Assembly: GCF_001685355.1 (NCBI RefSeq)
Contig: NZ_CP016438.1
Span: 6,014,001-6,078,000 of the forward strand
Length of the DNA: 64,000 bases
Reading direction: 5' to 3'
Source: Streptomyces lincolnensis
GTDB taxonomy: Bacteria; Actinomycetota; Actinomycetes; Streptomycetales; Streptomycetaceae
The translations under genes were made by a program, and so were the position numbers. Shown here one piece after another: positions 1 to 64,000 of the stretch. The notes beneath the pieces are model-generated. The model had not been told where the DNA came from and did no database searches. It worked only from the letters and a program-made list of their open reading frames with translations. How positions within the stretch are numbered: position 1 is the first letter of the stretch; each line of letters begins with the position of its first letter.

Positions 1-37
1 GGCCCGCAGCCGCTACGGCGCCAAGAAGGAGAAGTAG
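1..37 (+). CDS. rpsL: 30S ribosomal protein S12, 3' end only
   Basis: The window opens inside a gene whose last codons read ARSRYGAKKEK followed by TAG. This is the conserved basic C-terminus of S12, the decoding-centre protein of the small subunit. The stop lies three bases before the rpsG start, which fits the usual rpsL-rpsG-fusA-tuf (str) operon. An AAGGAG motif at 26-31, inside these last codons, serves as the ribosome binding site of rpsG. Confidence 0.9.
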   Translation, partial: ARSRYGAKKEK

Positions 38-40
38 AAA

Positions 41-511
41 ATGCCTCGTAAGGGCCCCGCCCCGAAGCGCCCGGTCATCATCGACCCGGTCTATGGTTCT
101 CCTCTTGTCACCTCCCTGATCAACAAGGTGCTGCTCAACGGCAAGCGCTCCACCGCCGAGCGCATCGTCTACGGCGCCATGGAGGGTCTGCGTGAGAAGA
201 CGGGCAACGACCCGATCATCACGCTGAAGCGCGCGCTGGAGAACATCAAGCCGACCCTCGAGGTCAAGTCCCGCCGTGTCGGTGGTGCGACGTACCAGGT
301 TCCGATCGAGGTCAAGCCCGGTCGCGCCAACACGCTCGCGCTGCGCTGGCTGGTCGGTTACTCCCGCGCCCGTCGCGAGAAGACCATGACCGAGCGTCTG
401 CTCAACGAGCTTCTCGACGCGTCCAACGGCCTCGGTGCCGCTGTGAAGAAGCGCGAGGACACCCACAAGATGGCCGAGTCCAACAAGGCCTTCGCGCACT
501 ACCGCTGGTAG
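41..511 (+). CDS. rpsG: 30S ribosomal protein S7
   Basis: The 156-residue protein begins [12 protein letters not shown] and has the full usual bacterial S7 length. S7 binds the 3' major domain of 16S rRNA, starts assembly of the 30S head and lines the E site. The body contains the conserved segment [19 protein letters not shown] and a C-terminal [20 protein letters not shown]. It is the second gene of the str operon, three bases after rpsL, with fusA 39 bases downstream. In E. coli S7 is the autoregulator of this operon; nothing here proves the same in this organism. Confidence 0.98.
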
Positions 512-550
512 TCGCTACCCACATCGAGACCGAGAGAAGACGAAAGCCTT

Positions 551-2677
551 ATGGCTACCACTTCACTTGACCTGGCCAAGGTCCGCAACATCGGGATCAT
601 GGCCCACATCGACGCGGGCAAGACGACCACCACCGAGCGGATCCTCTTCTACACCGGCGTCAGCTACAAGATCGGTGAGGTCCACGACGGCGCTGCCACC
701 ATGGACTGGATGGAGCAGGAGCAGGAGCGTGGCATCACGATCACCTCTGCTGCCACCACCTGTCACTGGCCGCTTGAGGACAACGACTACACGATCAACA
801 TCATCGACACCCCGGGCCACGTCGACTTCACGGTCGAGGTGGAGCGCTCGCTGCGCGTCCTCGACGGTGCCGTCACGGTGTTCGACGGTGTCGCCGGTGT
901 CGAGCCGCAGTCCGAGACGGTGTGGCGTCAGGCCGACCGTTACGGCGTGCCGCGCATCTGCTTCGTGAACAAGCTGGACCGTACCGGCGCCGAGTTCCAC
1001 CGCTGCGTGGACATGATCAAGGACCGGCTCGGTGCCGTTCCGATCATCATGCAGCTGCCGATCGGTGCCGAGATGGACTTCAAGGGCGTTGTGGACCTGG
1101 TCCGCATGAAGGCGCTCGTGTGGTCGGCCGAGGCGGCGAAGGGCGAGATGTACGACGTCGTCGACATCCCCGCCACGCACGTCGAGGCCGCCGAGGAGTA
1201 CCGCGGCAAGCTGGTCGAGACCGTCGCGGAGAACGACGACGAGATCATGGAGCTGTTCCTGGAGGGCCAGGAGCCCACCGAGGAGCAGCTGTACGCCGCG
1301 ATCCGTCGTGTCACCATCGCGTCCGGCAAGTCCGACGGCATCACGGTCACCCCGGTGTTCTGTGGCACCGCGTTCAAGAACAAGGGCGTCCAGCCCCTGC
1401 TCGACGCGGTCGTGCGCTACCTGCCGACCCCGCTCGACGTCGAGGCCATCGAGGGCCACGACGTGAAGGACCCCGAGCTCGTGGTCAGGCGCAAGCCGTC
1501 CGACGACGAGCCGCTGTCCGCCCTCGCGTTCAAGATCATGAGCGACCCGCACCTCGGCAAGCTCACCTTCGTCCGGGTTTACTCGGGCCGCCTGGAGTCC
1601 GGCACCGCCGTGCTGAACTCCGTCAAGGGCAAGAAGGAGCGCATCGGCAAGATCTACCGTATGCACGCGAACAAGCGTGAGGAGATCGAGTCGGTGGGCG
1701 CCGGCGACATCGTCGCCGTGATGGGCCTCAAGCAGACCACCACCGGTGAGACGCTGAGCGACGACAAGAACCCGGTCATCCTGGAGTCCATGGACTTCCC
1801 GGCGCCGGTCATTCAGGTCGCCATCGAGCCCAAGTCCAAGGGTGACCAGGAGAAGCTGGGTGTCGCCATCCAGCGTCTCGCGGAGGAGGACCCCTCCTTC
1901 CAGGTCCACTCGGACGAGGAGACCGGCCAGACCATTATCGGTGGTATGGGCGAGCTGCACCTCGAGGTGCTGGTCGACCGTATGCGCCGTGAGTTCAAGG
2001 TCGAGGCCAATGTCGGTAAGCCGCAGGTCGCGTACCGTGAGACGATCCGCAAGGCCGTCGAGCGCGTGGACTACACCCACAAGAAGCAGACCGGTGGTAC
2101 CGGTCAGTTCGCCAAGGTGCAGATCGCGATCGAGCCCCTTGAGGGCGGCGACACCTCGTACGAGTTCGTGAACAAGGTGACCGGTGGCCGTATCCCGAAG
2201 GAGTACATCCCTTCGGTGGACGCCGGTGCGCAGGAGGCCATGCAGTTCGGCATCCTCGCCGGGTACGAGATGACGGGCGTCCGCGTCACGCTTCTCGACG
2301 GTGCCTACCACGAGGTCGACTCCTCCGAGCTCGCGTTCAAGATCGCCGGATCGCAGGCCTTCAAGGAGGCCGCGCGCAAGGCCAGCCCTGTGCTCCTTGA
2401 GCCGATGATGGCCGTCGAGGTCACCACGCCCGAGGACTACATGGGTGAGGTCATCGGTGACATCAACTCCCGCCGTGGCCAGATCCAGGCCATGGAGGAG
2501 CGGGCCGGTGCCCGCGTCGTGAAGGGCCTCGTGCCCCTCTCGGAGATGTTCGGTTACGTCGGCGACCTGCGCAGCAAGACGTCCGGCCGGGCCAGCTACT
2601 CCATGCAGTTCGACTCCTACGCCGAGGTTCCGCGGAACGTCGCCGAGGAGATCATCGCGAAGGCCAAGGGCGAGTAA
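551..2677 (+). CDS. fusA: Elongation factor G
   Basis: This 708-residue translational GTPase moves tRNA and mRNA through the ribosome and, with ribosome recycling factor, splits post-termination ribosomes. The GTPase motifs are clear: G1 AHIDAGKTT near residues 18-26, G3 DTPGHVDF, and G4 NKLD. The C-terminal domain IV/V region includes [15 protein letters not shown] and ends [10 protein letters not shown]. Length and motifs match canonical bacterial EF-G rather than the tetracycline-protection or EF-G2 paralogues. It follows rpsG closely and was very probably transcribed with it. Several very long antisense frames cover it and are composition shadows. Confidence 0.98.
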
Positions 2678-2722
2678 CGGACTCCGTTCACACGCTTTAG
2701 GCTTGACTCCGGAGCCTCAGCG

Positions 2723-2750
2723 GCAAACACCCGGTTTCACGGGTGTTTGC
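2723..2750 (+). terminator. Hairpin between fusA and tuf
   Basis: GCAAACACCCG pairs perfectly with CGGGTGTTTGC around a six-base loop (2734-2739). It lies in the 153-base gap between fusA and tuf. There is no U-tract, so it may be a weak terminator or attenuator, or an mRNA 3'-end stabiliser. It would lower read-through and leave tuf able to use a promoter of its own in the gap. Confidence 0.6.
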
Positions 2751-2830
2751 CCCGGGCCCGGGCATTCCAGCAAAGATCACCTGGCGCCGATGAAGTAAGG
2801 CGTACCAGAACCACTCCCAGGAGGACCCCA

Positions 2831-4024
<1,194 letters not shown>

Positions 4025-4067
4025 GCTTGTTGACCTGACCTGGTAGCTCCAGCGCGAGCACCGAGAA

Positions 4068-4102
4068 GGGGCCCGTACGACTTCGGTCGTACGGGCCCCT
4101 TT
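4068..4102 (+). terminator. Terminator of the str operon
   Basis: A perfect 14-bp stem (GGGGCCCGTACGAC with GTCGTACGGGCCCC) closes a TTCG tetraloop and is followed by TTT. It begins 44 bases after the tuf stop. UUCG-type tetraloops are unusually stable, so this should end transcription efficiently. Confidence 0.88.
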
Positions 4103-4330
4103 GGCGTTGCCGGGGCCGGTTCCTCCGGCGTGCCGTCAGGTTAAGAGTCGGGGAACTCTGCGGGGCGGCTCGGCGAGGAGTGCGGCAACTCCGGGGCGTG
4201 GGCGGGGGGAATGTTCTTGTCTGTTCTCTGTCGGGCGATTGGGGCGGTCGTAGCGTGGAGCCTCCGGTGGCCGCCTCGGCCCGGCAACCCCTTGGGACTT
4301 CCGAAGACCTCCGAGAACGGACAGGTGTCG

Positions 4331-5548
4331 ATGCAGGGCGCGGACAGCAGGACGTCGATTCCGCGGCGGATCGTCGGCGGCTTGCAGCAACCGCTTCCGC
4401 CGCTCGCCGTGCCCGAGCAGCAGCCGCCGAAGGGCGCCCGGACGGTGGATCCCGGGGGCCGCCGTGTCGTCGTCCGCGGACGGGCGGGCCGGCGGCTCTA
4501 CGCCATCGACGGCATCCGGCTCGCCGCGGCCCTGATGGTGGCCGTGCACCACTACGCCGGCACCCACCGCGTCGACCAGCCGGGCAACGCGATCTGGGGC
4601 CGGCCGGTGTCCGAGATCATGCCCACCGTGTTCCGCTTCGCGTCCTACGGTTGGATCGGCGTCGAGATCTTCTTCGTGATCAGCGGGTTCGTGATCTGCA
4701 TGTCGTGCTGGGGGCGCACCCCGCGGCAGTTCTTCGTGTCCCGGGTGATCCGGCTGTACCCGGCGTACTGGTTCGCGGTGCTGTTCACCACGGGCGTGCT
4801 GGTGGCCGTACCGGGGGTCTGGGAGCGGCTGCGGCTGCGGGAGGTGCTGCTCAACCTCACGATGCTCCAGTCCGGTTCGGGCGTGACCAACGTCGACGGC
4901 GTGTACTGGACCCTCTGGTCCGAGCTGCGCTTCTACCTTCTGTTCCTGGTCGTGGTCGCGACCGGGCTGACGTACCGCAAGGTGGTCGTCTTCTGCTGTG
5001 TCTGGGGCGCGGCGGCGATGCTGGCCCCCGTCTCCGACTTCCGCCTGCTGGAGCTGGCCGCCAACCCCGAGGGGGCCTGGTACTTCATCGCGGGCCTGGC
5101 GCTGTACCTGATGCACCGCTTCGGCCAGGACCTGCTCCTGTGGGGCATCCTCGCGATGGCCTGGCTGATGGGACAGCTGGAGCTGGGACAGCGGATCGAC
5201 GAGGTCGAGCATGTCTCCGGGTGGCGGGGCAGCGTGCTGATCTTCACCGTGTTCCTGCTGGTCATGGTGGCGATCGCGCTGGGCGCGGCCGATCGCGTGC
5301 AGGGGAAGTGGCTGGTGACGGCGGGCGCGCTGACGTATCCGCTCTACCTCACGCACTACGTCGCCGGTACGGCTCTGATCAACCGCCTGCGCGACACGAT
5401 GGACGCGCGGCTGCTGGTCGCGGTGGTGATCGCCGGGTTCCTGGTGCTCAGCTGGGGCGTGCACCGGCTGGTGGAGCGGCCGGTGTCGGGCATGCTGAAG
5501 CGGGGGCTGGACACGTCGTTCGCGCGGTTGCGGAACGCGGGGGGCTGA
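4331..5548 (+). CDS. Acyltransferase 3 family membrane protein
   Basis: About 405 residues with roughly ten hydrophobic segments. The family's opening motif is present (YAIDGIRLAAALMVAVHH), followed by EIFFVISGFVI and SRVIRLYPAYW, as in the OafA/AT3 family. These integral membrane enzymes transfer acyl groups to sugars, lipids or antibiotics outside or at the membrane. The residues before the first membrane segment are a basic, disordered tail. The start is uncertain: ATG 4331 is chosen, GTG 4325 is just as possible, and neither has a strong ribosome site. It stands alone between the tuf terminator and a small membrane gene. The substrate cannot be told. Confidence 0.82.
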   Translation: MQGADSRTSIPRRIVGGLQQPLPPLAVPEQQPPKGARTVDPGGRRVVVRGRAGRRLYAIDGIRLAAALMVAVHHYAGTHRVDQPGNAIWGRPVSEIMPTVFRFASYGWIGVEIFFVISGFVICMSCWGRTPRQFFVSRVIRLYPAYWFAVLFTTGVLVAVPGVWERLRLREVLLNLTMLQSGSGVTNVDGVYWTLWSELRFYLLFLVVVATGLTYRKVVVFCCVWGAAAMLAPVSDFRLLELAANPEGAWYFIAGLALYLMHRFGQDLLLWGILAMAWLMGQLELGQRIDEVEHVSGWRGSVLIFTVFLLVMVAIALGAADRVQGKWLVTAGALTYPLYLTHYVAGTALINRLRDTMDARLLVAVVIAGFLVLSWGVHRLVERPVSGMLKRGLDTSFARLRNAGG

Positions 5549-5618
5549 GCCCTCAGGGCCTGGTCATCTGAGTACGCACACTCATGCGGCCGTGTGTTCG
5601 AGGCGCTGGGATGGACCC

Positions 5619-5987
5619 ATGTCCGACAACACACTCGACGCTCTCGATGCCCTCGACGACCGTGCGCGTGGGGCATGGGCCGCGCCGCTGATCTCGACCC
5701 TGCTCACGCTCCCCGCGTGTCTGGTCGCCTATCTCGTCGGCGGGTTCTCCGCGATGGCGTGCGACTCCTGCGACGGCACCCGGGCCGACCGCTTCGAGTC
5801 CAGCTTCGGCATCGCCTTCCCCGTCCTCCTCGGCGGCCTGGGCATCGCCCTCTTCCTTCTGGCCGCGAGCTGGGCCCTGCCATGGGAACGCGGAAGCTCG
5901 ACCCACCGAATCGGCCTCGCGACGGCGGCACCGTTCATGGTCCCGCTCGCGTACGCCGTCTTCGCGGTGCTGGTCGAGTGGCCGTAG
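5619..5987 (+). CDS. Small membrane protein of unknown function
   Basis: The 122-residue product begins MSDNTLDALDALDDRARG and carries three predicted membrane helices: APLISTLLTLPACLVAYLVG, a central FPVLLGGLGIALFLLAASW, and a C-terminal FMVPLAYAVFAVLVEW. The first loop holds a CDSC pair and acidic residues and probably faces one side of the membrane. I chose ATG 5619 over the GTG/ATG codons upstream because the earlier residues look non-coding. I do not recognise the family. It lies between the acyltransferase and the S10 operon, in the same direction. Confidence 0.7.
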   Translation: MSDNTLDALDALDDRARGAWAAPLISTLLTLPACLVAYLVGGFSAMACDSCDGTRADRFESSFGIAFPVLLGGLGIALFLLAASWALPWERGSSTHRIGLATAAPFMVPLAYAVFAVLVEWP

Positions 5988-6114
5988 GGCGGCTCAGCGG
6001 GGGCTGCGGGGGTGTGGGTGGCCGTCCGGGCGCGGTGGGCTCGGAGGGGGCTGAATGGGCCGGTTCCGGTGGTTCCGCCGGCCTCGTGTGCCCGGATGTC
6101 GGCGGGGTCAGGGT

Positions 6115-6142
6115 TTGACGTACGTCACCCTGCGGGTATTGT
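6115..6142 (+). promoter_or_regulatory. Candidate promoter of the S10 operon
   Basis: TTGACG (6115-6120), a 16-base spacer and TATTGT (6137-6142) make a good sigma-70-type promoter. The 540-base gap between the small membrane gene and rpsJ holds no credible gene. Transcription from here would give a leader of roughly 375 bases before rpsJ. A second weaker box, CAGACT near 6179, could give a shorter leader. The leader is GC-rich and foldable, as expected for ribosomal-protein control, but I could not assign a known leader family. Confidence 0.55.
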
Positions 6143-6525
6143 CTCCGGCTCGATTGGCCAGGCCCGTGCCCCGTATGGCAGACTAGCGGGGTTGCTCGGT
6201 CGAGTGTTGATGCTGCGCGCCTCCCGCCGGGAGGACCGGAAGCGAGTCCCACAGTACTCGTCGCCCTAACTGCCGTAAGGCAGCGCTGGGGCGGACGTAC
6301 GGGAATCTTCCGGGAAGTGACAGCGCGGCACCGGCCAGGCACCCGGTGGGCCTTTCGTCCCCGGCTTGCGGTTCCGGAAGGGCCGTGCTTCCCGGCAGGG
6401 ATGTCCGAACAAGGGGCATCTGTGTCAGCGACAGCGCGACACGCCCGACCGCGTGGGTCGGAGGGGCGAGTGCGGGAACACCAGGTTCCAGAGCGTTAAA
6501 CGAGATAAAGGACTACTGAGTAGCC

Positions 6526-6834
6526 ATGGCGGGACAGAAGATCCGCATCCGGCTCAAGGCCTACGACCACGAGGTCATCGACAGCTCGGCGAAGAAGATC
6601 GTCGAGACGGTGACGCGTACTGGTGCGTCGGTCGCGGGCCCGGTGCCGCTGCCCACTGAGAAGAACGTGTACTGCGTCATCAAGTCGCCGCACAAGTACA
6701 AGGACTCGCGCGAGCACTTCGAGATGCGCACGCACAAGCGTCTGATCGACATCCTCGACCCGACCCCGAAGACCGTTGACTCTCTGATGCGACTCGACCT
6801 CCCGGCCGGTGTCGACATCGAGATCAAGCTCTGA
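6526..6834 (+). CDS. rpsJ: 30S ribosomal protein S10
   Basis: The 102-residue protein [19 protein letters not shown] is canonical S10, a 30S head protein that also forms the NusB-S10 antitermination complex. It is full length and ends GVDIEIKL. First gene of the S10 operon, 18 bases before rplC, and preceded by the long leader described separately. A near-universal marker; no oddities. Confidence 0.98.
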
Positions 6835-6852
6835 GGGCCGGTGATCTGAACG

Positions 6853-7497
6853 ATGACTAAGCAGATCAAGGGCATCCTGGGCGAGAAGCTCGGCATGACG
6901 CAGGTGTGGGACGCGAACAACCGCGTCGTCCCGGTCACCGTCGTCAAGGCCGGACCCAACGTCGTGACCCAGGTCCGTACGAACGACAGTGACGGCTACG
7001 AGTCGGTCCAGATCGCCTTCGGCGAGATCGACCCGCGCAAGGTGAACAAGCCCCTCAAGGGCCACTTCTCCAAGGCCGATGTCACCCCCCGTCGCCACCT
7101 CGTCGAGATCCGCACCGCGGACGCCTCCGAGTACACGCTCGGCCAGGAGATCACCGCTGAGGTGTTCGAGGCCGGCGTGAAGGTCGACGTGACCGGCAAG
7201 AGCAAGGGCAAGGGCTTCGCCGGTGTCATGAAGCGTCACAACTTCAAGGGCCTCGGCGCCGGACACGGCACCCAGCGCAAGCACCGCTCGCCCGGTTCCA
7301 TCGGTGGCTGCGCCACCCCGGGCCGCGTGTTCAAGGGCCTCCGCATGGCGGGTCGTATGGGCAACGAGCGTGTCACCACCCAGAACCTGACCGTCCACGC
7401 CGTTGACGCGGAGAAGGGTCTGCTGCTCATCAAGGGCGCGGTTCCCGGTCCGAACGGCGGCCTCGTCCTGGTCCGCACCGCGGCCAAGGGGGCCTGA
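6853..7497 (+). CDS. rplC: 50S ribosomal protein L3
   Basis: This 214-residue L3 begins [18 protein letters not shown] and ends LVRTAAKGA. It binds 23S rRNA near its 3' end and sends a long loop towards the peptidyl transferase centre. That loop is visible as [20 protein letters not shown], and the Gln of the nearby GHGTQRKHR stretch is the residue methylated by PrmB in proteobacteria. Co-transcribed with rpsJ and rplD, with eight bases to the next start. Confidence 0.98.
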
Positions 7498-7505
7498 GGT
7501 AACCG

Positions 7506-8162
7506 ATGAGCACTGTTGACATCCTTTCGCCTGCCGGCGAGAAGACCGGAAGCGTCGAGCTCCCCGCGGAGATCTTCGGCGTGGAGAAGATCAGCATCCC
7601 GCTGATCCACCAGGTCGTCGTCGCGCAGAACGCCGCTGCCCGCCAGGGCACGCACAAGACCAAGCGTCGCGGTGAAGTCCGTGGTGGCGGCAAGAAGCCG
7701 TACCGCCAGAAGGGCACCGGCCGCGCCCGTCAGGGCTCGACCCGCGCCCCGCAGTTCGCCGGCGGTGGCGTCGTCCACGGCCCGCAGCCGCGTGACTACT
7801 CGCAGCGGACCCCGAAGAAGATGAAGGCCGCGGCCCTGCGCCACGCCCTCACCGACCGGGCCCGCCACAACCGCATTCACGTCGTCACCGGCGTGATCGA
7901 GGGCGAGAGCCCCTCCACGAAGGCCGCCAGGACGCTGTTCGGCAAGATCTCGGAGCGCAAGAACGTGCTCCTGGTCATCGACCGCGCCGACGAGGCCGCG
8001 TGGCTCTCCGCCCGCAACCTGCCCCAGGTCCACATCCTGGAGCCGGGCCAGCTGAACACGTACGACGTGATCGTCTCCGACGACGTGGTCTTCACCCAGG
8101 CCGCTTTCGAGTCCTTCGTGTCCGGCCCGCAGGCCACCGACACCGAAGGGAGCGAAGCCTGA
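7506..8162 (+). CDS. rplD: 50S ribosomal protein L4
   Basis: At 218 residues this is full-length L4, which lines the peptide exit tunnel. The tunnel loop is recognised by [20 protein letters not shown] followed by GTGRARQGS. Changes in this loop cause macrolide resistance in other bacteria, and the loop here is intact. In E. coli L4 is the autogenous repressor of the S10 operon. The stop codon overlaps the rplW start by one base (TGATG), so the two are translationally coupled. Confidence 0.98.
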
Positions 8163-8581
8163 TGGCCACCCGTCACCCGAGCATCGCCTCGAAGGCCGCC
8201 AAGGCGGCCAAGGCCGCGCGCGTCGCCAAGGCGCGCCGCCACGAGGCCGAGGGCAAGAACACCGTCGTCACGCCGGCGAGCAAGTCGTTCACGGACCCCC
8301 GTGACATCCTGCTCAAGCCGGTCGTGTCCGAGAAGAGCTACGCGCTTCTCGACGAGGGCAAGTACACGTTCGTCGTGGACCCGACCGCCAACAAGACCCA
8401 GATCAAGCAGGCCGTCCAGGCGGTCTTCTCGGTCAAGGTCACCGGCGTCAACACGATCAACCGCCAGGGCAAGCGCAAGCGGACGAAGACGGGCTTCGGC
8501 AAGCGTGCCGACAGCAAGCGCGCGATCGTCACCCTTGCCGAGGGCGACCGTATCGACATCTTCGGCGGTCCGACCGCGTAA
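8162..8581 (+). CDS. rplW: 50S ribosomal protein L23
   Basis: I start L23 at ATG 8162, overlapping the rplD stop; a longer in-frame reading from 8000 runs inside rplD and is not used. The 139-residue product has an Ala/Lys/Arg-rich N-terminal extension of about 40 residues, then the typical core from [16 protein letters not shown] through [21 protein letters not shown]23 sits at the tunnel exit and docks trigger factor and SRP. Long N-terminal extensions of this kind are common in actinomycetes. Confidence 0.97.
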
Positions 8582-8619
8582 GCGGGTCGGATCGTCCGAT
8601 ATCGGACGAGGACTGAGAA

Positions 8620-9456
8620 ATGGGAATCCGCAAGTACAAGCCGACTACGCCGGGCCGCCGTGGCTCCAGCGTCGCCGACTTCGTCGAGGTCACGCGGTCC
8701 ACGCCGGAGAAGTCGCTGGTTCGCCCCCTGCACAGCAAGGGTGGCCGTAACAACTCCGGTCGTGTGACCGTCCGCCACCAGGGTGGTGGCCACAAGCGCG
8801 CCTACCGCGTGATCGACTTCCGTCGTCACGACAAGGACGGCGTGCCGGCGAAGGTCGCGCACATCGAGTACGACCCCAACCGCACCGCGCGCATCGCGCT
8901 GCTGCACTACGCGGACGGCGAGAAGCGCTACATCCTCGCCCCCCGCAACCTGTCGCAGGGCGACCGCGTCGAGAACGGTCCCGGGGCCGACATCAAGCCG
9001 GGCAACAACCTGGCGCTCCGCAACATCCCGGTCGGTACCACGATCCACGCGATCGAGCTCCGTCCCGGTGGCGGCGCCAAGTTCGCCCGCTCCGCCGGTG
9101 CCTCGGTGCAGCTGCTCGCGAAGGAGGGCCAGATGGCCCACCTCCGCATGCCGTCCGGTGAGATCCGCCTGGTCGACGTGCGCTGCCGCGCCACCGTCGG
9201 CGAGGTCGGCAACGCCGAGCAGAGCAACATCAACTGGGGTAAGGCCGGCCGCAAGCGCTGGCTGGGCGTTCGCCCGACCGTCCGCGGTGTGGCGATGAAC
9301 CCGGTTGACCACCCGCACGGTGGTGGTGAGGGCAAGACCTCCGGTGGTCGCCACCCGGTCTCCCCGTGGGGTCAGAAGGAGGGTCGTACTCGTTCGCCGA
9401 AGAAGGCTTCGAACAAGTACATCGTCCGCCGCCGCAAGACGAACAAGAAGCGCTAG
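8620..9456 (+). CDS. rplB: 50S ribosomal protein L2
   Basis: The 278-residue L2 begins [17 protein letters not shown] and contains the highly conserved [16 protein letters not shown] region. That includes the histidine needed for peptidyl transferase activity. It binds 23S rRNA domain IV and bridges the subunits. It lies 38 bases after rplW and 12 bases before rpsS within the S10 operon. Length and motifs are normal. Confidence 0.98.
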
Positions 9457-9468
9457 GAGCGGGTTTAG

Positions 9469-9750
9469 ATGCCGCGCAGTCTCAAGAAGGGGCCCTTCGT
9501 CGACGACCACCTGATCAAGAAGGTGGACGCCCAGAACGAAGCCGGTTCCAAGAACGTCATCAAGACCTGGTCCCGTCGCTCCATGATCGTGCCGGCCATG
9601 CTCGGCCACACGCTCGCGGTGCACAACGGCAAGACCCACATCCCGGTGTTCGTCACCGAGTCGATGGTCGGCCACAAGCTCGGCGAGTTCTCGCCGACGC
9701 GCACCTTCCGGGGTCACGTCAAGGACGACCGGAAGTCGAAGCGCCGCTAG
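9469..9750 (+). CDS. rpsS: 30S ribosomal protein S19
   Basis: This 93-residue protein starts [20 protein letters not shown] and keeps the conserved [20 protein letters not shown] segment. S19 sits in the 30S head next to S13 and contacts the A-site tRNA region. It ends in a basic DDRKSKRR tail. It lies between rplB and rplV in the standard S10 order. Confidence 0.98.
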
Positions 9751-9792
9751 TAGCGGATCGCATTCAGACAAAGAAACCTGAAAGGGACAACC

Positions 9793-10140
9793 ATGGAAGC
9801 CAGGGCCCAGGCGCGGTACATCCGCGTCACGCCCATGAAGGCCCGCCGCGTGGTGGACCTCATCCGTGGCATGGACGCCACGGAGGCCCAGGCGGTCCTG
9901 CGATTCGCTCCGCAGGCCGCCTCGGTGCCCGTCGGCAAGGTGCTGGACAGCGCCATTGCCAACGCCGCACACAACTACGACCACACCGACGCCGACAGCC
10001 TCGTCATCTCCGAGGCGTACGTCGACGAGGGTCCGACCCTGAAGCGGTTCCGGCCGCGTGCCCAGGGCCGCGCCTACCGGATCCGCAAGCGGACCAGCCA
10101 CATCACCGTGGTCGTCAGCAGCAAGGAAGGAACCCGGTAA
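9793..10140 (+). CDS. rplV: 50S ribosomal protein L22
   Basis: L22, 115 residues, begins [20 protein letters not shown], a family hallmark. Its extended beta-hairpin reaches into the exit tunnel opposite L4; the hairpin sequence here is [19 protein letters not shown]. An AAAGGGA ribosome site precedes the ATG. The TAA overlaps the rpsC ATG by one base, so rpsC translation is coupled. Confidence 0.98.
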
Positions 10141-10964
10141 TGGGCCAGAAGGTTAACCCGCATGGGTTCCGGCTCGGTGTCACCACGGACTTCAAGTCCC
10201 GGTGGTACGCCGACAAGCTGTACAAGGACTACGTCAAGGAAGACGTCGCCATCCGTCGGATGATGACGTCCGGCATGGAGCGCGCCGGCATCTCGAAGGT
10301 GGAGATCGAGCGCACCCGTGACCGTGTGCGTGTGGACATCCACACCGCTCGTCCGGGCATCGTCATCGGCCGCCGTGGCGCCGAGGCCGACCGCATCCGC
10401 GGTGACCTCGAGAAGCTCACGGGCAAGCAGGTCCAGCTGAACATCCTCGAGGTCAAGAACCCCGAGACCGACGCTCAGCTGGTTGCCCAGGCCGTCGCCG
10501 AGCAGCTCTCCTCCCGCGTCTCCTTCCGTCGCGCCATGCGTAAGAGCATGCAGTCGGCGATGAAGGCCGGCGCCAAGGGCATCAAGATCCAGTGCGGTGG
10601 CCGCCTCGGTGGCGCCGAGATGTCCCGCTCGGAGTTCTACCGCGAGGGCCGCGTGCCCCTGCACACGCTCCGCGCGAACGTGGACTACGGCTTCTTCGAG
10701 GCCAAGACGACCTTCGGCCGCATCGGTGTGAAGGTCTGGATCTACAAGGGCGATGTGAAGAACATCGCCGAGGTCCGCGCTGAGAACGCTGCCGCCCGTG
10801 CGGGTAACCGCCCGGCTCGCGGTGGCGGTGCCGACCGCCCGGCCCGTGGTGGCCGTGGTGGCGAGCGGCGCGGTCGTAAGCCGCAGCAGGCTGCCGGTGC
10901 CGAGGCCCCCAAGGCCGAGGCTCCCGCCGCCGCTCCGGCTGAGAGCACCGGAACGGAGGCCTGA
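10140..10964 (+). CDS. rpsC: 30S ribosomal protein S3
   Basis: Starting at ATG 10140, S3 is 274 residues ([20 protein letters not shown]). The KH domain shows the [14 protein letters not shown] loop. S3 forms the mRNA entry channel with S4 and S5 and gives helicase activity. The C-terminal 60 or so residues are a low-complexity Arg/Gly then Ala/Glu/Pro tail (for example [17 protein letters not shown]), an extension usual in Streptomyces S3 and absent in E. coli. Its function is not known. Confidence 0.98.
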
Positions 10965-10969
10965 CCGTC

Positions 10970-11389
10970 ATGCTGATCCCCCGTAGGGTCAAGCACCGCA
11001 AGCAGCACCACCCGAAGCGCCGTGGTATGGCCAAGGGCGGTACGACGGTTGCGTTCGGCGAGTACGGCATCCAGGCGCTGACCCCGGCGTACGTGACGAA
11101 CCGTCAGATCGAGGCCGCTCGTATCGCGATGACCCGCCACATCAAGCGTGGCGGCAAGGTCTGGATCAACATCTACCCGGACCGCCCGCTCACGAAGAAG
11201 CCTGCCGAGACCCGCATGGGTTCCGGTAAGGGTTCTCCCGAGTGGTGGATCGCGAACGTGCACCCGGGTCGGGTCATGTTCGAGCTGTCCTACCCCAACG
11301 AGAAGATCGCCCGTGAGGCGCTGACTCGTGCGGCCCACAAGCTGCCGATGAAGTGCCGGATCGTCAAGCGCGAGGCAGGTGAAGCGTGA
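10970..11389 (+). CDS. rplP: 50S ribosomal protein L16
   Basis: The 139-residue L16 begins [20 protein letters not shown] and contains [17 protein letters not shown], the strongly conserved segment near the A-site tRNA elbow. It contacts tRNA acceptor arms in the A site. It starts five bases after rpsC and its stop overlaps the rpmC start (TGATG). No anomalies. Confidence 0.98.
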
Positions 11390-11613
11390 TGTCGGCCGGT
11401 ACCAAGGCGTCCGAGCTGCGCGAACTGGGTGACGAGGAGCTGCTGAACAAGCTCCGCGAAGCCAAGGAAGAGCTGTTCAATCTCCGCTTCCAGGCGGCGA
11501 CGGGCCAGCTCGAGAACCACGGTCGGCTCAAGGCCGTCCGTAAGGACATCGCGCGGATCTACACCCTGATGCGTGAGCGCGAGCTGGGCATCGAGACGGT
11601 GGAGAGCGCCTGA
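11389..11613 (+). CDS. rpmC: 50S ribosomal protein L29
   Basis: L29 is a small two-helix protein at the tunnel exit that helps dock nascent-chain factors. From ATG 11389 it is 74 residues ([19 protein letters not shown]). A GTG three bases earlier is also in frame, but the ATG overlaps the rplP stop in the usual coupled way. The core [20 protein letters not shown] is typical. Its own stop overlaps the rpsQ start. Confidence 0.97.
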
Positions 11614-11900
11614 TGAGTGAGAGCAACGTGACTGAGCAGACTGCAGAGGCCCGCGGCTTCCGCAAGACCCGTGAGGGTCTCGTCGTCAGCGACAAGATGG
11701 ACAAGACCGTCGTCGTCGCCGTCGAGGACCGCGTCAAGCACGCGCTGTACGGCAAGGTCATCCGCCGTACCAACAAGCTCAAGGCGCACGACGAGCAGAA
11801 CGCTGCCGGCGTCGGCGACCGGGTCCTCCTCGCGGAGACCCGCCCGCTGTCGGCGACCAAGCGCTGGCGCATCGTCGAGATCCTCGAGAAGGCCAAGTAA
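11613..11900 (+). CDS. rpsQ: 30S ribosomal protein S17
   Basis: The 95-residue S17 has a short acidic N-terminal extension ([16 protein letters not shown]), then the OB-fold core [20 protein letters not shown] and the ending [15 protein letters not shown]. It is a primary 16S rRNA-binding protein. It is the last gene before the structured 239-base gap that separates the S10 from the spc gene group here. Confidence 0.97.
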
Positions 11901-11902
11901 TC

Positions 11903-12110
11903 CCTGCGGGGCTTGACCCGCAGGACTGAACCGCCGTTTCGGCGGGTGAGCGCTAAACGTTTTGCGCTCACCCGCCGGTGAACCGGCCGAGCAGCGTGAG
12001 TCATTGACGCTGCGCTGCTCGCCGGGTGGCACATGTAATTCCTGCGGGGCCCATCCGCAGGACAGTTCCGCCAGGCTCGGCGGGAGCGTTAAACGTTTAG
12101 TGCTCCCGCC
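11903..12110 (+). repeat. Duplicated hairpin module between rpsQ and rplN
   Basis: Two related units fill most of the gap. Unit A: stem CCTGCGGG/CCCGCAGG (11903-11924), then CCGCCGTTTCGGCGG (11931-11945), then a perfect 13-bp stem GGCGGGTGAGCGC/GCGCTCACCCGCC (11941-11976) with AAACGTTT in its loop. Unit B repeats the plan: CCTGCGG/CCGCAGG (12041-12061), CCGCC/GGCGG (12068-12083), and GGCGGGAGC/GCTCCCGCC (12079-12110) around the palindrome TAAACGTTTA. Between them lies CGAGCAGCG/CGCTGCTCG (11988-12021). In both units the second and third hairpins share one strand, so they exclude each other. No gene is present. It may end S10 transcription and/or regulate the spc genes. Confidence 0.85.
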
Positions 12111-12139
12111 GGGAACCGGCAGACATCCAGGAGATAGAC

Positions 12140-12508
12140 GTGATCCAGCAGGAGTCGCGACTGCGTGTCGCCGACAACACTGGTGCGAAGGAGATCCTTT
12201 GCATCCGTGTGCTCGGTGGCTCCGGTCGCCGCTACGCGGGCATCGGTGACGTCATCGTCGCCACCGTCAAGGACGCGATCCCCGGTGGCAACGTGAAGAA
12301 GGGTGACGTCGTCAAGGCGGTCATCGTTCGCACCGTCAAGGAGCGCCGTCGTCCGGACGGCTCGTACATCCGCTTCGACGAGAACGCCGCCGTCATTCTG
12401 AAGAACGACGGCGACCCTCGCGGCACCCGTATCTTCGGCCCGGTGGGTCGTGAGCTGCGCGAGAAGAAGTTCATGAAGATCATCTCGCTCGCGCCGGAGG
12501 TGCTGTAA
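12140..12508 (+). CDS. rplN: 50S ribosomal protein L14
   Basis: L14 starts at GTG 12140, with the ribosome site CCAGGAGA about eight bases before. The 122 residues begin [19 protein letters not shown] and end [14 protein letters not shown]14 forms an intersubunit bridge and binds RsfS. It opens the spc gene group, right after the duplicated hairpins, so its translation start is the most likely target of that structure. Confidence 0.97.
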
Positions 12509-12510
12509 GC

Positions 12511-12834
12511 ATGAAGATCAAGAAGGGCGACCTGGTCCAGGTCATCACCGGTAAGGACAAGGGCAAGCAGGGCAAGGTCATCGCGGCCTTCCCCCGCGAG
12601 GACCGTGTCCTGGTCGAGGGTGTCAACCGGGTCAAGAAGCACACCAAGGCCGGCCCGACCGCTCGCGGTTCGCAGGCCGGCGGCATCGTCACGACCGAGG
12701 CCCCCATCCACGTCTCCAACGTCCAGCTGGTCGTGGAGAAGGACGGCAACAAGGTCGTCACGCGTGTCGGTTACCGCTTCGACGACGAGGGCAACAAGAT
12801 CCGCGTTGCCAAGCGGACGGGTGAGGACATCTGA
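12511..12834 (+). CDS. rplX: 50S ribosomal protein L24
   Basis: This 107-residue protein begins [20 protein letters not shown], the KOW motif of L24, an assembly initiator that binds the 5' end of 23S rRNA. It starts two bases after rplN. Its TGA overlaps the rplE ATG by one base, so it is coupled in both directions. Normal length for actinomycetes. Confidence 0.97.
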
Positions 12835-13391
12835 TGGCTACCACCACCACTCCGCGTCTGAAGACGAAGTACCGCGAGGAGATCGCGGGCAAGCTGCGTG
12901 ACGAGTTCAAGTACGAGAACGTCATGCAGATCCCCGGCCTCGTCAAGATCGTGGTCAACATGGGTGTGGGCGACGCCGCCCGCGACTCCAAGCTGATCGA
13001 GGGTGCCATCAAGGACCTCACCACGATCACCGGTCAGAAGCCGGCCGTCACCAAGGCCCGTAAGTCCATCGCGCAGTTCAAGCTGCGTGAGGGCCAGCCG
13101 ATCGGTGCCCACGTCACGCTTCGTGGCGACCGCATGTGGGAGTTCCTGGACCGCACCCTGTCGCTCGCGCTGCCGCGCATCCGCGACTTCCGTGGTCTGT
13201 CTCCCAAGCAGTTCGACGGCCGTGGCAACTACACCTTCGGTCTCACCGAGCAGGTCATGTTCCACGAGATCGACCAGGACAAGATCGACCGCACCCGGGG
13301 TATGGACATCACCGTGGTGACCACGGCGACCAACGACGCTGAGGGCCGCGCGCTCCTTCGTCACCTCGGCTTCCCCTTCAAGGAGGCGTAA
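12834..13391 (+). CDS. rplE: 50S ribosomal protein L5
   Basis: L5, 185 residues, binds 5S rRNA and the P-site tRNA elbow. The conserved [20 protein letters not shown] and [21 protein letters not shown] are visible. It follows rplX by overlap and precedes rpsN by five bases. In E. coli the L5 gene start carries the S8 target for control of the spc operon; I cannot confirm such a site here. Confidence 0.98.
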
Positions 13392-13396
13392 GCGAG

Positions 13397-13582
13397 ATGG
13401 CGAAGAAGGCTCTGATTGCCAAGGCTGCTCGTAAGCCCAAGTTCGGTGTGCGTGCGTACACCCGCTGCCAGCGCTGCGGCCGTCCGCACTCCGTGTACCG
13501 CAAGTTCGGCCTGTGCCGCGTGTGCCTTCGTGAGATGGCTCACCGTGGCGAGCTGCCGGGCGTGACCAAGAGCTCCTGGTAG
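13397..13582 (+). CDS. rpsZ: 30S ribosomal protein S14, zinc-binding type Z
   Basis: At 61 residues with a [20 protein letters not shown] pattern (two CxxC pairs), this is the short zinc-binding form of S14. Zinc-independent long paralogues are made under zinc limitation in many actinomycetes. The end, [11 protein letters not shown], is typical. It directly follows rplE; a 211-base structured gap follows. The symbol rpsN is also used for this gene. Confidence 0.96.
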
Positions 13583-13793
13583 TCCCGTCTTTTAGGGATT
13601 CCCGAAGCTCTCGGTAAGTAAAGGGCTGTGTCAGGTGCCCACCCCTTCATGGCTTAGGCTAGGAGGGTTGGGCGCCTGGACGCCCATACGACTTACTACG
13701 CCGTAGGTCCACCGCACCGCACCCGCCTCGTCTCGGATCGAGGAGAGGGATGGGCACCTGGAAACCCCGGCGAGAGAGGCCGAAGGCCAATTC
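13583..13793 (+). promoter_or_regulatory. Structured leader region upstream of rpsH
   Basis: No gene fits this 211-base gap. It contains GGGCG/CGCCC (13670-13685) as a local hairpin. A long-range inverted repeat GGTGCCCA (13634-13641) pairs with TGGGCACC (13751-13758) and encloses it. TAGGCT at 13655-13660 could be a -10 box, which would put a secondary promoter before rpsH. Such an interruption of the spc order, with foldable RNA just before the S8 gene, suggests a regulatory leader, but the family is not recognised. Confidence 0.45.
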
Positions 13794-14192
13794 ATGACCA
13801 TGACTGATCCGATCGCAGACATGCTGACGCGTCTGCGGAATGCGAACTCGGCGTACCACGACTCCGTGACGATGCCGGCATCGAAGATCAAGTCTCACAT
13901 CGCGGAGATCCTCCAGCAGGAGGGCTTCATCACGGGCTGGAAGGTCGAGGACGCCGAAGTCGGCAAGAACCTCGTCCTGGAGCTGAAGTTCGGCCCCAAC
14001 CGTGAGCGCTCCATCGCGGGCATCAAGCGGATCTCCAAGCCCGGTCTCCGGGTTTACGCGAAGTCCACCTCCCTGCCCAAGGTGCTGGGTGGCCTCGGCG
14101 TGGCGATCATCTCCACGTCGCACGGTCTCCTCACCGACAAGCAGGCCGGCAAGAAGGGCGTAGGCGGAGAAGTTCTCGCCTACGTCTGGTAG
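13794..14192 (+). CDS. rpsH: 30S ribosomal protein S8
   Basis: The 132-residue S8 begins [23 protein letters not shown] 13800, two codons later, is an alternative start. It binds the central domain of 16S rRNA and in E. coli represses the spc operon. The C-terminal motif [20 protein letters not shown] is intact. It lies 24 bases before rplF. Confidence 0.98.
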
Positions 14193-14216
14193 CGGAAGGG
14201 AACGGAGGAAACAGCT

Positions 14217-14756
14217 ATGTCGCGCATTGGCAAGCTCCCCATCACGGTTCCCGCCGGCGTGGACGTCACCATCGACGGCCGTACGGTCGCGGTCAAGGGC
14301 CCCAAGGGCTCTCTGACCCACACCGTTGCCGCGCCGATCGACATCGCCAAGGGTGAGGACGGCGTTCTCAGCGTCACCCGCCCCAACGACGAGCGTCAGA
14401 GCAAGGCCCTGCACGGCCTGTCCCGCACGCTGGTGGCGAACATGATCACCGGCGTGACCCAGGGTTACGTGAAGAAGCTCGAAATCAGCGGTGTCGGTTA
14501 CCGAGTGACCGCCAAGGGTTCGAACCTGGAGTTCGCTCTCGGTTACAGCCACCCGATCCTGGTCGAGGCCCCCGAGGGCATCACCTTCAAGGTGGAGTCC
14601 CCGACCCGTTTCCAGGTCGAGGGCATCGACAAGCAGAAGGTCGGCGAGGTTGCGGCCAACATCCGCAAGCTGCGCAAGCCCGACCCGTACAAGGCCAAGG
14701 GTGTCAAGTACGAGGGCGAAGTCATCCGCCGCAAGGTCGGAAAGGCGGGTAAGTAA
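14217..14756 (+). CDS. rplF: 50S ribosomal protein L6
   Basis: L6, 179 residues, starts [20 protein letters not shown] and holds the duplicated L6 fold. The conserved rRNA-binding C-terminus reads [19 protein letters not shown]. It sits near the sarcin-ricin loop and the factor-binding site. A GGAGGAAA ribosome site precedes it. It is three bases from rplR. Confidence 0.98.
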
Positions 14757-14759
14757 GCC

Positions 14760-15143
14760 ATGGCATACGGACAGAAGATCCTCAAGGGCGACGCCTACAA
14801 GCGCGCCGCGATCAAGCGCCGCCACATCCGGATCCGCAAGTCGATCAACGGTACGGCGGAGCGTCCTCGTCTGGTCGTGACCCGCTCGAACCGCCACATC
14901 GTGGCCCAGGTGATCGACGACATCAAGGGTCACACCCTGGCGTCGGCGTCCACCCTGGACACCTCGATCCGCGGTGGCGAGGGCGACAAGTCCGCGCAGG
15001 CCAAGCAGGTCGGCGCCCTGGTCGCCGAGCGCGCCAAGGCCGCCGGTGTCGAGGCTGTCGTATTCGACCGTGGTGGCAACCAGTACGCGGGGCGCATCGC
15101 CGCCCTGGCGGACGCCGCCCGCGAAGCCGGGCTCAAGTTCTGA
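14760..15143 (+). CDS. rplR: 50S ribosomal protein L18
   Basis: L18 carries 5S rRNA into the central protuberance together with L5 and L25. The 127-residue product starts [20 protein letters not shown] and ends in the conserved [19 protein letters not shown]. It lies between rplF (three bases) and rpsE (36 bases). Normal. Confidence 0.98.
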
Positions 15144-15179
15144 GCCGCTTGTAGCTAGCGGAAAGAGAGAGGTAATCCA

Positions 15180-15788
15180 ATGGCTGGACCCCAGCGCCGC
15201 GGAAGCGGTGCCGGTGGCGGCGAGCGGCGGGACCGGAAGGGCCGTGACGGCGGCGCTGCTGCCGCCGAGAAGACCGCGTACGTTGAGCGCGTTGTCGCGA
15301 TCAACCGCGTCGCCAAGGTTGTGAAGGGTGGTCGTCGCTTCAGCTTCACTGCGCTCGTCGTAGTGGGCGATGGCGATGGCACCGTCGGTGTCGGTTACGG
15401 CAAGGCCAAGGAGGTGCCGGCCGCGATCGCCAAGGGTGTTGAAGAGGCCAAGAAGCACTTCTTCAAGGTCCCCCGTATCCAGGGCACCATCCCGCACCCG
15501 ATCACGGGTGAGAAGGCTGCCGGCGTCGTTCTGCTCAAGCCCGCGTCCCCCGGTACCGGCGTTATCGCCGGTGGCCCGGTGCGTGCGGTGCTCGAGTGCG
15601 CAGGTATCCACGACGTCCTGTCGAAGTCGCTCGGCTCGTCGAACGCGATCAACATCGTGCACGCGACCGTGGCGGCCCTGCAGGGCCTGCAGCGTCCCGA
15701 GGAGATCGCGGCCCGCCGTGGTCTGCCCCTCGAGGACGTCGCTCCCGCGGCTCTGCTGCGTGCGCGTGCCGGGGCTGGTGCTGCGTAA
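15180..15788 (+). CDS. rpsE: 30S ribosomal protein S5
   Basis: S5 is 202 residues with a Gly/Arg-rich N-terminal extension ([20 protein letters not shown]) before the dsRBD-like core. The core begins [20 protein letters not shown]; a loop in that region is the classic site of spectinomycin resistance changes, and nothing unusual is seen. The C-terminus is short and Ala-rich. Its stop overlaps the rpmD start (TAATG). Confidence 0.98.
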
Positions 15789-15970
15789 TGGCACAGCTCA
15801 AGATCACGCAGACGAAGTCGTACATCGGCAGCAAGCAGAACCACCGTGACACCCTGCGTTCCCTTGGTCTCAAGGGGATCAACACGCAGGTCGTCAAGGA
15901 GGATCGTCCCGAGTTCCGCGGAATGGTGCACACCGTCCGCCACCTCGTGACGGTCGAGGAGGTCGACTGA
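15788..15970 (+). CDS. rpmD: 50S ribosomal protein L30
   Basis: I start this small gene at ATG 15788, which overlaps the rpsE stop and gives 60 residues ([20 protein letters not shown] to HLVTVEEVD). L30 is a small protein near 5S rRNA. The longer in-frame reading from 15596 lies inside rpsE and is rejected. rplO follows after two bases. Confidence 0.96.
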
Positions 15971-15972
15971 TC

Positions 15973-16428
15973 ATGGCGGAGAACAACCCGCTCAAGATCC
16001 ACAACCTCCGTCCCGCCCCGGGCGCCAAGACCGCCAAGACCCGTGTGGGTCGTGGTGAGGCGTCGAAGGGTAAGACGGCCGGTCGTGGCACCAAGGGTAC
16101 GAAGGCCCGTTACCAGGTTCCGGAGCGCTTCGAGGGTGGGCAGATGCCCCTCCACATGCGTCTTCCGAAGCTGAAGGGCTTCAAGAACCCGTTCAAGACC
16201 GAGTACCAGGTCGTGAACCTCGACAAGCTGGGCGCGCTGTACCCCGAGGGTGGCGAGGTCACCGTCGAGGGCCTCGTGGCCAAGGGTGCGGTTCGCAAGA
16301 ACAGCCTCGTCAAGGTCCTCGGCCAGGGCGAGATCTCCGTGGCGCTGCAGGTGACGGTCGACGCCGTCTCCGGTTCCGCCAAGGAGAAGATCACCGCCGC
16401 CGGCGGTACCGTCACCGAGCTCCTCTGA
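15973..16428 (+). CDS. rplO: 50S ribosomal protein L15
   Basis: The 151-residue L15 begins [19 protein letters not shown] and has the long basic N-terminal tail ([19 protein letters not shown]) that threads into 23S rRNA. The globular C-terminus ends [12 protein letters not shown]. It is the last spc ribosomal protein gene before secY and is followed by a terminator-like hairpin. Confidence 0.98.
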
Positions 16429-16464
16429 ACACAGCGGGCGTCTCGATGACTTGAGCGATCCCGA

Positions 16465-16496
16465 CCGGGGATACCCCACAAAAGGGGTATCCCCGG
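16465..16496 (+). terminator. Hairpin between rplO and secY
   Basis: CCGGGGATACCCC pairs perfectly with GGGGTATCCCCGG around ACAAAA. The stem is 13 bp and starts 37 bases after the rplO stop. It lacks a clear U-tract but is strong enough for factor-independent termination in high-GC bacteria. It would partly separate secY-adk-map from the ribosomal genes. Confidence 0.75.
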
Positions 16497-16526
16497 TTGG
16501 TCGTTCCTAGGGGGCAGTCTCGCCGG

Positions 16527-16588
16527 TAAGGTTGCCTGCACTGCCCACTTTCACAAGGTGCTTCCCATGGGGCACCTTGGGCGGCAGT
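16527..16588 (+). promoter_or_regulatory. Candidate secY promoter and leader hairpin
   Basis: TAAGGT (16527-16532), with TTCCTA 16 bases upstream, may be a weak promoter just after the terminator hairpin. The expected leader holds a nested inverted repeat: CTGCCC with GGGCGGCAG outside, and AAGGTGC (16555-16561) with GCACCTT (16572-16578) inside. The hairpin could affect secY expression. Assignment is tentative. Confidence 0.4.
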
Positions 16589-16672
16589 CGACCGTTAGAC
16601 ATGTCGTTGTTCTTATTGGACCTTCAAGACCGTCACCCTTGACGCAGTAGCGCGGGGGTCGCAGGAGGCACC

Positions 16673-17986
16673 GTGCTCACCGCGTTCGCCCGGGCGTTCA
16701 AGACGCCCGACCTGCGCAAGAAGCTGCTCTTCACGCTCGGCATCGTCGTGGTGTACCGGATCGGTACCCACGTCCCGATTCCGGGCGTCGACTACACAGC
16801 CGTCCAGCAGTGCGTGAAAGAGGCGTCTGCCAACCAGGGCCTGTTCGGTCTCGTCAACATGTTCAGCGGTGGCGCGCTGTTGCAGATCACCATTTTTGCG
16901 CTGGGCATCATGCCGTACATCACGGCGAGCATCATCCTCCAGCTGCTCACGGTGGTGATCCCGCGCCTGGAAGCCCTGAAGAAGGAGGGCCAGGCCGGTA
17001 CGGCGAAGATCACGCAGTACACCCGTTACCTCACCGTGGCGCTGGCCATCCTCCAGGGCACCGGCCTGGTGGCCACGGCCCGCAGTGGCGCCCTCTTCCA
17101 GGGCTGCCAGGTGGCCGGCCAGATCGTCCCCGACCGCTCCATCTTCAGCACGATCGTCATGGTCATCACCATGACCGCGGGTACGGCCGTCGTGATGTGG
17201 CTCGGTGAGCTCATCACCGACCGCGGCATCGGCAACGGCATGTCGATCCTGATGTTCATCTCGATCGCCGCGACCTTCCCGTCCGCGCTGTGGGCCATCA
17301 AGAAGCAGGGCACCCTGGCCGGCGGCTGGATCGAGTTCGGCACCGTCATCGCGGTCGGGCTCGTCATGGTCGGCCTGGTGGTCTTCGTCGAGCAGGCTCA
17401 GCGCCGCATTCCGGTCCAGTACGCGAAGCGGATGATCGGCCGCCGTTCCTACGGCGGTACGTCGACCTACATTCCGCTGAAGGTCAACCAGGCCGGTGTG
17501 ATTCCCGTCATCTTCGCGTCGTCGCTGCTCTACATCCCGGCGCTGATCGCCCAGTTCTCCAGTGGTACCTCGGGGTGGAAGACCTGGATCGAGGCCAACC
17601 TCGTCAAGGGTGACCACCCGATTTACATCAGCATGTACTTCTTGCTCATCGTTTTCTTCGCGTTCTTCTACGTGGCGATCTCCTTCAACCCCGAAGAAGT
17701 CGCCGACAACATGAAGAAGTATGGTGGCTTCATCCCGGGCATCCGGGCTGGCCGACCGACCGCTGAGTACCTGAGTTACGTGCTCAACCGGATCACCTGG
17801 CCGGGTTCGCTGTACCTGGGGTTGATCGCTCTCGTGCCGACGATGGCGTTGGTTGGGTTTGGGGCAAACCAGAACTTCCCGTTCGGCGGGACCAGCATCC
17901 TGATCATCGTGGGTGTCGGTCTCGAGACGGTGAAGCAGATCGAGAGCCAGCTTCAGCAGCGCAATTACGAAGGGTTCCTCCGCTGA
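16673..17986 (+). CDS. secY: Preprotein translocase subunit SecY
   Basis: SecY is the channel of the Sec translocase. The 437-residue protein has about ten membrane helices and starts at GTG 16673 after GCAGGAGG. The N-terminus [20 protein letters not shown], the plug-region [20 protein letters not shown] and [13 protein letters not shown] are typical. Its TGA overlaps the adk ATG by one base, so the two are coupled, as in most bacteria. Confidence 0.98.
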
Positions 17987-18648
17987 TGCGAATCGTCCTC
18001 GTCGGGCCGCCGGGTGCGGGCAAGGGAACGCAGGCCGCGTTCCTGGCCCAGAACCTCTCCATCCCGCACATCTCCACGGGCGACCTGTTCCGAGCCAACA
18101 TCAGCCAGCAGACGGAACTCGGCAAACTCGCGAAGTCCTACATGGACGCGGGCAACCTGGTACCGGACGAGGTCACCATCGGTATGGCCAAGGACCGCAT
18201 GGAGCAGTCCGACGCCGAGGGCGGGTTCCTGCTGGACGGCTTCCCGCGGAACGTGTCGCAGGCCGAGGCGCTGGACGAGATGCTGCACAGCGAGGGCATG
18301 AAGCTGGACGCGGTGCTGGACCTGGAGGTCCCCGAGGAGGAGGTCGTCAAGCGCATCGCCGGCCGCCGAATCTGCCGTAACGACTCGGCGCACGTCTTCC
18401 ACGTGTCGTACAAGGCACCGAAGAAGGAAGGCGTCTGTGACGTCTGCGGCGGCGAGCTGTACCAGCGTGACGACGACTCCGAGGAGACCGTCCGCAAGCG
18501 CCTGGAGGTCTACCACACCCAGACCGAGCCGATCATCGACTACTACAAGGCCCAGGGCCTCGTGGTGACGATCTCGGCCCTCGGCAAGGTGGAGGACGTC
18601 ACCGGGCGCGCGATGGAGGCGCTCAACCGCGAGGACGACGCCGCTTAG
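17986..18648 (+). CDS. adk: Adenylate kinase
   Basis: This 220-residue enzyme interconverts ATP + AMP and 2 ADP. The P-loop GPPGAGKGT is at residues 7-15, the AMP-binding region includes ISTGDLFR, and LDGFPRN is present. The lid is the long form and keeps cysteines ([10 protein letters not shown] and VCDVCGG), so it probably binds zinc. The spacing of the ligands differs from the classic four-cysteine lid because one place is taken by a non-Cys residue. Translationally coupled to secY. Confidence 0.97.
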
Positions 18649-18676
18649 GCGGCCGGCTCCTTTTCAGTACGTCTCG

Positions 18677-18712
18677 GCAGCCGCGGTTCCCTTTCGAGGG
18701 GGCCGCGGCTGC
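18677..18712 (+). terminator. Hairpin after adk
   Basis: GCAGCCGCGG (18677-18686) pairs with CCGCGGCTGC (18703-18712), a 10-bp perfect stem with a 16-base loop. It lies 28 bases after adk and 90 bases before map, so it probably ends or thins out secY-adk transcription. Confidence 0.65.
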
Positions 18713-18802
18713 TGTGTGGGTGCACGTATGGTTGAAGGCACCTTTGCTGTCACCCGTTCCCTCCACGGTCCCCGACCCGGTCCAAGAAAGGCCCCCGCCG
18801 CC

Positions 18803-19639
18803 ATGGTGCAGATCAAGACCCCCGAGCAGATCGCCAAGATGCGTGAGGCGGGGCTGGTCGTCGCCGCCATCCACGCGGCGACGCGTGAGGCCGCGGTGCC
18901 CGGGGCCACGACCAAGGACCTGGACCAGGTCGCCCGCAAGGTCCTCGCGGAGCACGACGCGAAGCCGAACTTCCTGGGATACGGCGGTTTCCCCGCGACG
19001 ATCTGCACGTCCGTGAACGAGGTCGTCGTCCACGGCATCCCGTCCGACGACGTCGTCCTGAAGGACGGCGACGTCATCTCCATCGACTGCGGCGCGATCA
19101 TCGACGGCTGGCACGGTGACGCGGCCTACACGGCCTTCGTGGGGTCGGGGCACTCCCCGGAGCTGGTCGAGCTCTCGCGGGTGACCGAGGAGTCGATGTG
19201 GGCCGGTATCGCGGCGATGAAGCTGGGGAACCGGCTGGTCGACGTCTCCCGGGCCATCGAGACGTACATCCGCCGGCAGCCGAAGCCGGGCGGCGGCCGG
19301 TACGGGATCATCGAGGACTACGGCGGGCACGGCATCGGTACCGAGATGCACATGGACCCGCATCTCCTGAACTACGTGGACCGGCGGCGCGGCAAGGGAC
19401 CGAAGCTGGTCCCGGGCTTCTGCCTGGCGATCGAGCCGATGGTCTCCCTCGGGACGCCGAAGACCGAGGTCCTGTCGGACGACTGGACGGTCATCACGAC
19501 GGACGGCACCTGGTCCTCCCACTGGGAGCACTCGGTGGCGCTGACGGAGGAGGGCCCGTTGGTCCTCACGGCGCCCGACGGCGGCAAGGCCAAGCTTGCC
19601 GAGCACGGGATCACGGCGGCGCCGGATCCTCTGGCCTGA
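18803..19639 (+). CDS. map: Methionine aminopeptidase, type I
   Basis: The enzyme removes the initiator methionine from nascent proteins. I start at ATG 18803 (MVQIKTPEQIAKMREAGLVV, 278 residues) because the 29 residues before it in frame look non-coding and the family normally begins here. The metal ligands are visible: Asp in SIDCGAIIDGWHGD, His in DYGGHGIG, Glu in AIEPMVSLG, and the last Glu in WEHSVALTEEG. It follows adk as in many actinobacteria. The 3' end has been copied downstream (see the repeat entry). Confidence 0.97.
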   Translation: MVQIKTPEQIAKMREAGLVVAAIHAATREAAVPGATTKDLDQVARKVLAEHDAKPNFLGYGGFPATICTSVNEVVVHGIPSDDVVLKDGDVISIDCGAIIDGWHGDAAYTAFVGSGHSPELVELSRVTEESMWAGIAAMKLGNRLVDVSRAIETYIRRQPKPGGGRYGIIEDYGGHGIGTEMHMDPHLLNYVDRRRGKGPKLVPGFCLAIEPMVSLGTPKTEVLSDDWTVITTDGTWSSHWEHSVALTEEGPLVLTAPDGGKAKLAEHGITAAPDPLA

Positions 19640-19692
19640 GGTCGGCTTCTGCCGTCGAGCCCGCGAGAGGGGCATCCGGAACGGGGTCCGAG

Positions 19693-19920
19693 GTCCTGAC
19701 GGCTTCGGGCGGTGGCAAGGCCAGGCTCGGCGGGTACGGGGTCATCGGGGCGCCGGATCCTCTGGCCTGAGGTCGGTTCTTGCCGTCGGTCGTCGGTCGG
19801 AGGCCGGCGCAGCCGCTCGAAGCTTGTGAGGTGCCCTCACCCGGGCCGCAGGCCTCGTTGCGGGCGGCATTCTGGCGCTGACGGCGAAGGGTCGCCGCGG
19901 CGCCGGATTCTCTGGGCTGA
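19693..19920 (+). repeat. Decayed tandem copies of the map 3' end
   Basis: The last 78 bases of map (19562-19639) recur, imperfectly but without length change, at 19693-19770, 131 bases downstream. The copy still encodes GGGKARLGGYGVIGAPDPLA and a stop, against DGGKAKLAEHGITAAPDPLA in map. The similarity continues past the stop (GGTCGG, then TTCTGCCGTCG and TTCTTGCCGTCG). A third, weaker copy ends at 19920 (CTGACGGCGAAGG, then GCGCCGGATTCTCTGGGCTGA). The copies have no start or ribosome site and are in a different frame from map. They fill most of the 448-base map-infA gap. Confidence 0.85.
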
Positions 19921-19977
19921 GGGGTGGACCTTGGGCTCTCGGCTTAATGATCTCTGTCTTGGGGCATCCTTCCTCGA

Positions 19978-20007
19978 TTCGTCTTTCCGAGTGGCCTGAC
20001 GTAGACT
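19978..20007 (+). promoter_or_regulatory. Candidate infA promoter
   Basis: TAGACT at 20002-20007 is a good -10 box; TTCGTC at 19978-19983, 18 bases upstream, is a weak -35. It would start transcription about 75 bases before infA. The alpha-group genes could thus be transcribed independently of map. Confidence 0.5.
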
Positions 20008-20087
20008 GACTCGTCGGCTCTCGTGTACCCGCATGCCTTCATGCGGTAGCGGGGGTCGATCAGGGTAGTCGATTCGAAGGGCGAAGC

Positions 20088-20309
20088 GTGGCCAAGAAGC
20101 AAGGTGCCATCGAGATCGAGGGCACTGTCGTCGAGTCTCTTCCGAACGCCATGTTCAAGGTCGAGCTCCAGAACGGCCACCAGGTCCTGGCACACATCAG
20201 CGGCAAGATGCGTATGCACTACATCCGCATCCTCCCTGACGACCGGGTCGTGGTGGAGCTGTCTCCGTACGACCTGACGCGTGGCCGGATCGTCTACCGG
20301 TACAAGTAG
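20088..20309 (+). CDS. infA: Translation initiation factor IF-1
   Basis: The 73-residue S1-like OB-fold protein starts at GTG 20088 ([20 protein letters not shown]) and ends [13 protein letters not shown]-1 occupies the A site during initiation. It heads the infA-rpmJ-rpsM-rpsK-rpoA-rplQ group. A GAAGGGCGAAG stretch before the start serves as the ribosome site. Confidence 0.97.
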
Positions 20310-20368
20310 ATCTTGCCCGCGCCCCGGGCTTCCCGAGGCGATGGCACTGACCCGGAGAACCTCACCCC

Positions 20369-20482
20369 ATGAAGGTCAAGCCGAGCGTCAAGAAGATCTG
20401 CGACAAGTGCAGGGTGATCCGCCGTCACGGTCGGGTCATGGTCATCTGCGAGAACCCGCGCCACAAGCAGCGCCAGGGCTGA
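20369..20482 (+). CDS. rpmJ: 50S ribosomal protein L36
   Basis: A 37-residue gene lying between infA and rpsM. It reads [20 protein letters not shown], and then [15 protein letters not shown]. The CDKC pair and the later Cys and His are the zinc ligands of the C+ form of L36. A zinc-free paralogue is usual elsewhere in actinomycete genomes. It starts 59 bases after infA. Confidence 0.96.
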
Positions 20483-20671
20483 CCGCTACCGACCTCACCC
20501 TCTGCATCCGCAGAGATTCGCGCGACGCGAGCTGAATGTGTAATACGCGGAACCCAGGCACCCTTGTGCCTGACACCCCCGGTTCGGAGGCCGGGGACCC
20601 GGTTCGTACCTGGTACGGCGGTCGGGATCCGGTTCTGTGTCAGACCTCCGAAGATCAACTGGAGCCATTGA
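20483..20671 (+). promoter_or_regulatory. Structured gap between rpmJ and rpsM
   Basis: Nothing in these 189 bases looks coding. The hairpin CAGGCAC/GTGCCTG (20555-20572) has a four-base loop, and CCCCGG/GGCCGGGG follows from about 20577. An AACTGGAG ribosome site leads to rpsM. The folds could form a leader controlling the S13-S11-alpha genes, but no known leader family is recognised. Confidence 0.4.
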
Positions 20672-21052
20672 ATGGCACGCGTTTCCGGTGTTGACATCCC
20701 GCGCGAAAAGCGCGTGGAGGTCGCCCTGACCTACGTGTTCGGCATCGGCCGGACCCTGTCCCAGCTGACGCTGGCCGAGACCGGCATCGACCCGAACACC
20801 CGCGTTCGCGACCTCTCCGAGGAGCAGCTCGTCGCGATTCGTGAGTACGTCGACAACAACATCAAGACCGAGGGTGACCTCCGTCGCGAGATCCAGGCCG
20901 ACATCCGCCGCAAGGTCGAGATCGGCTGCTACCAGGGTCTGCGCCACCGTCGTGGTCTGCCCGTCCGCGGTCAGCGCACCAGCACGAACGCCCGTACCCG
21001 CAAGGGTCCGCGTCGCGCCATCGCCGGTAAGAAGAAGCCGGGCAAGAAGTAG
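20672..21052 (+). CDS. rpsM: 30S ribosomal protein S13
   Basis: S13, 126 residues, starts [20 protein letters not shown] and has the helix-two-turn-helix region [20 protein letters not shown]. The basic C-terminal tail [15 protein letters not shown] contacts the P-site tRNA. It lies in the head of the 30S subunit beside S19. Confidence 0.98.
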
Positions 21053-21121
21053 TCCTCAGCGGACAACGCTTCATCAGCGGTCTTCGCTGTAGGACCGACC
21101 ACCTCCCCGTAGGAGTTATAG

Positions 21122-21526
21122 ATGCCCCCCAAGGGTCGTCAGGGCGCTGCCAAGAAGGTGCGCCGCAAGGAAAAGAAGAACGTCGCTCACGGCCACGCGC
21201 ACATCAAGAGCACGTTCAACAACACGATCGTCTCGATCACGGACCCCTCGGGCAACGTGATCTCCTGGGCCTCCGCCGGCCACGTCGGCTTCAAGGGCTC
21301 GCGCAAGTCGACCCCCTTCGCCGCGCAGATGGCCGCCGAGTCGGCCGCCCGTCGCGCGCAGGAGCACGGCATGCGCAAGGTGGACGTGTTCGTCAAGGGC
21401 CCGGGTTCGGGTCGTGAGACCGCCATCCGTTCGCTTCAGGCGACCGGTCTTGAGGTCGGCTCCATCCAGGACGTCACCCCCACCCCGCACAACGGCTGCC
21501 GTCCGCCCAAGCGCCGCCGCGTCTGA
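21122..21526 (+). CDS. rpsK: 30S ribosomal protein S11
   Basis: S11 is 134 residues ([20 protein letters not shown]) and ends in the conserved [18 protein letters not shown]. It shapes the platform near the E site. The next gene is rpoA directly; rpsD, which sits between rpsK and rpoA in many bacteria, is absent here, as is normal in Streptomyces. Confidence 0.98.
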
Positions 21527-21553
21527 CGTACGGCTGCTTGGTCTGAGGTTTTC

Positions 21554-21585
21554 GGGCGGTACGGCTCTTACGGGCCGTATCGCCC
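21554..21585 (+). terminator. Hairpin between rpsK and rpoA
   Basis: GGGCGGTACGGC pairs with GCCGTATCGCCC (12 bp, one G-U pair). It starts 28 bases after rpsK. Without a U-tract it may be a partial terminator or a stability element that sets the ratio of S11 to RNA polymerase alpha. Confidence 0.6.
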
Positions 21586-21646
21586 GTACCCTTGTAACAC
21601 CATCAGGGCGTCAAATAGCGGGCGCCCCTGACTGAAGGAACGCACC

Positions 21647-22669
21647 ATGCTGATCGCTCAGCGTCCCTCGTTGACCGAAGAGGTCGTCGACGAATTCCGC
21701 TCCCGGTTCGTGATCGAGCCGCTGGAGCCGGGCTTCGGCTACACCCTCGGCAACTCCCTCCGCCGGACCCTCCTGTCCTCGATTCCCGGTGCGGCGGTCA
21801 CGTCGATCCGGATCGACGGCGTGCTGCACGAGTTCACCACCGTGCCGGGCGTCAAGGAGGACGTCACCGACCTGATCCTCAACATCAAGCAGCTGGTCGT
21901 CTCCTCGGAGCACGACGAGCCGGTCGTGATGTACCTGCGCAAGCAGGGCCCGGGTCTGGTCACCGCCGCCGACATCGCGCCCCCGGCCGGTGTCGAGGTG
22001 CACAACCCCGACCTCGTCCTCGCCACGCTCAACGGCAAGGGCAAGCTGGAGATGGAGCTCACGGTCGAGCGTGGCCGTGGTTACGTCTCCGCCGTGCAGA
22101 ACAAGCAGGTGGGCCAGGAGATCGGCCGTATCCCGGTCGACTCCATCTACTCGCCGGTTCTGAAGGTCACGTACAAGGTCGAGGCCACGCGTGTCGAGCA
22201 GCGCACCGACTTCGACAAGCTGATCGTCGACGTCGAGACCAAGCAGGCCATGCGTCCCCGTGACGCCATGGCGTCGGCCGGTAAGACCCTGGTCGAGCTG
22301 TTCGGTCTGGCGCGCGAGCTCAACATCGACGCCGAGGGCATCGACATGGGTCCGTCCCCGACGGACGCCGCCCTGGCCGCTGATCTCGCCCTGCCGATCG
22401 AGGAGCTCGAGCTCACCGTTCGGTCGTACAACTGCCTCAAGCGTGAGGGCATCCACTCCGTGGGTGAGCTCGTCGCCCGCTCCGAGGCCGACCTCCTCGA
22501 CATTCGCAACTTCGGTGCGAAGTCCATCGACGAGGTCAAGGCGAAGCTGGCCGGCATGGGCCTGGCCCTCAAGGACAGCCCGCCCGGATTCGACCCGACC
22601 GCCGCCGCCGACGCCTTCGGCGCCGACGACGACGCGGACGCGGGTTTCGTGGAGACCGAGCAGTACTGA
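21647..22669 (+). CDS. rpoA: RNA polymerase alpha subunit
   Basis: The 340-residue alpha subunit dimerises to begin RNA polymerase assembly. The N-terminal domain contains [20 protein letters not shown]. The flexible linker near residue 235 leads to the C-terminal domain with [20 protein letters not shown] and [16 protein letters not shown], which bind UP elements and activators. The acidic tail ([19 protein letters not shown]) is typical of actinomycetes. Confidence 0.98.
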
Positions 22670-22755
22670 TCGGTCGTTTGCCGGTGAGCATCCGCTCATC
22701 GGGTTCCTGACCCCGGTACCTGATACGGCCGGGGCAGACACACAGGAGAAGAACA

Positions 22756-23265
22756 ATGCCGAAGCCCACCAAGGGTGCCCGTATGGGCGGCAGTGCCGCG
22801 CACGAGAAGCTGCTTCTCGCGAACCTCGCGAAGTCGCTGTTCGAGCACGGCCGTATCACCACCACCGAGGCGAAGGCGCGCAAGCTGCGTCCGTACGCCG
22901 AGCGTCTGGTCACCAAGGCGAAGAAGGGCGACCTTCACAACCGCCGTCAGGTGCTCCAGGTGATCACGGACAAGAGCATCGTCCACACGCTCTTCACCGA
23001 GATCGGCCCGCGCTACGAGAACCGTCCCGGTGGCTACACCCGAATCACCAAGATCGGTAACCGTCGTGGCGACAACGCGCCCATGGCTGTCATCGAGCTG
23101 GTCGAGGCCCTGACGGTCGCCCAGGAGGCGACGGGTGAGGCCGAGGCCGCGACGAAGCGTGCCGCCAAGGACGCCGAGGCTGCTCCGGCTGCCGAGGAGA
23201 CCAAGGTGGACGTGACCAAGGCCGACGAGGCCGAGGACGCGGCTGAGGAGTCCAAGGACGCGTAA
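22756..23265 (+). CDS. rplQ: 50S ribosomal protein L17
   Basis: L17 begins [20 protein letters not shown] and has the conserved [18 protein letters not shown]. Its 169 residues exceed the E. coli length because of an Ala/Glu/Lys-rich tail after about residue 122, as in other Streptomyces. It closes the ribosomal gene block. An ACAGGAGAAG ribosome site precedes it. Confidence 0.97.
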
Positions 23266-23290
23266 GCGTCTGCCGGGTTCTGTTTGTTTG

Positions 23291-23348
23291 GCGGCTGCGG
23301 CTTTGTCGTGGCTTGTCGCGCAGTTCCCCGCGCCCCTTACGGGGCGCT
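23291..23348 (+). repeat. Dispersed intergenic repeat, copy 1
   Basis: GCGGCTGCGGC, then TCGCGCAGTTCCCCGCGCCC and CTTACGGGGCGC. The core TCGCGCAGTTCCYCGCGCCC reappears near 29271. From general knowledge, sequences of this form are scattered many times through Streptomyces intergenic DNA. The end GCGCCCCTTACGGGGCGC is itself a hairpin. Confidence 0.75.
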
Positions 23349-23349
23349 C

Positions 23350-23387
23350 AGCGGGTCCGTTCCTTTTCAAGGGGCGGGCCCGCTTTC
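23350..23387 (+). terminator. Terminator after rplQ
   Basis: AGCGGGTCCG pairs with CGGGCCCGCT (one G-U pair) around a loop of about 15 bases and is followed by TTT. It stands 85 bases after rplQ and just before truA, and should end the ribosomal transcript. Confidence 0.7.
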
Positions 23388-23409
23388 GTGTTCCTGAGAG
23401 GATTTCTGT

Positions 23410-24267
23410 GTGAGTGACGAAGTGCAGGCCGGGTTCGTGCGGGTGCGGTTGGATCTGTCGTACGACGGGACCGAGTTCTCCGGGTGGGCCAAGCAGGCCG
23501 GGGGGCGGCGGACTGTCCAGGGGGAGATCGAGGACGCTCTGCGGACGGTCACGCGGTCCGGGGGTGTCACCTACGAGCTGACCGTGGCGGGGCGTACGGA
23601 TGCCGGCGTGCACGCGCGGGGGCAGGTGGCGCATGTGGATCTGCCGGAGCCGGTGTGGCGTGAGCACCACGAGAAGCTGCTGAAGCGGCTCGCGGGGCGG
23701 CTTCCCAAGGATGTTCGGGTGTGGGCGCTCAGAGAGGCGCCCAGCGGCTTCAACGCCCGCTTCTCGGCCGTCTGGCGGCGGTACGCGTACCGCGTCACCG
23801 ACAACCCCGGCGGGGTCGACCCGCTGCTGCGCAACCACGTCCTGTGGCACGACTGGCCGCTCGACGTGGACGCCATGAACGAGGCCGCCCAGGGGCTGCT
23901 GGGGGAGCACGACTTCGCCGCCTACTGCAAGCGGCGGGAGGGGGCGACCACGATCCGCACGCTCCAGCAACTCAGCCTGGACAAGGGCGCCGACGGGATC
24001 ATCACCGCCACCGTGCGCGCCGACGCCTTCTGCCACAACATGGTGCGCTCGCTCATCGGGGCGCTGCTGTTCGTGGGGGACGGGCACCGGGGGGCCGACT
24101 GGCCCGCGAAGGTGCTGGCGGCGGGCGTCCGGGACTCCGCCGTGCACGTCGTACGGCCGCACGGGCTGACGCTGGAGGAAGTCGGGTACCCCGCCGACGA
24201 GTTGCTGGCCGCGCGGAACAAGGAGGCGCGGAACAAGCGGACGCTGCCCGGGACCGGCTGCTGCTGA
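23410..24267 (+). CDS. truA: tRNA pseudouridine(38-40) synthase
   Basis: TruA converts uridines 38-40 of the anticodon stem to pseudouridine. The 285-residue protein has [16 protein letters not shown] and the catalytic-aspartate motif [12 protein letters not shown]. The downstream [16 protein letters not shown] and [14 protein letters not shown] segments are also typical. The start is GTG 23410; GTG 23408 is out of frame. truA often follows rplQ. It converges with the next gene, with about 19 bases between the stops. Confidence 0.95.
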
Positions 24268-24286
24268 GCCGGCCCCGGTGCGGGTG

Positions 24287-25171
24287 CTATCCGGCGTTCG
24301 CGGCCGCCGACGCCTGGGCCTCGCCGCGGCGACGGATCTGGTTGAACGCGTACTCCGCCAGGCCGTCGCCGGCCGTGAAGACGGCGGTGTTCTTGTCCGT
24401 CACGTCCTTGCCGTCGGTGAAGCCGGTGACGGTGAAATAGGCGTAGCGGCCGTAGGAGTTGGCGGTCGTGTAGCAGATGGCGGAGTTGCAGAAGGCGCCC
24501 ACGCCCTTGCCGGACAGGGAGGCGATGACGCTCTTCTTGTCCCACTGGCTCTTGGCCTTCGTCGCCTGCGCCGCGGTGTCGAAGAGCGCGACGCCGACCG
24601 TCCCCGCGATGTTCTTCTCGGCGTACGTGACGCGCATCAGGCGAGTGCAGTCGTTGGCACCGAGGATCTTGGGGAGGGTGCCCTTGGTGGCCGAGCCGCA
24701 GTTCGTGGTGTCGGCCGACGCGCCCTTCTTGTAGGCGGTCGAGCCCAGGGCGAGCTGGGTGTTCGGGAAGAGGATCGCCGGGCCGATCGGCGCCTTGTCC
24801 TTGTTCTTGCTGGAGACGAAGTCCTTCGGGTCCAGCGGGGGCGGGGCACTGGTCGGCGCGAAGGACGGGGCGGCGGTGCCCGAGGCGCTCGGGATGCCGC
24901 CGGCGGGCAGCGAGGACGGCTTCTCGGACCCCTTGCTGCCGTTCGCGGAGACCACGGCCATCGCCACGGCCGAACCGATCGCGATCGTGGCGAGCGCGCC
25001 ACCACCGATGAACAGCAGACGGCGCCGTTTGTTGCGGGTCTCGGACGCTTCGGCGAGCGCGGCCCAGTCCGGCGTCCCGTCGTCGCCGCTGCTGCCCCAC
25101 GGCTGCTGCTGGGAATGCGGTTTCCAGGGATCCCACTGGGACTGGGGTCCCTGCTGCTGCCCGTAGCTCAT
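24287..25171 (-). CDS. Single-pass membrane protein with extracellular domain, unknown function
   Basis: About 294 residues from ATG 25171. The N-terminus is Gln/Trp/Pro-rich and cytoplasmic (MSYGQQQGPQSQWDPWKPHS). An RRRLLFIGGGALATIAIGSA membrane segment follows near residue 50, then a Ser/Pro/Ala linker and a globular extracytoplasmic domain of about 190 residues with several cysteines (TNCGSATKG, NDCTRLMR, FCNSAICY). I do not recognise the family, though the layout is common among Streptomyces exported proteins. TAAGAT lies exactly seven bases before the ATG, so the mRNA is probably leaderless. It is convergent with truA and divergent from the glycosyltransferase. Confidence 0.8.
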   Translation of the reverse strand: MSYGQQQGPQSQWDPWKPHSQQQPWGSSGDDGTPDWAALAEASETRNKRRRLLFIGGGALATIAIGSAVAMAVVSANGSKGSEKPSSLPAGGIPSASGTAAPSFAPTSAPPPLDPKDFVSSKNKDKAPIGPAILFPNTQLALGSTAYKKGASADTTNCGSATKGTLPKILGANDCTRLMRVTYAEKNIAGTVGVALFDTAAQATKAKSQWDKKSVIASLSGKGVGAFCNSAICYTTANSYGRYAYFTVTGFTDGKDVTDKNTAVFTAGDGLAEYAFNQIRRRGEAQASAAANAG

Positions 25172-25244
25172 GGGCCGCATCTTAGAGGGCCGAGCGGTGT
25201 GCCGGTCCGTCCCAAGAAGCTCTGCGACCCCTACCGTTCGGTCG

Positions 25245-26426
25245 ATGAGCGAGCGCAAAAGCGACATCTCCGGGTGGTTGGTGCGAAGGGCGAGCGGGCA
25301 TCTGTGGGTGGCGCTGGCGGCCGTGCTGGGGGCGACGGCGGCGCGCACGGCACGGCTGACCTCGGACGGGGGCATGGACAACGCGATCGTCGTGCGGGCG
25401 GCGCGGACCTGGCTGGCCGGGGGATCGCCGTATGACGATCCGCACTTCCTCTATCTTCCGGGCGCGGTGCTCGCGGCGGTCCCGCAGGCCCTGCTGCCGG
25501 AGCTCGCGCTGCGGGTGGCGGTGCCGGTCGTGGTGACCGGCTGTCTGGCCGGCGGCTGGGCGTGCGCGCTGCGGCTGTACGGCGTTCCGCTGCGCAGCCG
25601 CTTCGCCGTGCTGGGGCTGGCCGCGCTCGCTGTGGGCTTCGCGCCCTTCGGGCATCTGGTGCGGCTGGGGAACTGGACGGCGACGGCGGCCCTGGCGCTG
25701 CCGCTGGCCCTGCTGCTGACGGGACGGGGGCGGTGGGTCGGCGCCGGGGCCGTGATCGGTGCCGCGATCGCGCTCAAGCCGCTGCTCGCCCCCATGGCGC
25801 TGCTGTTCCTCTTCGCACGGCAGTGGCGGGGGCTGGCCGTCCTGGTCCTGCTCCCGGCGCTGGTCTCCGCCGCGGCCGCGCTGCTGCTGCCCGACCCGGC
25901 GGGCTTCTTCACCCGGACCCTGCCGTTCCTGCTGCACGGCGACGACAGTTTCGTACGGCTGTATGAGGCCTCTCCGGCGGCGGTGCTGCCGCGGCTGGGG
26001 GTGGATCCGTCGGCGGCCGGGCTGCTGGCGGTGGTGGCGGCCGGGGCCGGGGTGCTCTGTGCGTATCTGCGCTGGCGCCGGGACGACGCCGGGCCGCTGC
26101 GGACGGCCGAGACGGCGGCGACCGTGATGCTCTCGGCGTTCCTGGTCTCCCGGCCGTCGTACGACCACTATCTGCTGGTCGTCGTGCCGCTGCTGCTCGC
26201 CGGGCTGCCCCGCGCCGGGTCGGTGGCCCGGACCCCGTGGTTCTGGCTGGCCCTGGTGCCACAGGTTCCGGGGCTGACCTGGCCTTATCTGGAGACGCTC
26301 CAGCGGCGGGCCTTCAAGGACGCCTTCACGCTGTGTGTGCTGGCTCTCACGGTCGTGCGGCACGGCCGGGAACGGCGCCGGATGCCCGTAGAATCGGTGG
26401 AGCCGACGGCAGTGACCTCGTTTTGA
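25245..26426 (+). CDS. Glycosyltransferase 87 family (polyprenol-linked mannosyltransferase-like) membrane protein
   Basis: A 393-residue polytopic protein with roughly ten membrane helices. Features of the GT87/DUF2029 family are a short N-terminal cytoplasmic stretch, the first extracellular loop with DGGMDNAIVVRAARTWLAGG, then SPYDDPHFLYLPG, a GNWTATAALALPLALLLTG segment and a later SRPSYDHYLLVVVPLLLAGL. Such enzymes move mannose from polyprenol phosphate in actinobacterial glycolipid synthesis. I start at ATG 25245 because TACCGT lies exactly seven bases upstream (leaderless pattern). The substrate is unknown. The rplM promoter overlaps its stop codon. Confidence 0.78.
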   Translation: MSERKSDISGWLVRRASGHLWVALAAVLGATAARTARLTSDGGMDNAIVVRAARTWLAGGSPYDDPHFLYLPGAVLAAVPQALLPELALRVAVPVVVTGCLAGGWACALRLYGVPLRSRFAVLGLAALAVGFAPFGHLVRLGNWTATAALALPLALLLTGRGRWVGAGAVIGAAIALKPLLAPMALLFLFARQWRGLAVLVLLPALVSAAAALLLPDPAGFFTRTLPFLLHGDDSFVRLYEASPAAVLPRLGVDPSAAGLLAVVAAGAGVLCAYLRWRRDDAGPLRTAETAATVMLSAFLVSRPSYDHYLLVVVPLLLAGLPRAGSVARTPWFWLALVPQVPGLTWPYLETLQRRAFKDAFTLCVLALTVVRHGRERRRMPVESVEPTAVTSF

Positions 26427-26452
26427 CCCATCCGGGGGCATCCCGGTATCCT
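26423..26452 (+). promoter_or_regulatory. rplM-rpsI promoter
   Basis: TTGACC (26423-26428), an 18-base spacer and TATCCT (26447-26452) form one of the best promoter matches in the window. The -35 box overlaps the TGA of the preceding gene. The leader to rplM is about 175 bases and could hold an L13-type autoregulatory structure, which I cannot confirm. Confidence 0.7.
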
Positions 26453-26632
26453 GCTTGTTCGTTGTGTATTGGCTCGCTCGTTCTCACGCGAGAGGCCTTT
26501 ACCTAGGTTCCCTGGAGCAGTTACCAGTGGGCGGCATACGGGCAGCGTTCCCGGCATTGTCGTCCCCAGCTGCACGATCGCTTCAGTGATGCCATGTGTC
26601 AGCACCCATCCACTGAAGAAGAAGGCTGCGAA

Positions 26633-27076
26633 GTGCGTACGTACAGCCCCAAGCCCGGCGATGTGACTCGCCAGTGGCACGTCATTGACGCTCAGGACAT
26701 CGTCCTGGGCCGTCTGGCTACCACTGCCGCGAACCTCCTCCGTGGCAAGCACAAGCCGACCTATGCCCCGCACATGGACATGGGCGACTTCGTCATCATC
26801 ATCAACGCCGACAAGGTTCACCTGTCCGGCAACAAGAAGACCCAGAAGCTGGCGTACCGCCACTCCGGTTACCCGGGTGGTCTGCGCTCCGTCCGCTACG
26901 ACGAGCTGCTGGCGAAGAATCCCGAGAAGGCCGTCGAGAAGGCCATCAAGGGCATGATCCCCAAGAACAGCCTGGGCCGTCAGATGATCTCCAAGCTGAA
27001 GATCTACTCGGGCGACCAGCACCCGCACGCTGCCCAGCAGCCGGTGCCGTTCGAGATCACCCAGGTCGCGCAGTAA
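26633..27076 (+). CDS. rplM: 50S ribosomal protein L13
   Basis: I start L13 at GTG 26633 ([20 protein letters not shown], 147 residues) because GAAGAAGAAGG precedes it and the family starts here; an ATG 13 codons upstream is less likely. Conserved parts include [19 protein letters not shown] and the end [14 protein letters not shown]13 is an early 50S assembly protein. It is transcribed with rpsI, 42 bases downstream. Confidence 0.97.
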
Positions 27077-27118
27077 GTCCGGCCACCCCCTAAGACCGAA
27101 CAGAATCTGAGGAGAATC

Positions 27119-27646
27119 GTGGCCGAGACCACCACCGAGCAGCCGGTCGAAGAGACCGAGACCGAGCTCGTCGACATCGACAGCTACACCACCGAGTCCG
27201 AGGTCCCCGTCGAGGGTGAGTACACCTCGGAGTCGATGGCGTCCCGCTTCGGCGACCCGCAGCCGGCCGCCGGCCTGGGCCGTCGCAAGAACGCCATCGC
27301 CCGCGTCCGGATCGTCCCGGGCACCGGCAAGTGGAAGATCAACGGTCGCACCCTTGAGGACTACTTCCCGAACAAGGTGCACCAGCAGGAAGTCAACGAG
27401 CCCTTCAAGGTGCTCGAGCTCGAAGGCCGTTACGACGTCATCGCCCGCATCGCCGGTGGCGGTGTCTCCGGCCAGGCCGGTGCGCTCCGTCTCGGTGTCG
27501 CCCGCGCGCTGAACGAGGCCGACGTCGACAACAACCGCGGCGCGCTCAAGAAGGCCGGCTTCCTCCGCCGCGACGACCGTGCGGTCGAGCGCAAGAAGGC
27601 CGGTCTCAAGAAGGCCCGCAAGGCCCCGCAGTACAGCAAGCGCTAG
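27119..27646 (+). CDS. rpsI: 30S ribosomal protein S9
   Basis: S9 starts at GTG 27119 after GAGGAGAA. The 175-residue protein has an acidic N-terminal extension of about 45 residues (for example [19 protein letters not shown]), then the core [20 protein letters not shown] and the end [12 protein letters not shown], whose last residues touch the P-site tRNA. The acidic extension is normal in Streptomyces. Confidence 0.97.
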
Positions 27647-27687
27647 GCTTCGCTGCCTGCTTCGTACTTGCCGTACGCAGTACGTTC

Positions 27688-27731
27688 GAACGCCCCGGCG
27701 GCACGCCACAGTGCTGTCGGGGCGTTCGTTT
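27688..27731 (+). terminator. Terminator after rpsI
   Basis: GAACGCCCCG pairs with CGGGGCGTTC around a 20-base GC-rich loop that can fold further, and is followed by GTTT. It ends the rplM-rpsI transcript before glmM. Confidence 0.8.
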
Positions 27732-27841
27732 ATCCCCGTTGGGGGCGTATAACGGCACAAGACGTTCAAGGGCTTGTGTGATCGGATGGCCGCTATCCGC
27801 GTTAGGCGCCTTACTGAACTGACGCTTTCTCAGGAGGACAA

Positions 27842-29200
27842 GTGGGACGACTCTTCGGCACGGACGGTGTGCGCGGTGTCGCCAACGCGGATCTGACGGC
27901 TGAGATGGCACTCGGCCTCTCCGTCGCCGCGGCGCACGTGCTCGCCGAGGCGGGCACCTTCGAGGGCCACCGGCCGACCGCCGTGGTCGGACGGGACCCG
28001 CGCGCGTCCGGGGAGTTCCTGGAAGCAGCCGTGGTCGCCGGCCTCGCCAGCGCCGGAGTCGACGTCCTGCGCGTGGGTGTGCTGCCCACACCCGCGGTGG
28101 CCTTCCTGACGGCGGAACTCGGTGCCGACCTCGGCGTCGTCCTCTCCGCCAGCCACAACGCCATGCCCGACAACGGCATCAAGTTCCTCTCCCGCGGCGG
28201 GCACAAGCTCGACGACGAGCTGGAGGAGCGGATCGAGTCGGTCTACGAGGAGCACCGCACCGGCGCGCCCTGGGACCGGCCGACCGGCGCGGGCGTCGGA
28301 CGGGTCCGTGACTACGAGGAGGGCGTCGAGCGGTACGTCACCCATCTCGTCGGGGTGCTTCCCAACCGGCTCGACGGGCTGAAGATCGTCCTGGACGAGG
28401 CGCACGGCGCCGCCGCCGAGGTGTCGCCGGAGGCGTTCTCGCGGGCCGGGGCCGAGGTCGTCACGATCGGTGCCGAGCCGAACGGGCTCAACATCAACGA
28501 CGGGTGCGGGTCGACCCACCTCGACCTGCTGAAGGCCGCGGTCGTCGAGCACGGCGCGCACCTCGGTATCGCGCACGACGGGGACGCGGACCGGTGCCTG
28601 GCCGTCGACCACACCGGTGCGGAGATCGACGGCGACCAGATCATGGCCGTGCTCGCGCTGGCGATGCGGGACCGGGGGGTGCTGCGGGAGCGGACCGTGG
28701 TCGCGACCGTGATGTCCAACCTCGGGTTCAAACTCGCCCTGGAGCGTGAGGGACTGAAGCTGATCCAGACGGCGGTCGGGGACCGGTACGTCCTGGAGGA
28801 GATGAAGGAGCACGGGTACTCCCTGGGCGGGGAGCAGTCCGGGCACGTCATCATTCTCGACCACGCGACCACCGGCGACGGGACGCTGACCGGGCTGCTG
28901 CTGGCCGCCCGGGTCGCTCAGAGCGGGCGGTCGCTGCGGGATCTGGCCTCCGTGATGGAGCGGCTGCCGCAGGTGCTGATCAATGTGCCGGATGTGGATC
29001 GGGCGCGGGTGCGTACGTCCGCGGAGCTGGCCACGGCCGTCGCCGACGCGGAGCGGGAACTCGGGGAGACGGGGCGGGTGTTGCTTCGGCCTTCCGGGAC
29101 CGAGCCGTTGGTGCGGGTGATGGTCGAGGCGGCGGATATCGACCAGGCTCGGTCTGTGGCGGGGCGGTTGGCTGATGTGGTGAAGTCGGCGCTGGGGTAG
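27842..29200 (+). CDS. glmM: Phosphoglucosamine mutase
   Basis: GlmM turns glucosamine-6-phosphate into glucosamine-1-phosphate for UDP-GlcNAc and peptidoglycan. The 452-residue enzyme starts at GTG 27842 after CAGGAGGAC. The active serine is in [11 protein letters not shown] (Ser near 104), the metal loop is DGDADRC, the sugar-binding loop GGEQSGH, and the phosphate loop [12 protein letters not shown]. It acts just after glmS, which lies about 2.3 kb downstream in the same region. Confidence 0.97.
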
Positions 29201-29247
29201 TTGGGGGTTCGGTCTTTCGGGTTCGGGGTGGGGGGTTCTGTGCGTTG

Positions 29248-29300
29248 CGGGCTGCGGGTGTGTTGTGGCTGGTCGCGCAGTTCCTCGCGCCCCTAGCGGC
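29248..29300 (+). repeat. Dispersed intergenic repeat, copy 2
   Basis: GCGGGCTGCGGGTGTGTTG, then TGGCTGGTCGCGCAG and TTCCTCGCGCCCCTAGCGG, the same core as at 23291. Its final CCCTAG runs into the 3' end of the minus-strand DUF389 gene and supplies that gene's TAG stop (29293-29295). The two copies differ outside the core. Confidence 0.72.
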
Positions 29301-30234
29301 GTTCCGGTCGTCGGGAGTGCTGCGTTGACCAGAGCCACTTCTGGAGTGCCAGAGTGAGGGTGCCCGCCAGGATGATGCCGAGCAGGTTCAGCAGGAGTTG
29401 TTCTGTTGAGCGCCAGGCCTGGTTGGTGTCGCTGTAGATCATGGCTACGGCGGCGTTGGCGGCGGCGGGGACCGTGGTGACCGAGATGGCGACGCCCACC
29501 AGGGCACCGGACTTGGCCGAGGTCAGGGAGAGTGTGCCGGCGGCTCCGGCGAGGACGGCGACGACGAACGAGAACCAGTCCGGCGCGTAGATGAAGCCGG
29601 TGTTGGGGCGGTCGGCCTCCAGGCGGGCCTCGGTGAACAGGCCGACGGCGTCCATGAAGAGGCTGAAGCCGACCGTCACCAGCATCGCCACCGCGAAGCC
29701 CACCAGCAGGGCGATCAGTGAGCGCAGGGCCAGGCGCGGGGCCCGCTGGACCATGGCCGTGCAGATACCGGCCAGGGGGCCGAACTCCGGGCCGACCGCC
29801 ATCGCGCCGACGATGAGGATCGCGTTGTCGAGGACGACACCGCAGGCCGCGATCATCGTCGCCAGCGTGATGAACGCGATGTAGGTGACGGAGAGGGTCG
29901 ACTCCTCGTGGGTCGCCTCCGTCAGGTGCTCCCACAGGACCGCGTCCGCGCCCTCCCCGGGGGCGTCGTCCTCGGCCTTGACGGCCCGCTTGGACAGCGA
30001 CAGGTCGATGTTCTCCACGGCGATGGAGCCGCAGTCCTCAAGCCCCAACTCCTGGAGCCCGGTGAGGAGTTCGTCGCCCGCTTCCCGGGCCACGTCGCAC
30101 ATCACCACGTCCCCGGCCGGGTCGCGGGCGGCGTCCGCCAGTACGACGAGGTGGGTGGTGCCGATCGTGTTCTCGATCAGATGGACCACGGCGTCGGTCT
30201 TGTCGGCCGGGGTGATCAGGCGGAGGTGCAGCAT
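29293..30234 (-). CDS. DUF389 family membrane protein
   Basis: The 313-residue protein has a soluble N-terminal ferredoxin-like part (MLHLRLITPADKTDAVVHLI) and then about six membrane helices, beginning STLSVTYIAFITLATMIAAC and including IAISVTTVPAAANAAVAMIY. This is the DUF389 (TIGR00341-type) family, function unproved. A TTAGAT box six bases before the ATG suggests a leaderless mRNA. Its stop codon comes from a dispersed intergenic repeat. It is convergent with glmM and 41 bases downstream of coaA in the same direction. Confidence 0.85.
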   Translation of the reverse strand: MLHLRLITPADKTDAVVHLIENTIGTTHLVVLADAARDPAGDVVMCDVAREAGDELLTGLQELGLEDCGSIAVENIDLSLSKRAVKAEDDAPGEGADAVLWEHLTEATHEESTLSVTYIAFITLATMIAACGVVLDNAILIVGAMAVGPEFGPLAGICTAMVQRAPRLALRSLIALLVGFAVAMLVTVGFSLFMDAVGLFTEARLEADRPNTGFIYAPDWFSFVVAVLAGAAGTLSLTSAKSGALVGVAISVTTVPAAANAAVAMIYSDTNQAWRSTEQLLLNLLGIILAGTLTLALQKWLWSTQHSRRPERR

Positions 30235-30275
30235 GCGCCTATCTAACAGGCCCGGACCGGGCCCGTGTCACGCGG

Positions 30276-31265
30276 TCACAGCTTGCGCAGGCTCAGGCGT
30301 TGGACCTTGTGGTCCGTGCCCTTGCGGATGATGAGGGTGGCCCGGCCCCGGGTGGGGGCGATGTTCTCGATCAGGTTGGGCTTGTTGATGGTCCGCCACT
30401 GTGCGCGGGCGTAGTCGAGGGCCTCCTCCTCGGACACCTGGGTGTACTTGCGGAAGTACGAGTTGGGGTCCTGGAAGGCGGTCTGGCGCAGCTTCTTGAA
30501 CCGGTTGAGGTACCAGCGCTCGACGTCCTCGGGGCTGGCGTCGATGTACACGCTGAAGTCGAAGTAGTCGGCGAGGCCGACGCGGGTGCGGCCGTCCTTG
30601 CCGGGCAGGGCCGGCTGGAGGACGTTCAGGCCCTCGACGATCAGGATGTCCGGGCGGCGGACGACGAGCTTCTCGTCGGGGACGATGTCGTAGATGAGGT
30701 GGGAGTAGATGGGGGCCGTCACCTCGTCCTTGCCCGCCTTGATGTCGGCGACGAACCGGGTCAGGGCCCGGCGGTCGTAGGACTCGGGGAAGCCCTTCCG
30801 TGACATCAGGCCGCGTGCCCGGAGCTCCTTGGTGGGGAGCAGGAAGCCGTCCGTCGTCACCCGCTCGACGCGCGGGTGCTCGGGCCAGCGGGACAGCAGG
30901 GCCTGGAGGAGCCGGGCGACCGTGGACTTGCCGCCGGCCACGGAACCGGCGACCCCTATGACGAAGGGGGTGCCCGCCTGGGCGCCCTGTTCGCCCAGGA
31001 AGGTGTTGAGCGCGCCTCTGAGGCCGTCGGTGGCGCCGACGTAGAGGTTGAGCAGGCGGGACAGCGGGAGGTAGATGTCCCGCACCTCGTCGAGGTCGAT
31101 GACATCGCCGAGGCCGCGCAGCTGTTCGACTTCTTCGGCGGTGAGTGGCAGCGGCGTCTTGTCGCGCAGCGCACTCCACTCGGAGCGGGTGAGGTCGACG
31201 TAGGGAGTCGCCTCCGGCTTGTGCCGGTGGGCGCTCCGGGGGATCGAGGAGACCGGAGAGATCAC
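30276..31265 (-). CDS. coaA: Pantothenate kinase, type I
   Basis: CoaA phosphorylates pantothenate, the first step of coenzyme A synthesis. The 329-residue protein has the P-loop [12 protein letters not shown] near residues 103-114, [20 protein letters not shown] in the middle, and the C-terminal [20 protein letters not shown]. It starts at GTG 31265; TAACAA ends six bases upstream, so the transcript may be leaderless. It is divergent from glmS across a 190-base gap. Confidence 0.96.
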
Positions 31266-31455
31266 AGTCCATTGTTAACGGAGTTTGAACGGGATGGCGG
31301 GTGGGGTCCGTCACGCGCGGCCGCCCGGGCGGTTCGTGGCGGTGCCGGGAGGTCCGTCGGTTTCTCCGGAACGGGGCTCGTACGGCGGTGGGAATTTCCG
31401 ATATCGGGCACGCGGGAGCCCTTTCGGGCCCGGATCCGTGCGTAGGCTGCGGGCC

Positions 31456-33303
<1,848 letters not shown>

Positions 33304-33307
33304 GGCG

Positions 33308-34072
33308 TCAGCCGGCGGGGGTGAAGGCTTCCCCGTTCGTGAGGACGGGGACGGTGGGGGAGGCGTCGAACTCGGCGGCCACCGTCACGTCCTCCGGGAA
33401 GCCGCCCTCGATCAGCTCGCGGCCGGAGGCGCAGGCGGTCAGGGCTGCCTTGATGTCCTCGGTGTGGCGGAAGGCTGTTGCGGCGGTGGCGGCCTCCGGG
33501 GAGAGCGTGGCGCCGCCGGTCTGCCGGCGCAGGGTGTCGATGACCGCACCCGCGCCGAGCAGGTCCTCCAGAGCGGGGCGGAGGCTGTCGTCCGGCCAGC
33601 GTTCGCCTGCGGCGATGACGGCCACGGGGTGGTCCGGGGTGCCGTAGCCATGGGCTGCCAGCCAGTTCCCTACGGCTGTCGCGTTGCGGAGGGACGCGGC
33701 GATCACGGGGGTGTTCCTGTCGGCCGCGGCGGAGATCGCCGAGCCGTTGGGGGAGGGGAGCACCAGGCGTGGGGTGAAGGGGGCGGTGCGTAGGGCTGCG
33801 GGGGAGAGGGACCAGGGGGAGTCGGGGGTGGCTTGTCTCCGGCCCACTGCCAGGTCTGCGGCGTGTTGTTCGGCGTAGGCGGTGGCGGTGTCGTCGTGCC
33901 AGGGGTACGGGTAGACGCGGGTGCCGGCGTCTACGGCGACGGTGACGGACGTGGTGAAGGAGAGGACGTCCACGACGACGAGGGCGTGGACGGCGGGGGC
34001 GAGGCGGGTGGCGCCGGTGGGGCCCCAGTCGAAGCGGGTGGGGTGGGCTGTTTGTAGGTGCCAGTTGGTCAT
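33308..34072 (-). CDS. ComB-like 2-phosphosulfolactate phosphatase family protein
   Basis: The 254-residue protein has ALVVVDVLSFTTSVTVAVDA near the N-terminus and LVLPSPNGSAISAAAD near the centre. Both are typical of the ComB family, named for removing phosphate from 2-phosphosulfolactate in coenzyme M synthesis. In Streptomyces, which make no coenzyme M, the role is unknown. Its start overlaps the stop of the DUF397 gene upstream (ATGA), so it is translated with the DUF397-XRE group. It converges with glmS, with four bases between stops. Confidence 0.75.
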   Translation of the reverse strand: MTNWHLQTAHPTRFDWGPTGATRLAPAVHALVVVDVLSFTTSVTVAVDAGTRVYPYPWHDDTATAYAEQHAADLAVGRRQATPDSPWSLSPAALRTAPFTPRLVLPSPNGSAISAAADRNTPVIAASLRNATAVGNWLAAHGYGTPDHPVAVIAAGERWPDDSLRPALEDLLGAGAVIDTLRRQTGGATLSPEAATAATAFRHTEDIKAALTACASGRELIEGGFPEDVTVAAEFDASPTVPVLTNGEAFTPAG

Positions 34073-34275
34073 CGGGGGGTGGGGGACTTCAGGGACTGGA
34101 GGAAGGTGGTGAAGGAGGGCACGGGGAAGGAGAGGATGCGGTTCGTGGGGGACTTGGAGTCGCGGACGGATATGTGGGTGGGGGAGTTGGTGATCTCCAC
34201 GCAGTTGTTGCCGTCGCCGTCGCCCGAGTAGGACGACTTCCGCCAGTTGTCGGGGGTGTCCAGGGGGTGCCTCAT
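34069..34275 (-). CDS. DUF397 domain protein, copy 2
   Basis: This 68-residue protein starts at ATG 34275 (MRHPLDTPDNWRKSSYSGDG) and has the DUF397 core NNCVEITNSPTHISVRDSK. It is a near duplicate of the gene just upstream, with which it overlaps by four bases. DUF397 proteins accompany WhiJ-like XRE regulators in Streptomyces and are thought to modulate them. Confidence 0.85.
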   Translation of the reverse strand: MRHPLDTPDNWRKSSYSGDGDGNNCVEITNSPTHISVRDSKSPTNRILSFPVPSFTTFLQSLKSPTPR

Positions 34276-34469
34276 TGCTCCTTCAGGGCATTGATGAAGG
34301 TGGTAAAGGTGAGGGTGGGGAAGGTCAGAGTTCCGTAGACGGGGGCCTTGGAGTCCCGGACGGATATGTGGGTGGGGGAGTTGGCGATCTCCACGCACTC
34401 GTTGCCGTCGTCGGGGCCTGAGTGCGATGACTTGCGCCAGTTGTCGGGCGTGTCCATGGGGTGTCTCAC
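34272..34469 (-). CDS. DUF397 domain protein, copy 1
   Basis: The 65-residue product starts at GTG 34469, which overlaps the XRE stop (GTGA). It reads MRHPMDTPDNWRKSSHSGPD and then NECVEIANSPTHISVRDSK. The first 42 or so residues are almost the same as in copy 2 and the C-termini have diverged, so this is a recent tandem duplication. Confidence 0.85.
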   Translation of the reverse strand: MRHPMDTPDNWRKSSHSGPDDGNECVEIANSPTHISVRDSKAPVYGTLTFPTLTFTTFINALKEQ

Positions 34470-35296
34470 AGCTCTTTCGCCAGCCGGTTGATGAAGTCGC
34501 GCGACCGTACAGGGTCGAGTGATGCGGCTTCTACCTTACGAAAGCGAGTTCGGAAGGCGCTCAGCTGTGCTTCGGAGTCGATGAAAGCGGAGCCTTGCGG
34601 TACATCGCGCACGACGGTGTCCAGTTTGGGCACGGGGCCACCCACGTAAGTCATGGTGCTGGCGGCTCTGGCGAAGCCGTCCAGGTCGAACGGGATGACT
34701 CGCAGGGTGACGTTGTCCTTGTCGGACAGCTCCCGGAGCTTGCTGAGTTGGGCCCGGGAGGTCGCGCGGTCGCTGACCCTGATGCGGAGGGCTGCCTCGT
34801 GGATCACCAACTCGTAGGGCACGGTGATGTCCTGGCCTGCCATGCGGTGACGTACACGCAACTCCAGTTCTTCAGGGGCGAGTTCGGGCACTCGGCCAGA
34901 GAAGACTGCGCGCGCGTAGTTCTCCGTCTGCAGGAGGCCCGGCACGTAGAGAACTGCGACGTCGCGTCGGAAGGCGGAGTGGTGGTTCAGCTCGGAGAGG
35001 TCCAGGAACGAGGTGGGCAGTTGACCCCGGAACTCCTCCCACCAGCCCCGTGTCCGGTCGGTGGCCATCGCGACCAGGGCGTCGATGAACTCGCCGTCCG
35101 TGCAGGCGTAGTGAGATGCGAGGCGGCGGAGGCGCTTCTCGCTCACTCCCGCTAGGGCGGACTCGATGTGAGTGATCTGAGCGGGGCTCACGCCGAGCAG
35201 CGCGGCCGCCTGGCGGGCGGTGAGTCCTGCTGCCTCGCGGAGTCTGCGCAGTTCAGTGGCCAGACGCATCTGGCGTGCCGTTGGTTCGCGCCTCAA
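34466..35296 (-). CDS. XRE family regulator with DUF5753 (WhiJ-like)
   Basis: About 276 residues. An N-terminal helix-turn-helix (ELRRLREAAGLTARQAAALL, then GVSPAQITHIESALAG) covers residues 13-67, and a DUF5753 domain follows, with YVPGLLQTENYARAVFSG and ELVIHEAALRIRVSD. Such regulators act in Streptomyces development and secondary metabolism together with a DUF397 partner. The start TTG 35296 is inferred, with GGAG about 12 bases upstream. It is divergent from an anti-sigma-like ATPase, the usual triad layout. Confidence 0.85.
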   Translation of the reverse strand: MRREPTARQMRLATELRRLREAAGLTARQAAALLGVSPAQITHIESALAGVSEKRLRRLASHYACTDGEFIDALVAMATDRTRGWWEEFRGQLPTSFLDLSELNHHSAFRRDVAVLYVPGLLQTENYARAVFSGRVPELAPEELELRVRHRMAGQDITVPYELVIHEAALRIRVSDRATSRAQLSKLRELSDKDNVTLRVIPFDLDGFARAASTMTYVGGPVPKLDTVVRDVPQGSAFIDSEAQLSAFRTRFRKVEAASLDPVRSRDFINRLAKEL

Positions 35297-35373
35297 GGCT
35301 CTCGACTGCTCCTAGGTTCAACGCGCCGACAGGTGCGACTCGTTCAGCGTCAGATTACGCGATCGGCTTGCTG

Positions 35374-35393
35374 AATCTCTAGATTTAGATCTA
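35374..35393. promoter_or_regulatory. AT-rich overlapping palindromes between XRE and ATPase genes
   Basis: AATCTCTAGATT (35374-35385) and TAGATTTAGATCTA (35380-35393) are overlapping inverted repeats in an AT-rich island inside GC-rich DNA. They lie in the divergent 230-base region. The obvious candidate to bind is the XRE regulator itself. Confidence 0.5.
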
Positions 35394-35526
35394 CCGTCAG
35401 TAATGCGACGCACACGCTGCGGAACGCCGGGACTCCGGAAGCGCACCGCCCCGTCCTGCCATGACGGCTGCGGCAATGCCACCGCCTGTCGGCCGCAACC
35501 TCCCCTCACCTGAACGGAGTTCGCGC

Positions 35527-35943
35527 ATGCCCGAAAGTGAAAGCGCGCCCTGGGAGTACTCCCTCTACATCCCCAACGACCCCCGAGCCGTCACCGTGAG
35601 TCGCCGTACCCTCCGGCTGATCCTGACCCTGCACGGCCTGATCCGCCTGGTCGACCTCGCGGAGCTGCTCGCCGCCGAGTTGGTCTCCAATGCCGTACGG
35701 CATACGAAGGGGCCTGCCGCCCTCAGGGTGTCCTGGTCGGCGGGGGTGCTGCGGATCGGGGCGTGGGATGCCGACCCCGAACCACCGGAACCGCCACGCG
35801 TGCTGGAGCAGATCGCCGAGGCTGAGGAGGGGCGGGGGCTGGCGTTGGTGCGGGCCTGTGCGGATCTGTGGGGGTGGCATCCGCTGGCGAGACACGGCAA
35901 CCGGGGGAAGTTCGTGTGGTGCGAGCTGGCCGCGGTCGCGTGA
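35527..35943 (+). CDS. ATP-binding protein, HATPase_c (anti-sigma-factor-like)
   Basis: From ATG 35527 (MPESESAPWEYSLYIPNDPR) the protein has 138 residues. It carries the single-domain GHKL/serine-kinase fold: N-box LAAELVSNAVRHTKGP, G1 IGAWDAD, G2 GRGLALVRACADLWGW and a final GKFVWCEL. These proteins resemble anti-sigma factors such as SpoIIAB/RsbW. An ATG/GTG further upstream is possible, but CGGAG just before 35527 supports this start. It forms a divergent triad with the XRE and DUF397 genes. Confidence 0.88.
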   Translation: MPESESAPWEYSLYIPNDPRAVTVSRRTLRLILTLHGLIRLVDLAELLAAELVSNAVRHTKGPAALRVSWSAGVLRIGAWDADPEPPEPPRVLEQIAEAEEGRGLALVRACADLWGWHPLARHGNRGKFVWCELAAVA

Positions 35944-36044
35944 ACGTTTTCTCGCTCCCCGAAAGAGTGAACGCATTCCTATCGCCCGGACAACCCATCC
36001 CATGATCCACCTAGGTTGCGGAGCGGCCCGAGATTCTTACTCCC

Positions 36045-36872
36045 GTGTTCGGGGTGTTGGGCGTGCCGTTCCCCGCGAAGGCGACGGTGGACGCCGTCAC
36101 CACGAATGCGACGGAGGCTCGGCCGCTGGAGCGACGCGTGGACACCGTGCTGCGCATCGGTCCGTCGGACGGCGAGGACTTTCTGCTCGCGATTGAGTCG
36201 CAGTCGAAGAAAGTCGCGGGGAAGGAGGCCAGTTGGGCGTACTACGTCGCCTACCTCCAGGCGAAGTTCGGTCTGCCCGTACTGCTGCTCGTGGTCTGTC
36301 AGGACAGGGCCACAGCCAAGTGGGCGGCCGGTCCCTTCGACTGCGGTACGCGCGGGTGGACAGCTCAGCGGACATGTCCTCTGGTTGCCGGGCCGGACAA
36401 CCTGCCGGTGATCACCGACGTCAGGAGCGTGGCGAAGAACCTCGCCCTGGCCGCTCTGTCCGCTTTGGCGCACGCCCGCAGTCCCGACTGCGGCGCCATA
36501 CTGGAGGCAATCAGTAGCGCCCTTCAGGACCTCCAGGAAACCGATCCTGACACTGCCGAGTACTTCTTCGACTTCCTGGAAGTCACCCTGGGCAAGACCC
36601 CAGCCGCAGAGAAATGGAAGGGAATCATGTCGTTCGTCAGCTACTTCCCCGGTCGGGGGACGGTTCGTGAGACGGCCTATCTGGAGGGCAAGGCGGAAGG
36701 CACGGCCGAGGGGATCCTCCGGGTCCTGGAAGTGCGTGGCCTCGCCATCTCCGATGATGTCCGCGAGCGCGTCACCACATGTACTGATCTCGACCGCCTC
36801 AACGGCTGGCTTGATCGGGCCGGCACAGTCGGACGTGCGGAGGATCTGTTCGTCGAGGTCGAAACGGGCTGA
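36045..36872 (+). CDS. Rpn-like PD-(D/E)XK family protein, damaged 5' end
   Basis: The reading frame opens only at GTG 36045 (MFGVLGVPFPAKATVDAVTT). In frame just upstream it reads VAERPEILTP and then meets TAG at 36012. From memory of the family, homologues carry a few more residues before RPEIL, so the start is either truncated or frameshifted. An ATG at 36002 would restore MIHL-VAERPEILTP if one base were lost near 36014. The body has nuclease-like RRVDTVLRIG and FLLAIESQSKK (D and ExQ), PVLLLVVCQD, and a C-terminal EGKAEGTAEGILRVLEVRGL typical of Rpn-like/DUF4351-type proteins. Probably a decaying gene. Confidence 0.65.
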   Translation: MFGVLGVPFPAKATVDAVTTNATEARPLERRVDTVLRIGPSDGEDFLLAIESQSKKVAGKEASWAYYVAYLQAKFGLPVLLLVVCQDRATAKWAAGPFDCGTRGWTAQRTCPLVAGPDNLPVITDVRSVAKNLALAALSALAHARSPDCGAILEAISSALQDLQETDPDTAEYFFDFLEVTLGKTPAAEKWKGIMSFVSYFPGRGTVRETAYLEGKAEGTAEGILRVLEVRGLAISDDVRERVTTCTDLDRLNGWLDRAGTVGRAEDLFVEVETG

Positions 36873-36891
36873 GGGTTGGCGGTCGGCGGCG

Positions 36892-37482
36892 TCATCCCTC
36901 CGCCGCCCTCTTCAGGTCCCGCAGCCACGCTTCCAGGCCCGTGCCCAGTGCCTTCGTCGCCGTGGGGATGTCCGACTCGACCTGGGCGCCGGTCCAGGTT
37001 TCCTCGGTGTGGACGTGGATGCCGTTTCTGACCTTCTTGAAGGTCCACAGGTGGACGCCCTCGTCGATGTGCAGGCCCTCGCCGGTGGCGGGGCCGCTCC
37101 ACAGGATGCAGTGGTGGTTGTGGAGTTGGCGGACCGTGGAGGTGATGGTCAGGGTGGTGGCGGGGGTCGTGGGGGTCGCGGGTGCGGGGGTTGTCCAGCG
37201 GAAGCGGGAGCCCTTGTGGAGGGGGTCGGGGTCGAGGCGGTCGGCTGTGAGGACCGGGGGTTGCCAGGTCGGCCAGCGTTTCACGTCCGTCTGGAGCCTC
37301 CAGATGGTGGCGAGGGGTGCGTCGATGACTGTGTCGGTCGAGTAGCGGATCAGAGCTGACGGGTCTACGCCCTCTCCGCGGCAGGTGGGAGGCCGGGGCG
37401 TCGCCTCGGCGGCGGGAGTGGCGGCGATTCCGATGGTGGCCGTGACGGCGAGCGTGAGTGCGGTCGTGCGGATGCTGGGCAT
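36892..37482 (-). CDS. Secreted SRPBCC (polyketide cyclase-like) protein
   Basis: The 196-residue protein begins with a signal peptide (MPSIRTTALTLAVTATIGIA, cleavage after an AxA near 30). A START/SRPBCC fold follows, with VIDAPLATIWRLQTDVKRWP and the C-terminal helix TKALGTGLEAWLRDLKRAAE. SRPBCC domains bind hydrophobic ligands; a secreted version is less common. It lies in the same direction as the MDR gene, 35 bases downstream of it, so the two may be co-transcribed and share the TetR control. The substrate is unknown. Confidence 0.78.
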   Translation of the reverse strand: MPSIRTTALTLAVTATIGIAATPAAEATPRPPTCRGEGVDPSALIRYSTDTVIDAPLATIWRLQTDVKRWPTWQPPVLTADRLDPDPLHKGSRFRWTTPAPATPTTPATTLTITSTVRQLHNHHCILWSGPATGEGLHIDEGVHLWTFKKVRNGIHVHTEETWTGAQVESDIPTATKALGTGLEAWLRDLKRAAEG

Positions 37483-37517
37483 GAGGGGCCTCTCGGGGGT
37501 GGAGGGGGAGCGGGCTG

Positions 37518-38564
37518 TCACGGGTGCAGTACGACCTTCCCGGCGACCGTGCCCGACTCGGCCAGCCGTAGGGCCTCGGCGGCGCGGGTGAGGGGCAGTT
37601 GGGCGGCGATGCGGGCGGTCACGTCGCCGCGCTGGAGGGCCGCGAAGACCTGGGCGAGGTCGGCGCGGAGGCGGGTGCGGAAGCGGTTCTTGGCGAGGGC
37701 GCGGCCGGCCCAGATGTTGAACAAGTAGGCGCGGCGGCCGTTGGGGAGGGCGTTCCACAGCCAGACGCGGCCGAGCAGCTTGAGGATGGGCCACTGCTTG
37801 GAGCCCTCGTCGTCCCGGGTGGAGGCGCTGCCGTACGAGACGAGCGTGCCGCCGGGGGCGACCAGGCGCCAGGAGTCGACGATGCCGCGGCCGCCCACGT
37901 GGTCGAAGACCGCGTCCACACCGGCGGGGGCGAGTTCGCGGACGCGGGCCGTGAGGTTGTCCGTGCGGTAGTCGATGGGGACGATGCCCTGGTCCCGCAG
38001 GGTGTCGTGGTGGCGGGTCGACGCCGTGCCGATCACCTTCATGCCCGCGGCCAGGGCCAGTTGGACCAGCACCGAGCCGACCCCGCCGTTGGCACCGTGG
38101 ACCAGGATCGTCCCGCCGGCCCGGACGCGGGCCTTGCGGTGCAGCATCTGCCAGGCGGTGATGCCGTTGACGACCAGGGTCTCCGCCTCGGCCGCGCCGA
38201 TCCCCTCGGGCACCGGCACCACGTCGGCCGCGTCGACGCGTACGTGGCTGGACCAGCCGCCGACTTTGAGCAGTGCGGCGACCCGGGTGCCGGCCAGGGT
38301 CGGGTCGACGCCCTCGCCCACGGCCGTCACGGTGCCGACCATGTCGTAGCCGGGGACGAAGGGGAATGCCGGCTGGTCGAAGTAGCGGCCTCGGCGCATC
38401 TGCTGTTCGGCGAAGGAGACGCCGGTCGCCTCCATCCGGATCACGACCTCGCCGGGGCCCGCGACGGGGACGGCGCCGTGGCGGATCTCCAGGCCCTCCG
38501 GCTCCACCTCGCCCGGCAGGACGACCTCTATGAAGTTTTCGGGCATCAGTGGTTCGGCGTTCAT
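37518..38564 (-). CDS. MDR-family quinone oxidoreductase
   Basis: The 348-residue zinc-free medium-chain reductase resembles NADPH:quinone reductases: FVPGYDMVGTVTAVGEG, the nucleotide-binding ILVHGANGGVGSVLVQLALA and the C-terminal AAEALRLAESGTVAGKVVLH. No zinc ligands are seen. An ACCGGAGGTCGCC ribosome site precedes the ATG. It is divergent from a TetR regulator, a layout typical of a regulator controlling its own target enzyme. Confidence 0.88.
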   Translation of the reverse strand: MNAEPLMPENFIEVVLPGEVEPEGLEIRHGAVPVAGPGEVVIRMEATGVSFAEQQMRRGRYFDQPAFPFVPGYDMVGTVTAVGEGVDPTLAGTRVAALLKVGGWSSHVRVDAADVVPVPEGIGAAEAETLVVNGITAWQMLHRKARVRAGGTILVHGANGGVGSVLVQLALAAGMKVIGTASTRHHDTLRDQGIVPIDYRTDNLTARVRELAPAGVDAVFDHVGGRGIVDSWRLVAPGGTLVSYGSASTRDDEGSKQWPILKLLGRVWLWNALPNGRRAYLFNIWAGRALAKNRFRTRLRADLAQVFAALQRGDVTARIAAQLPLTRAAEALRLAESGTVAGKVVLHP

Positions 38565-38581
38565 GGCGACCTCCGGTCACT

Positions 38582-38660
38582 TGCATGCAGTTACTAGGTT
38601 TCTCCTTCGTTAGAAGTTGTAACTCCACAGACCTGAGAGTGTCAATAACTTGAGTGATAG
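38582..38660. promoter_or_regulatory. Divergent control region of the MDR and TetR genes
   Basis: Short palindromes stand close together: TGCATGCA (38582-38589), AGTTGTAACT (38615-38624) and TCAA-TAAC-TTGA (about 38643-38654). TAGGCT near 38659 may be the -10 of the TetR gene. AGTTGTAACT and the nearby AGTTAC share half-sites and are good TetR operator candidates. Confidence 0.45.
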
Positions 38661-38690
38661 GCTCTAACTGGATTGGGGAGGTAGCAGGTC

Positions 38691-39356
38691 ATGGCCGACG
38701 GCGGCGACACCGGCACGCAGACCCCGCGCGAGCGCTACCGCGCCCAGGTCCGGGCGGAGGTCAAGAAGCACGCGTGGGAGCAGATGGCCGTGGCGGGCGC
38801 CTCGGCGCTCTCGCTCAACGCCATCGCCAAGCAGATGGGGATGAGCGGGCCGGCCCTCTACCGGTACTTCGCCAGCCGGGACGACCTGATCACCGAGCTG
38901 ATCCGGGACGCGTACCGGAGCCTCGCCGACACCTTCCGCGCGGCCTCGGAGACCGCCGGGTCCGAACCCGGCCTCGCCGTCCTCGCGCACGCCCTGCGCG
39001 GCTGGGCGCTGGCGGATCCGCAGCGGTACTTCCTCCTCTACGGCACGCCCGTTCCGGGCTATCACGCGCCCGACGACATCACCGCGATCGCGTCCGAGAA
39101 CATGGTCATGATGCTGGACGCCTGCGTCGCGCTGCCGGCGGACGGTCCTGTCACGTCGTTCGACTCCCACATCGAGGGGCTCGGGAGGCGGTGGGCCGAC
39201 GGGCACTCCGCCCCGTCCGCCGCTCTTCGCCGTGCCCTGGCCTTCTGGACCCGGCTGCACGGCGTGCTGTCCCTGGAGCTCGCCGGGCACTTCGAAGGGA
39301 TGGGGTTCGACCCCGCGCTGCTCTTCGCCGCCGAACTCGACGATCTGCTGGGGTGA
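38691..39356 (+). CDS. TetR/AcrR family regulator
   Basis: The 221-residue protein has the N-terminal HTH around 37-62 ([20 protein letters not shown]) and a ligand-binding C-terminal domain ([20 protein letters not shown]) as in the TetR_C_13-type group. GGGGAGGTAG is the ribosome site. It probably represses the divergent MDR oxidoreductase and itself. The ligand is unknown. Confidence 0.9.
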
Positions 39357-39396
39357 CGCGCGGGGCGGAGGATGTGCCGGTCGTAGGGTGCTCGGC

Positions 39397-39768
39397 ATGA
39401 GCATCATCGGGGTCGGGATCGACGTGGCGGAGATCGACCGCTTCCGGGCGTCGCTGGAGCGTACGCCCGGGATGGCGGAGCGGCTGTTCCTGGAGAGTGA
39501 GTTGCTGTTGCCGAGCGGGGAGCGGCGGGGGATGGCCTCCCTGGCCGCGCGGTTCGCCGCCAAGGAGGCTCTGGCCAAGGCGCTCGGCGCCCCCGCCGGG
39601 CTGCACTGGACCGACGCCGAGGTCTACGTCGAGGACACCGGGCAGCCCCGGTTGCGGGTGACCGGGACGGTGGCGGCTCGGGCCGCCGAGCTCGGGGTGC
39701 GGTCCTGGCATGTGTCGCTCAGCCATGACGCGGGGGTGGCGTCGGCGGTGGTGATCGCGGAGGGGTGA
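39397..39768 (+). CDS. acpS: Holo-[acyl-carrier-protein] synthase
   Basis: AcpS moves 4'-phosphopantetheine from CoA to acyl carrier proteins. The 123 residues include [17 protein letters not shown], with the Mg-binding Asp, and [17 protein letters not shown], with the catalytic Glu-Lys. The end [19 protein letters not shown] is also typical. TAGGGT lies seven bases before the ATG, so the mRNA is probably leaderless. In related genomes acpS is generally followed by nnrD; here an island of about 18 kb separates them. Confidence 0.96.
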
Positions 39769-39804
39769 CGTGCGTCGGCCACCGGCCCACTGCCCGCCGT
39801 TTGC

Positions 39805-40098
39805 TTACGCCGCCCGTTCCCAGTCGCCCTGGAATCCCTCCTCCGGTGGTGGGGCGCTCCGTGACTTCTGGCGGGCGCGGAGCAGGGCCCAGGTGAGTGC
39901 GGATGCGCAGGCGAGGCACCACGGCAGTACCCACAGGGTGTGCCACCAGCGGATGTGCGGGGTGAGGGTGACGTCGAGGGCCGCTGCGGCCATGCCTACG
40001 GCCAGGCTCCAGCACAGCAGGCGGCCGGTACGGCGGACGGCTCGGGCGAGGGGGACGGTGGCGCTGTCCGGGGCGGTCATCGCGGGGACGTCCTCCAT
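39805..40098 (-). CDS. Small membrane protein of unknown function
   Basis: About 97 residues from ATG 40098 (MEDVPAMTAPDSATVPLARA); the ATG six codons later is an alternative. There are two membrane segments, GRLLCWSLAVGMAAAALDVT and WHTLWVLPWCLACASALTWA, with a charged C-terminal tail. I do not recognise it. It converges with acpS and lies alone. The 312 bases upstream, to 40410, hold no gene, only the terminator at 40373. Confidence 0.6.
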   Translation of the reverse strand: MEDVPAMTAPDSATVPLARAVRRTGRLLCWSLAVGMAAAALDVTLTPHIRWWHTLWVLPWCLACASALTWALLRARQKSRSAPPPEEGFQGDWERAA

Positions 40099-40372
40099 GA
40101 GGTCCACGGGTCCACGGGGCGGGCGACGGCCATGGACGCGGCCGCGCTCGCCGAACGGCCACAGTCTGCGGGGGTCGAGCGTCTGTGCGCACGTGTTGTC
40201 CGGAGACGGGTGTGACGTCTGAGACAACCTCAGGTCCGGGCATATGCCCACAAGTGCGTGATGGTGCCTGGCAAGCGCTTCCCCGGGCGCGAAGGGGTGG
40301 GACCGATTCCGGCCCGTTCCGCGAGGCCTGTCCCACGAGATCCGTCCGACGCGGCATGTCCGACATGGCCCA

Positions 40373-40402
40373 CCCGGGTACGGCGTCACCGCCGTACCCG
40401 GG
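40373..40402 (-). terminator. Terminator of the beta-helix gene
   Basis: CCCGGGTACGGC and GCCGTACCCGGG form a perfect 12-bp stem with a six-base loop, nine bases after the stop of the minus-strand beta-helix gene. Confidence 0.8.
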
Positions 40403-40410
40403 CCAGGACG

Positions 40411-41601
40411 TCAGCAGATCGTCTGGCTCGTGTTGACGCGGGTGATGTTGCGGAACGTCGTGTTCGTGCCGCAGGGGCTCTCGCGGATGGAGGAGTTGGT
40501 GACCGTGAGGTTCTGGATGGTGATGTCGGAGTTGTTGGGGAACTCCGAGCGGGCGGCGAGGCGGAGTTCGCCGCCGCCGGTGATGGTGCCGGACTGGGCG
40601 GCGAGGTTGACGTTGTAGCAGTTCTCGATGAGGACCGAGTTGTTGCCGGTGTTGGAGAGGGTGACGCGGTCGATGACGGCGCCGCCGCTCTCGGAGACGC
40701 AGAAGACGCCGCGTCCGCCGCCCCGGGCCATCACCTCGCCGACACGGATGTTGGTGGGGTAGCCGTTGCCGACCCTGCCGTTGCGGTTGGCCATGCGGAA
40801 GGCGGCGTAACCGGTGCCGGTGCCCGCGTTCTCGGCGTCCACCTTCGTGACGGTGGCGTTGATCGTCTGGTTCAACAGAAGCCCGGACTCGCCGACGTTC
40901 CTGGCCGTCACCGTGCCGATCGTGAGGCCGTCCACGCCGTAGGTCTCGACCGCGTGGCTGCTCGCTCCCGAGACGTACACGTTGTCGATACGGACGTTGC
41001 GCGTCCACTGGCTGGTGTCGCCGCGGTTGTCGATGCGGACGCCGAGGCCGGCCGACAGGCGCATGTCGAGCTGGCCGAGGATCACGTTCTGGACGTTGCG
41101 CAGGAAGATGCCGTAGAGCGGGCGGCCGGTGAGGGTGAGGTGCTGGACCTCGATGTCGCGGGTGCCGCGGGAGTAGACCGGGGCCTGGTCGCCGCTGCCG
41201 GAGCCGGTGACGTTGATGGTGCCGCAGACGTCGAGGGCGGTGTAGCTGGGGAGTGAGATGCGCGAGGCGGCGGAGATCGAGCCCGAACCGCGGACCACGA
41301 CCCGTTCCTTGGCCGTTCGGCCCGCGGTGAGGCTGTTGACCGCTGCCTGGACCGCGGCCCGCATGTCGGTGCCCGTGTAGACGGTGCCGCTGCCGCGGCG
41401 GGCGGTCCAGGTGCTGCCGTTGAGCACGGCCTCGGCCTGGTAGGAGCCCTCCCCGCAGGCGGCCGCCGCGGCGGGGGGCGCGGCCGCGGTGGCCGGTGCG
41501 GTCATCAGGCCCGCGGTGGTGAGGAGGGCGAGGGTGGTGGCACCGAAGAGCTTTCGCTTGCCGAAGGACTTTCGGGTGGGGAGTGCGGCTCTGCGTCCCA
41601 T
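40411..41601 (-). CDS. Secreted right-handed beta-helix protein (polysaccharide lyase-like)
   Basis: The 396-residue protein starts at ATG 41601 (MGRRAALPTRKSFGKRKLFG). A signal peptide with the hydrophobic core ATTLALLTTAGLMTAPATA follows. The rest is made of repeats typical of parallel beta-helices, such as DIEVQHLTLTGRPLYGIFLR, NVRIDNVYVSGASSHAVETY and DITIQNLTVTNSSIRESPCG. Such proteins include pectate lyases and related carbohydrate-active enzymes; I cannot identify catalytic residues with confidence. A palindromic operator lies just upstream. It is cell-free or wall-associated, probably for plant or wall polysaccharide. Confidence 0.82.
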   Translation of the reverse strand: MGRRAALPTRKSFGKRKLFGATTLALLTTAGLMTAPATAAAPPAAAAACGEGSYQAEAVLNGSTWTARRGSGTVYTGTDMRAAVQAAVNSLTAGRTAKERVVVRGSGSISAASRISLPSYTALDVCGTINVTGSGSGDQAPVYSRGTRDIEVQHLTLTGRPLYGIFLRNVQNVILGQLDMRLSAGLGVRIDNRGDTSQWTRNVRIDNVYVSGASSHAVETYGVDGLTIGTVTARNVGESGLLLNQTINATVTKVDAENAGTGTGYAAFRMANRNGRVGNGYPTNIRVGEVMARGGGRGVFCVSESGGAVIDRVTLSNTGNNSVLIENCYNVNLAAQSGTITGGGELRLAARSEFPNNSDITIQNLTVTNSSIRESPCGTNTTFRNITRVNTSQTIC

Positions 41602-41630
41602 GGGGTCCGGTCCCGTCCTGTCGTCGAACC

Positions 41631-41650
41631 GATTCGACTGAATCGATTCA
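41631..41650. promoter_or_regulatory. LacI-type operator candidate upstream of the beta-helix gene
   Basis: TGAATCGATTCA (41639-41650) is a perfect 12-bp palindrome with a central CG. It overlaps a second inverted repeat, GATTC-gact-GAATC (41631-41644). It lies 30-50 bases before the start codon. LacI-family repressors of sugar genes use sites of this form; no LacI gene is in the window. Confidence 0.5.
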
Positions 41651-41721
41651 TGCTGTGAGGGCCCGGAGTTTGGCAAAGCGGCGGCAAAGCGTCAATGGGG
41701 TGGGCGGGACCGGTCTTTCAC

Positions 41722-41776
41722 GGTGTGCCGGCAACCGTGCGCCGACAACGGTGCGCCGACAACGGTGTACCGACAC
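41722..41776. repeat. 14-bp tandem repeat
   Basis: Four head-to-tail units of about 14 bp: GGTGTGCCGGCAAC, CGTGCGCCGACAAC, GGTGCGCCGACAAC and GGTGTACCGACAC. They lie in the non-coding gap between the beta-helix gene and merR. There are no spacers and no CRISPR-like structure. Confidence 0.8.
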
Positions 41777-41782
41777 GCGCCG

Positions 41783-41826
41783 GGCCGGTGGGCGCCGCTC
41801 GCTGTCACGGGCGACGCCCACCGGCC
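41783..41826 (-). terminator. Terminator of the MFS-merR operon
   Basis: GGCCGGTGGGCG and CGCCCACCGGCC form a 12-bp stem with a 20-base loop. It lies 15 bases after the merR stop on the minus strand. Confidence 0.7.
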
Positions 41827-41840
41827 GGTGCGCTCGGGGC

Positions 41841-42260
41841 TCAGGCGGCCGCGCGGGCCGCCAGGCGCTGGGGGCAGATCCGGTCGCCGGGCGGGACGGC
41901 CCGCTCGCGGAGTTCGCCGAGCCGGTCGAGCAACTCGGCGCGGACCCGGGCGAGATCGTCGATCCGCCCCTGGATCACGGCGAGCCGCTGCTCGAACACG
42001 GCGATCTTGGCACCGGGGTCCGCGCAGCTGTGGTCGCTCAGCAACTCGTCGCGCAGGCAGCCGTCGATGAGCAGCAGGTCCTCCGTGGTGAGGCCGGCCG
42101 CCAGGAGCAGCCGGATGTTCTCCACGACCTGTACGGCGTCCGGACCGTAGGTGCGGTAGCCGTTCGAGGTGCGCTCGGGGTGCAGCAGTCCGTGTTCCTC
42201 GTAGTACCGCAGTGCGCGGGTGGTGGTGCCGGTGGTGTGCGCGAGTTCCCCGATGCGCAT
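41841..42260 (-). CDS. MerR family regulator
   Basis: The 139-residue protein starts MRIGELAHTTGTTTRALRYY, the winged-helix DNA-binding domain (about 1-70), followed by EEHGLLHPERTSNGYRTYG and a coiled coil (FEQRLAVIQGRIDDLARVRA). A CL-type pair of cysteines is present (IDGCLRDELLSDHSCADPG), but the family ligand cannot be deduced. It is the second gene after the MFS pump (31-base gap), and a MerR-type promoter precedes the pump. Confidence 0.9.
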   Translation of the reverse strand: MRIGELAHTTGTTTRALRYYEEHGLLHPERTSNGYRTYGPDAVQVVENIRLLLAAGLTTEDLLLIDGCLRDELLSDHSCADPGAKIAVFEQRLAVIQGRIDDLARVRAELLDRLGELRERAVPPGDRICPQRLAARAAA

Positions 42261-42291
42261 GAGGGTTCCTTTCCGAGAGGGTGGGGGAGGG

Positions 42292-43560
42292 TCAGACGGC
42301 GCCTTCGCTCACCTGCTGTGCCGGTGCGGGCCGGGCCGCCGGTTCCTCCACGGCCTCGGCCGCCGCCGTACGACGGCGTTCCCCCGCGGCCTCGCCGAGG
42401 GCGAACACCAGGGCGACGAGGGCGACCGCGCCGCCGACCACCGGCAGCCAGCGCAGCCCGGCGCCCCCGGCGATGACCCGGCCGCCGAGCCAGCCGCCCA
42501 GCGCCGTACCGAGGTTGAACGCCGAGCTCTGCACGGTCAGCGCCAGGGTGCGGGCCTGCTGGGAGGCCACGTTGAGCAGACGGGTGTTCACCGCAGGCAT
42601 GACCGCGTAGTAGGCGGCGCCGAACAGGAACAGGAAGCCCACCGCCACGTACTTGAGGCCGGTCGTCGCGCCCAGGAGCAGCAGCGAGACCATCAGGGCC
42701 GCCACGGAGGCCGAGACGGCACCGAGCACCGAGCGGTCGGTGAGCCGGCCGCCGATCAGGTTGCCGACCGTGCCGCCGATGCCGAACAGCAGCAGGAGCA
42801 CGGTGACCGCGGACTCGCCGAAGCCGACGGCGTCGGTGAGCAGCGGAGTGACGTACGTGTAGGCGGTGAAGGACGCGGCGGCGCACAGCGCGGTGATCCC
42901 GGTGACGAGTTGCACCCGGCGGTCGCCGAGGACCTTGAGCTCCTTCAGCCGGCCCTGGTCCTCGTCGGCGGAGATGCCCGCGGTGTCGGGGGCGAGGGCG
43001 GCGACGGGCACGGTGATCGCGAGGGTCAGCACGGCGACCGCCCAGAAGGTGGCACGCCAGTCCAGCCACTGCCCGAGGGCCGTACCGATGGGCAGACCGG
43101 CGATCATCGCGAGGCTGAAGCCCAGCGAGACCCGGGCGACCGCCATGCCCCGCTTGTGCGGCGGCACGATGTCCGCCGCGATGCCGAAGAACAGCGGCAT
43201 CAGCGCGGAGTGGGCCAGGGCGGCGATGATCCGGCCGCCGGCCAGCGGCCAGAACGAGGGCGCCACGGCGGACACGACGTTGCCGAGGACGTAGACGATC
43301 ATCAGGCCGACCAGCAGCCGGCGGCGGCGCGCCCGCCCGGTGGTCAGGGCGAGGACCGGGCCGCCGATGACGACGGTCAGGGCGAAGGAGCTGACGAGCA
43401 GGCCCGCGGTGGACAGGGAGACACCGGCGTCGGCGGCGATGTCGGGCAGCAGGCCGGCGATCATGATCTCGCCCGTGCCGAGGGTGAACGAGCACAGGGT
43501 GAGAAGGGTCAGGGCCCAGGTGGTGCCCCGCTCGGTGGGGGGATTCGGTGATGTGGTCAT
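42292..43560 (-). CDS. MFS drug/sugar efflux transporter
   Basis: The 422-residue transporter has 12 predicted membrane helices: TTWALTLLTLCSFTLGTGEI in the first, then LVSSFALTVVIGGPVLALTT and motif-A-like GRARRRRLLVGLMIVYVLGN. It resembles the DHA1 group of proton-driven efflux pumps (Cmx/arabinose-efflux-like). I chose ATG 43560; ATG 43572 is in frame four codons earlier. A dyad at 43577 suggests leaderless expression under the MerR regulator encoded downstream. It could export the product of the neighbouring cyclitol cluster or a GBL. Confidence 0.88.
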   Translation of the reverse strand: MTTSPNPPTERGTTWALTLLTLCSFTLGTGEIMIAGLLPDIAADAGVSLSTAGLLVSSFALTVVIGGPVLALTTGRARRRRLLVGLMIVYVLGNVVSAVAPSFWPLAGGRIIAALAHSALMPLFFGIAADIVPPHKRGMAVARVSLGFSLAMIAGLPIGTALGQWLDWRATFWAVAVLTLAITVPVAALAPDTAGISADEDQGRLKELKVLGDRRVQLVTGITALCAAASFTAYTYVTPLLTDAVGFGESAVTVLLLLFGIGGTVGNLIGGRLTDRSVLGAVSASVAALMVSLLLLGATTGLKYVAVGFLFLFGAAYYAVMPAVNTRLLNVASQQARTLALTVQSSAFNLGTALGGWLGGRVIAGGAGLRWLPVVGGAVALVALVFALGEAAGERRRTAAAEAVEEPAARPAPAQQVSEGAV

Positions 43561-43576
43561 GGGTGGCAGCATCAAC

Positions 43577-43600
43577 CTTGACGTCAGGGTGAAGGTCAAG
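43577..43600 (-). promoter_or_regulatory. MerR-type promoter of the MFS-merR operon
   Basis: Read on the minus strand, CTTGAC (43600-43595) and GTCAAG (43582-43577) form an inverted repeat. TTGACC acts as -35, and a -10-like TGATGC follows 19 bases later (43574-43569). Stretched 19-20-base spacers with the dyad between the boxes are the mark of MerR-activated promoters. Transcription would begin at or very near the ATG at 43560. Confidence 0.6.
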
Positions 43601-43625
43601 TCGGGGACGGGCAGGGGCGGTCGGC

Positions 43626-44627
43626 TCAGGCCGCGCCGCATCTGTCCAGCGGGAGCGGGGCGCTCGCGGCGGGCTCGGCGGCCAGGGCGACGGACGCGGT
43701 GAAGCACTCCCGGTCGTGCTGCCGGGCCGTCACCAGCAGCCGGTCGGGGGCGGCGGGGTCGGGCGCGGTCTCCACCCAGCAGGGGGCGTCGAACTCGACG
43801 TACCGGGAGAACCGGGTGGTCATACCGACGGCGCGGGCCGGGCGGACGGGCGAGGCCGCGTGGGCGGCCTGGCGGGCCGCGTCGATCAGCAGCATCCCGG
43901 GGACGTGGTCCACGTCGTGGTCGAAGAGGACGGGATGGCCGGTGTCGACGCGCAGCCGGTGGCGGCCGGGGATGTCCGTGGGGGACAGCACGACGTCGTA
44001 CGGCCGCGACCGGCCTGCCTCCGGCGCGGCGAGCGGGGTGGGCGGGGGCAGGCGGCGCTCCAGGGCGTGGGCGATGTCGGCGTACTCGCCGCGCAGTCGC
44101 CGGTAGACCGCCGGGGTCTGGATGGAGAACCGCGTGGTCGCGGTGCCTATGAGGCGGTCGCCCTGGAGGGCGCGGATACGGACCGTGGCGGCACTGGCCC
44201 GGGTGCCGCGGCGGGTGACGTCGTGGCAGCCGGCGTGCAGGACGATCTCGTGGGGCGCGTCGTGCGGGCGGTCGGACGCGGGGGTGAGGGCGGGGGTGGC
44301 GCAGGAGGCGGCCGGGTCGTCCGTGGCGAGTTCGTAGTCGTAGGTCTCCCACAGCAGATGGTGGCCGAGGGGGACCTCGTAGGCCGCGTGCGACAGCGTC
44401 GGTAGGCACTGGCGGATCGTTTCTCCGAAGAGCAGCGGATCGATGCCGGCCGTTCTGGTGGTGTAGAAGGGGTGGACCTCCGGCCAGCGGGCCCTGATCA
44501 GGAAACTGTCGGGGCCGGTGCGCCGCCAGGAGGTGAGGAGTGTCTCGTCCGCGTTGCGCTTGTGGCTGTAACTCTGCGGAACGGGGGCCCACGGTGACGG
44601 AGTCGGGTCCTGGTGGGTCCGGGTCAT
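43626..44627 (-). CDS. AfsA-type gamma-butyrolactone synthase
   Basis: The 333-residue protein belongs to the AfsA/ScbA family, which joins dihydroxyacetone phosphate and a beta-ketoacyl chain to start GBL signal synthesis. The start MTRTHQDPTPSPWAPVPQSY is followed by the first AfsA hotdog repeat (about 20-150, with HKRNADETLLTSWRRTGPDS) and the second (about 195-320, with VLFDHDVDHVPGMLLIDAAR, then YVEFDAPCWVE). GAGGGAGC is the ribosome site. It is divergent from an ArpA-type receptor gene, the standard synthase-receptor pair. Confidence 0.9.
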   Translation of the reverse strand: MTRTHQDPTPSPWAPVPQSYSHKRNADETLLTSWRRTGPDSFLIRARWPEVHPFYTTRTAGIDPLLFGETIRQCLPTLSHAAYEVPLGHHLLWETYDYELATDDPAASCATPALTPASDRPHDAPHEIVLHAGCHDVTRRGTRASAATVRIRALQGDRLIGTATTRFSIQTPAVYRRLRGEYADIAHALERRLPPPTPLAAPEAGRSRPYDVVLSPTDIPGRHRLRVDTGHPVLFDHDVDHVPGMLLIDAARQAAHAASPVRPARAVGMTTRFSRYVEFDAPCWVETAPDPAAPDRLLVTARQHDRECFTASVALAAEPAASAPLPLDRCGAA

Positions 44628-44725
44628 GGATGCTCCCTCGTCTTCTGGAAAGCTTCGTCTGGAAAACAGGACAGACCATGCGGGCGGGGTTACCGCACGG
44701 CGATCGTCCCACGGGTCTAGAGGGA

Positions 44726-44756
44726 TACTATAAAGGGCGATCGTTTTGTTTTTGCG
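44726..44756. promoter_or_regulatory. Candidate GBL-receptor operator (ARE), site 1
   Basis: CGATCGTTTTGTTT (44738-44751), inside AAAGGGCGATCGTTTTG, starts seven bases after a TACTAT box (44726-44731) that could be the -10 of the receptor gene. The same motif, one base different and in the same orientation, occurs at 46445 before the LysR gene. AT-rich inverted sites in front of receptor genes are typical autoregulatory elements of ArpA-family repressors. Confidence 0.6.
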
Positions 44757-44788
44757 ACTGTCACTTCTCATTTACATGGAGCTGCCAG

Positions 44789-45415
44789 ATGACACGGCCC
44801 AAGCAGGAGCGCGCGGTCCGTACCCGGGAGGCGATCCTGACGGCGGCGGCCGAGGTCTTCGACGAGTTCGGGTACTCGGCCGCGGGCGTCAGCAGGATCC
44901 TGCAACGGGCGGGGGTCACGCAGGGCGCGATGTACTTCCACTTCAAGTCCAAGGAGGACCTCGGCCGGTCGGTGCTCGTGGAGCAGGCCTCCACGCTCAA
45001 CCTGCCCGACGAGCCCGCCGGACTCCAGCAGCTGATCGACGTGACCCTCTATCTGGGTTTCGAGCTGAAGCGGAACGTGCTGCTGCGGGCCGGGGTGCGG
45101 CTGGCCGTGGAGCAGGGTGAGGCCGGGCTGCGGGACTTCACCGTCTACCGCTGGTGGATCGCCCGCTTCCGGGCCGAGCTGGACGTCGCCGAGCGGCGAG
45201 GTGAGCTGTTGCCCCAGGTCGACGGCGCGGAGTTCGCCCGGGTCCTGGTCGGCGCCTTCACCGGCACCCAGCTGATGTCCCATCTGGAGAACGACCGGGA
45301 GGACCTGCCCGCCCAGATCGCGGTGCTGTGGAACTACCTGCTGCCGGGGGTCGCCACCCCCGCCGTCCTGGCCCGGCTGACCGTGGACGTGGAGCGCGGG
45401 AAGGCGATGCTGTGA
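44789..45415 (+). CDS. ArpA/ScbR-type gamma-butyrolactone receptor (TetR family)
   Basis: The 208-residue repressor starts at ATG 44789 (MTRPKQERAVRTREAILTAA). The HTH is at about 29-52 (SAAGVSRILQRAGVTQGAMY), followed by FHFKSKEDLGRSVLVEQA, the combination typical of GBL receptors. The ligand domain contains DFTVYRWWIARFRAELD with the conserved Trp pair of the binding pocket. It probably represses itself and other genes until the GBL appears. Its stop overlaps the epimerase start by four bases (GTGA). Confidence 0.92.
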   Translation: MTRPKQERAVRTREAILTAAAEVFDEFGYSAAGVSRILQRAGVTQGAMYFHFKSKEDLGRSVLVEQASTLNLPDEPAGLQQLIDVTLYLGFELKRNVLLRAGVRLAVEQGEAGLRDFTVYRWWIARFRAELDVAERRGELLPQVDGAEFARVLVGAFTGTQLMSHLENDREDLPAQIAVLWNYLLPGVATPAVLARLTVDVERGKAML

Positions 45416-46392
45416 GCGGGGTGAACGTCCTGCTCACCGGGGCCACCGGGTTCGTCGGCTCGGCCGTGCTGCGCGCGCTGTCGGCGGCCGCCGCCGACGG
45501 CGCCGACTTCTCGGTGCGGGCCGTCGTGCGCACCGCGCCGGCCGGCCAGGAGCAGCTGCCCGGCGTGACCTGGGCCCGTGCCGACCTCACGGAGCCGGGC
45601 TCGCTGCACGGCCTCGGCACCGGCTGTGACCTGCTGCTCCACCTCGCCGCCCGGGTCGGCGGCGACGAGGACGCCTGCACGACGGTGAACGTGGGCGGGA
45701 CGAGCGCGCTGCTCGGCGAGGCCCGCCGCGCCGGCGTCGGGCGGATCCTACTGCTGTCCACGGCCGCCGTGTACGGCGCCGGGCCGCACCGGGGCATCCC
45801 GGTCGACGGGGTCGAGCCCGCGCCGGTCTCCGCGGCCAGCCGCACCCGGCTGGCCGCCGAGCGGCTGGTGCTGGCCGCCGGGGGGACCGTGCTGCGGCCC
45901 GGGCTGGTCCTGGGTACCGGGGACCGGTGGGTGGTGCCCGCGCTGGCCGAGCTCGCGGAGCGGGTGCCGGCCCGCTGGGGCGGCGGGCGGGGGCGGCTGT
46001 CCGTGGTGGACGTGCGGGACCTCGCCCGGCTGATCGTGGCGCTCGCCCTCGCCGTACGGCTGCCGGGTGGGGTGCATCACGCCAGTCACCCGGAGCCGGT
46101 GCGGGTCGGCGAGCTGCTCTCATGGCTCGCCGGGCACGGGGTGCTGCCCGAGGTCTCCGGGCGGGACTGGCCGATCGAGCGGTGCGTGGCGGAGCTGGGG
46201 CGGACGCCGGGGCGGGTCAGCGAGCGTCAGTTCCGGTTGCTGTCCGAGGACCACTGGTACGACAGCGGGGAGATCTGGCGGTTCGCCGACTGCCCGCCCG
46301 GGCCCGGACCGCTGGCGGGGCTGGCGGACGCGGCCGGCTGGTACCGGGCGCTGACGGGCTCCACGGGCCCCTCCGCCCCCTCCAGCCGGTAG
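45412..46392 (+). CDS. NAD-dependent epimerase/dehydratase (possible GBL-pathway reductase)
   Basis: An extended SDR of about 326 residues. The Rossmann motif is VLLTGATGFVGSAVLRAL near residues 6-23, then LLHLAARVG and LLLSTAAVYGAGPHRG. The catalytic-loop Tyr-x3-Lys is not obvious: the place reads SAASRTRLAAERLVLAAGG, with no Tyr, so the Ser-Tyr-Lys triad may be altered. It starts at GTG 45412, overlapping the receptor stop, so its dose is tied to the receptor. Similar SDRs sit beside AfsA homologues in other clusters (JadW2-like), where they are placed in GBL synthesis; that is inference here. Confidence 0.75.
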   Translation: MSGVNVLLTGATGFVGSAVLRALSAAAADGADFSVRAVVRTAPAGQEQLPGVTWARADLTEPGSLHGLGTGCDLLLHLAARVGGDEDACTTVNVGGTSALLGEARRAGVGRILLLSTAAVYGAGPHRGIPVDGVEPAPVSAASRTRLAAERLVLAAGGTVLRPGLVLGTGDRWVVPALAELAERVPARWGGGRGRLSVVDVRDLARLIVALALAVRLPGGVHHASHPEPVRVGELLSWLAGHGVLPEVSGRDWPIERCVAELGRTPGRVSERQFRLLSEDHWYDSGEIWRFADCPPGPGPLAGLADAAGWYRALTGSTGPSAPSSR

Positions 46393-46433
46393 GTAAAGAC
46401 TTGGTTTTGCCTTTGCCGTGACTTCATCAAGCA

Positions 46434-46465
46434 ACTTTGCAAAACGATCGTTCTGTTTGTAATTT
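46434..46465. promoter_or_regulatory. Candidate GBL-receptor operator (ARE), site 2
   Basis: The core CGATCGTTCTGTTT at 46445-46458 lies in the near-palindrome TGCAAAACGATCGTTCTG, then TTTGTAA. It differs by one base from site 1 and is in the same orientation. It lies about 65 bases before the LysR start, in the region where its promoter should be, so the receptor probably controls this regulator. Confidence 0.62.
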
Positions 46466-46526
46466 GGGGCTGAGTGGTTCGGTGAGCCCCTCGAAGTGAC
46501 CACCACCCCATGGAGGACACTCCACA

Positions 46527-47414
46527 GTGCGCGCAATATCGCCCCACCAGGCGGCCGTCGCGGACATAGGCATACGCCATCTGCGGGCCTTCCTCGTGCT
46601 GGCCGAGCAGTTGAGCTTCACCCAGGCCGCTGCCTCCCTGCACACCACCCAGCCCTCCCTGACCCGGTCCATCCACCGGCTCGAAGAGGCCCTGGGCGCA
46701 CGGCTCTTCCACCGCACCACCCGTCATGTGCGGCTCAGCGAATCCGGTGTGCTGCTGCGGGAGGAGCTCAAGGAGCTGTTGCCCCGTCTGGAGTCCGTGC
46801 TGACACCGCGCCACGACATCCAGACCCTGCGGATCGGCTTCAGCTGGCTCTTCCCCGACGAGCTCCTCCAGAACGCCATCGCCGGTTTCGAGCGGACCTA
46901 CGGCGTCGCCGTCGACCTCGTCCGCCGGGACGAGCGGTGCGCGGGGCTGGACGAGGGCGCCGTCCAGCTGGCCGTGCTGCGGGGCCGGCAGCCCGCCCGG
47001 GGGCTGCGCACCGTGCGGATCGCCCAGGAGGAGCGGGTCGCCGCCGTGTCCCGAAGATCCCCGCTGGCCCGTCGGCGCAGCCTCGACTGGACCGAGTTCG
47101 CCGAGCACCCCGTCATGATCAACACCGTGAGCGGTGCCACACAGGTGCGGGACTGGCCGGAGGAGGCCAGGCCCGGCACGGTGACGCTGTGCGGCGGCTT
47201 CGTCGAGTGGCTGGAGCTGATCGCGGAGGGGCGCGGGATCGGTGTCGCGCCCGACCTGGTGATGCGCCGCAATCCGCATCCCGGGGTCCGGTTCATCCCG
47301 ATCACCGAGGCCCCGCCGATGCCGCTGTGGCTGGCCCGCCCCTCGACCGGCGCCCACCCGCTGGCGATCCGCTTCATGGAACGCGCCGTCGCGGTACGGC
47401 AGGCGGCGGCCTGA
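46527..47414 (+). CDS. LysR family regulator
   Basis: The 295-residue regulator starts at GTG 46527. The winged helix lies at about 16-75 (IRHLRAFLVLAEQLSFTQAA, then TTQPSLTRSIHRLEEALG), and a substrate-binding domain follows from about 98. It is next to the GBL genes and carries an ARE-like site upstream, so it fits as a pathway regulator for the convergent cyclitol operon. A bidirectional terminator separates it from that operon. Confidence 0.9.
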   Translation: MRAISPHQAAVADIGIRHLRAFLVLAEQLSFTQAAASLHTTQPSLTRSIHRLEEALGARLFHRTTRHVRLSESGVLLREELKELLPRLESVLTPRHDIQTLRIGFSWLFPDELLQNAIAGFERTYGVAVDLVRRDERCAGLDEGAVQLAVLRGRQPARGLRTVRIAQEERVAAVSRRSPLARRRSLDWTEFAEHPVMINTVSGATQVRDWPEEARPGTVTLCGGFVEWLELIAEGRGIGVAPDLVMRRNPHPGVRFIPITEAPPMPLWLARPSTGAHPLAIRFMERAVAVRQAAA

Positions 47415-47421
47415 GCGGACT

Positions 47422-47461
47422 CCCGGTGGGTGCCGACGCGGAGGGGGCGGCACCCACCGGG
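47422..47461. terminator. Bidirectional terminator between LysR and LLM genes
   Basis: CCCGGTGGGTGCC pairs perfectly with GGCACCCACCGGG (13 bp, 14-base loop). It lies eight bases after the LysR stop and 40 bases beyond the LLM stop on the other strand, so it can serve both convergent genes. Confidence 0.82.
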
Positions 47462-47501
47462 CTCTACGGGGAAACCGGGCCCTACGCAGAGAGTGATGGG
47501 C

Positions 47502-48341
47502 TCACTCGCCGCGCCACGCGGCGATCGCCAGCTCGTACCGCTCCAGATAGCGCTCGATCACGGCACGGCCGGCCGCCGGGAGCAGGGTCAGGACGCGGGT
47601 GACGCCCGCGCGTTCGCAGCGCTCCAGGACGTGCGGGTCGTGCGGCACGCCGGCCAGCACCACGGGGACGGGCGCGCGGCCGGCGTCCTCGGCGCGCTTG
47701 TTCAGCTCGGGGATGCGCCGGAGCGTGCTGGCGAGGGTGTCCTCGTCGCCGAAGTCGGGCAGCCAGGCGTCCCCGTAGGCCAGGACCCGGTCCAGGACCC
47801 GGGGTCCCATGCCGCCGACCATGACCGGCGGATGCGGCCACTGGGCCGGCTTGGGCCAGGACCAGACGCCCTCGAAGGCGACGTGCTTGCCGGTGTACGT
47901 GGCCTCCGTCCGGGTCCAGATCGCCCGCATCGCCTCCACGTGCTCCCGCATCCGGGCGAAACGGCGGTCCGGGTCCACGCCGTGGTGGCGCATCTCGTCC
48001 GTGGCCCAGCCCGCGCCGACGCCGAAGTCGACGCGGCCGCCGGAGAGATGGTCCACGCTGGCGACGGTCTTGGCCAGCACCAGCGGGTCGTGCTGGGCCA
48101 CCAGGCAGATGGCGCTGCCGACGCGGAGCGAGCGGGTGGCGCAGGCCGCGGCGGTGGCCGCCACGAACGGATCCAGCGTCTCCCGGAACTTGTGCGGCAT
48201 CCGCGCCGACTGCGCGCCCGCCACCGCGTGCGTGTGCTCGGCGAAGTACAGGGCGGTGTGCCCGTGTTCCTCCAGCAACCGGGCCAGCGGACCCGGCGGC
48301 ATGGTGGCGGGGGTGGCGAAGACGGAGGCGCCGGTTTCCAT
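47502..48341 (-). CDS. LLM class F420-dependent oxidoreductase
   Basis: The 279-residue TIM-barrel enzyme has the luciferase-like start GPLARLLEEHGHTALYFAEH, SLRVGSAICLVAQHDPLVLA, the cofactor-binding SGGRVDFGVGAGWATDEMRH and WPHPPVMVGGMGPRVLDRVL. Actinomycete members mostly use F420. It is the last gene of the cyclitol operon direction, but a strong hairpin stands between it and the beta-lactamase-like gene, so it may have its own promoter. It could carry out an oxidation or epoxidation-like step of the pathway. Confidence 0.86.
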   Translation of the reverse strand: METGASVFATPATMPPGPLARLLEEHGHTALYFAEHTHAVAGAQSARMPHKFRETLDPFVAATAAACATRSLRVGSAICLVAQHDPLVLAKTVASVDHLSGGRVDFGVGAGWATDEMRHHGVDPDRRFARMREHVEAMRAIWTRTEATYTGKHVAFEGVWSWPKPAQWPHPPVMVGGMGPRVLDRVLAYGDAWLPDFGDEDTLASTLRRIPELNKRAEDAGRAPVPVVLAGVPHDPHVLERCERAGVTRVLTLLPAAGRAVIERYLERYELAIAAWRGE

Positions 48342-48393
48342 GAGAAGTGCTCCGGTGAGGGGGAGTTGGGGGAAGAGCGAGCGTAATGGGGAA

Positions 48394-48431
48394 CCGGCGG
48401 GCGCCCCGGCTTGTGGCCGGGCGCCCGCCGG
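48394..48431 (-). terminator. Strong hairpin between beta-lactamase-like and LLM genes
   Basis: CCGGCGGGCGCCC pairs with GGGCGCCCGCCGG (13 bp, 12-base loop), about 47 bases after the stop of the beta-lactamase-family gene. It probably ends or thins transcription before the LLM gene. Confidence 0.72.
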
Positions 48432-48477
48432 TGGTGCCGTCGTCCGCGCCGGGGTGGGTCCGCGGACGACGGTCCCG

Positions 48478-49776
48478 TCACGCGCCGAGTCGGGATACCG
48501 ATCGGGCGAGAGCCTTGAGGAGGGAGGAGGCACGCTTGTCGTCGGGGCCCACCGCGATGAGCCGGTTGGTGATGTAGGAGACGCCGACGCCCGCTCCGGG
48601 CCAGGCCAGATGGGCCGAACCGCCGCCGCCGTCGTGGCCGAAGGAGTCACCGTCCACGCCCTCGCGCGGGGTGGAACGCAGCCGGAAACCGGCCCCGCCG
48701 TAGACCATGCGGATGTCGATCAGCGGGTCGGTCTTGCGCACGTACTCGCGCCGCGCGTCGTCCAGCACCTCGCGCGAGAGCAGTGTGAACTCCTCGCCCG
48801 GTGCCCGCGTCGCGTCGGTGGCCAGGATCGAGTACAGCCGGGAGATGGCCCGCGCGGTGCCGATGACGTTGGCCGCGGGGATCAGCCCGGTGCGCCGCTC
48901 GGGGCGGTTCCAGACCATCTCCTCGTGCGGGAAGGGGATCGGGTTCTGCCAGATCCGCCGCGTCATCGGGTCGTCGCTGGTGAAGAACCCGGTGTACTGG
49001 TCCAGGAAGTGCGCCCCGTACTGGAGTTGGGCCACCTCGCCCTGCCGGTCGGCGCTGATGCCGTACGACATGTCGAGACCGTGCGGGGCGGCGATCTCCT
49101 CGGCGAAGAACCGGTCGACGGGCCGCCCGGAGGCCCGGCGGATCACCTCGCCGGCGATCCAGCCCGCGGTGTACGGGCCGTACAGGATGCCGCCCGCCCG
49201 CTCGTCGTCCTCCGGGGCCTGCTCGGCGATGAGCGCGGCCATCGCCAGCGGGTCGGTGATGTCGTCCTGGCCCAGCGGCACCCGGACCCCGGGCAGGCCC
49301 GCGGTGTACGACATGACCTGGCGCAGGGTGATCCGGTCCTTGCCGTGCCGGGCGAACTCGGGCCAGTAGTGGGCGACCGGGGTGTCGAAGTCGACCAGGC
49401 CGCGCTGGACGGCGACGAGCAGGGTGATCGCCACGATGCCCTTGCTGCCCGAGAAGATCAGGGACTTGGTGCCGGGCTCCCACGGGCGGGCGGCGGCGGA
49501 GTCGGCGACGCCGCCCCAGATGTCCACCACCTTGGCGCCCCGCCACCAGGCGCAGAAGGCGCCGCCGAGTTCGTCGCGCTCACGCAGGTTGCGGTCGAAC
49601 TCCTCGCGCACCTCCTCGAACCCTTCGGCGACGTAGCCCTCGGCGACGAGGCCGTGTTCGCCGCGGCCGGCGAGCCGGACGTCGGGGACGGTGCTTCCGG
49701 CCGGGTCGGTCACCGAGGCGCCGGCCGGGTCGGTGCCGGGCAGGGCGGGGGCGGTGGTGTCGGGCAGGGTGGTCAT
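48478..49776 (-). CDS. Serine beta-lactamase/esterase family hydrolase
   Basis: The 432-residue protein belongs to the class-C beta-lactamase/esterase (EstB) fold. The nucleophile motif SxxK is in FSGSKGIVAITLLVAVQRGL, with Ser 109 and Lys 112. YGPYTAGWIAGEVIRRASG holds the second Tyr motif. The C-terminal third-motif region reads FGHDGGGGSAHLAWPGAGVG, where HDGGG stands in for KTG. No signal peptide is seen, so it is cytoplasmic. I start it at ATG 49776; GTG 49788 is an alternative. It may attach or remove an acyl group on the cluster product, as such enzymes do in other natural-product pathways. Confidence 0.84.
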   Translation of the reverse strand: MTTLPDTTAPALPGTDPAGASVTDPAGSTVPDVRLAGRGEHGLVAEGYVAEGFEEVREEFDRNLRERDELGGAFCAWWRGAKVVDIWGGVADSAAARPWEPGTKSLIFSGSKGIVAITLLVAVQRGLVDFDTPVAHYWPEFARHGKDRITLRQVMSYTAGLPGVRVPLGQDDITDPLAMAALIAEQAPEDDERAGGILYGPYTAGWIAGEVIRRASGRPVDRFFAEEIAAPHGLDMSYGISADRQGEVAQLQYGAHFLDQYTGFFTSDDPMTRRIWQNPIPFPHEEMVWNRPERRTGLIPAANVIGTARAISRLYSILATDATRAPGEEFTLLSREVLDDARREYVRKTDPLIDIRMVYGGAGFRLRSTPREGVDGDSFGHDGGGGSAHLAWPGAGVGVSYITNRLIAVGPDDKRASSLLKALARSVSRLGA

Positions 49777-49827
49777 GGGTGGGCACACTCCATCAAGTGC
49801 GGTACGAAAAAGGGCGGTCGGGGCTGC

Positions 49828-50532
49828 TCAGGCGCGGACGGGCGCGGTGTGCCGGAGGGTGACGTGCAGCGCGCCGAGGCCGGCGCCGGTCACGGTCACG
49901 TCGCGCAGGTCGCGCACCCGGGGCAGCCCCTCGGCGGCCGTCCCCCCGTGCGCGCCGACCACGACCGGGGCACCGCCCGCGGCGACGGCGGCCCGCAGGC
50001 CCGCCTCGGCGTCCTCGAAGACGACGGTCGCGGCCGGGTCGACGGCCAGCGCCGCCGCGGCGGCCAGATAGCCCTCCGGGCTCGGCTTGCCCTCACGCAC
50101 GTCGTCGGCGCTGATCAGCAGGGGCGGCAGGGGCAGTCCGGCCGCGGCCATCCGGCGGTGCGTCAGCTCCCGGCCGGCGGAGGTCACCACGGCCCAGCAG
50201 CCCTCGGGCAGCGAGGCCAGCAGCTCCGGAGCGCCGGGCACCGGCACGATGCCGTCGACGTCCTCGACCTCCTCCGCGACCAGCCGCGCGGTCTCGGCCG
50301 CCGCGTCGACGCCCGCCGGGACGTACGCGGCGACCGTCTCGCCGGTCCGGCGGCCGTGCGCGGTGGCGAGGATCGCCTCGGCGTCGAGGCCGTGCCGGGC
50401 GGCGAAGCGGCGCCAGGTGCGCTCGACGACCACGGTGGAGTCCACCAGGGTGCCGTCCATGTCGAAGAGCAGCGCCTCGGGGGCGAACGTGGTGGTCTGC
50501 GGGGTCGGTTGCAGGGGAGTCGTCGGCGTCAT
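49828..50532 (-). CDS. HAD family sugar-phosphate phosphatase
   Basis: The 234-residue protein has motif I LLFDMDGTLVDST, motif II AVVTSAGR, the Lys of motif III in DVREGKPSPEGYLAAAAALA, and motif IV VVFEDAEAGLRAA. This is the beta-phosphoglucomutase/phosphatase subfamily with a helical cap. In a C7-cyclitol pathway it would remove the phosphate added by the ROK kinase. It overlaps the isomerase by four bases (ATGA), so the two are coupled. Confidence 0.9.
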   Translation of the reverse strand: MTPTTPLQPTPQTTTFAPEALLFDMDGTLVDSTVVVERTWRRFAARHGLDAEAILATAHGRRTGETVAAYVPAGVDAAAETARLVAEEVEDVDGIVPVPGAPELLASLPEGCWAVVTSAGRELTHRRMAAAGLPLPPLLISADDVREGKPSPEGYLAAAAALAVDPAATVVFEDAEAGLRAAVAAGGAPVVVGAHGGTAAEGLPRVRDLRDVTVTGAGLGALHVTLRHTAPVRA

Positions 50533-51428
50533 ACGGCTGCCTCATTCGGGTCGAGTGGTTCGGGGTGCGGTGCGAAGCTCGCGGCACGGGCCCGCGCCCA
50601 GGCGAGATCGCGGAGCGGGAGGTCGAACTCCCCGCCGTGGTGGCCGGTCTCCCGGTAGTCGTTCTCCAGGACCAGCGCGCGCGGGACGGGGCCGAACGCG
50701 GCCACGGCGTCGAGCACCTCCGTCAGGCGGCCCTCGCCGGCGCCGAGGGGGGCGCTCGCCGGCACCCCGGCGTGACCGTCCTTGAGATGGATCTGGTCGG
50801 CGAGGTGCGGCCCGACGGCCACCACCCAGCGCACCGGGTCGTGCCCGGCCGCGCACAGGTTGTACGGGTCGAGGAGCAGCCGGAAGGCCGGCGAGCCGAC
50901 CTCCTCGGCCAGCGCCCTCGCCCGGGGAGCCGCCAGGACGTTCTCGCTCGCGAGCGTCAGCCCGCGGGCGGCGGCCTCCTCGGCGGCCCAGGACAGGATC
51001 CGGGCGGTGCGCCGGAAGTCGTCCGGACTCTCGACGGCGCTGCGCCGGAAGCTGGGCAGGAACACCAGCGGTACGCCCAGCTCACGGGCCGCGTCCAGCG
51101 CTCGTACGACCACCGCCCTGGCCAGGGTGGCATCGGCGCTGTCCGGACGGGCCGTGAGTCCGATGTCGTTGAGCGTGTTGGCGGTCAGCCCGAGCAGGGC
51201 GACACCGGTCTCGGCGCTCGCCCGGAGCGTGGCCGCGACCGTGCCGGGGGCGTCGGCCCGGGGACCGCGCCCCGGCCCGCCGAGGTCGAGCTGCACCCCG
51301 TCGGCCGCGAGCCGTGCCGCACACCGCACCGCCTCCTCTGCGCCCGCCACGGGCAGCCGCCAGGAGGTGAGGGCGACGACCGGGGCCGGGGGCGGCGTGC
51401 CGGGCGCGGTGATGCCGGGCGTGGTCAT
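50529..51428 (-). CDS. Sugar phosphate isomerase/epimerase (TIM barrel)
   Basis: The 299-residue protein belongs to the xylose-isomerase-like/AP endonuclease 2 fold. Conserved metal-site segments are LTLASENVLAAPRARALAEE (Glu), FRLLLDPYNLCAAGHDPVRW (Asp, His) and HLADQIHLKDGHAGVPASAP (His, Lys, Asp), with LVLENDY (Glu) late. It probably epimerises or isomerises the cyclitol or its phosphate. It overlaps its neighbours on both sides by four bases, so it belongs firmly to the operon. Confidence 0.86.
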   Translation of the reverse strand: MTTPGITAPGTPPPAPVVALTSWRLPVAGAEEAVRCAARLAADGVQLDLGGPGRGPRADAPGTVAATLRASAETGVALLGLTANTLNDIGLTARPDSADATLARAVVVRALDAARELGVPLVFLPSFRRSAVESPDDFRRTARILSWAAEEAAARGLTLASENVLAAPRARALAEEVGSPAFRLLLDPYNLCAAGHDPVRWVVAVGPHLADQIHLKDGHAGVPASAPLGAGEGRLTEVLDAVAAFGPVPRALVLENDYRETGHHGGEFDLPLRDLAWARARAASFAPHPEPLDPNEAAV

Positions 51429-52189
51429 GCCGGGACCCCGCGGCTCTGGGAGACCGGGACGTCCACCCGCACGGAGTGCCACCGGCCGTACTCGTCCACG
51501 ACCAGGCTGTCGCCGTGGTGCTCGGCGCCGCCCCGCGTGACCAGCTCGTGGGCCAGCTCGGCGAAGTGCTCCGGGCGCATGTACGTGCCGTAGTCGAAGC
51601 CGGCGGGCCGGCGGCGGCGGATGCCGGGGGTGTCGACCATGCCCGCCGGGAGCGCCTGCACGATCCGGACGCCGTCCGAGCCCTCCTCCTGGGCGACCGA
51701 GTCGAGCAGCGCGGCGGCCGCGGCCTTGGTCGCCGCGTAACCGGAGCGGCCCGGACCGGCGTTGTAGACCACCTCGGAGGAGATGCCGAGGAACAGCCCG
51801 GACCGTGCGCGCCGCAGCACGGGGAGGGTGGCCGACAGCGTCAGCCACAGGCCGTGCAGGTTCACCTCCGTCTGCCGGCGCCACTCGGTCTCCTCGACCT
51901 CCCCGAAGGGGGCGCGCCGGGTGCCGTAGGACACGGCCGAGTAGCAGACGGCGTGCAGCGGCTCGGCCGCCGCGCCGTCGAGGGCCGTACGGGTCGCCTC
52001 GGCGTCGGACAGGTCCAGCGGGGCCCAGCGCAGCAGCTCCGCTCCCTCACCCGAGGGCTCGCTGCGGCTGAGCACCAGGACGTCGAGTCCGGACCGCGCC
52101 CAGGACTCGGCGACCGCGCGGCCGATGCCGGTCGAGCCGCCGACGACCAGGGCGCGACGGGGGGCCGGTGGAGGCGGGGGGACGGTCAT
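51425..52189 (-). CDS. Short-chain dehydrogenase/reductase
   Basis: The 254-residue classical SDR has LVVGGSTGIGRAVAESW (TGxxxGxG) and the YxxxK site in SGYAATKAAAAALLD, with the catalytic Ser in FLGISSEVVYNAG. It is likely to reduce or oxidise a cyclitol hydroxyl. It sits between the alcohol dehydrogenase (47 bases) and the isomerase (four-base overlap). A Pro-rich stretch after the start (MTVPPPPPAPRRA) is unusual but harmless. Confidence 0.9.
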   Translation of the reverse strand: MTVPPPPPAPRRALVVGGSTGIGRAVAESWARSGLDVLVLSRSEPSGEGAELLRWAPLDLSDAEATRTALDGAAAEPLHAVCYSAVSYGTRRAPFGEVEETEWRRQTEVNLHGLWLTLSATLPVLRRARSGLFLGISSEVVYNAGPGRSGYAATKAAAAALLDSVAQEEGSDGVRIVQALPAGMVDTPGIRRRRPAGFDYGTYMRPEHFAELAHELVTRGGAEHHGDSLVVDEYGRWHSVRVDVPVSQSRGVPA

Positions 52190-52236
52190 CTGGACTCCTT
52201 GGACAGGGGGTTCACGGGGCAGTGGGTTCGGGTGGC

Positions 52237-53403
52237 TCAGACGGCCGACGCGGTCGGAGCAGGCGTGGTGGGGACGGCGGAGCGGTCCGGTGCGACGCGT
52301 ACCGCGAGCTTGATCAGGCGGCGGCCCCGCCAGGTGCGGTCACGGTGGGCCGCGAGGTGCCGCATGATGTCGGCGGCCTCGTCGAGGTCGGCGACATGGG
52401 TGACCAGGTCGCGGTACCGCTCCGGTGCCGCCGCCAACTCGGCCGCCGCGTCCCGCAGATGACGCTCCGCCACCCCGCGGTGCCCGAACAGCCGCACCGG
52501 GGCGCCGGTGTCGGTGAGGGCCCGCGCGATGCGCGGCACCGCGGGCCGGCCGCCGCAGTTGGCCGCGCGGACGGCGGCCAGCTCCACGCCGGGCAGCAGC
52601 GGACTCGTGGCGTCGGCGGGCAGCCCGCCGAGCAGGTCGACGACCAGTTCCCCGGGCACGGCCCGCACCGCCGTCTCCAGGCAGCGCAGGGTCGCGTCGC
52701 GCGGTGTGGCGAGCAGCACGGCCGCGGGGGCGTCGCCGACCGCGGCACGCAGGGCCTCGCCGCCCTCGGCCGCCGTGAGCAGCACGTCCGCCCGGTGCGC
52801 CCGGTGTTCGCTCCAGGCGCGTCCCGCGTCCGTGCGGTGGACGTGCACGGTGCGCACCCCGGGGCCGAGCAGGCGCCCGGCCGCCCGGACGGCGAGGTGC
52901 CCGACCGTGCCGTCGCCGAAGACGGCGAGCGTGCCGACCCCCATCCGCTCCAGGACCGAGAACGCGTACCGCACCGTCGCCAACGGCTCCAGCAGCGCGG
53001 CCAGATCACCCGGGGCGAGGGACTGGGGCAACGGCGTCACCAGCCCGGCGCGCACCGCGCTCTGCGGGATCAGCGTGCGCTCCTGGAGCAGGCCGTCGAC
53101 ATGGTGGCCGAGCAGGAAGGACGGGTCGTCCGGATGGGTCGGGTTGACCACGACCCGGGTCCCGGGCGCGAGAGCCGGGTCCGCGTCGGGCCCCGCCGCG
53201 ACGACCAGCGCCGAGCCCTCGTGCCCGATCACGGGCGCCGGGTCACCGCGCAGTCCGCGCAGCATCTGGAGATCCGTACCGCACAGCCCGGCGGTCTGCG
53301 GCGCGAGGAGGACCTCGCCGGCCACGGGGCGCGGGGTGGGGCGCAGTTCCACCCGGATCCGCCGGCCGTCCCGGACGATGGCCCGGTGCAGGGCCGCGCT
53401 CAT
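52237..53403 (-). CDS. Zinc-type alcohol dehydrogenase (MDR)
   Basis: The 388-residue protein begins MSAALHRAIVRDGRRIRVEL. The catalytic-zinc ligands are visible as AGLCGTDLQMLRG and VIGHEGSALVVAAG. The nucleotide-binding motif is LAVFGDGTVGHLAVRAAGRL. The four-cysteine structural zinc loop of classical ADHs is missing (VVVNPTHPDDPSFLLGHHVD at that place), as in cyclitol/inosamine-type dehydrogenases. Overlap with the kinase by four bases couples the two. Confidence 0.86.
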   Translation of the reverse strand: MSAALHRAIVRDGRRIRVELRPTPRPVAGEVLLAPQTAGLCGTDLQMLRGLRGDPAPVIGHEGSALVVAAGPDADPALAPGTRVVVNPTHPDDPSFLLGHHVDGLLQERTLIPQSAVRAGLVTPLPQSLAPGDLAALLEPLATVRYAFSVLERMGVGTLAVFGDGTVGHLAVRAAGRLLGPGVRTVHVHRTDAGRAWSEHRAHRADVLLTAAEGGEALRAAVGDAPAAVLLATPRDATLRCLETAVRAVPGELVVDLLGGLPADATSPLLPGVELAAVRAANCGGRPAVPRIARALTDTGAPVRLFGHRGVAERHLRDAAAELAAAPERYRDLVTHVADLDEAADIMRHLAAHRDRTWRGRRLIKLAVRVAPDRSAVPTTPAPTASAV

Positions 53404-54479
53404 CGGAAGGCTCCTGTCAGGTGAGGGGCGGGCGCCGGCGGAATGCCGTCGGCATCGGGCGCGTGGGCGGCGAGGCCCGCGCCGATCAGCGGGTCCGCCT
53501 CGCCGGGGCGGGACGTGGTCAGGCGGCGGGCGGCCCAGTCGGGGGACCGGTCGGCGGTGAGGTAGAGGCCGGCACGGGTCAGATGCGCCAGCAGCGCGCG
53601 GCGGACGTGGTCGCCGAGGCCGTACACCACACCGCCCGTCAGGACGATCTCGTCGAGCTCCGGGTCCAGGCACAGCGCGGTGCGCAGCACCTGGGCGAGC
53701 GGCTCGGTGGCCGCCGCGAGCAGCACCTCGGCGGTCGTGGAGCCCGCGTCCAGCGCGGACCGCAGCGTGTCCTCGAAGGAGGCCTCCGCCCCGGCCCGCC
53801 CGAACGCCGAGGCGGCCCAGCGCTCCGGGTTCCGCGCCCGCGTCAGCTCGGCCAGCCGCCGGATACCGGGGCCGGAGGAGTACGCGGCGACATGGCCGGC
53901 GCTCCCGCAGTCGCACAGCCGGGCCTCGACGGGGCCCAGCGCGGCCGGTACCGCGGCCGGCAGGTGGCCGATCTCGCCCTGGAGCCCGCACTCGTCCACC
54001 GCGACGGTGCCCGTGCGCAGGTCCAGGGTGCGGGCCGCGATGCCCGTGCTGACCGTGACCAGGAGAAGCTTGCGCAGGGTGCGCCGGTGCGGTGCGGCGG
54101 CCGCGTGCAGCAGTGCCGCCGTCACGTCGTTGACGAGGTGCCAGGCGACCTCCGGCCGGGCCGACCGCAACGCGCCGAGCAGGTCGAAGGGTTCGGTGTG
54201 CGCGCCCCACAGGGGGGCGGAGGCGTACACGGTGCCCGTACGGTGGTCCAGCGCCGCGCCGAACGACACCCCGGCCCGGGTCACGCCCGCCGGCACCGCC
54301 GCGCACAGCGCGTCCACCATCCGCCGCCGCACCTCCCGCACGGGCAGGTCCGGGTGGGTCCGCACACTCGGCGACGGCCCGTCGACCAGGTCGCGCAGAC
54401 CCCGCTCGGGCGACCACAGGGCCCGGCGCAGGCGGGTGCCGCCCACGTCGACCACGGCGATCTCGTCGTGCCGGGTCAC
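53400..54479 (-). CDS. ROK-family kinase (cyclitol kinase candidate)
   Basis: The 359-residue kinase starts at GTG 54479, overlapping the cyclase stop. The phosphate-binding motif IAVVDVGGTRLRRAL is at about 7-21, the second GT-type motif is LLVTVSTGIAARTLDL, and the ROK zinc motif appears as LCDCGSAGHVAAYSSG. The usual Cys and Glu of CxCGxxGCxE are replaced by His and Ala. In validamycin synthesis the ROK-type ValC phosphorylates the C7 cyclitol at O7; an equivalent role fits here. About 1.1 kb, coupled to both neighbours. Confidence 0.84.
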   Translation of the reverse strand: MTRHDEIAVVDVGGTRLRRALWSPERGLRDLVDGPSPSVRTHPDLPVREVRRRMVDALCAAVPAGVTRAGVSFGAALDHRTGTVYASAPLWGAHTEPFDLLGALRSARPEVAWHLVNDVTAALLHAAAAPHRRTLRKLLLVTVSTGIAARTLDLRTGTVAVDECGLQGEIGHLPAAVPAALGPVEARLCDCGSAGHVAAYSSGPGIRRLAELTRARNPERWAASAFGRAGAEASFEDTLRSALDAGSTTAEVLLAAATEPLAQVLRTALCLDPELDEIVLTGGVVYGLGDHVRRALLAHLTRAGLYLTADRSPDWAARRLTTSRPGEADPLIGAGLAAHAPDADGIPPAPAPHLTGAFR

Positions 54480-55735
54480 GACGCCACGGCCAGCAGGTCG
54501 GTGTCCTTCGCGTCCTCGGCGGTGCCCAGGGCGCCAGCGCGCTGGCGTACGAACGCGCGGGCGCGGTCCAGCTCGTCGCGGGTCAGGTCGTTGACGAACC
54601 GCACCCGGCCGATGCCGTCCGTCAGGGGCATGCGCTGGAGGCCGTCGCGGTGCTTGACCGCGTCCCGCAGAGCCTCTTCGAGCAGGTCGGTCGTGAACAC
54701 GGGGTGGGTGAGCGGGAGCCCCGCGGTGTGCATCAGCCGCAGCGCGCGGTCGGCGTCCTCGGCGGACAGCAGACCGCGGTGGTGGGCGAGCGCCACGCAG
54801 ATCGCCATGTCGACGGCGACCGCCTCGCCGTGCAACAGCGGGGGATCGGCGCGCAGTTCGAGCGAGGGGCTGAAGGTGTGGCCGTAGTCGACCGACCGCT
54901 CCAGCACCTGCTCCCACAGGTTGGGCTCCAGCTCGTCGAGCATCCCGGCGATGGACCGGGAGATCACCTCGGTGGCGACCGGCCCGCCGGCGGCCAGGCT
55001 CTGCGGTCCGGCGCCGGTGACGGTGGCCTCCAGGAGGCCGAACAGCGTGGCGTCCTTGACCAGGGCCATCTTGATGATCTCGGCCAGACCGTTGACGATG
55101 TGCCGCGGCTCCACGGTGGCGAGGAACTCCGGGTCCATCAGGGCGGTCTCGGGCGCGTAGTAGGTGCCGAGACGGTTCTTGTGGGTGCCGTGGTTGACCC
55201 CGGTCTTGACGCCGATGCCCGCGTCGATCTGCCCCAGCAGGGTGGTGGGGACCCGGACGTAGGGGACCCCGCGCCGGTACAGGCTGGCGGCGAACCCGGC
55301 CACGTCGAGGACCACGCCGCCGCCGATCGCGACGATCTTCTCGGTACGGCGCAGCAGGCCCATCGCCGTCATCGCCTCGGTCACCTCGACGGCGCTCTCC
55401 AGCTCCTTCGCCGCCTCGTCGCCGGGCAGCACCTTCCAGAAGGACTCCACGCGCCAGGCGTCCAGGTAGGCGCGGACGCGGTCGCCGTAGAGCGTGTGGA
55501 CCTTGTCGTCGACGACCACCAGGCAGCGGGTCGGGGTCTGTCCGTCGGCGCCGCAGGCGCGGGCGAGGGCCGGGTTGGCCGGGTCGAGCAGCCCGCGTAC
55601 GACGTGCACGTCGTAGCCGACCGGCTCACGGGACTGCACCCGCCAGGTCAGGCCGGGCGGTTTGGGCAGGTCGACGGGGGTGGCGAAGACGGGAGCGGCG
55701 GGGGTGGGGGAGGGAGCCGGGGTGGCGAGAGACAT
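54476..55735 (-). CDS. Sugar phosphate cyclase, 2-epi-5-epi-valiolone synthase-like
   Basis: The 419-residue protein is a dehydroquinate synthase-fold cyclase. NAD and metal motifs are EKIVAIGGGVVLDVAGFAAS, VPTTLLGQIDAGIGVKTGVN, then HKNRLGTYYAPETALMDPEF and HGEAVAVDM. The active-site stretch SVDYGHTFSP (281-290) has Asp where dehydroquinate synthases have Asn and Pro where they have the last His, the pattern of 2-epi-5-epi-valiolone synthases (AcbC/ValA type). They cyclise sedoheptulose-7-phosphate to a C7 cyclitol. It follows the FAD-oxidase gene by 125 bases and is coupled to the kinase. Confidence 0.88.
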   Translation of the reverse strand: MSLATPAPSPTPAAPVFATPVDLPKPPGLTWRVQSREPVGYDVHVVRGLLDPANPALARACGADGQTPTRCLVVVDDKVHTLYGDRVRAYLDAWRVESFWKVLPGDEAAKELESAVEVTEAMTAMGLLRRTEKIVAIGGGVVLDVAGFAASLYRRGVPYVRVPTTLLGQIDAGIGVKTGVNHGTHKNRLGTYYAPETALMDPEFLATVEPRHIVNGLAEIIKMALVKDATLFGLLEATVTGAGPQSLAAGGPVATEVISRSIAGMLDELEPNLWEQVLERSVDYGHTFSPSLELRADPPLLHGEAVAVDMAICVALAHHRGLLSAEDADRALRLMHTAGLPLTHPVFTTDLLEEALRDAVKHRDGLQRMPLTDGIGRVRFVNDLTRDELDRARAFVRQRAGALGTAEDAKDTDLLAVAS

Positions 55736-55860
55736 GGCGCATCCTCGTTCCTGACGGACCGGCACCCCTGGGGGCGCCTTCCGTCGATCGGGAAGGGTCG
55801 GCAGGTCGATGGGGAAAGCGGCACGCGGACGTGCGGCGGCGATGACGGCGGTACGGGCGC

Positions 55861-57504
55861 TCAGGTCCTGACGGACTGGCGGTGCCGGAAGACGTCGCGG
55901 GGGTCCCAGCGCCGCTTGACCTGCTGCAGGCGCCGGTAGTTCCCCTTGAAGTAGAGGTCGTGCCAGGGCACGGACGAGCGGTTGTACCGGGGGTCGCCGA
56001 GGTCGGAGTCGGGGTAGTTCACGTAGCAGCCGTCGGTCCGCCCGTCGGGGACCGGCACTCCGCCGGTGCCGGCGTACACGTCCGCGTAGACCCCGCGTAC
56101 CCAGGCGATGTTGGCGGCGTCGTCGCTCTCGTCGTACCAGTACGTCTCGTAGGTGACCTTCATGATCGAGTCGCGCTGGGCCACGGCCGTCGCGGCCGGG
56201 TCGACCTCGCCGATCCGCCCGCCCGCGGACGGGATGACCAGCCCGGCGATCCGGGCGTTCTGCGGGGACCGGGTCAGGTGCTCGTAGACCGCCTCGATCT
56301 GCTGCCGGGTGAACGGCCTGCGGTGGTACGCCGACTTGTGCTTGCCGCGCATGTTCGGGTCGGTCTGGGTCGGGCTGACCGTGCCCACGTACTGGGTGGC
56401 ACGCAGCCAGGGCAGCCGCTGGGTGGTGGCGTACGCCGACCGGTGCGTCCCGCCGGTGCGCTCGGGTACGCCCGGTGTGTCGCTGACGCCGAGGGCCCGG
56501 TTCAGGCCCGTGAGGAAGTCGGTCAGCAGGCGCGGGGCGTCCGGGACCGTCGCGTCGAGCTGGGCGATCAGGGCGATGTCGCCGGCCGACTGGTGGTTGG
56601 GCATCAGCCAGACGCACATGTCCTTGTACGGCGACGTGACGTCCTTGTGCCGCTCCAGCCAGGAGCCGTAGAACTCCAGCAGCCCGACGAAACCGGCCTT
56701 GCTGACGTCCTCCCAGGGCCACGACGCCATCGTCACGAAGACCTCGGCGGGCGGCCTCGGCAGCAGCCCGCCCGGATCCGGGCCGTCGCTGCCGGGCGTG
56801 CGGAACCAGTACTTCGTGATCACCCCGAAGTTGCCGCCGCCCGCGCCGGTGTGGGCCCAGAACAGGTCGTGGTGGGGGTCGGACGGGTCCCGGCCGGCCA
56901 CGACGCTGCGGGCCCGGCCGGTGTCGTCGACGACCACCACCTCCACGGCGTCGAGGTGGTCGACGGTCAGACCGTGGGCGCGGGAGAGCATTCCGTACCC
57001 GCCGCCGCTGACATGACCGCCGACGCCGACGGAATAGCAGGCGCCGCCGGGAATGGTGACGCCCCAGCCCTCGTAGAGGGTTTCGTAGACGTGGAGCAGC
57101 GTGGCCCCGCCCTCCACGGCGAACGCCCGGCGTTCCTCGTCGAAGGAAACGCCGTTCATCCGCGACATGTTGATGACGACCTCGACCTCGGAATGGAAGA
57201 CGAAGTCCTCGAAGCAGTGTCCGCCGCCCCGGATGCTGATGCGCTTGTCGCGGTCCACCGCGTCCTGCACCAGCTCGACGACCTGGCGTGTCGTCGTCGG
57301 CAGCGCGATGCGTTCCGGAGCCGCGACCCAGCGCTGGTTCAGGCCGGATATCAGGTCGCCGTAGCGGGCGTCGTCCGGCGTCACGGTGACCGCGGCCGCG
57401 CCGGCCGGGGCCGCGGTGGCGGAACCCGTCATCAGGCCGGCGCCGACGCCGACGGCGGCAGCGGACCCGGAGAAGAGCAGACGGCGACGATTCATCGAAC
57501 TCAT
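55861..57504 (-). CDS. Tat-exported FAD-linked oxidoreductase, berberine-bridge-enzyme-like
   Basis: I start at ATG 57504, preceded by a GGGGGG ribosome site, giving 547 residues. The Tat signal MSSMNRRRLLFSGSAAAVGV ends in AxA near residue 30. The FAD domain follows. Both covalent flavin anchors are present: His 96 in IRGGGHCFEDF and Cys 156 in GGACYSVGVGGHVSGGGYG. The C-terminal BBE segment is GCYVNYPDSDLGDPRYN, then WHDLYFKGNYRRLQQVKRRW. It should oxidise a sugar- or cyclitol-like alcohol outside the cell. First gene of the cyclitol operon direction. Confidence 0.9.
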   Translation of the reverse strand: MSSMNRRRLLFSGSAAAVGVGAGLMTGSATAAPAGAAAVTVTPDDARYGDLISGLNQRWVAAPERIALPTTTRQVVELVQDAVDRDKRISIRGGGHCFEDFVFHSEVEVVINMSRMNGVSFDEERRAFAVEGGATLLHVYETLYEGWGVTIPGGACYSVGVGGHVSGGGYGMLSRAHGLTVDHLDAVEVVVVDDTGRARSVVAGRDPSDPHHDLFWAHTGAGGGNFGVITKYWFRTPGSDGPDPGGLLPRPPAEVFVTMASWPWEDVSKAGFVGLLEFYGSWLERHKDVTSPYKDMCVWLMPNHQSAGDIALIAQLDATVPDAPRLLTDFLTGLNRALGVSDTPGVPERTGGTHRSAYATTQRLPWLRATQYVGTVSPTQTDPNMRGKHKSAYHRRPFTRQQIEAVYEHLTRSPQNARIAGLVIPSAGGRIGEVDPAATAVAQRDSIMKVTYETYWYDESDDAANIAWVRGVYADVYAGTGGVPVPDGRTDGCYVNYPDSDLGDPRYNRSSVPWHDLYFKGNYRRLQQVKRRWDPRDVFRHRQSVRT

Positions 57505-57783
57505 GCGGTAAAGCCCCCCGTTCACGATCGAACCCCCTTGTCAGGCGATTCCCGAGGAACGTAGAACGGCGTCCCGCACCGACACAAATGCCTGATCCGG
57601 AGCGCTTATTCGCATGCCGTATTACTCGTTCGGCTCATGCGGGCGGCGCAAGAAACAGTGGCGTAAATCAGCGGGTGGGCGCTGTGCAGTGCCCTCCTTT
57701 CCGCTTTCCCCGCACCCATTCATACGTCCGGGGAAAAAGTCCGAGAAGGCCGCCGGGGGCGCCGGTGCGGCACACTCGGTCGC

Positions 57784-59307
57784 ATGCGTACTGCGTACAG
57801 CGTGGAGACGGTCAGGACAGCCGAACGGGAGCTGATGGCGCGGCTCCCCGACGGGGCGTTGATGCAGCGGGCGGCCGCCGGACTCGCCGCCGCCTGCGCG
57901 GACCTGCTGGGGCGGGTGTACGGCAGCCGGGTCGTGCTGCTCGTCGGCAGCGGGGACAACGGCGGGGACGCGCTGTACGCCGGGGCCCGGCTGGCCCGGC
58001 GCGGCGCGGGCGTCACGGCGGTGCTGCTCGCGCCGGAGCGGGCGCACGCGGGGGGACTCGGGGCGTTGCGGCGGGCGGCGGGACGGGTGGTGGGGGCCGG
58101 CGGGGATGCCGGTGCTGCTGCCTCTGCCGGTGCTACCGGTACTGCCGCTTCCGTCGCTTCCGTCGCTTCCGTCGCTTCCTCCGCTTCCGCCGAGGAGTTG
58201 ATCGCGCGCGCCGATCTCGTCGTCGACGGGATCGTCGGGATCGGGGGGAAGGGGGGACTGCGGCCGGACGCGGAGGCGCTCGCCGCCGCGGCCGGGCGGG
58301 CCCGGGCCGCCGTGGTCGCCGTGGATCTGCCGAGCGGGGTCGACGCGGACACCGGGGAGGTGCGCGGGGCGGCCGTGCGGGCCGATCTGACCGTCACCTT
58401 CGGGACGCACAAGCCGGGGCTGCTGATCGATCCCGCGCGGGAGTACGCCGGGTCGGTGCGGCTCGTCGACATCGGGCTGGGCGAGGTGCTGCCGGACGGG
58501 GCCGAACTGGAGGCGCTGCAACACGCCGACGTGGCGCGGCTGTTGCCGGTGCCGACGGGGGAGAGCGACAAGTACCGGCGTGGCGTCGTCGGTATCGCCG
58601 CCGGGTCCGACCGCTATCCCGGGGCCGCCGTGCTCGCCGTGTCCGGGGCGCTGCGGGGCGGGGCCGGGGCCGTGCGGTACGTGGGGCCCGCCGGGGACGC
58701 GGTGATCGCCCGCTTTCCCGAGACGCTCGTGTCGGACCGGGGGCCGCACAAGGCGGGGCGCGTGCAGGCGTGGGTCGTGGGGCCCGGGGCCGGGGAGGAC
58801 GCGGGGACCGTGGCCGAGGTGGTGGCGGCCGACGTGCCCGTGCTGATCGACGCGGACGGGCTGCGGCTGGCCGACGCCGACGCCGTACGCGCCCGCACCG
58901 CGCCGACCCTGATGACCCCGCACGCCGGAGAGGCCGCCGCCCTTCTCGGCGTGGCCCGCGAGGAGGTCGAGCACGGCCGGCTCGCGGCGGCGCGGGAACT
59001 GGCCGCGCGCTACGACGCCACCGTCCTGCTGAAGGGCTCGACCACGCTGGTCGCCGACCCCGCCGGCGGAGCGGTACGGGTCAACCCCACCGGCACGGCC
59101 TGGCTCGCCACGGCAGGCAGCGGCGACGTCCTGTCCGGGCTCGCCGGGTCCCTGCTCGCCGCGGGGCTCTCCGCGCTGGACGCGGGCAGCGTGGGCGCCT
59201 ACCTCCACGGCCTGGCGGGGCGGTTCGCGGCGGATGGGGCGCCGGTGGGGGCGCATGACGTGGCGGACGCGATCCGGAGGGCGTGGCGGGATGTGTACCT
59301 CGACTGA
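57784..59307 (+). CDS. nnrD: Bifunctional NAD(P)H-hydrate epimerase/dehydratase
   Basis: This enzyme repairs hydrated NAD(P)H. The N-terminal epimerase domain has LLVGSGDNGGDALYAGARLA and VDLPSGVDADTG, and the C-terminal ADP-dependent dehydratase has KYRRGVVGIAAGSDRYPGAA, LMTPHAGEAAALLG and TAGSGDVLSGLAGSLLAAGL. 507 residues. An Ala/Ser/Val insert near 113-135 comes from a 9-bp DNA repeat. CACACT lies seven bases before the ATG (leaderless pattern). Its 3' end is partly copied downstream. Confidence 0.94.
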   Translation: MRTAYSVETVRTAERELMARLPDGALMQRAAAGLAAACADLLGRVYGSRVVLLVGSGDNGGDALYAGARLARRGAGVTAVLLAPERAHAGGLGALRRAAGRVVGAGGDAGAAASAGATGTAASVASVASVASSASAEELIARADLVVDGIVGIGGKGGLRPDAEALAAAAGRARAAVVAVDLPSGVDADTGEVRGAAVRADLTVTFGTHKPGLLIDPAREYAGSVRLVDIGLGEVLPDGAELEALQHADVARLLPVPTGESDKYRRGVVGIAAGSDRYPGAAVLAVSGALRGGAGAVRYVGPAGDAVIARFPETLVSDRGPHKAGRVQAWVVGPGAGEDAGTVAEVVAADVPVLIDADGLRLADADAVRARTAPTLMTPHAGEAAALLGVAREEVEHGRLAAARELAARYDATVLLKGSTTLVADPAGGAVRVNPTGTAWLATAGSGDVLSGLAGSLLAAGLSALDAGSVGAYLHGLAGRFAADGAPVGAHDVADAIRRAWRDVYLD

Positions 59308-59360
59308 GCGGGGCGGGGTGACTGGCCGGTGGCACCGGCCGGCAGCGGCGACGTCGGGCC

Positions 59361-59410
59361 GGCGGGATGTGTTCCTCGGCTGAGAGGGCCGCCTCGGTGA
59401 CTGGCCGGTA
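59361..59410 (+). repeat. Decayed copy of the nnrD 3' end
   Basis: GGCGGGATGTGTTCCTCGGC, then TGAG, and later GTGACTGGCCGGT repeat the end of nnrD (59285 onward: GGCGGGATGTGTACCTCGAC, TGAG, GTGACTGGCCGGT), 76 bases downstream. Just before it, GGCAGCGGCGACGTC matches an internal nnrD stretch at about 59117. It looks like the remains of a duplicated nnrD fragment with an internal deletion. Confidence 0.75.
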
Positions 59411-59469
59411 CGGGTGACCTGCCCGCGCGGCTCCGCCGATCGCCAGGGGCGGCGGGTTTCTCTGATCGC

Positions 59470-60357
59470 ATGATCAGCAGACGTGTCGCCCGTCAGGGCA
59501 TCGCCGTATTGCTCGTCGCGGTGACCGCGCTCCCGGTCGGGACCGCCGCCGCGGACGTGCCGCCTCCCGCCGCCGGACCCGAGGCGGAACTCGTGCCCGG
59601 GGTGCCGCCGGGGCCGTATCAGCCGTGGTTGATCGATACGCCGGACCAGGTGCTCGCGCCGAAGGTGTACACGCCCAGTCGGCAGGAGGAGGCCGTGGAG
59701 CCGGCGGAGGCGGTGGAGGGGACGTACGCGCTGGTGGAGTACGTGCCGCTGGCGGACGCCGTCGCCCGGGTGGCGTGCAGCAAGCAGACCGGGCCGTATC
59801 AGCGGCAGGTCGAGCGGTGGCTGAAGCTGAAGGTGGACGGGAAGCAGTCGGCGGCCGACTGCCGGGTCATCCGCTCCTTCCAGGTGAAGCAGAAGATCAA
59901 GCCCGCCATCGGCTTCGCGGGACCGGTCACCTGGGCGCGGATGCGGTACCTGTCGGCGCGGAAGAACCCGAACGCCGCCGGGAAGTGCCCGGTGCGGACG
60001 TACCGGGTCGCCTGTGTGGACCTCACGCGGCAGCTCACCTGGGTGCAGAAGGGGAAGAAGGTCGTCTTCGGACCGGTGCCGATGAGGAGCGGACGGGCCG
60101 CGTACCCGACCCGGCCCGGCTGGCACAAGGTCTACTGGCGGCACAAGAACCACTGGTCGACGCTGTACAACACGCCCATGCCGTACTCCCAGTTCTTCAG
60201 CGGCGGCCAGGCCTTCCACGCGGTCTACGGCAGCATCCACACCACGGTCGGCTCCATGGGCTGCGTGAACCTGCGGCTCGCCGACGCCCGCAAGCTGTGG
60301 GACGTCCTGAAGAAGGGCGACCGGGTCTATGTATGGGGGAAACGGGTCGGCACGTAG
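59470..60357 (+). CDS. Secreted L,D-transpeptidase-like protein with peptidoglycan-binding domain
   Basis: The 295-residue protein has a signal peptide (MISRRVARQGIAVLLVAVTA, cleavage near 28), a Pro/Glu-rich spacer, a PG_binding_1-like region at about 110-160 (VDGKQSAADCRVIRSFQVKQ) and a C-terminal YkuD-type domain. The active-site stretch reads GSMGCVNLR with Cys near 265; the usual motif is SHGC, so the His before GC is Met here. L,D-transpeptidases cross-link peptidoglycan. It lies in the order nnrD - this gene - alr, all wall or cofactor genes. Confidence 0.82.
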   Translation: MISRRVARQGIAVLLVAVTALPVGTAAADVPPPAAGPEAELVPGVPPGPYQPWLIDTPDQVLAPKVYTPSRQEEAVEPAEAVEGTYALVEYVPLADAVARVACSKQTGPYQRQVERWLKLKVDGKQSAADCRVIRSFQVKQKIKPAIGFAGPVTWARMRYLSARKNPNAAGKCPVRTYRVACVDLTRQLTWVQKGKKVVFGPVPMRSGRAAYPTRPGWHKVYWRHKNHWSTLYNTPMPYSQFFSGGQAFHAVYGSIHTTVGSMGCVNLRLADARKLWDVLKKGDRVYVWGKRVGT

Positions 60358-60402
60358 GCGTCCGGCGGGCTCCCCTGCCCCCTCTGAGACACTGGGGGCG
60401 CG

Positions 60403-61584
60403 ATGAGTGAGACAGCTGCCCCGCGGAGCGCGCCCCTGCGTGCTCGCGCCGAGATCGATCTGGCCGCCCTGCGGGCCAACGTGCGGACCCTGCGCGCCCA
60501 TGCGCCGGGCGCGGCCGTGATGGCCGTGGTGAAGTCCGACGCGTACGGCCACGGGGCGGTGCCGTGTGCCCGCGCGGCGGTCGAGGCGGGGGCCGGCTGG
60601 CTCGGTACGGCGACGCCCGAGGAGGCGCTCGCGCTGCGGGCCGCCGGACTGACCGGGCGGATCATGTGCTGGCTCTGGACGCCCGGCGGGCCGTGGCGAG
60701 AGGCCGTCGAGGCCGACCTGGACGTGGCCGTGAGCGGGATGTGGGCCCTGCGGGAGGTCGTCGCGGCGGCGCGGGAAGCCGGCCGCAGCGCGCGGGTGCA
60801 GCTCAAGGCCGACACCGGGCTCGGCCGCAACGGCTGCCAGCCGGGGGAGGACTGGGCCGAACTGGTCGCCGGCGCGCTGCGCGCCGAGGCCGACGGGCTC
60901 CTCCGGGTCACCGGTGTCTGGTCCCACTTCGCCTGCGCCGACGAACCCGGCCACCCCTCCATCGCCGCCCAGCTCGGCCGTTTCCGGCAGATGCTGGCGT
61001 ACGCCGAGCAGGAGGGTGTCCGCCCCGAGGTGCGGCACATCGCCAACTCGCCCGCCACGCTCACGCTTCCCGAGTCCCACTTCGACCTCGTGCGGACCGG
61101 GATCGCGACGTACGGGATCTCCCCCAGCCCCGAGCTGGGCAGCCCGGCCGACTTCGGACTGCGCCCGGTCATGACGCTCTCGGCGTCCATCGCCCTGGTG
61201 AAGCATGTGCCGGGCGGCCACGGCGTCAGCTACGGCCATCACTACGTCACCCCGGGCGACACCACCCTCGGCCTCGTGCCCGTCGGCTACGCGGACGGCA
61301 TCCCGCGCCACGCCTCCGGCACCGGCCCCGTGCTGGTCGACGGCAAGTGGCGGACCGTGGCGGGGCGGGTGGCCATGGACCAGTTCGTCGTGGACCTCGG
61401 GGGCGACGAGCCCGAGACCGGTACCGAGGCCGTCCTCTTCGGGCCCGGCGACCGCGGTGAGCCCACCGCCGAGGACTGGGCCCAGGCGGCGGGGACGATC
61501 GCGTACGAAATCGTCACCCGGATCGGAACGCGCGTTCCCCGCGTCTATGTGAACGAGGGACAGAACGAGGGACAACCGGGGTAA
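60403..61584 (+). CDS. alr: Alanine racemase
   Basis: Alr makes D-alanine for peptidoglycan using PLP. The 393-residue protein has the PLP-lysine in VMAVVKSDAYGHGAV (Lys 44) and the Tyr region SYGHHYVTPGDTTLGLVPVG, then MDQFVVDLG. Normal length. GACACT nine bases before the ATG, together with GGGGGCG, leaves it open whether the mRNA is leaderless. Confidence 0.96.
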   Translation: MSETAAPRSAPLRARAEIDLAALRANVRTLRAHAPGAAVMAVVKSDAYGHGAVPCARAAVEAGAGWLGTATPEEALALRAAGLTGRIMCWLWTPGGPWREAVEADLDVAVSGMWALREVVAAAREAGRSARVQLKADTGLGRNGCQPGEDWAELVAGALRAEADGLLRVTGVWSHFACADEPGHPSIAAQLGRFRQMLAYAEQEGVRPEVRHIANSPATLTLPESHFDLVRTGIATYGISPSPELGSPADFGLRPVMTLSASIALVKHVPGGHGVSYGHHYVTPGDTTLGLVPVGYADGIPRHASGTGPVLVDGKWRTVAGRVAMDQFVVDLGGDEPETGTEAVLFGPGDRGEPTAEDWAQAAGTIAYEIVTRIGTRVPRVYVNEGQNEGQPG

Positions 61585-61710
61585 CCGCACAGGGCACGTC
61601 AGTCCGGCAAGCCCCGCACCATCCCTGAACACCCGCGTCACAGGCAACACAGACAGCACAGGCATCATGGCGTCCCAGCGATGCCGAAGTCCGGCGAAGA
61701 GGAGCGGTAC

Positions 61711-62961
61711 GTGAGCGAGAGCAGTGCGGAGGCCGTCGTGGACGCCGCCTCGGCCGTCGCCTCCGCCGCCACGGGGGCGGGCGCCGGCTGGCGCAGGGCG
61801 ACCGGGATCGCCGGTGCCGCGATAGGCGTGGTCGCCGCGGGCGCGGCCGCCGGTGTCGCCATAGAGCGGCTCACCGTCGGCCGCGGGATGCGCCAGAAAG
61901 CCCGCCTCGCGCTCGACTCGGCGGGCCCGTACGGCGCGCTGCGCGGCACCCCCGGCAAGGCGTACGCCGACGACGGCACCGAGCTGTACTACGAGGTCGA
62001 CGACGTGGAGCCGGAGGGCGGACCCGCGCCCCGGCGGCGCCGCCTCTTCGGACGCAAGGCCCCCGCCCCGGTCACCGTCGTCTTCAGCCACGGCTACTGC
62101 CTCAGCCAGGACTCCTGGCACTTCCAGCGGGCGGCGCTCAGGGGCGTGGTGCGGACCGTGCACTGGGACCAGCGCAGCCACGGGCGCTCCGGGCGGGGCG
62201 TGGCGCAGGTGCGGGACAAGGAAGCGGTCAGCATCGATCAGCTGGGCCGCGACCTGAAGGCCGTCATCGACGCCGCCGTACCGGACGGGCCGATCGTGCT
62301 GGTCGGGCACTCCATGGGCGGCATGACCGTGATGGCCCTGGCGGACGCCTTCCCCGAGCTGATCCGCGACCGGGTGGTGGCGGTGGCGCTGATCGGTACG
62401 TCGTCGGGGCGGCTCGGCGAGGTGAACTTCGGGCTGCCGGTCGCCGGGGTCAACGCCGTACGGCGGGTGCTGCCCGGCGTACTGAAGGCGCTGGGGCAGC
62501 AGGCCGCCCTGGTGGAGAAGGGGCGGCGGGCCACCGCCGACCTGTTCGCCGGGGTGATCAAGCGGTACTCGTTCGCCTCCCGTGACGTCGACCCGGCCGT
62601 CGCGCGGTTCGCCGAGCGGATGATCGAGGGCACCCCGATCGACGTGGTCGCCGAGTACTACCCGGCGTTCAACGACCACGACAAGACCGAGGCGCTCGCC
62701 CACTTCGCCGGCCTCCCGGTGCTGGTGCTGGCCGGGGTGGGGGACCTCGTCACGCCCAGCGAGCACAGCGAGGCCATCGCCGACCTGCTTCCCGACGCGG
62801 AACTGGTGCTCGTGCCGGACGCCGGGCACCTGGTCATGCTGGAACACCCGGAAGTGGTCACCGACCGTCTCGCCGACCTGCTCACCCGCGCGGGTGCCGT
62901 CCCCGCGGGAGCTACCGTAAATGGCTATGGAAGCACCAGCAGCACCGCACAACCCGGCTGA
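61711..62961 (+). CDS. Alpha/beta hydrolase, membrane-anchored
   Basis: From GTG 61711, which has GAAGAGGAG upstream, the protein has 416 residues; ATG 61681 is an alternative. A Gly/Ala-rich membrane segment lies at about 30-52 (AGAAIGVVAAGAAAGVA). The hydrolase domain starts near 120 with the oxyanion FSHGYCLSQDSW, has the nucleophile GHSMGG (Ser 201) and ends with a late Asp (VGDLVTPSEHS) and His (DAGHLVML). The substrate is unknown. It sits in the usual actinobacterial order alr-hydrolase-tsaE and overlaps tsaE by 41 bases. Confidence 0.88.
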   Translation: MSESSAEAVVDAASAVASAATGAGAGWRRATGIAGAAIGVVAAGAAAGVAIERLTVGRGMRQKARLALDSAGPYGALRGTPGKAYADDGTELYYEVDDVEPEGGPAPRRRRLFGRKAPAPVTVVFSHGYCLSQDSWHFQRAALRGVVRTVHWDQRSHGRSGRGVAQVRDKEAVSIDQLGRDLKAVIDAAVPDGPIVLVGHSMGGMTVMALADAFPELIRDRVVAVALIGTSSGRLGEVNFGLPVAGVNAVRRVLPGVLKALGQQAALVEKGRRATADLFAGVIKRYSFASRDVDPAVARFAERMIEGTPIDVVAEYYPAFNDHDKTEALAHFAGLPVLVLAGVGDLVTPSEHSEAIADLLPDAELVLVPDAGHLVMLEHPEVVTDRLADLLTRAGAVPAGATVNGYGSTSSTAQPG

Positions 62962-63472
62962 CATCGAGATCACCGTCACCTCTCCCGAACAGATGCGGGA
63001 GTTGGGCCGACGCCTGGCCAAGCTGCTGCGCGCAGGCGACCTGGTGATGCTCACCGGGGAACTCGGCGCCGGCAAGACGACACTGACCCGGGGGCTCGGC
63101 GAGGGGCTCGGGGTCCGCGGGGCAGTCACCTCCCCGACCTTCGTGATCGCCCGCGTGCACCCCTCCCTCGGGGAGGGTCCGCCCCTGGTCCACGTGGACG
63201 CGTACCGGCTGGGCGGCGGTCTCGACGAGATGGAGGACCTCGACCTCGACGTCTCGCTGCCCGAGTCGGTGATCGTCGTGGAGTGGGGCGAGGGCAAGGT
63301 CGAGGAGCTGACCGACGACCGGCTGGCGGTCGTCATCCACCGGGCGGTGGGCACTGCGCCTGCGCGGGGGGCGACCCCCGGATCCCCCGAGACGGACGAG
63401 GTGCGGCACGTGACGGTGACCGGTCTGGGCGGGCGCTGGGCCGCGGTGGACCTGAGCGTGCTGTCGGCCTGA
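62921..63472 (+). CDS. tsaE: tRNA threonylcarbamoyladenosine biosynthesis ATPase
   Basis: TsaE is the ATPase of the TsaBDE complex that makes t6A at position 37 of ANN-decoding tRNAs. The 183-residue protein has GELGAGKTT at 46-54, SPTFVIARVHPS and VVEWGEGKVEEL. The N-terminal 15 residues overlap the hydrolase 3' end, and ATG 62927 is an alternative start. tsaB and tsaD are expected nearby but beyond the window. Confidence 0.94.
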   Translation: MAMEAPAAPHNPADIEITVTSPEQMRELGRRLAKLLRAGDLVMLTGELGAGKTTLTRGLGEGLGVRGAVTSPTFVIARVHPSLGEGPPLVHVDAYRLGGGLDEMEDLDLDVSLPESVIVVEWGEGKVEELTDDRLAVVIHRAVGTAPARGATPGSPETDEVRHVTVTGLGGRWAAVDLSVLSA

Positions 63473-63572
63473 CCTCGGAGCGGAGGGTCGGGTTCATGAA
63501 TGTTCCGACAAGACGTCGGCAAGATGTTGCGTCCGGCGACTCGCTCGTGGTCACATGGTGTTCCGTCCGTAC

Positions 63573-63586
63573 TTAGGTCTACCTAA
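63573..63586. promoter_or_regulatory. Palindrome upstream of the 53-residue gene
   Basis: TTAGGT-CT-ACCTAA is a perfect inverted repeat with a two-base centre, 34 bases before the small gene. Its half-sites look like those of DmdR/IdeR iron boxes, but those are spaced about seven bases apart, so it is not a standard iron box. Confidence 0.45.
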
Positions 63587-63619
63587 CTACGCCCGCCCCC
63601 GAACTTACAGGAGGCGTCC

Positions 63620-63781
63620 ATGTCGGCCACCGAGAAGGCCCAGCCGTACCCGGTTGTCGCCGCTGTGTCCATGCGTGACCTGCTGGCGTCCTGCGCCGCC
63701 GCGCACGCGATCTCGACCCCGCCCCGCATGCCGGACCCGCAGACCGCCCAGCGGCCCGCCCAGGACCGCAAGGCGGCCTAG
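63620..63781 (+). CDS. 53-residue protein of unknown function
   Basis: The short gene reads MSATEKAQPYPVVAAVSMRD, then LLASCAAAHAISTPPRMPDP and QTAQRPAQDRKAA. CAGGAGGCGTCC is a strong ribosome site at 63608. A helical first half with SMRDLLASCAAAHAI is followed by a Pro/Gln-rich tail. I do not recognise a family. Codon use is normal for the genome, so it is probably real. Confidence 0.68.
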   Translation: MSATEKAQPYPVVAAVSMRDLLASCAAAHAISTPPRMPDPQTAQRPAQDRKAA

Positions 63782-63803
63782 GACCGGGCGCCGGGGACAG
63801 GCC

Positions 63804-64000
63804 CTAGCGGATCACGACGACCTTCTCGCCGATCGTCGCGAAGCGCCACATCGCGTCGCCGTCCGGGCGGGACTCGCGGATGCCGCCGGTGCGTACGGCC
63901 GGGTCGGCGGCCGGGGCCGAGCCGTCCAGCGCCGCGCTGAAGCCGATGGCCACGCCGTCCACACTCGTGAAGCGGACGACGTGCTCGATGGGGGTGCCGT
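63804..64000 (-). CDS. Unknown protein, 3' end only
   Basis: The last 65 codons of a minus-strand gene are visible, running off the window. The C-terminus reads IEHVVRFTSVDGVAIGFSAA, then RTGGIRESRPDGDAMWRFAT and IGEKVVVIR, followed by TAG. The codon bias is strongly coding. I cannot name the family from this piece. Confidence 0.7.
   Translation of the reverse strand, partial: GTPIEHVVRFTSVDGVAIGFSAALDGSAPAADPAVRTGGIRESRPDGDAMWRFATIGEKVVVIR

Follow-up and report, generated by a model that had tools for sequence, protein, structure and literature searches.

A 16-kb accessory block between acpS and nnrD of Streptomyces lincolnensis pairs butyrolactone-type signalling genes with a predicted C7-cyclitol operon

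Results

The acpS–nnrD interval

In the window analysed here, a 64,000-nt stretch of the Streptomyces lincolnensis genome (NZ_CP016438.1, positions 6,014,001 to 6,078,000; coordinates below are those of the window), the housekeeping genes acpS and nnrD, the latter followed by YkuD and then alr, are separated by 18.0 kb. This agrees with the distance of about 18 kb in the first-pass annotation of this DNA, and profile matches recovered all of the gene types that it had named between the two genes. The flanks and ends of the inserted DNA are:

39397..39768, + strand: acpS, left housekeeping flank (Pfam ACPS, 55.6 bits)
40411..41601, − strand: secreted beta-helix protein, native to the interval and outside the insert (Pfam Beta_helix, 23.1 bits, under its 25.9 cut-off)
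41666..41698: left insertion end, the final stretch matching the relatives' empty site (alignment to empty site)
41699..57756: inserted DNA (16.06 kb), where two relatives (L009, L010) have 42–43 bp
57757..59307, + strand: right flank; empty-site homology resumes at 57757
57784..59307, + strand: nnrD, within the right flank (Carb_kinase 164.7 bits, YjeF_N 121.2 bits)

A left boundary at 39,769, as originally drawn, was not upheld: in 3 of the 12 acpS–nnrD loci compared (L009, L010, L014), homologues of the beta-helix gene (89–91%) adjoin nnrD and the rest of the island is absent. Because the beta-helix gene predates the insert, the insert is placed at about 41,699–57,756 rather than 39,769–57,783; the part common to other copies of the cassette spans 41,835–57,675 at its widest.

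The gap between the two genes was surveyed in 150 genomes of the same genus, 136 of which were scorable (both genes on one contig, S. lincolnensis included). acpS and nnrD are on the same strand in 120 of the 136, with a gap of ≤200 bp in 78, ≤1 kb in 96 and ≤3 kb in 114, and on opposite strands, 36–9,020 bp apart, in 16. Only S. lincolnensis (18.0 kb) and one other genome (G141, 16.3 kb) exceed 10 kb; all other scorable genomes but one (134 of 135) show a gap of ≤9.0 kb, the exception being G141, which carries different cargo. The survey supports the proposed accessory insertion of the 16-kb block: the cassette is absent at this site from most relatives. The interval, which lies in a ribosomal/cell-wall core region, appears to be permissive, since another genome holds a different 16-kb block there.

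No tRNA was detected in the window (ARAGORN), no integrase or transposase among the scanned ORFs of the insert and no mobility gene in the cassette flanks of three relatives (10 ORFs scanned); between 41601–41850 and 57601–57800 the longest direct repeat was 9 bp and the longest inverted repeat 8 bp. In these searches the block shows no mark of a self-mobile element, be it an integrase or transposase, a tRNA target or att repeats, as the first description of its ends had stated. Homologous recombination in the flanks, first put forward as the probable route of insertion, is a candidate for its entry. In S. cyaneochromogenes the merR end of the cassette lies about 120 bp from tRNA-Met; tRNA-borne integration was considered and rejected, an 18-mer taken from that tRNA having no second copy in the bbe-side flank searched (L037, L082). 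A plasmid origin was likewise rejected, with cassette DNA matching 2 of 72,556 plasmid records over 1–3% of its length; relatives of the cyclase at <60% identity are present in 115 plasmid records. Composition is uninformative as proof of foreign origin, the G+C content of the insert (73.9%) being nearly equal to that of the right flank (74.0%).

Signalling and regulatory genes

The cassette comprises 15 genes, from merR to the gene for a berberine-bridge-type (BBE) oxidase; those outside the enzyme operon are:

41841..42260, − strand: MerR regulator (Pfam MerR_1, 67.9 bits)
42292..43560, − strand: MFS exporter, Cmx/CmrA-like (NCBIfam cmx_cmrA, 300 bits, under its 400 cut-off)
43626..44627, − strand: AfsA/ScbA-type butyrolactone synthase (PF03756, 113.6 bits, two stretches; NF041195, ScbA/BarX, 308.9 bits, cut-off 200)
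44789..45415, + strand: ArpA/AvaR1-type TetR receptor (TetR_N; best solved relative AvaR1, 6wp7, 158.8 bits)
45412..46392, + strand: NAD-dependent epimerase/SDR, overlapping the receptor gene (Pfam Epimerase, 86.3 bits)
46527..47414, + strand: LysR regulator (LysR_substrate 83.6 bits, HTH_1 74 bits)

Judged by these matches, the cassette holds predicted A-factor-type signalling genes, an AfsA synthase and an adjoining ArpA/ScbR-class receptor. The receptor, whose gene is divergent from afsA (start codon probably the ATG at 44627), scored 145.7 bits against a second solved structure, the gamma-butyrolactone receptor 5xaz, and 72.6 bits against CprB. The NAD-dependent epimerase/SDR is presumed to be a signal-tailoring enzyme and the LysR protein the activator of the cyclitol pathway.

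The nine-enzyme operon

The remaining nine genes encode enzymes:

47502..48341, − strand: luciferase-like oxidoreductase, F420-dependent type (TIGR03619, 226.2 bits, cut-off 166.9)
48478..49776, − strand: beta-lactamase-family hydrolase/esterase (Pfam Beta-lactamase, 172.7 bits)
49828..50532, − strand: HAD sugar-phosphatase type enzyme (Pfam Hydrolase, 77.3 bits)
50529..51428, − strand: TIM-barrel sugar-phosphate epimerase type, AP_endonuc_2 (PF01261, 74.7 bits)
51425..52189, − strand: SDR, AcbN role predicted (adh_short, 89 bits)
52237..53403, − strand: alcohol dehydrogenase, AcbL/SalM type (ADH_N, 37.9 bits)
53400..54479, − strand: ROK-family kinase, AcbM/ValC role predicted (Pfam ROK, 46.6 bits)
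54476..55735, − strand: DHQS-like cyclase, ValA-like (ValA, 4p53, 400.2 bits)
55861..57525, − strand: BBE-type FAD oxidase (FAD_binding_4 86.6 bits, BBE 65.4 bits)

The ROK, TIM-barrel, alcohol dehydrogenase and SDR families occur in one operon with overlapping genes, the arrangement by which a cyclitol operon was recognised, and the ROK and cyclase genes are found together in 22 of 22 related loci. The cyclase scored far higher against ValA than against 5tpr (229.6 bits) or 2-deoxy-scyllo-inosose synthase (99.3 bits), scores that do not tell EEVS and EVS apart; a fingerprint of two residues setting EEVS apart from its relatives was dropped when the numbering from the printed alignment disagreed with the expected numbers. 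The TIM barrel (predicted structure at pLDDT 88.6) is a predicted C7-cyclitol 2-epimerase, in which E162, D187, H214 and E255, invariant in 19 sequences, are what we take to be the metal-site residues, as in other epimerases.

By analogy with acarbose, the cyclase would convert sedoheptulose 7-phosphate to 2-epi-5-epi-valiolone, the ROK kinase would convert this to its 7-phosphate and the TIM barrel would yield the 2-epimer of the latter; alcohol dehydrogenase and SDR steps would lead in turn to valienone 7-phosphate and valienol 7-phosphate, and the HAD phosphatase would then give a free C7 carbasugar. The luciferase-like enzyme, the hydrolase and the BBE oxidase, a presumably exported protein whose N-terminus appears twin-arginine-like by eye, could then act on this sugar, and the MFS protein would pump the modified product out. 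The order of reactions and the product are those that we infer.

Free C7 carbasugars were reportedly obtained from S. lincolnensis by Sedmera in 2009. The same core enzymes supply the precursors of acarbose and validamycin, so the operon might instead contribute a building block to a bigger compound of that type, a pseudo-oligosaccharide or C7N aminocyclitol that genes elsewhere would finish. We consider this improbable, because Pfam matches in the scanned ORFs of the insert include no mark of C7N aminocyclitols (aminotransferase and/or pseudoglycosyltransferase) and no nucleotidyltransferase or glycosyltransferase family, because a HAD phosphatase and an exporter are present, and because free C7 carbasugars of S. 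lincolnensis, four in number, are cited in the available text of PMC10717218.

The same text describes a predicted C7-cyclitol gene cluster in S. lincolnensis, with SLCG_5038 and SLCG_5041, that is very probably the present locus: its HAD and AcbL-like genes are three numbers apart, as are the HAD and alcohol dehydrogenase genes here (probably SLCG_5038 and SLCG_5041, respectively); the HAD protein matches S. cyaneochromogenes at 84% in its Table 1 and at 83.6% here; and gene numbers scaled per Mb are consistent with the SLCG_7083 guide site. There the two genes are read partly as glucose utilisation, and ROK kinases, TIM epimerases, dehydrogenases and HAD enzymes are also found in catabolic operons, which would accord with degradation of cyclitols or sugar phosphates for growth. 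A ValA-like cyclase, however, makes a ring rather than breaking one, and an efflux-type MFS protein and signal control fit secretion; a catabolic role is thus highly improbable.

Putative operators and the regulatory circuit

Three candidate regulatory sites were identified:

44738..44753, + strand: putative receptor operator 1, before the receptor/afsA pair (16-bp motif)
46445..46460, + strand: putative receptor operator 2, upstream of lysR (16-bp motif)
57608..57622: LysR-type box, ATACG-N5-CGTAT with one mismatch, upstream of the nine-enzyme operon

The first probe was a butyrolactone operator consensus; the motif reported here was read post hoc from the sequences. Its core occurs exactly twice in the 10.3-Mb genome, both times within the cassette, and both S. 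tibetensis and S. cyaneochromogenes carry the motif at the corresponding two positions. In S. fumanus the putative operators are degenerate (one site with two mismatches and a diverged second in the alignment) and no LysR box turned up with one mismatch allowed; the operator motif was not found at two mismatches in L046, L047, L048, L049 or L052. In a shuffle control without a G+C limit, similar pairs were common (10 in the real gaps, at least one in 55 of 60 shuffles); a limit of 6 G/C missed the operator pair, and limits of 7 and 8 G/C, chosen afterwards, returned 6 and 14 of 1500 shuffles, respectively.

In the circuit that these sites suggest, AfsA would make a butyrolactone-type signal. 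Until enough of this has built up, the ArpA/AvaR1-type receptor would keep both the lysR promoter and the promoter of its own gene and afsA repressed; LysR, whose binding to the operon is a guess, would then switch on the genes running leftward from the BBE gene. The butyrolactone system could alternatively leave the cyclitol operon uncontrolled, as a passenger or as a global regulator (of lincomycin or differentiation, for example). Receptors for butyrolactones can affect genes far from their own, and afsA–receptor–epimerase triads without cyclitol genes occur at four loci (L154, L155, L157, L158). The second butyrolactone system of S. lincolnensis, SLINC_5093/SLINC_5094, is discussed in the available part of PMC6819324 in relation to lincomycin, with its role said to need further research; it is probably the cassette's pair (of the genome's two full-length AfsA genes, which lie at 7.85 and 6.06 Mb, the cassette's is the divergent one). 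This alternative is nevertheless rather unlikely, given that the putative operator core is found nowhere else in the genome, that all 15 genes occur together in four species and that the core operon has AfsA genes from three lineages in its vicinity.

Cassette copies and AfsA lineages

The 15 genes are present in identical order in S. tibetensis, S. cyaneochromogenes and S. fumanus, at unrelated sites with different flanks. Because the same block stands at other places in these three related species, the signal genes and the pathway seem to move together as a single unit. Pairing of a signal system with a cyclitol pathway was at first called uncommon, which is too strong for the pairing in itself, given these copies and the AfsA genes near the core operon elsewhere; rarity does hold for the cassette, a cyclase at 90% identity being present in only one further genome of the 392 from the genus.

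From species to species the cassette has diverged as much as core genes have (proteins 73–91% identical to those of S. cyaneochromogenes, compared with 92% for acpS and 86% for nnrD over 135–504), which, together with the near-equal G+C content, would suit a cassette old in the lineage that most species have lost and that rearrangement has moved, with no horizontal acquisition. Such ancestry is rather doubtful, however, in view of the rarity of the cyclase, the three close relatives that keep the beta-helix/nnrD junction with no trace of the cassette, and the four different sites in four genomes. The receptor is conserved among the four copies and the synthase is rapidly diverging; because AfsA is the fastest-changing protein of the cassette, the signal may diversify while the pathway is unchanged.

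A single origin of the AfsA/cyclitol pairing, suggested by a 38-row tree with 8 linked AfsAs in one clade (100/98), was rejected on a larger tree: with the nearest AfsAs from 392 genomes added, 10 linked AfsAs fall in three places (L145, lacking a full match, was skipped, and three duplicate rows were dropped, including L152, identical to L129). Well-supported branches force three changes on this tree (against a mean of 9.5 in shuffles, none of 500 giving so low a number), which may alternatively represent fewer gains with losses.

Discussion

The reading that we favour, and hold to be reasonably likely, is that of a self-contained 16-kb accessory cassette in which an AfsA/ArpA-type switch acts through LysR on a nine-enzyme C7-cyclitol operon. 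More tentatively, a private-channel signal and the pathway under it may be inherited as a single unit and, with no mobility genes, pass from one chromosomal site or species to another. The receptor would then have an operator of its own, absent from the rest of the host genome, and the same widely travelling cyclitol core would have acquired butyrolactone systems from at least three lineages. If so, a selective reason for density control of the C7 carbasugar is implied, because at least three such lineages joined the same core.

The favoured reading would give the predicted C7-cyclitol cluster defined limits and a switch open to experiment, made up of a pair of putative operators, a single activator and a single operon, and the four natural copies at four sites offer a comparison for a change of signal specificity under a kept pathway. 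It would also name a likely target for the butyrolactone system of the lincomycin producer, whose role is left open in the available part of PMC6819324. Cluster and second butyrolactone pair are each already in print, and in the parts available stand unlinked: PMC10717218 describes no insertion, 15-gene unit, other copies or adjoining AfsA/receptor pair, PMC6819324 does not mention cyclitol genes alongside SLINC_5093/SLINC_5094, and our literature search, which covered its sources in part, found no published link between the two.

The acarbose (acb) cluster of Actinoplanes sp. SE50/110 likewise has a cyclase, ROK-family kinase, 2-epimerase, AcbL-type dehydrogenase, reductase and HAD phosphatase, according to the available parts of PMC9200736 and PMC7081202. 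The cassette, likened to it by family, differs in having no counterpart of AcbU, AcbR, AcbI or AcbS among its scanned genes and in its additional BBE, luciferase-like and hydrolase genes. The core order cyclase–ROK–dehydrogenase–SDR–epimerase recurs on plasmid pRvVAR031a of Agrobacterium vitis VAR03-1 (L159) and in Prodigiosinella confusarubida (L059), with cyclases 54–57% identical; no AfsA or butyrolactone receptor was seen at either locus, and the plasmid, like the cassette, has LysR and MFS genes beside the core operon. Control of validamycin by a butyrolactone receptor in S. hygroscopicus 5008 is said to have been described by Tan and colleagues in 2015, and that system, so far as the available account goes, resembles the cassette model in having signal receptors that act on a C7-cyclitol pathway.

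Genomic context and extent of the insert

The genes acpS and nnrD are separated in the window by 18,015 bp of DNA, which contains a beta-helix gene, merR, an MFS gene, afsA, a divergent TetR receptor gene overlapped by an epimerase gene, lysR, and nine enzyme genes. The landmarks of the interval are as follows.

39397-39768, plus strand: acpS
57525 (BBE oxidase start) to 47502 (luciferase-like oxidoreductase end), minus strand: nine enzyme genes
57784-59307, plus strand: nnrD

Because fusA, ribosomal-protein genes, secY, and rpoA occupy the left part of the window, together with phosphoglucomutase-type and glmS-type genes, the acpS-nnrD site is placed in a core region. An acyltransferase-3 gene (4211-5548) separates the fusA-containing block from the ribosomal-protein genes.

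The first-pass annotation had described the whole interval as an accessory island, and a survey of acpS and nnrD in 150 Streptomyces genomes, S. lincolnensis included, bears out its accessory character. Both genes were on one contig among the matches listed in 136 genomes, which were scored; 14 were left out (G135, and 13 in which one of the genes was not listed or sat on a different contig). The two genes share a strand in 120 of the 136, with gaps (for late-starting nnrD matches, estimates based on the offset in the query) of ≤200 bp in 78, ≤1 kb in 96, ≤3 kb in 114, and ≤6 kb in 117; the remaining three gaps measure 6.0 kb (G045), 16.3 kb (G141), and 18.0 kb (S. lincolnensis). The genes are on opposite strands in the other 16, at gaps of 36-9,020 bp. 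The 16.3-kb block of G141 (G141:C2:6174000-6193500) encodes a DUF4132 protein, a Mce/MlaD-type operon with an ABC ATPase, a sigma factor, and a transglycosylase, and is unrelated to the S. lincolnensis genes; given this second block, the acpS-nnrD interval seems permissive for insertion.

The left edge first drawn at 39,769, directly after acpS, has to be moved. A beta-helix homologue (89-91% identical) adjoins nnrD, oriented as in the window and with none of the remaining genes of the interval, at 3 of the 12 loci compared (G124, G009, and G026). The match to these empty sites ends at 41,698 and restarts at 57,757 (57,765 for G026); the equivalent interval in G124 and G009 is 42-43 bp long. 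The insert therefore spans about 41,699-57,756.

A 15-gene cassette shared with other species

Related cyclases were sought in named genomes, giving 22 loci. All 15 genes from merR to the BBE oxidase, with order and orientation kept, were found at three of these loci, in S. tibetensis XZ 46, S. cyaneochromogenes MK-45, and S. fumanus JCM 4477. DNA similarity between the window and these species breaks off at 41,835-41,906 on the left and 57,421-57,675 on the right. Beyond the cassette ends, each of the three has different DNA; the acpS-nnrD gap of S. cyaneochromogenes is 630 bp. No integrase or transposase was present among the ten flank genes scanned in the three species, all of which are ordinary genes. 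Across 392 genus genomes, a cyclase with E ≤ 1e-150 occurs in five, and the cassette version in two, S. lincolnensis and S. cyaneochromogenes.

Whichever of the other three cassette copies is compared, AfsA (window 43626-44627) shows the greatest divergence among the 15 proteins (73, 68, and 55% identity), and the receptor is far better conserved (90, 86, and 75%). Between merR and the MFS gene of the S. tibetensis cassette, ARAGORN called a tRNA-Arg (cct; L078:14611-14692), and it called a second tRNA near an MFS gene at another cyclase locus (L052:7615-7690), and none in the window's own merR/MFS gap; both calls are possibly false.

Enzymes and predicted pathway

The cyclase scores 400.2 bits against ValA (4p53), far more than against 5tpr (229.6 bits) or 2-deoxy-scyllo-inosose synthase (99.3 bits). 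Four-base overlaps join cyclase to ROK, ROK to ADH, SDR to TIM barrel, and TIM barrel to HAD, as would fit a single transcript. The TIM-barrel protein, modeled as a confident alpha/beta fold (pLDDT 88.6), keeps Glu162, Asp187, His214, and Glu255 in 19 of 19 relatives aligned, the pattern of keto-sugar 3-epimerases. The acarbose pathway employs enzymes of the same kinds, acting in series: the cyclase AcbC, the ROK-like kinase AcbM, the epimerase AcbO, AcbL, AcbN, and the HAD phosphatase AcbJ (PMC9200736 and PMC7081202). By analogy, we infer the step that each cassette gene may serve.

The ROK gene accompanies all 22 cyclases, the dehydrogenase 21, the TIM barrel 20 (with the L046 locus truncated at the end of its contig), HAD 14, and the SDR 13. 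The core operon was also seen outside Streptomyces, in the gammaproteobacterium Prodigiosinella confusarubida LacA (cyclase 54% identical) and on plasmid pRvVAR031a of the alphaproteobacterium Agrobacterium vitis VAR03-1 (502773-519930), where an MFS gene and a divergently oriented LysR accompany the cyclase-ROK-dehydrogenase-SDR-epimerase core; an IS21 helper gene is close by. A further cyclitol operon of S. cyaneochromogenes (G049:C1:535000-554900) is ordered ROK-ADH-SDR-TIM-HAD-cyclase, with the cyclase, 48% identical, in last place.

Receptor and putative operators

AvaR1 is the best solved relative of the receptor. An alignment of the four cassettes revealed a common motif in the afsA/receptor gap and upstream of lysR; CGATCGTTYTGTTTKT has two matches in the window, with none expected in shuffles. 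The whole 10.3-Mb genome contains two copies of the 14-base core of this motif, both inside the cassette, and no match to the reversed control. S. tibetensis and S. cyaneochromogenes carry both putative operator sites without a mismatch; S. fumanus has one with two mismatches and the other visible in the alignment only. The putative operator is absent, at two mismatches, from five other loci that carry both AfsA and cyclitol genes (L046-L049 and L052). The motif was noticed on inspection, hence the gap regions were afterwards compared with shuffles. With no composition limit, similar pairs were common: 10 in the real sequence, and at least one in 55 of 60 shuffles. The real pair itself was lost at a limit of 6 G/C, and limits of 7 and 8 G/C, chosen afterwards, gave a pair in 6 and 14 of 1500 shuffles, respectively. 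Recurrence of the putative operator in other species is a stronger argument than these statistics. Upstream of the BBE gene is a LysR-type palindrome, ATACG-N5-CGTAT. Two species match it fully, the window's copy has one mismatch, and none was found in the S. fumanus cassette.

Association of AfsA with cyclitol operons

Of the 22 named loci, 8 have an afsA gene near the core operon: the three cassettes, L046, L047, L049, L052, and L048, whose contig, matched by its length, continues as L150. Of the five genomes with a cyclase at E ≤ 1e-150, four (S. lincolnensis, S. cyaneochromogenes, G285, and G341) have AfsA no more than about 11 kb from the cyclase, and in G160 the two are on separate contigs. 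A smaller tree had suggested a single clade for the linked AfsAs, but in a 65-row tree the 10 linked AfsAs fell in three places. Similar afsA-receptor-epimerase triads without cyclitol genes also exist, so that the pairing is recurrent without being obligatory.

Comparison with known systems

SLCG_5038 (HAD) and SLCG_5041 (AcbL/SalM-like) of S. lincolnensis belong to a predicted C7-cyclitol cluster according to PMC10717218, which also cites four carbasugars from this species. The SLCG_7083 guide site of that paper, PAM included, has an exact match in the genome at 8.5218 Mb; G151 matches it exactly too, and G140 and G141 differ from it by one mismatch, so the match alone does not prove that the genomes are the same. 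Gene numbering runs at 831 per Mb both for this site and for the HAD-ADH stretch, in line with the cassette very probably being the published cluster. PMC6819324 lists two butyrolactone systems for S. lincolnensis; its genome contains two full-length AfsA genes, and a partial AfsA match lies in a 127-residue open frame (G000:C1:3110339-3110464). No publication joining the butyrolactone pair to the cyclitol cluster was found in a literature search that covered few subscription papers. The cassette is a well-bounded biosynthetic cluster of a known kind, probably signal-controlled, with each of its two halves already in print. The present analysis adds the 15-gene unit as a traveling whole, the junctions of that unit, its pair of putative operators, and the observation that AfsAs of different lineages have repeatedly been paired with the cyclitol core.
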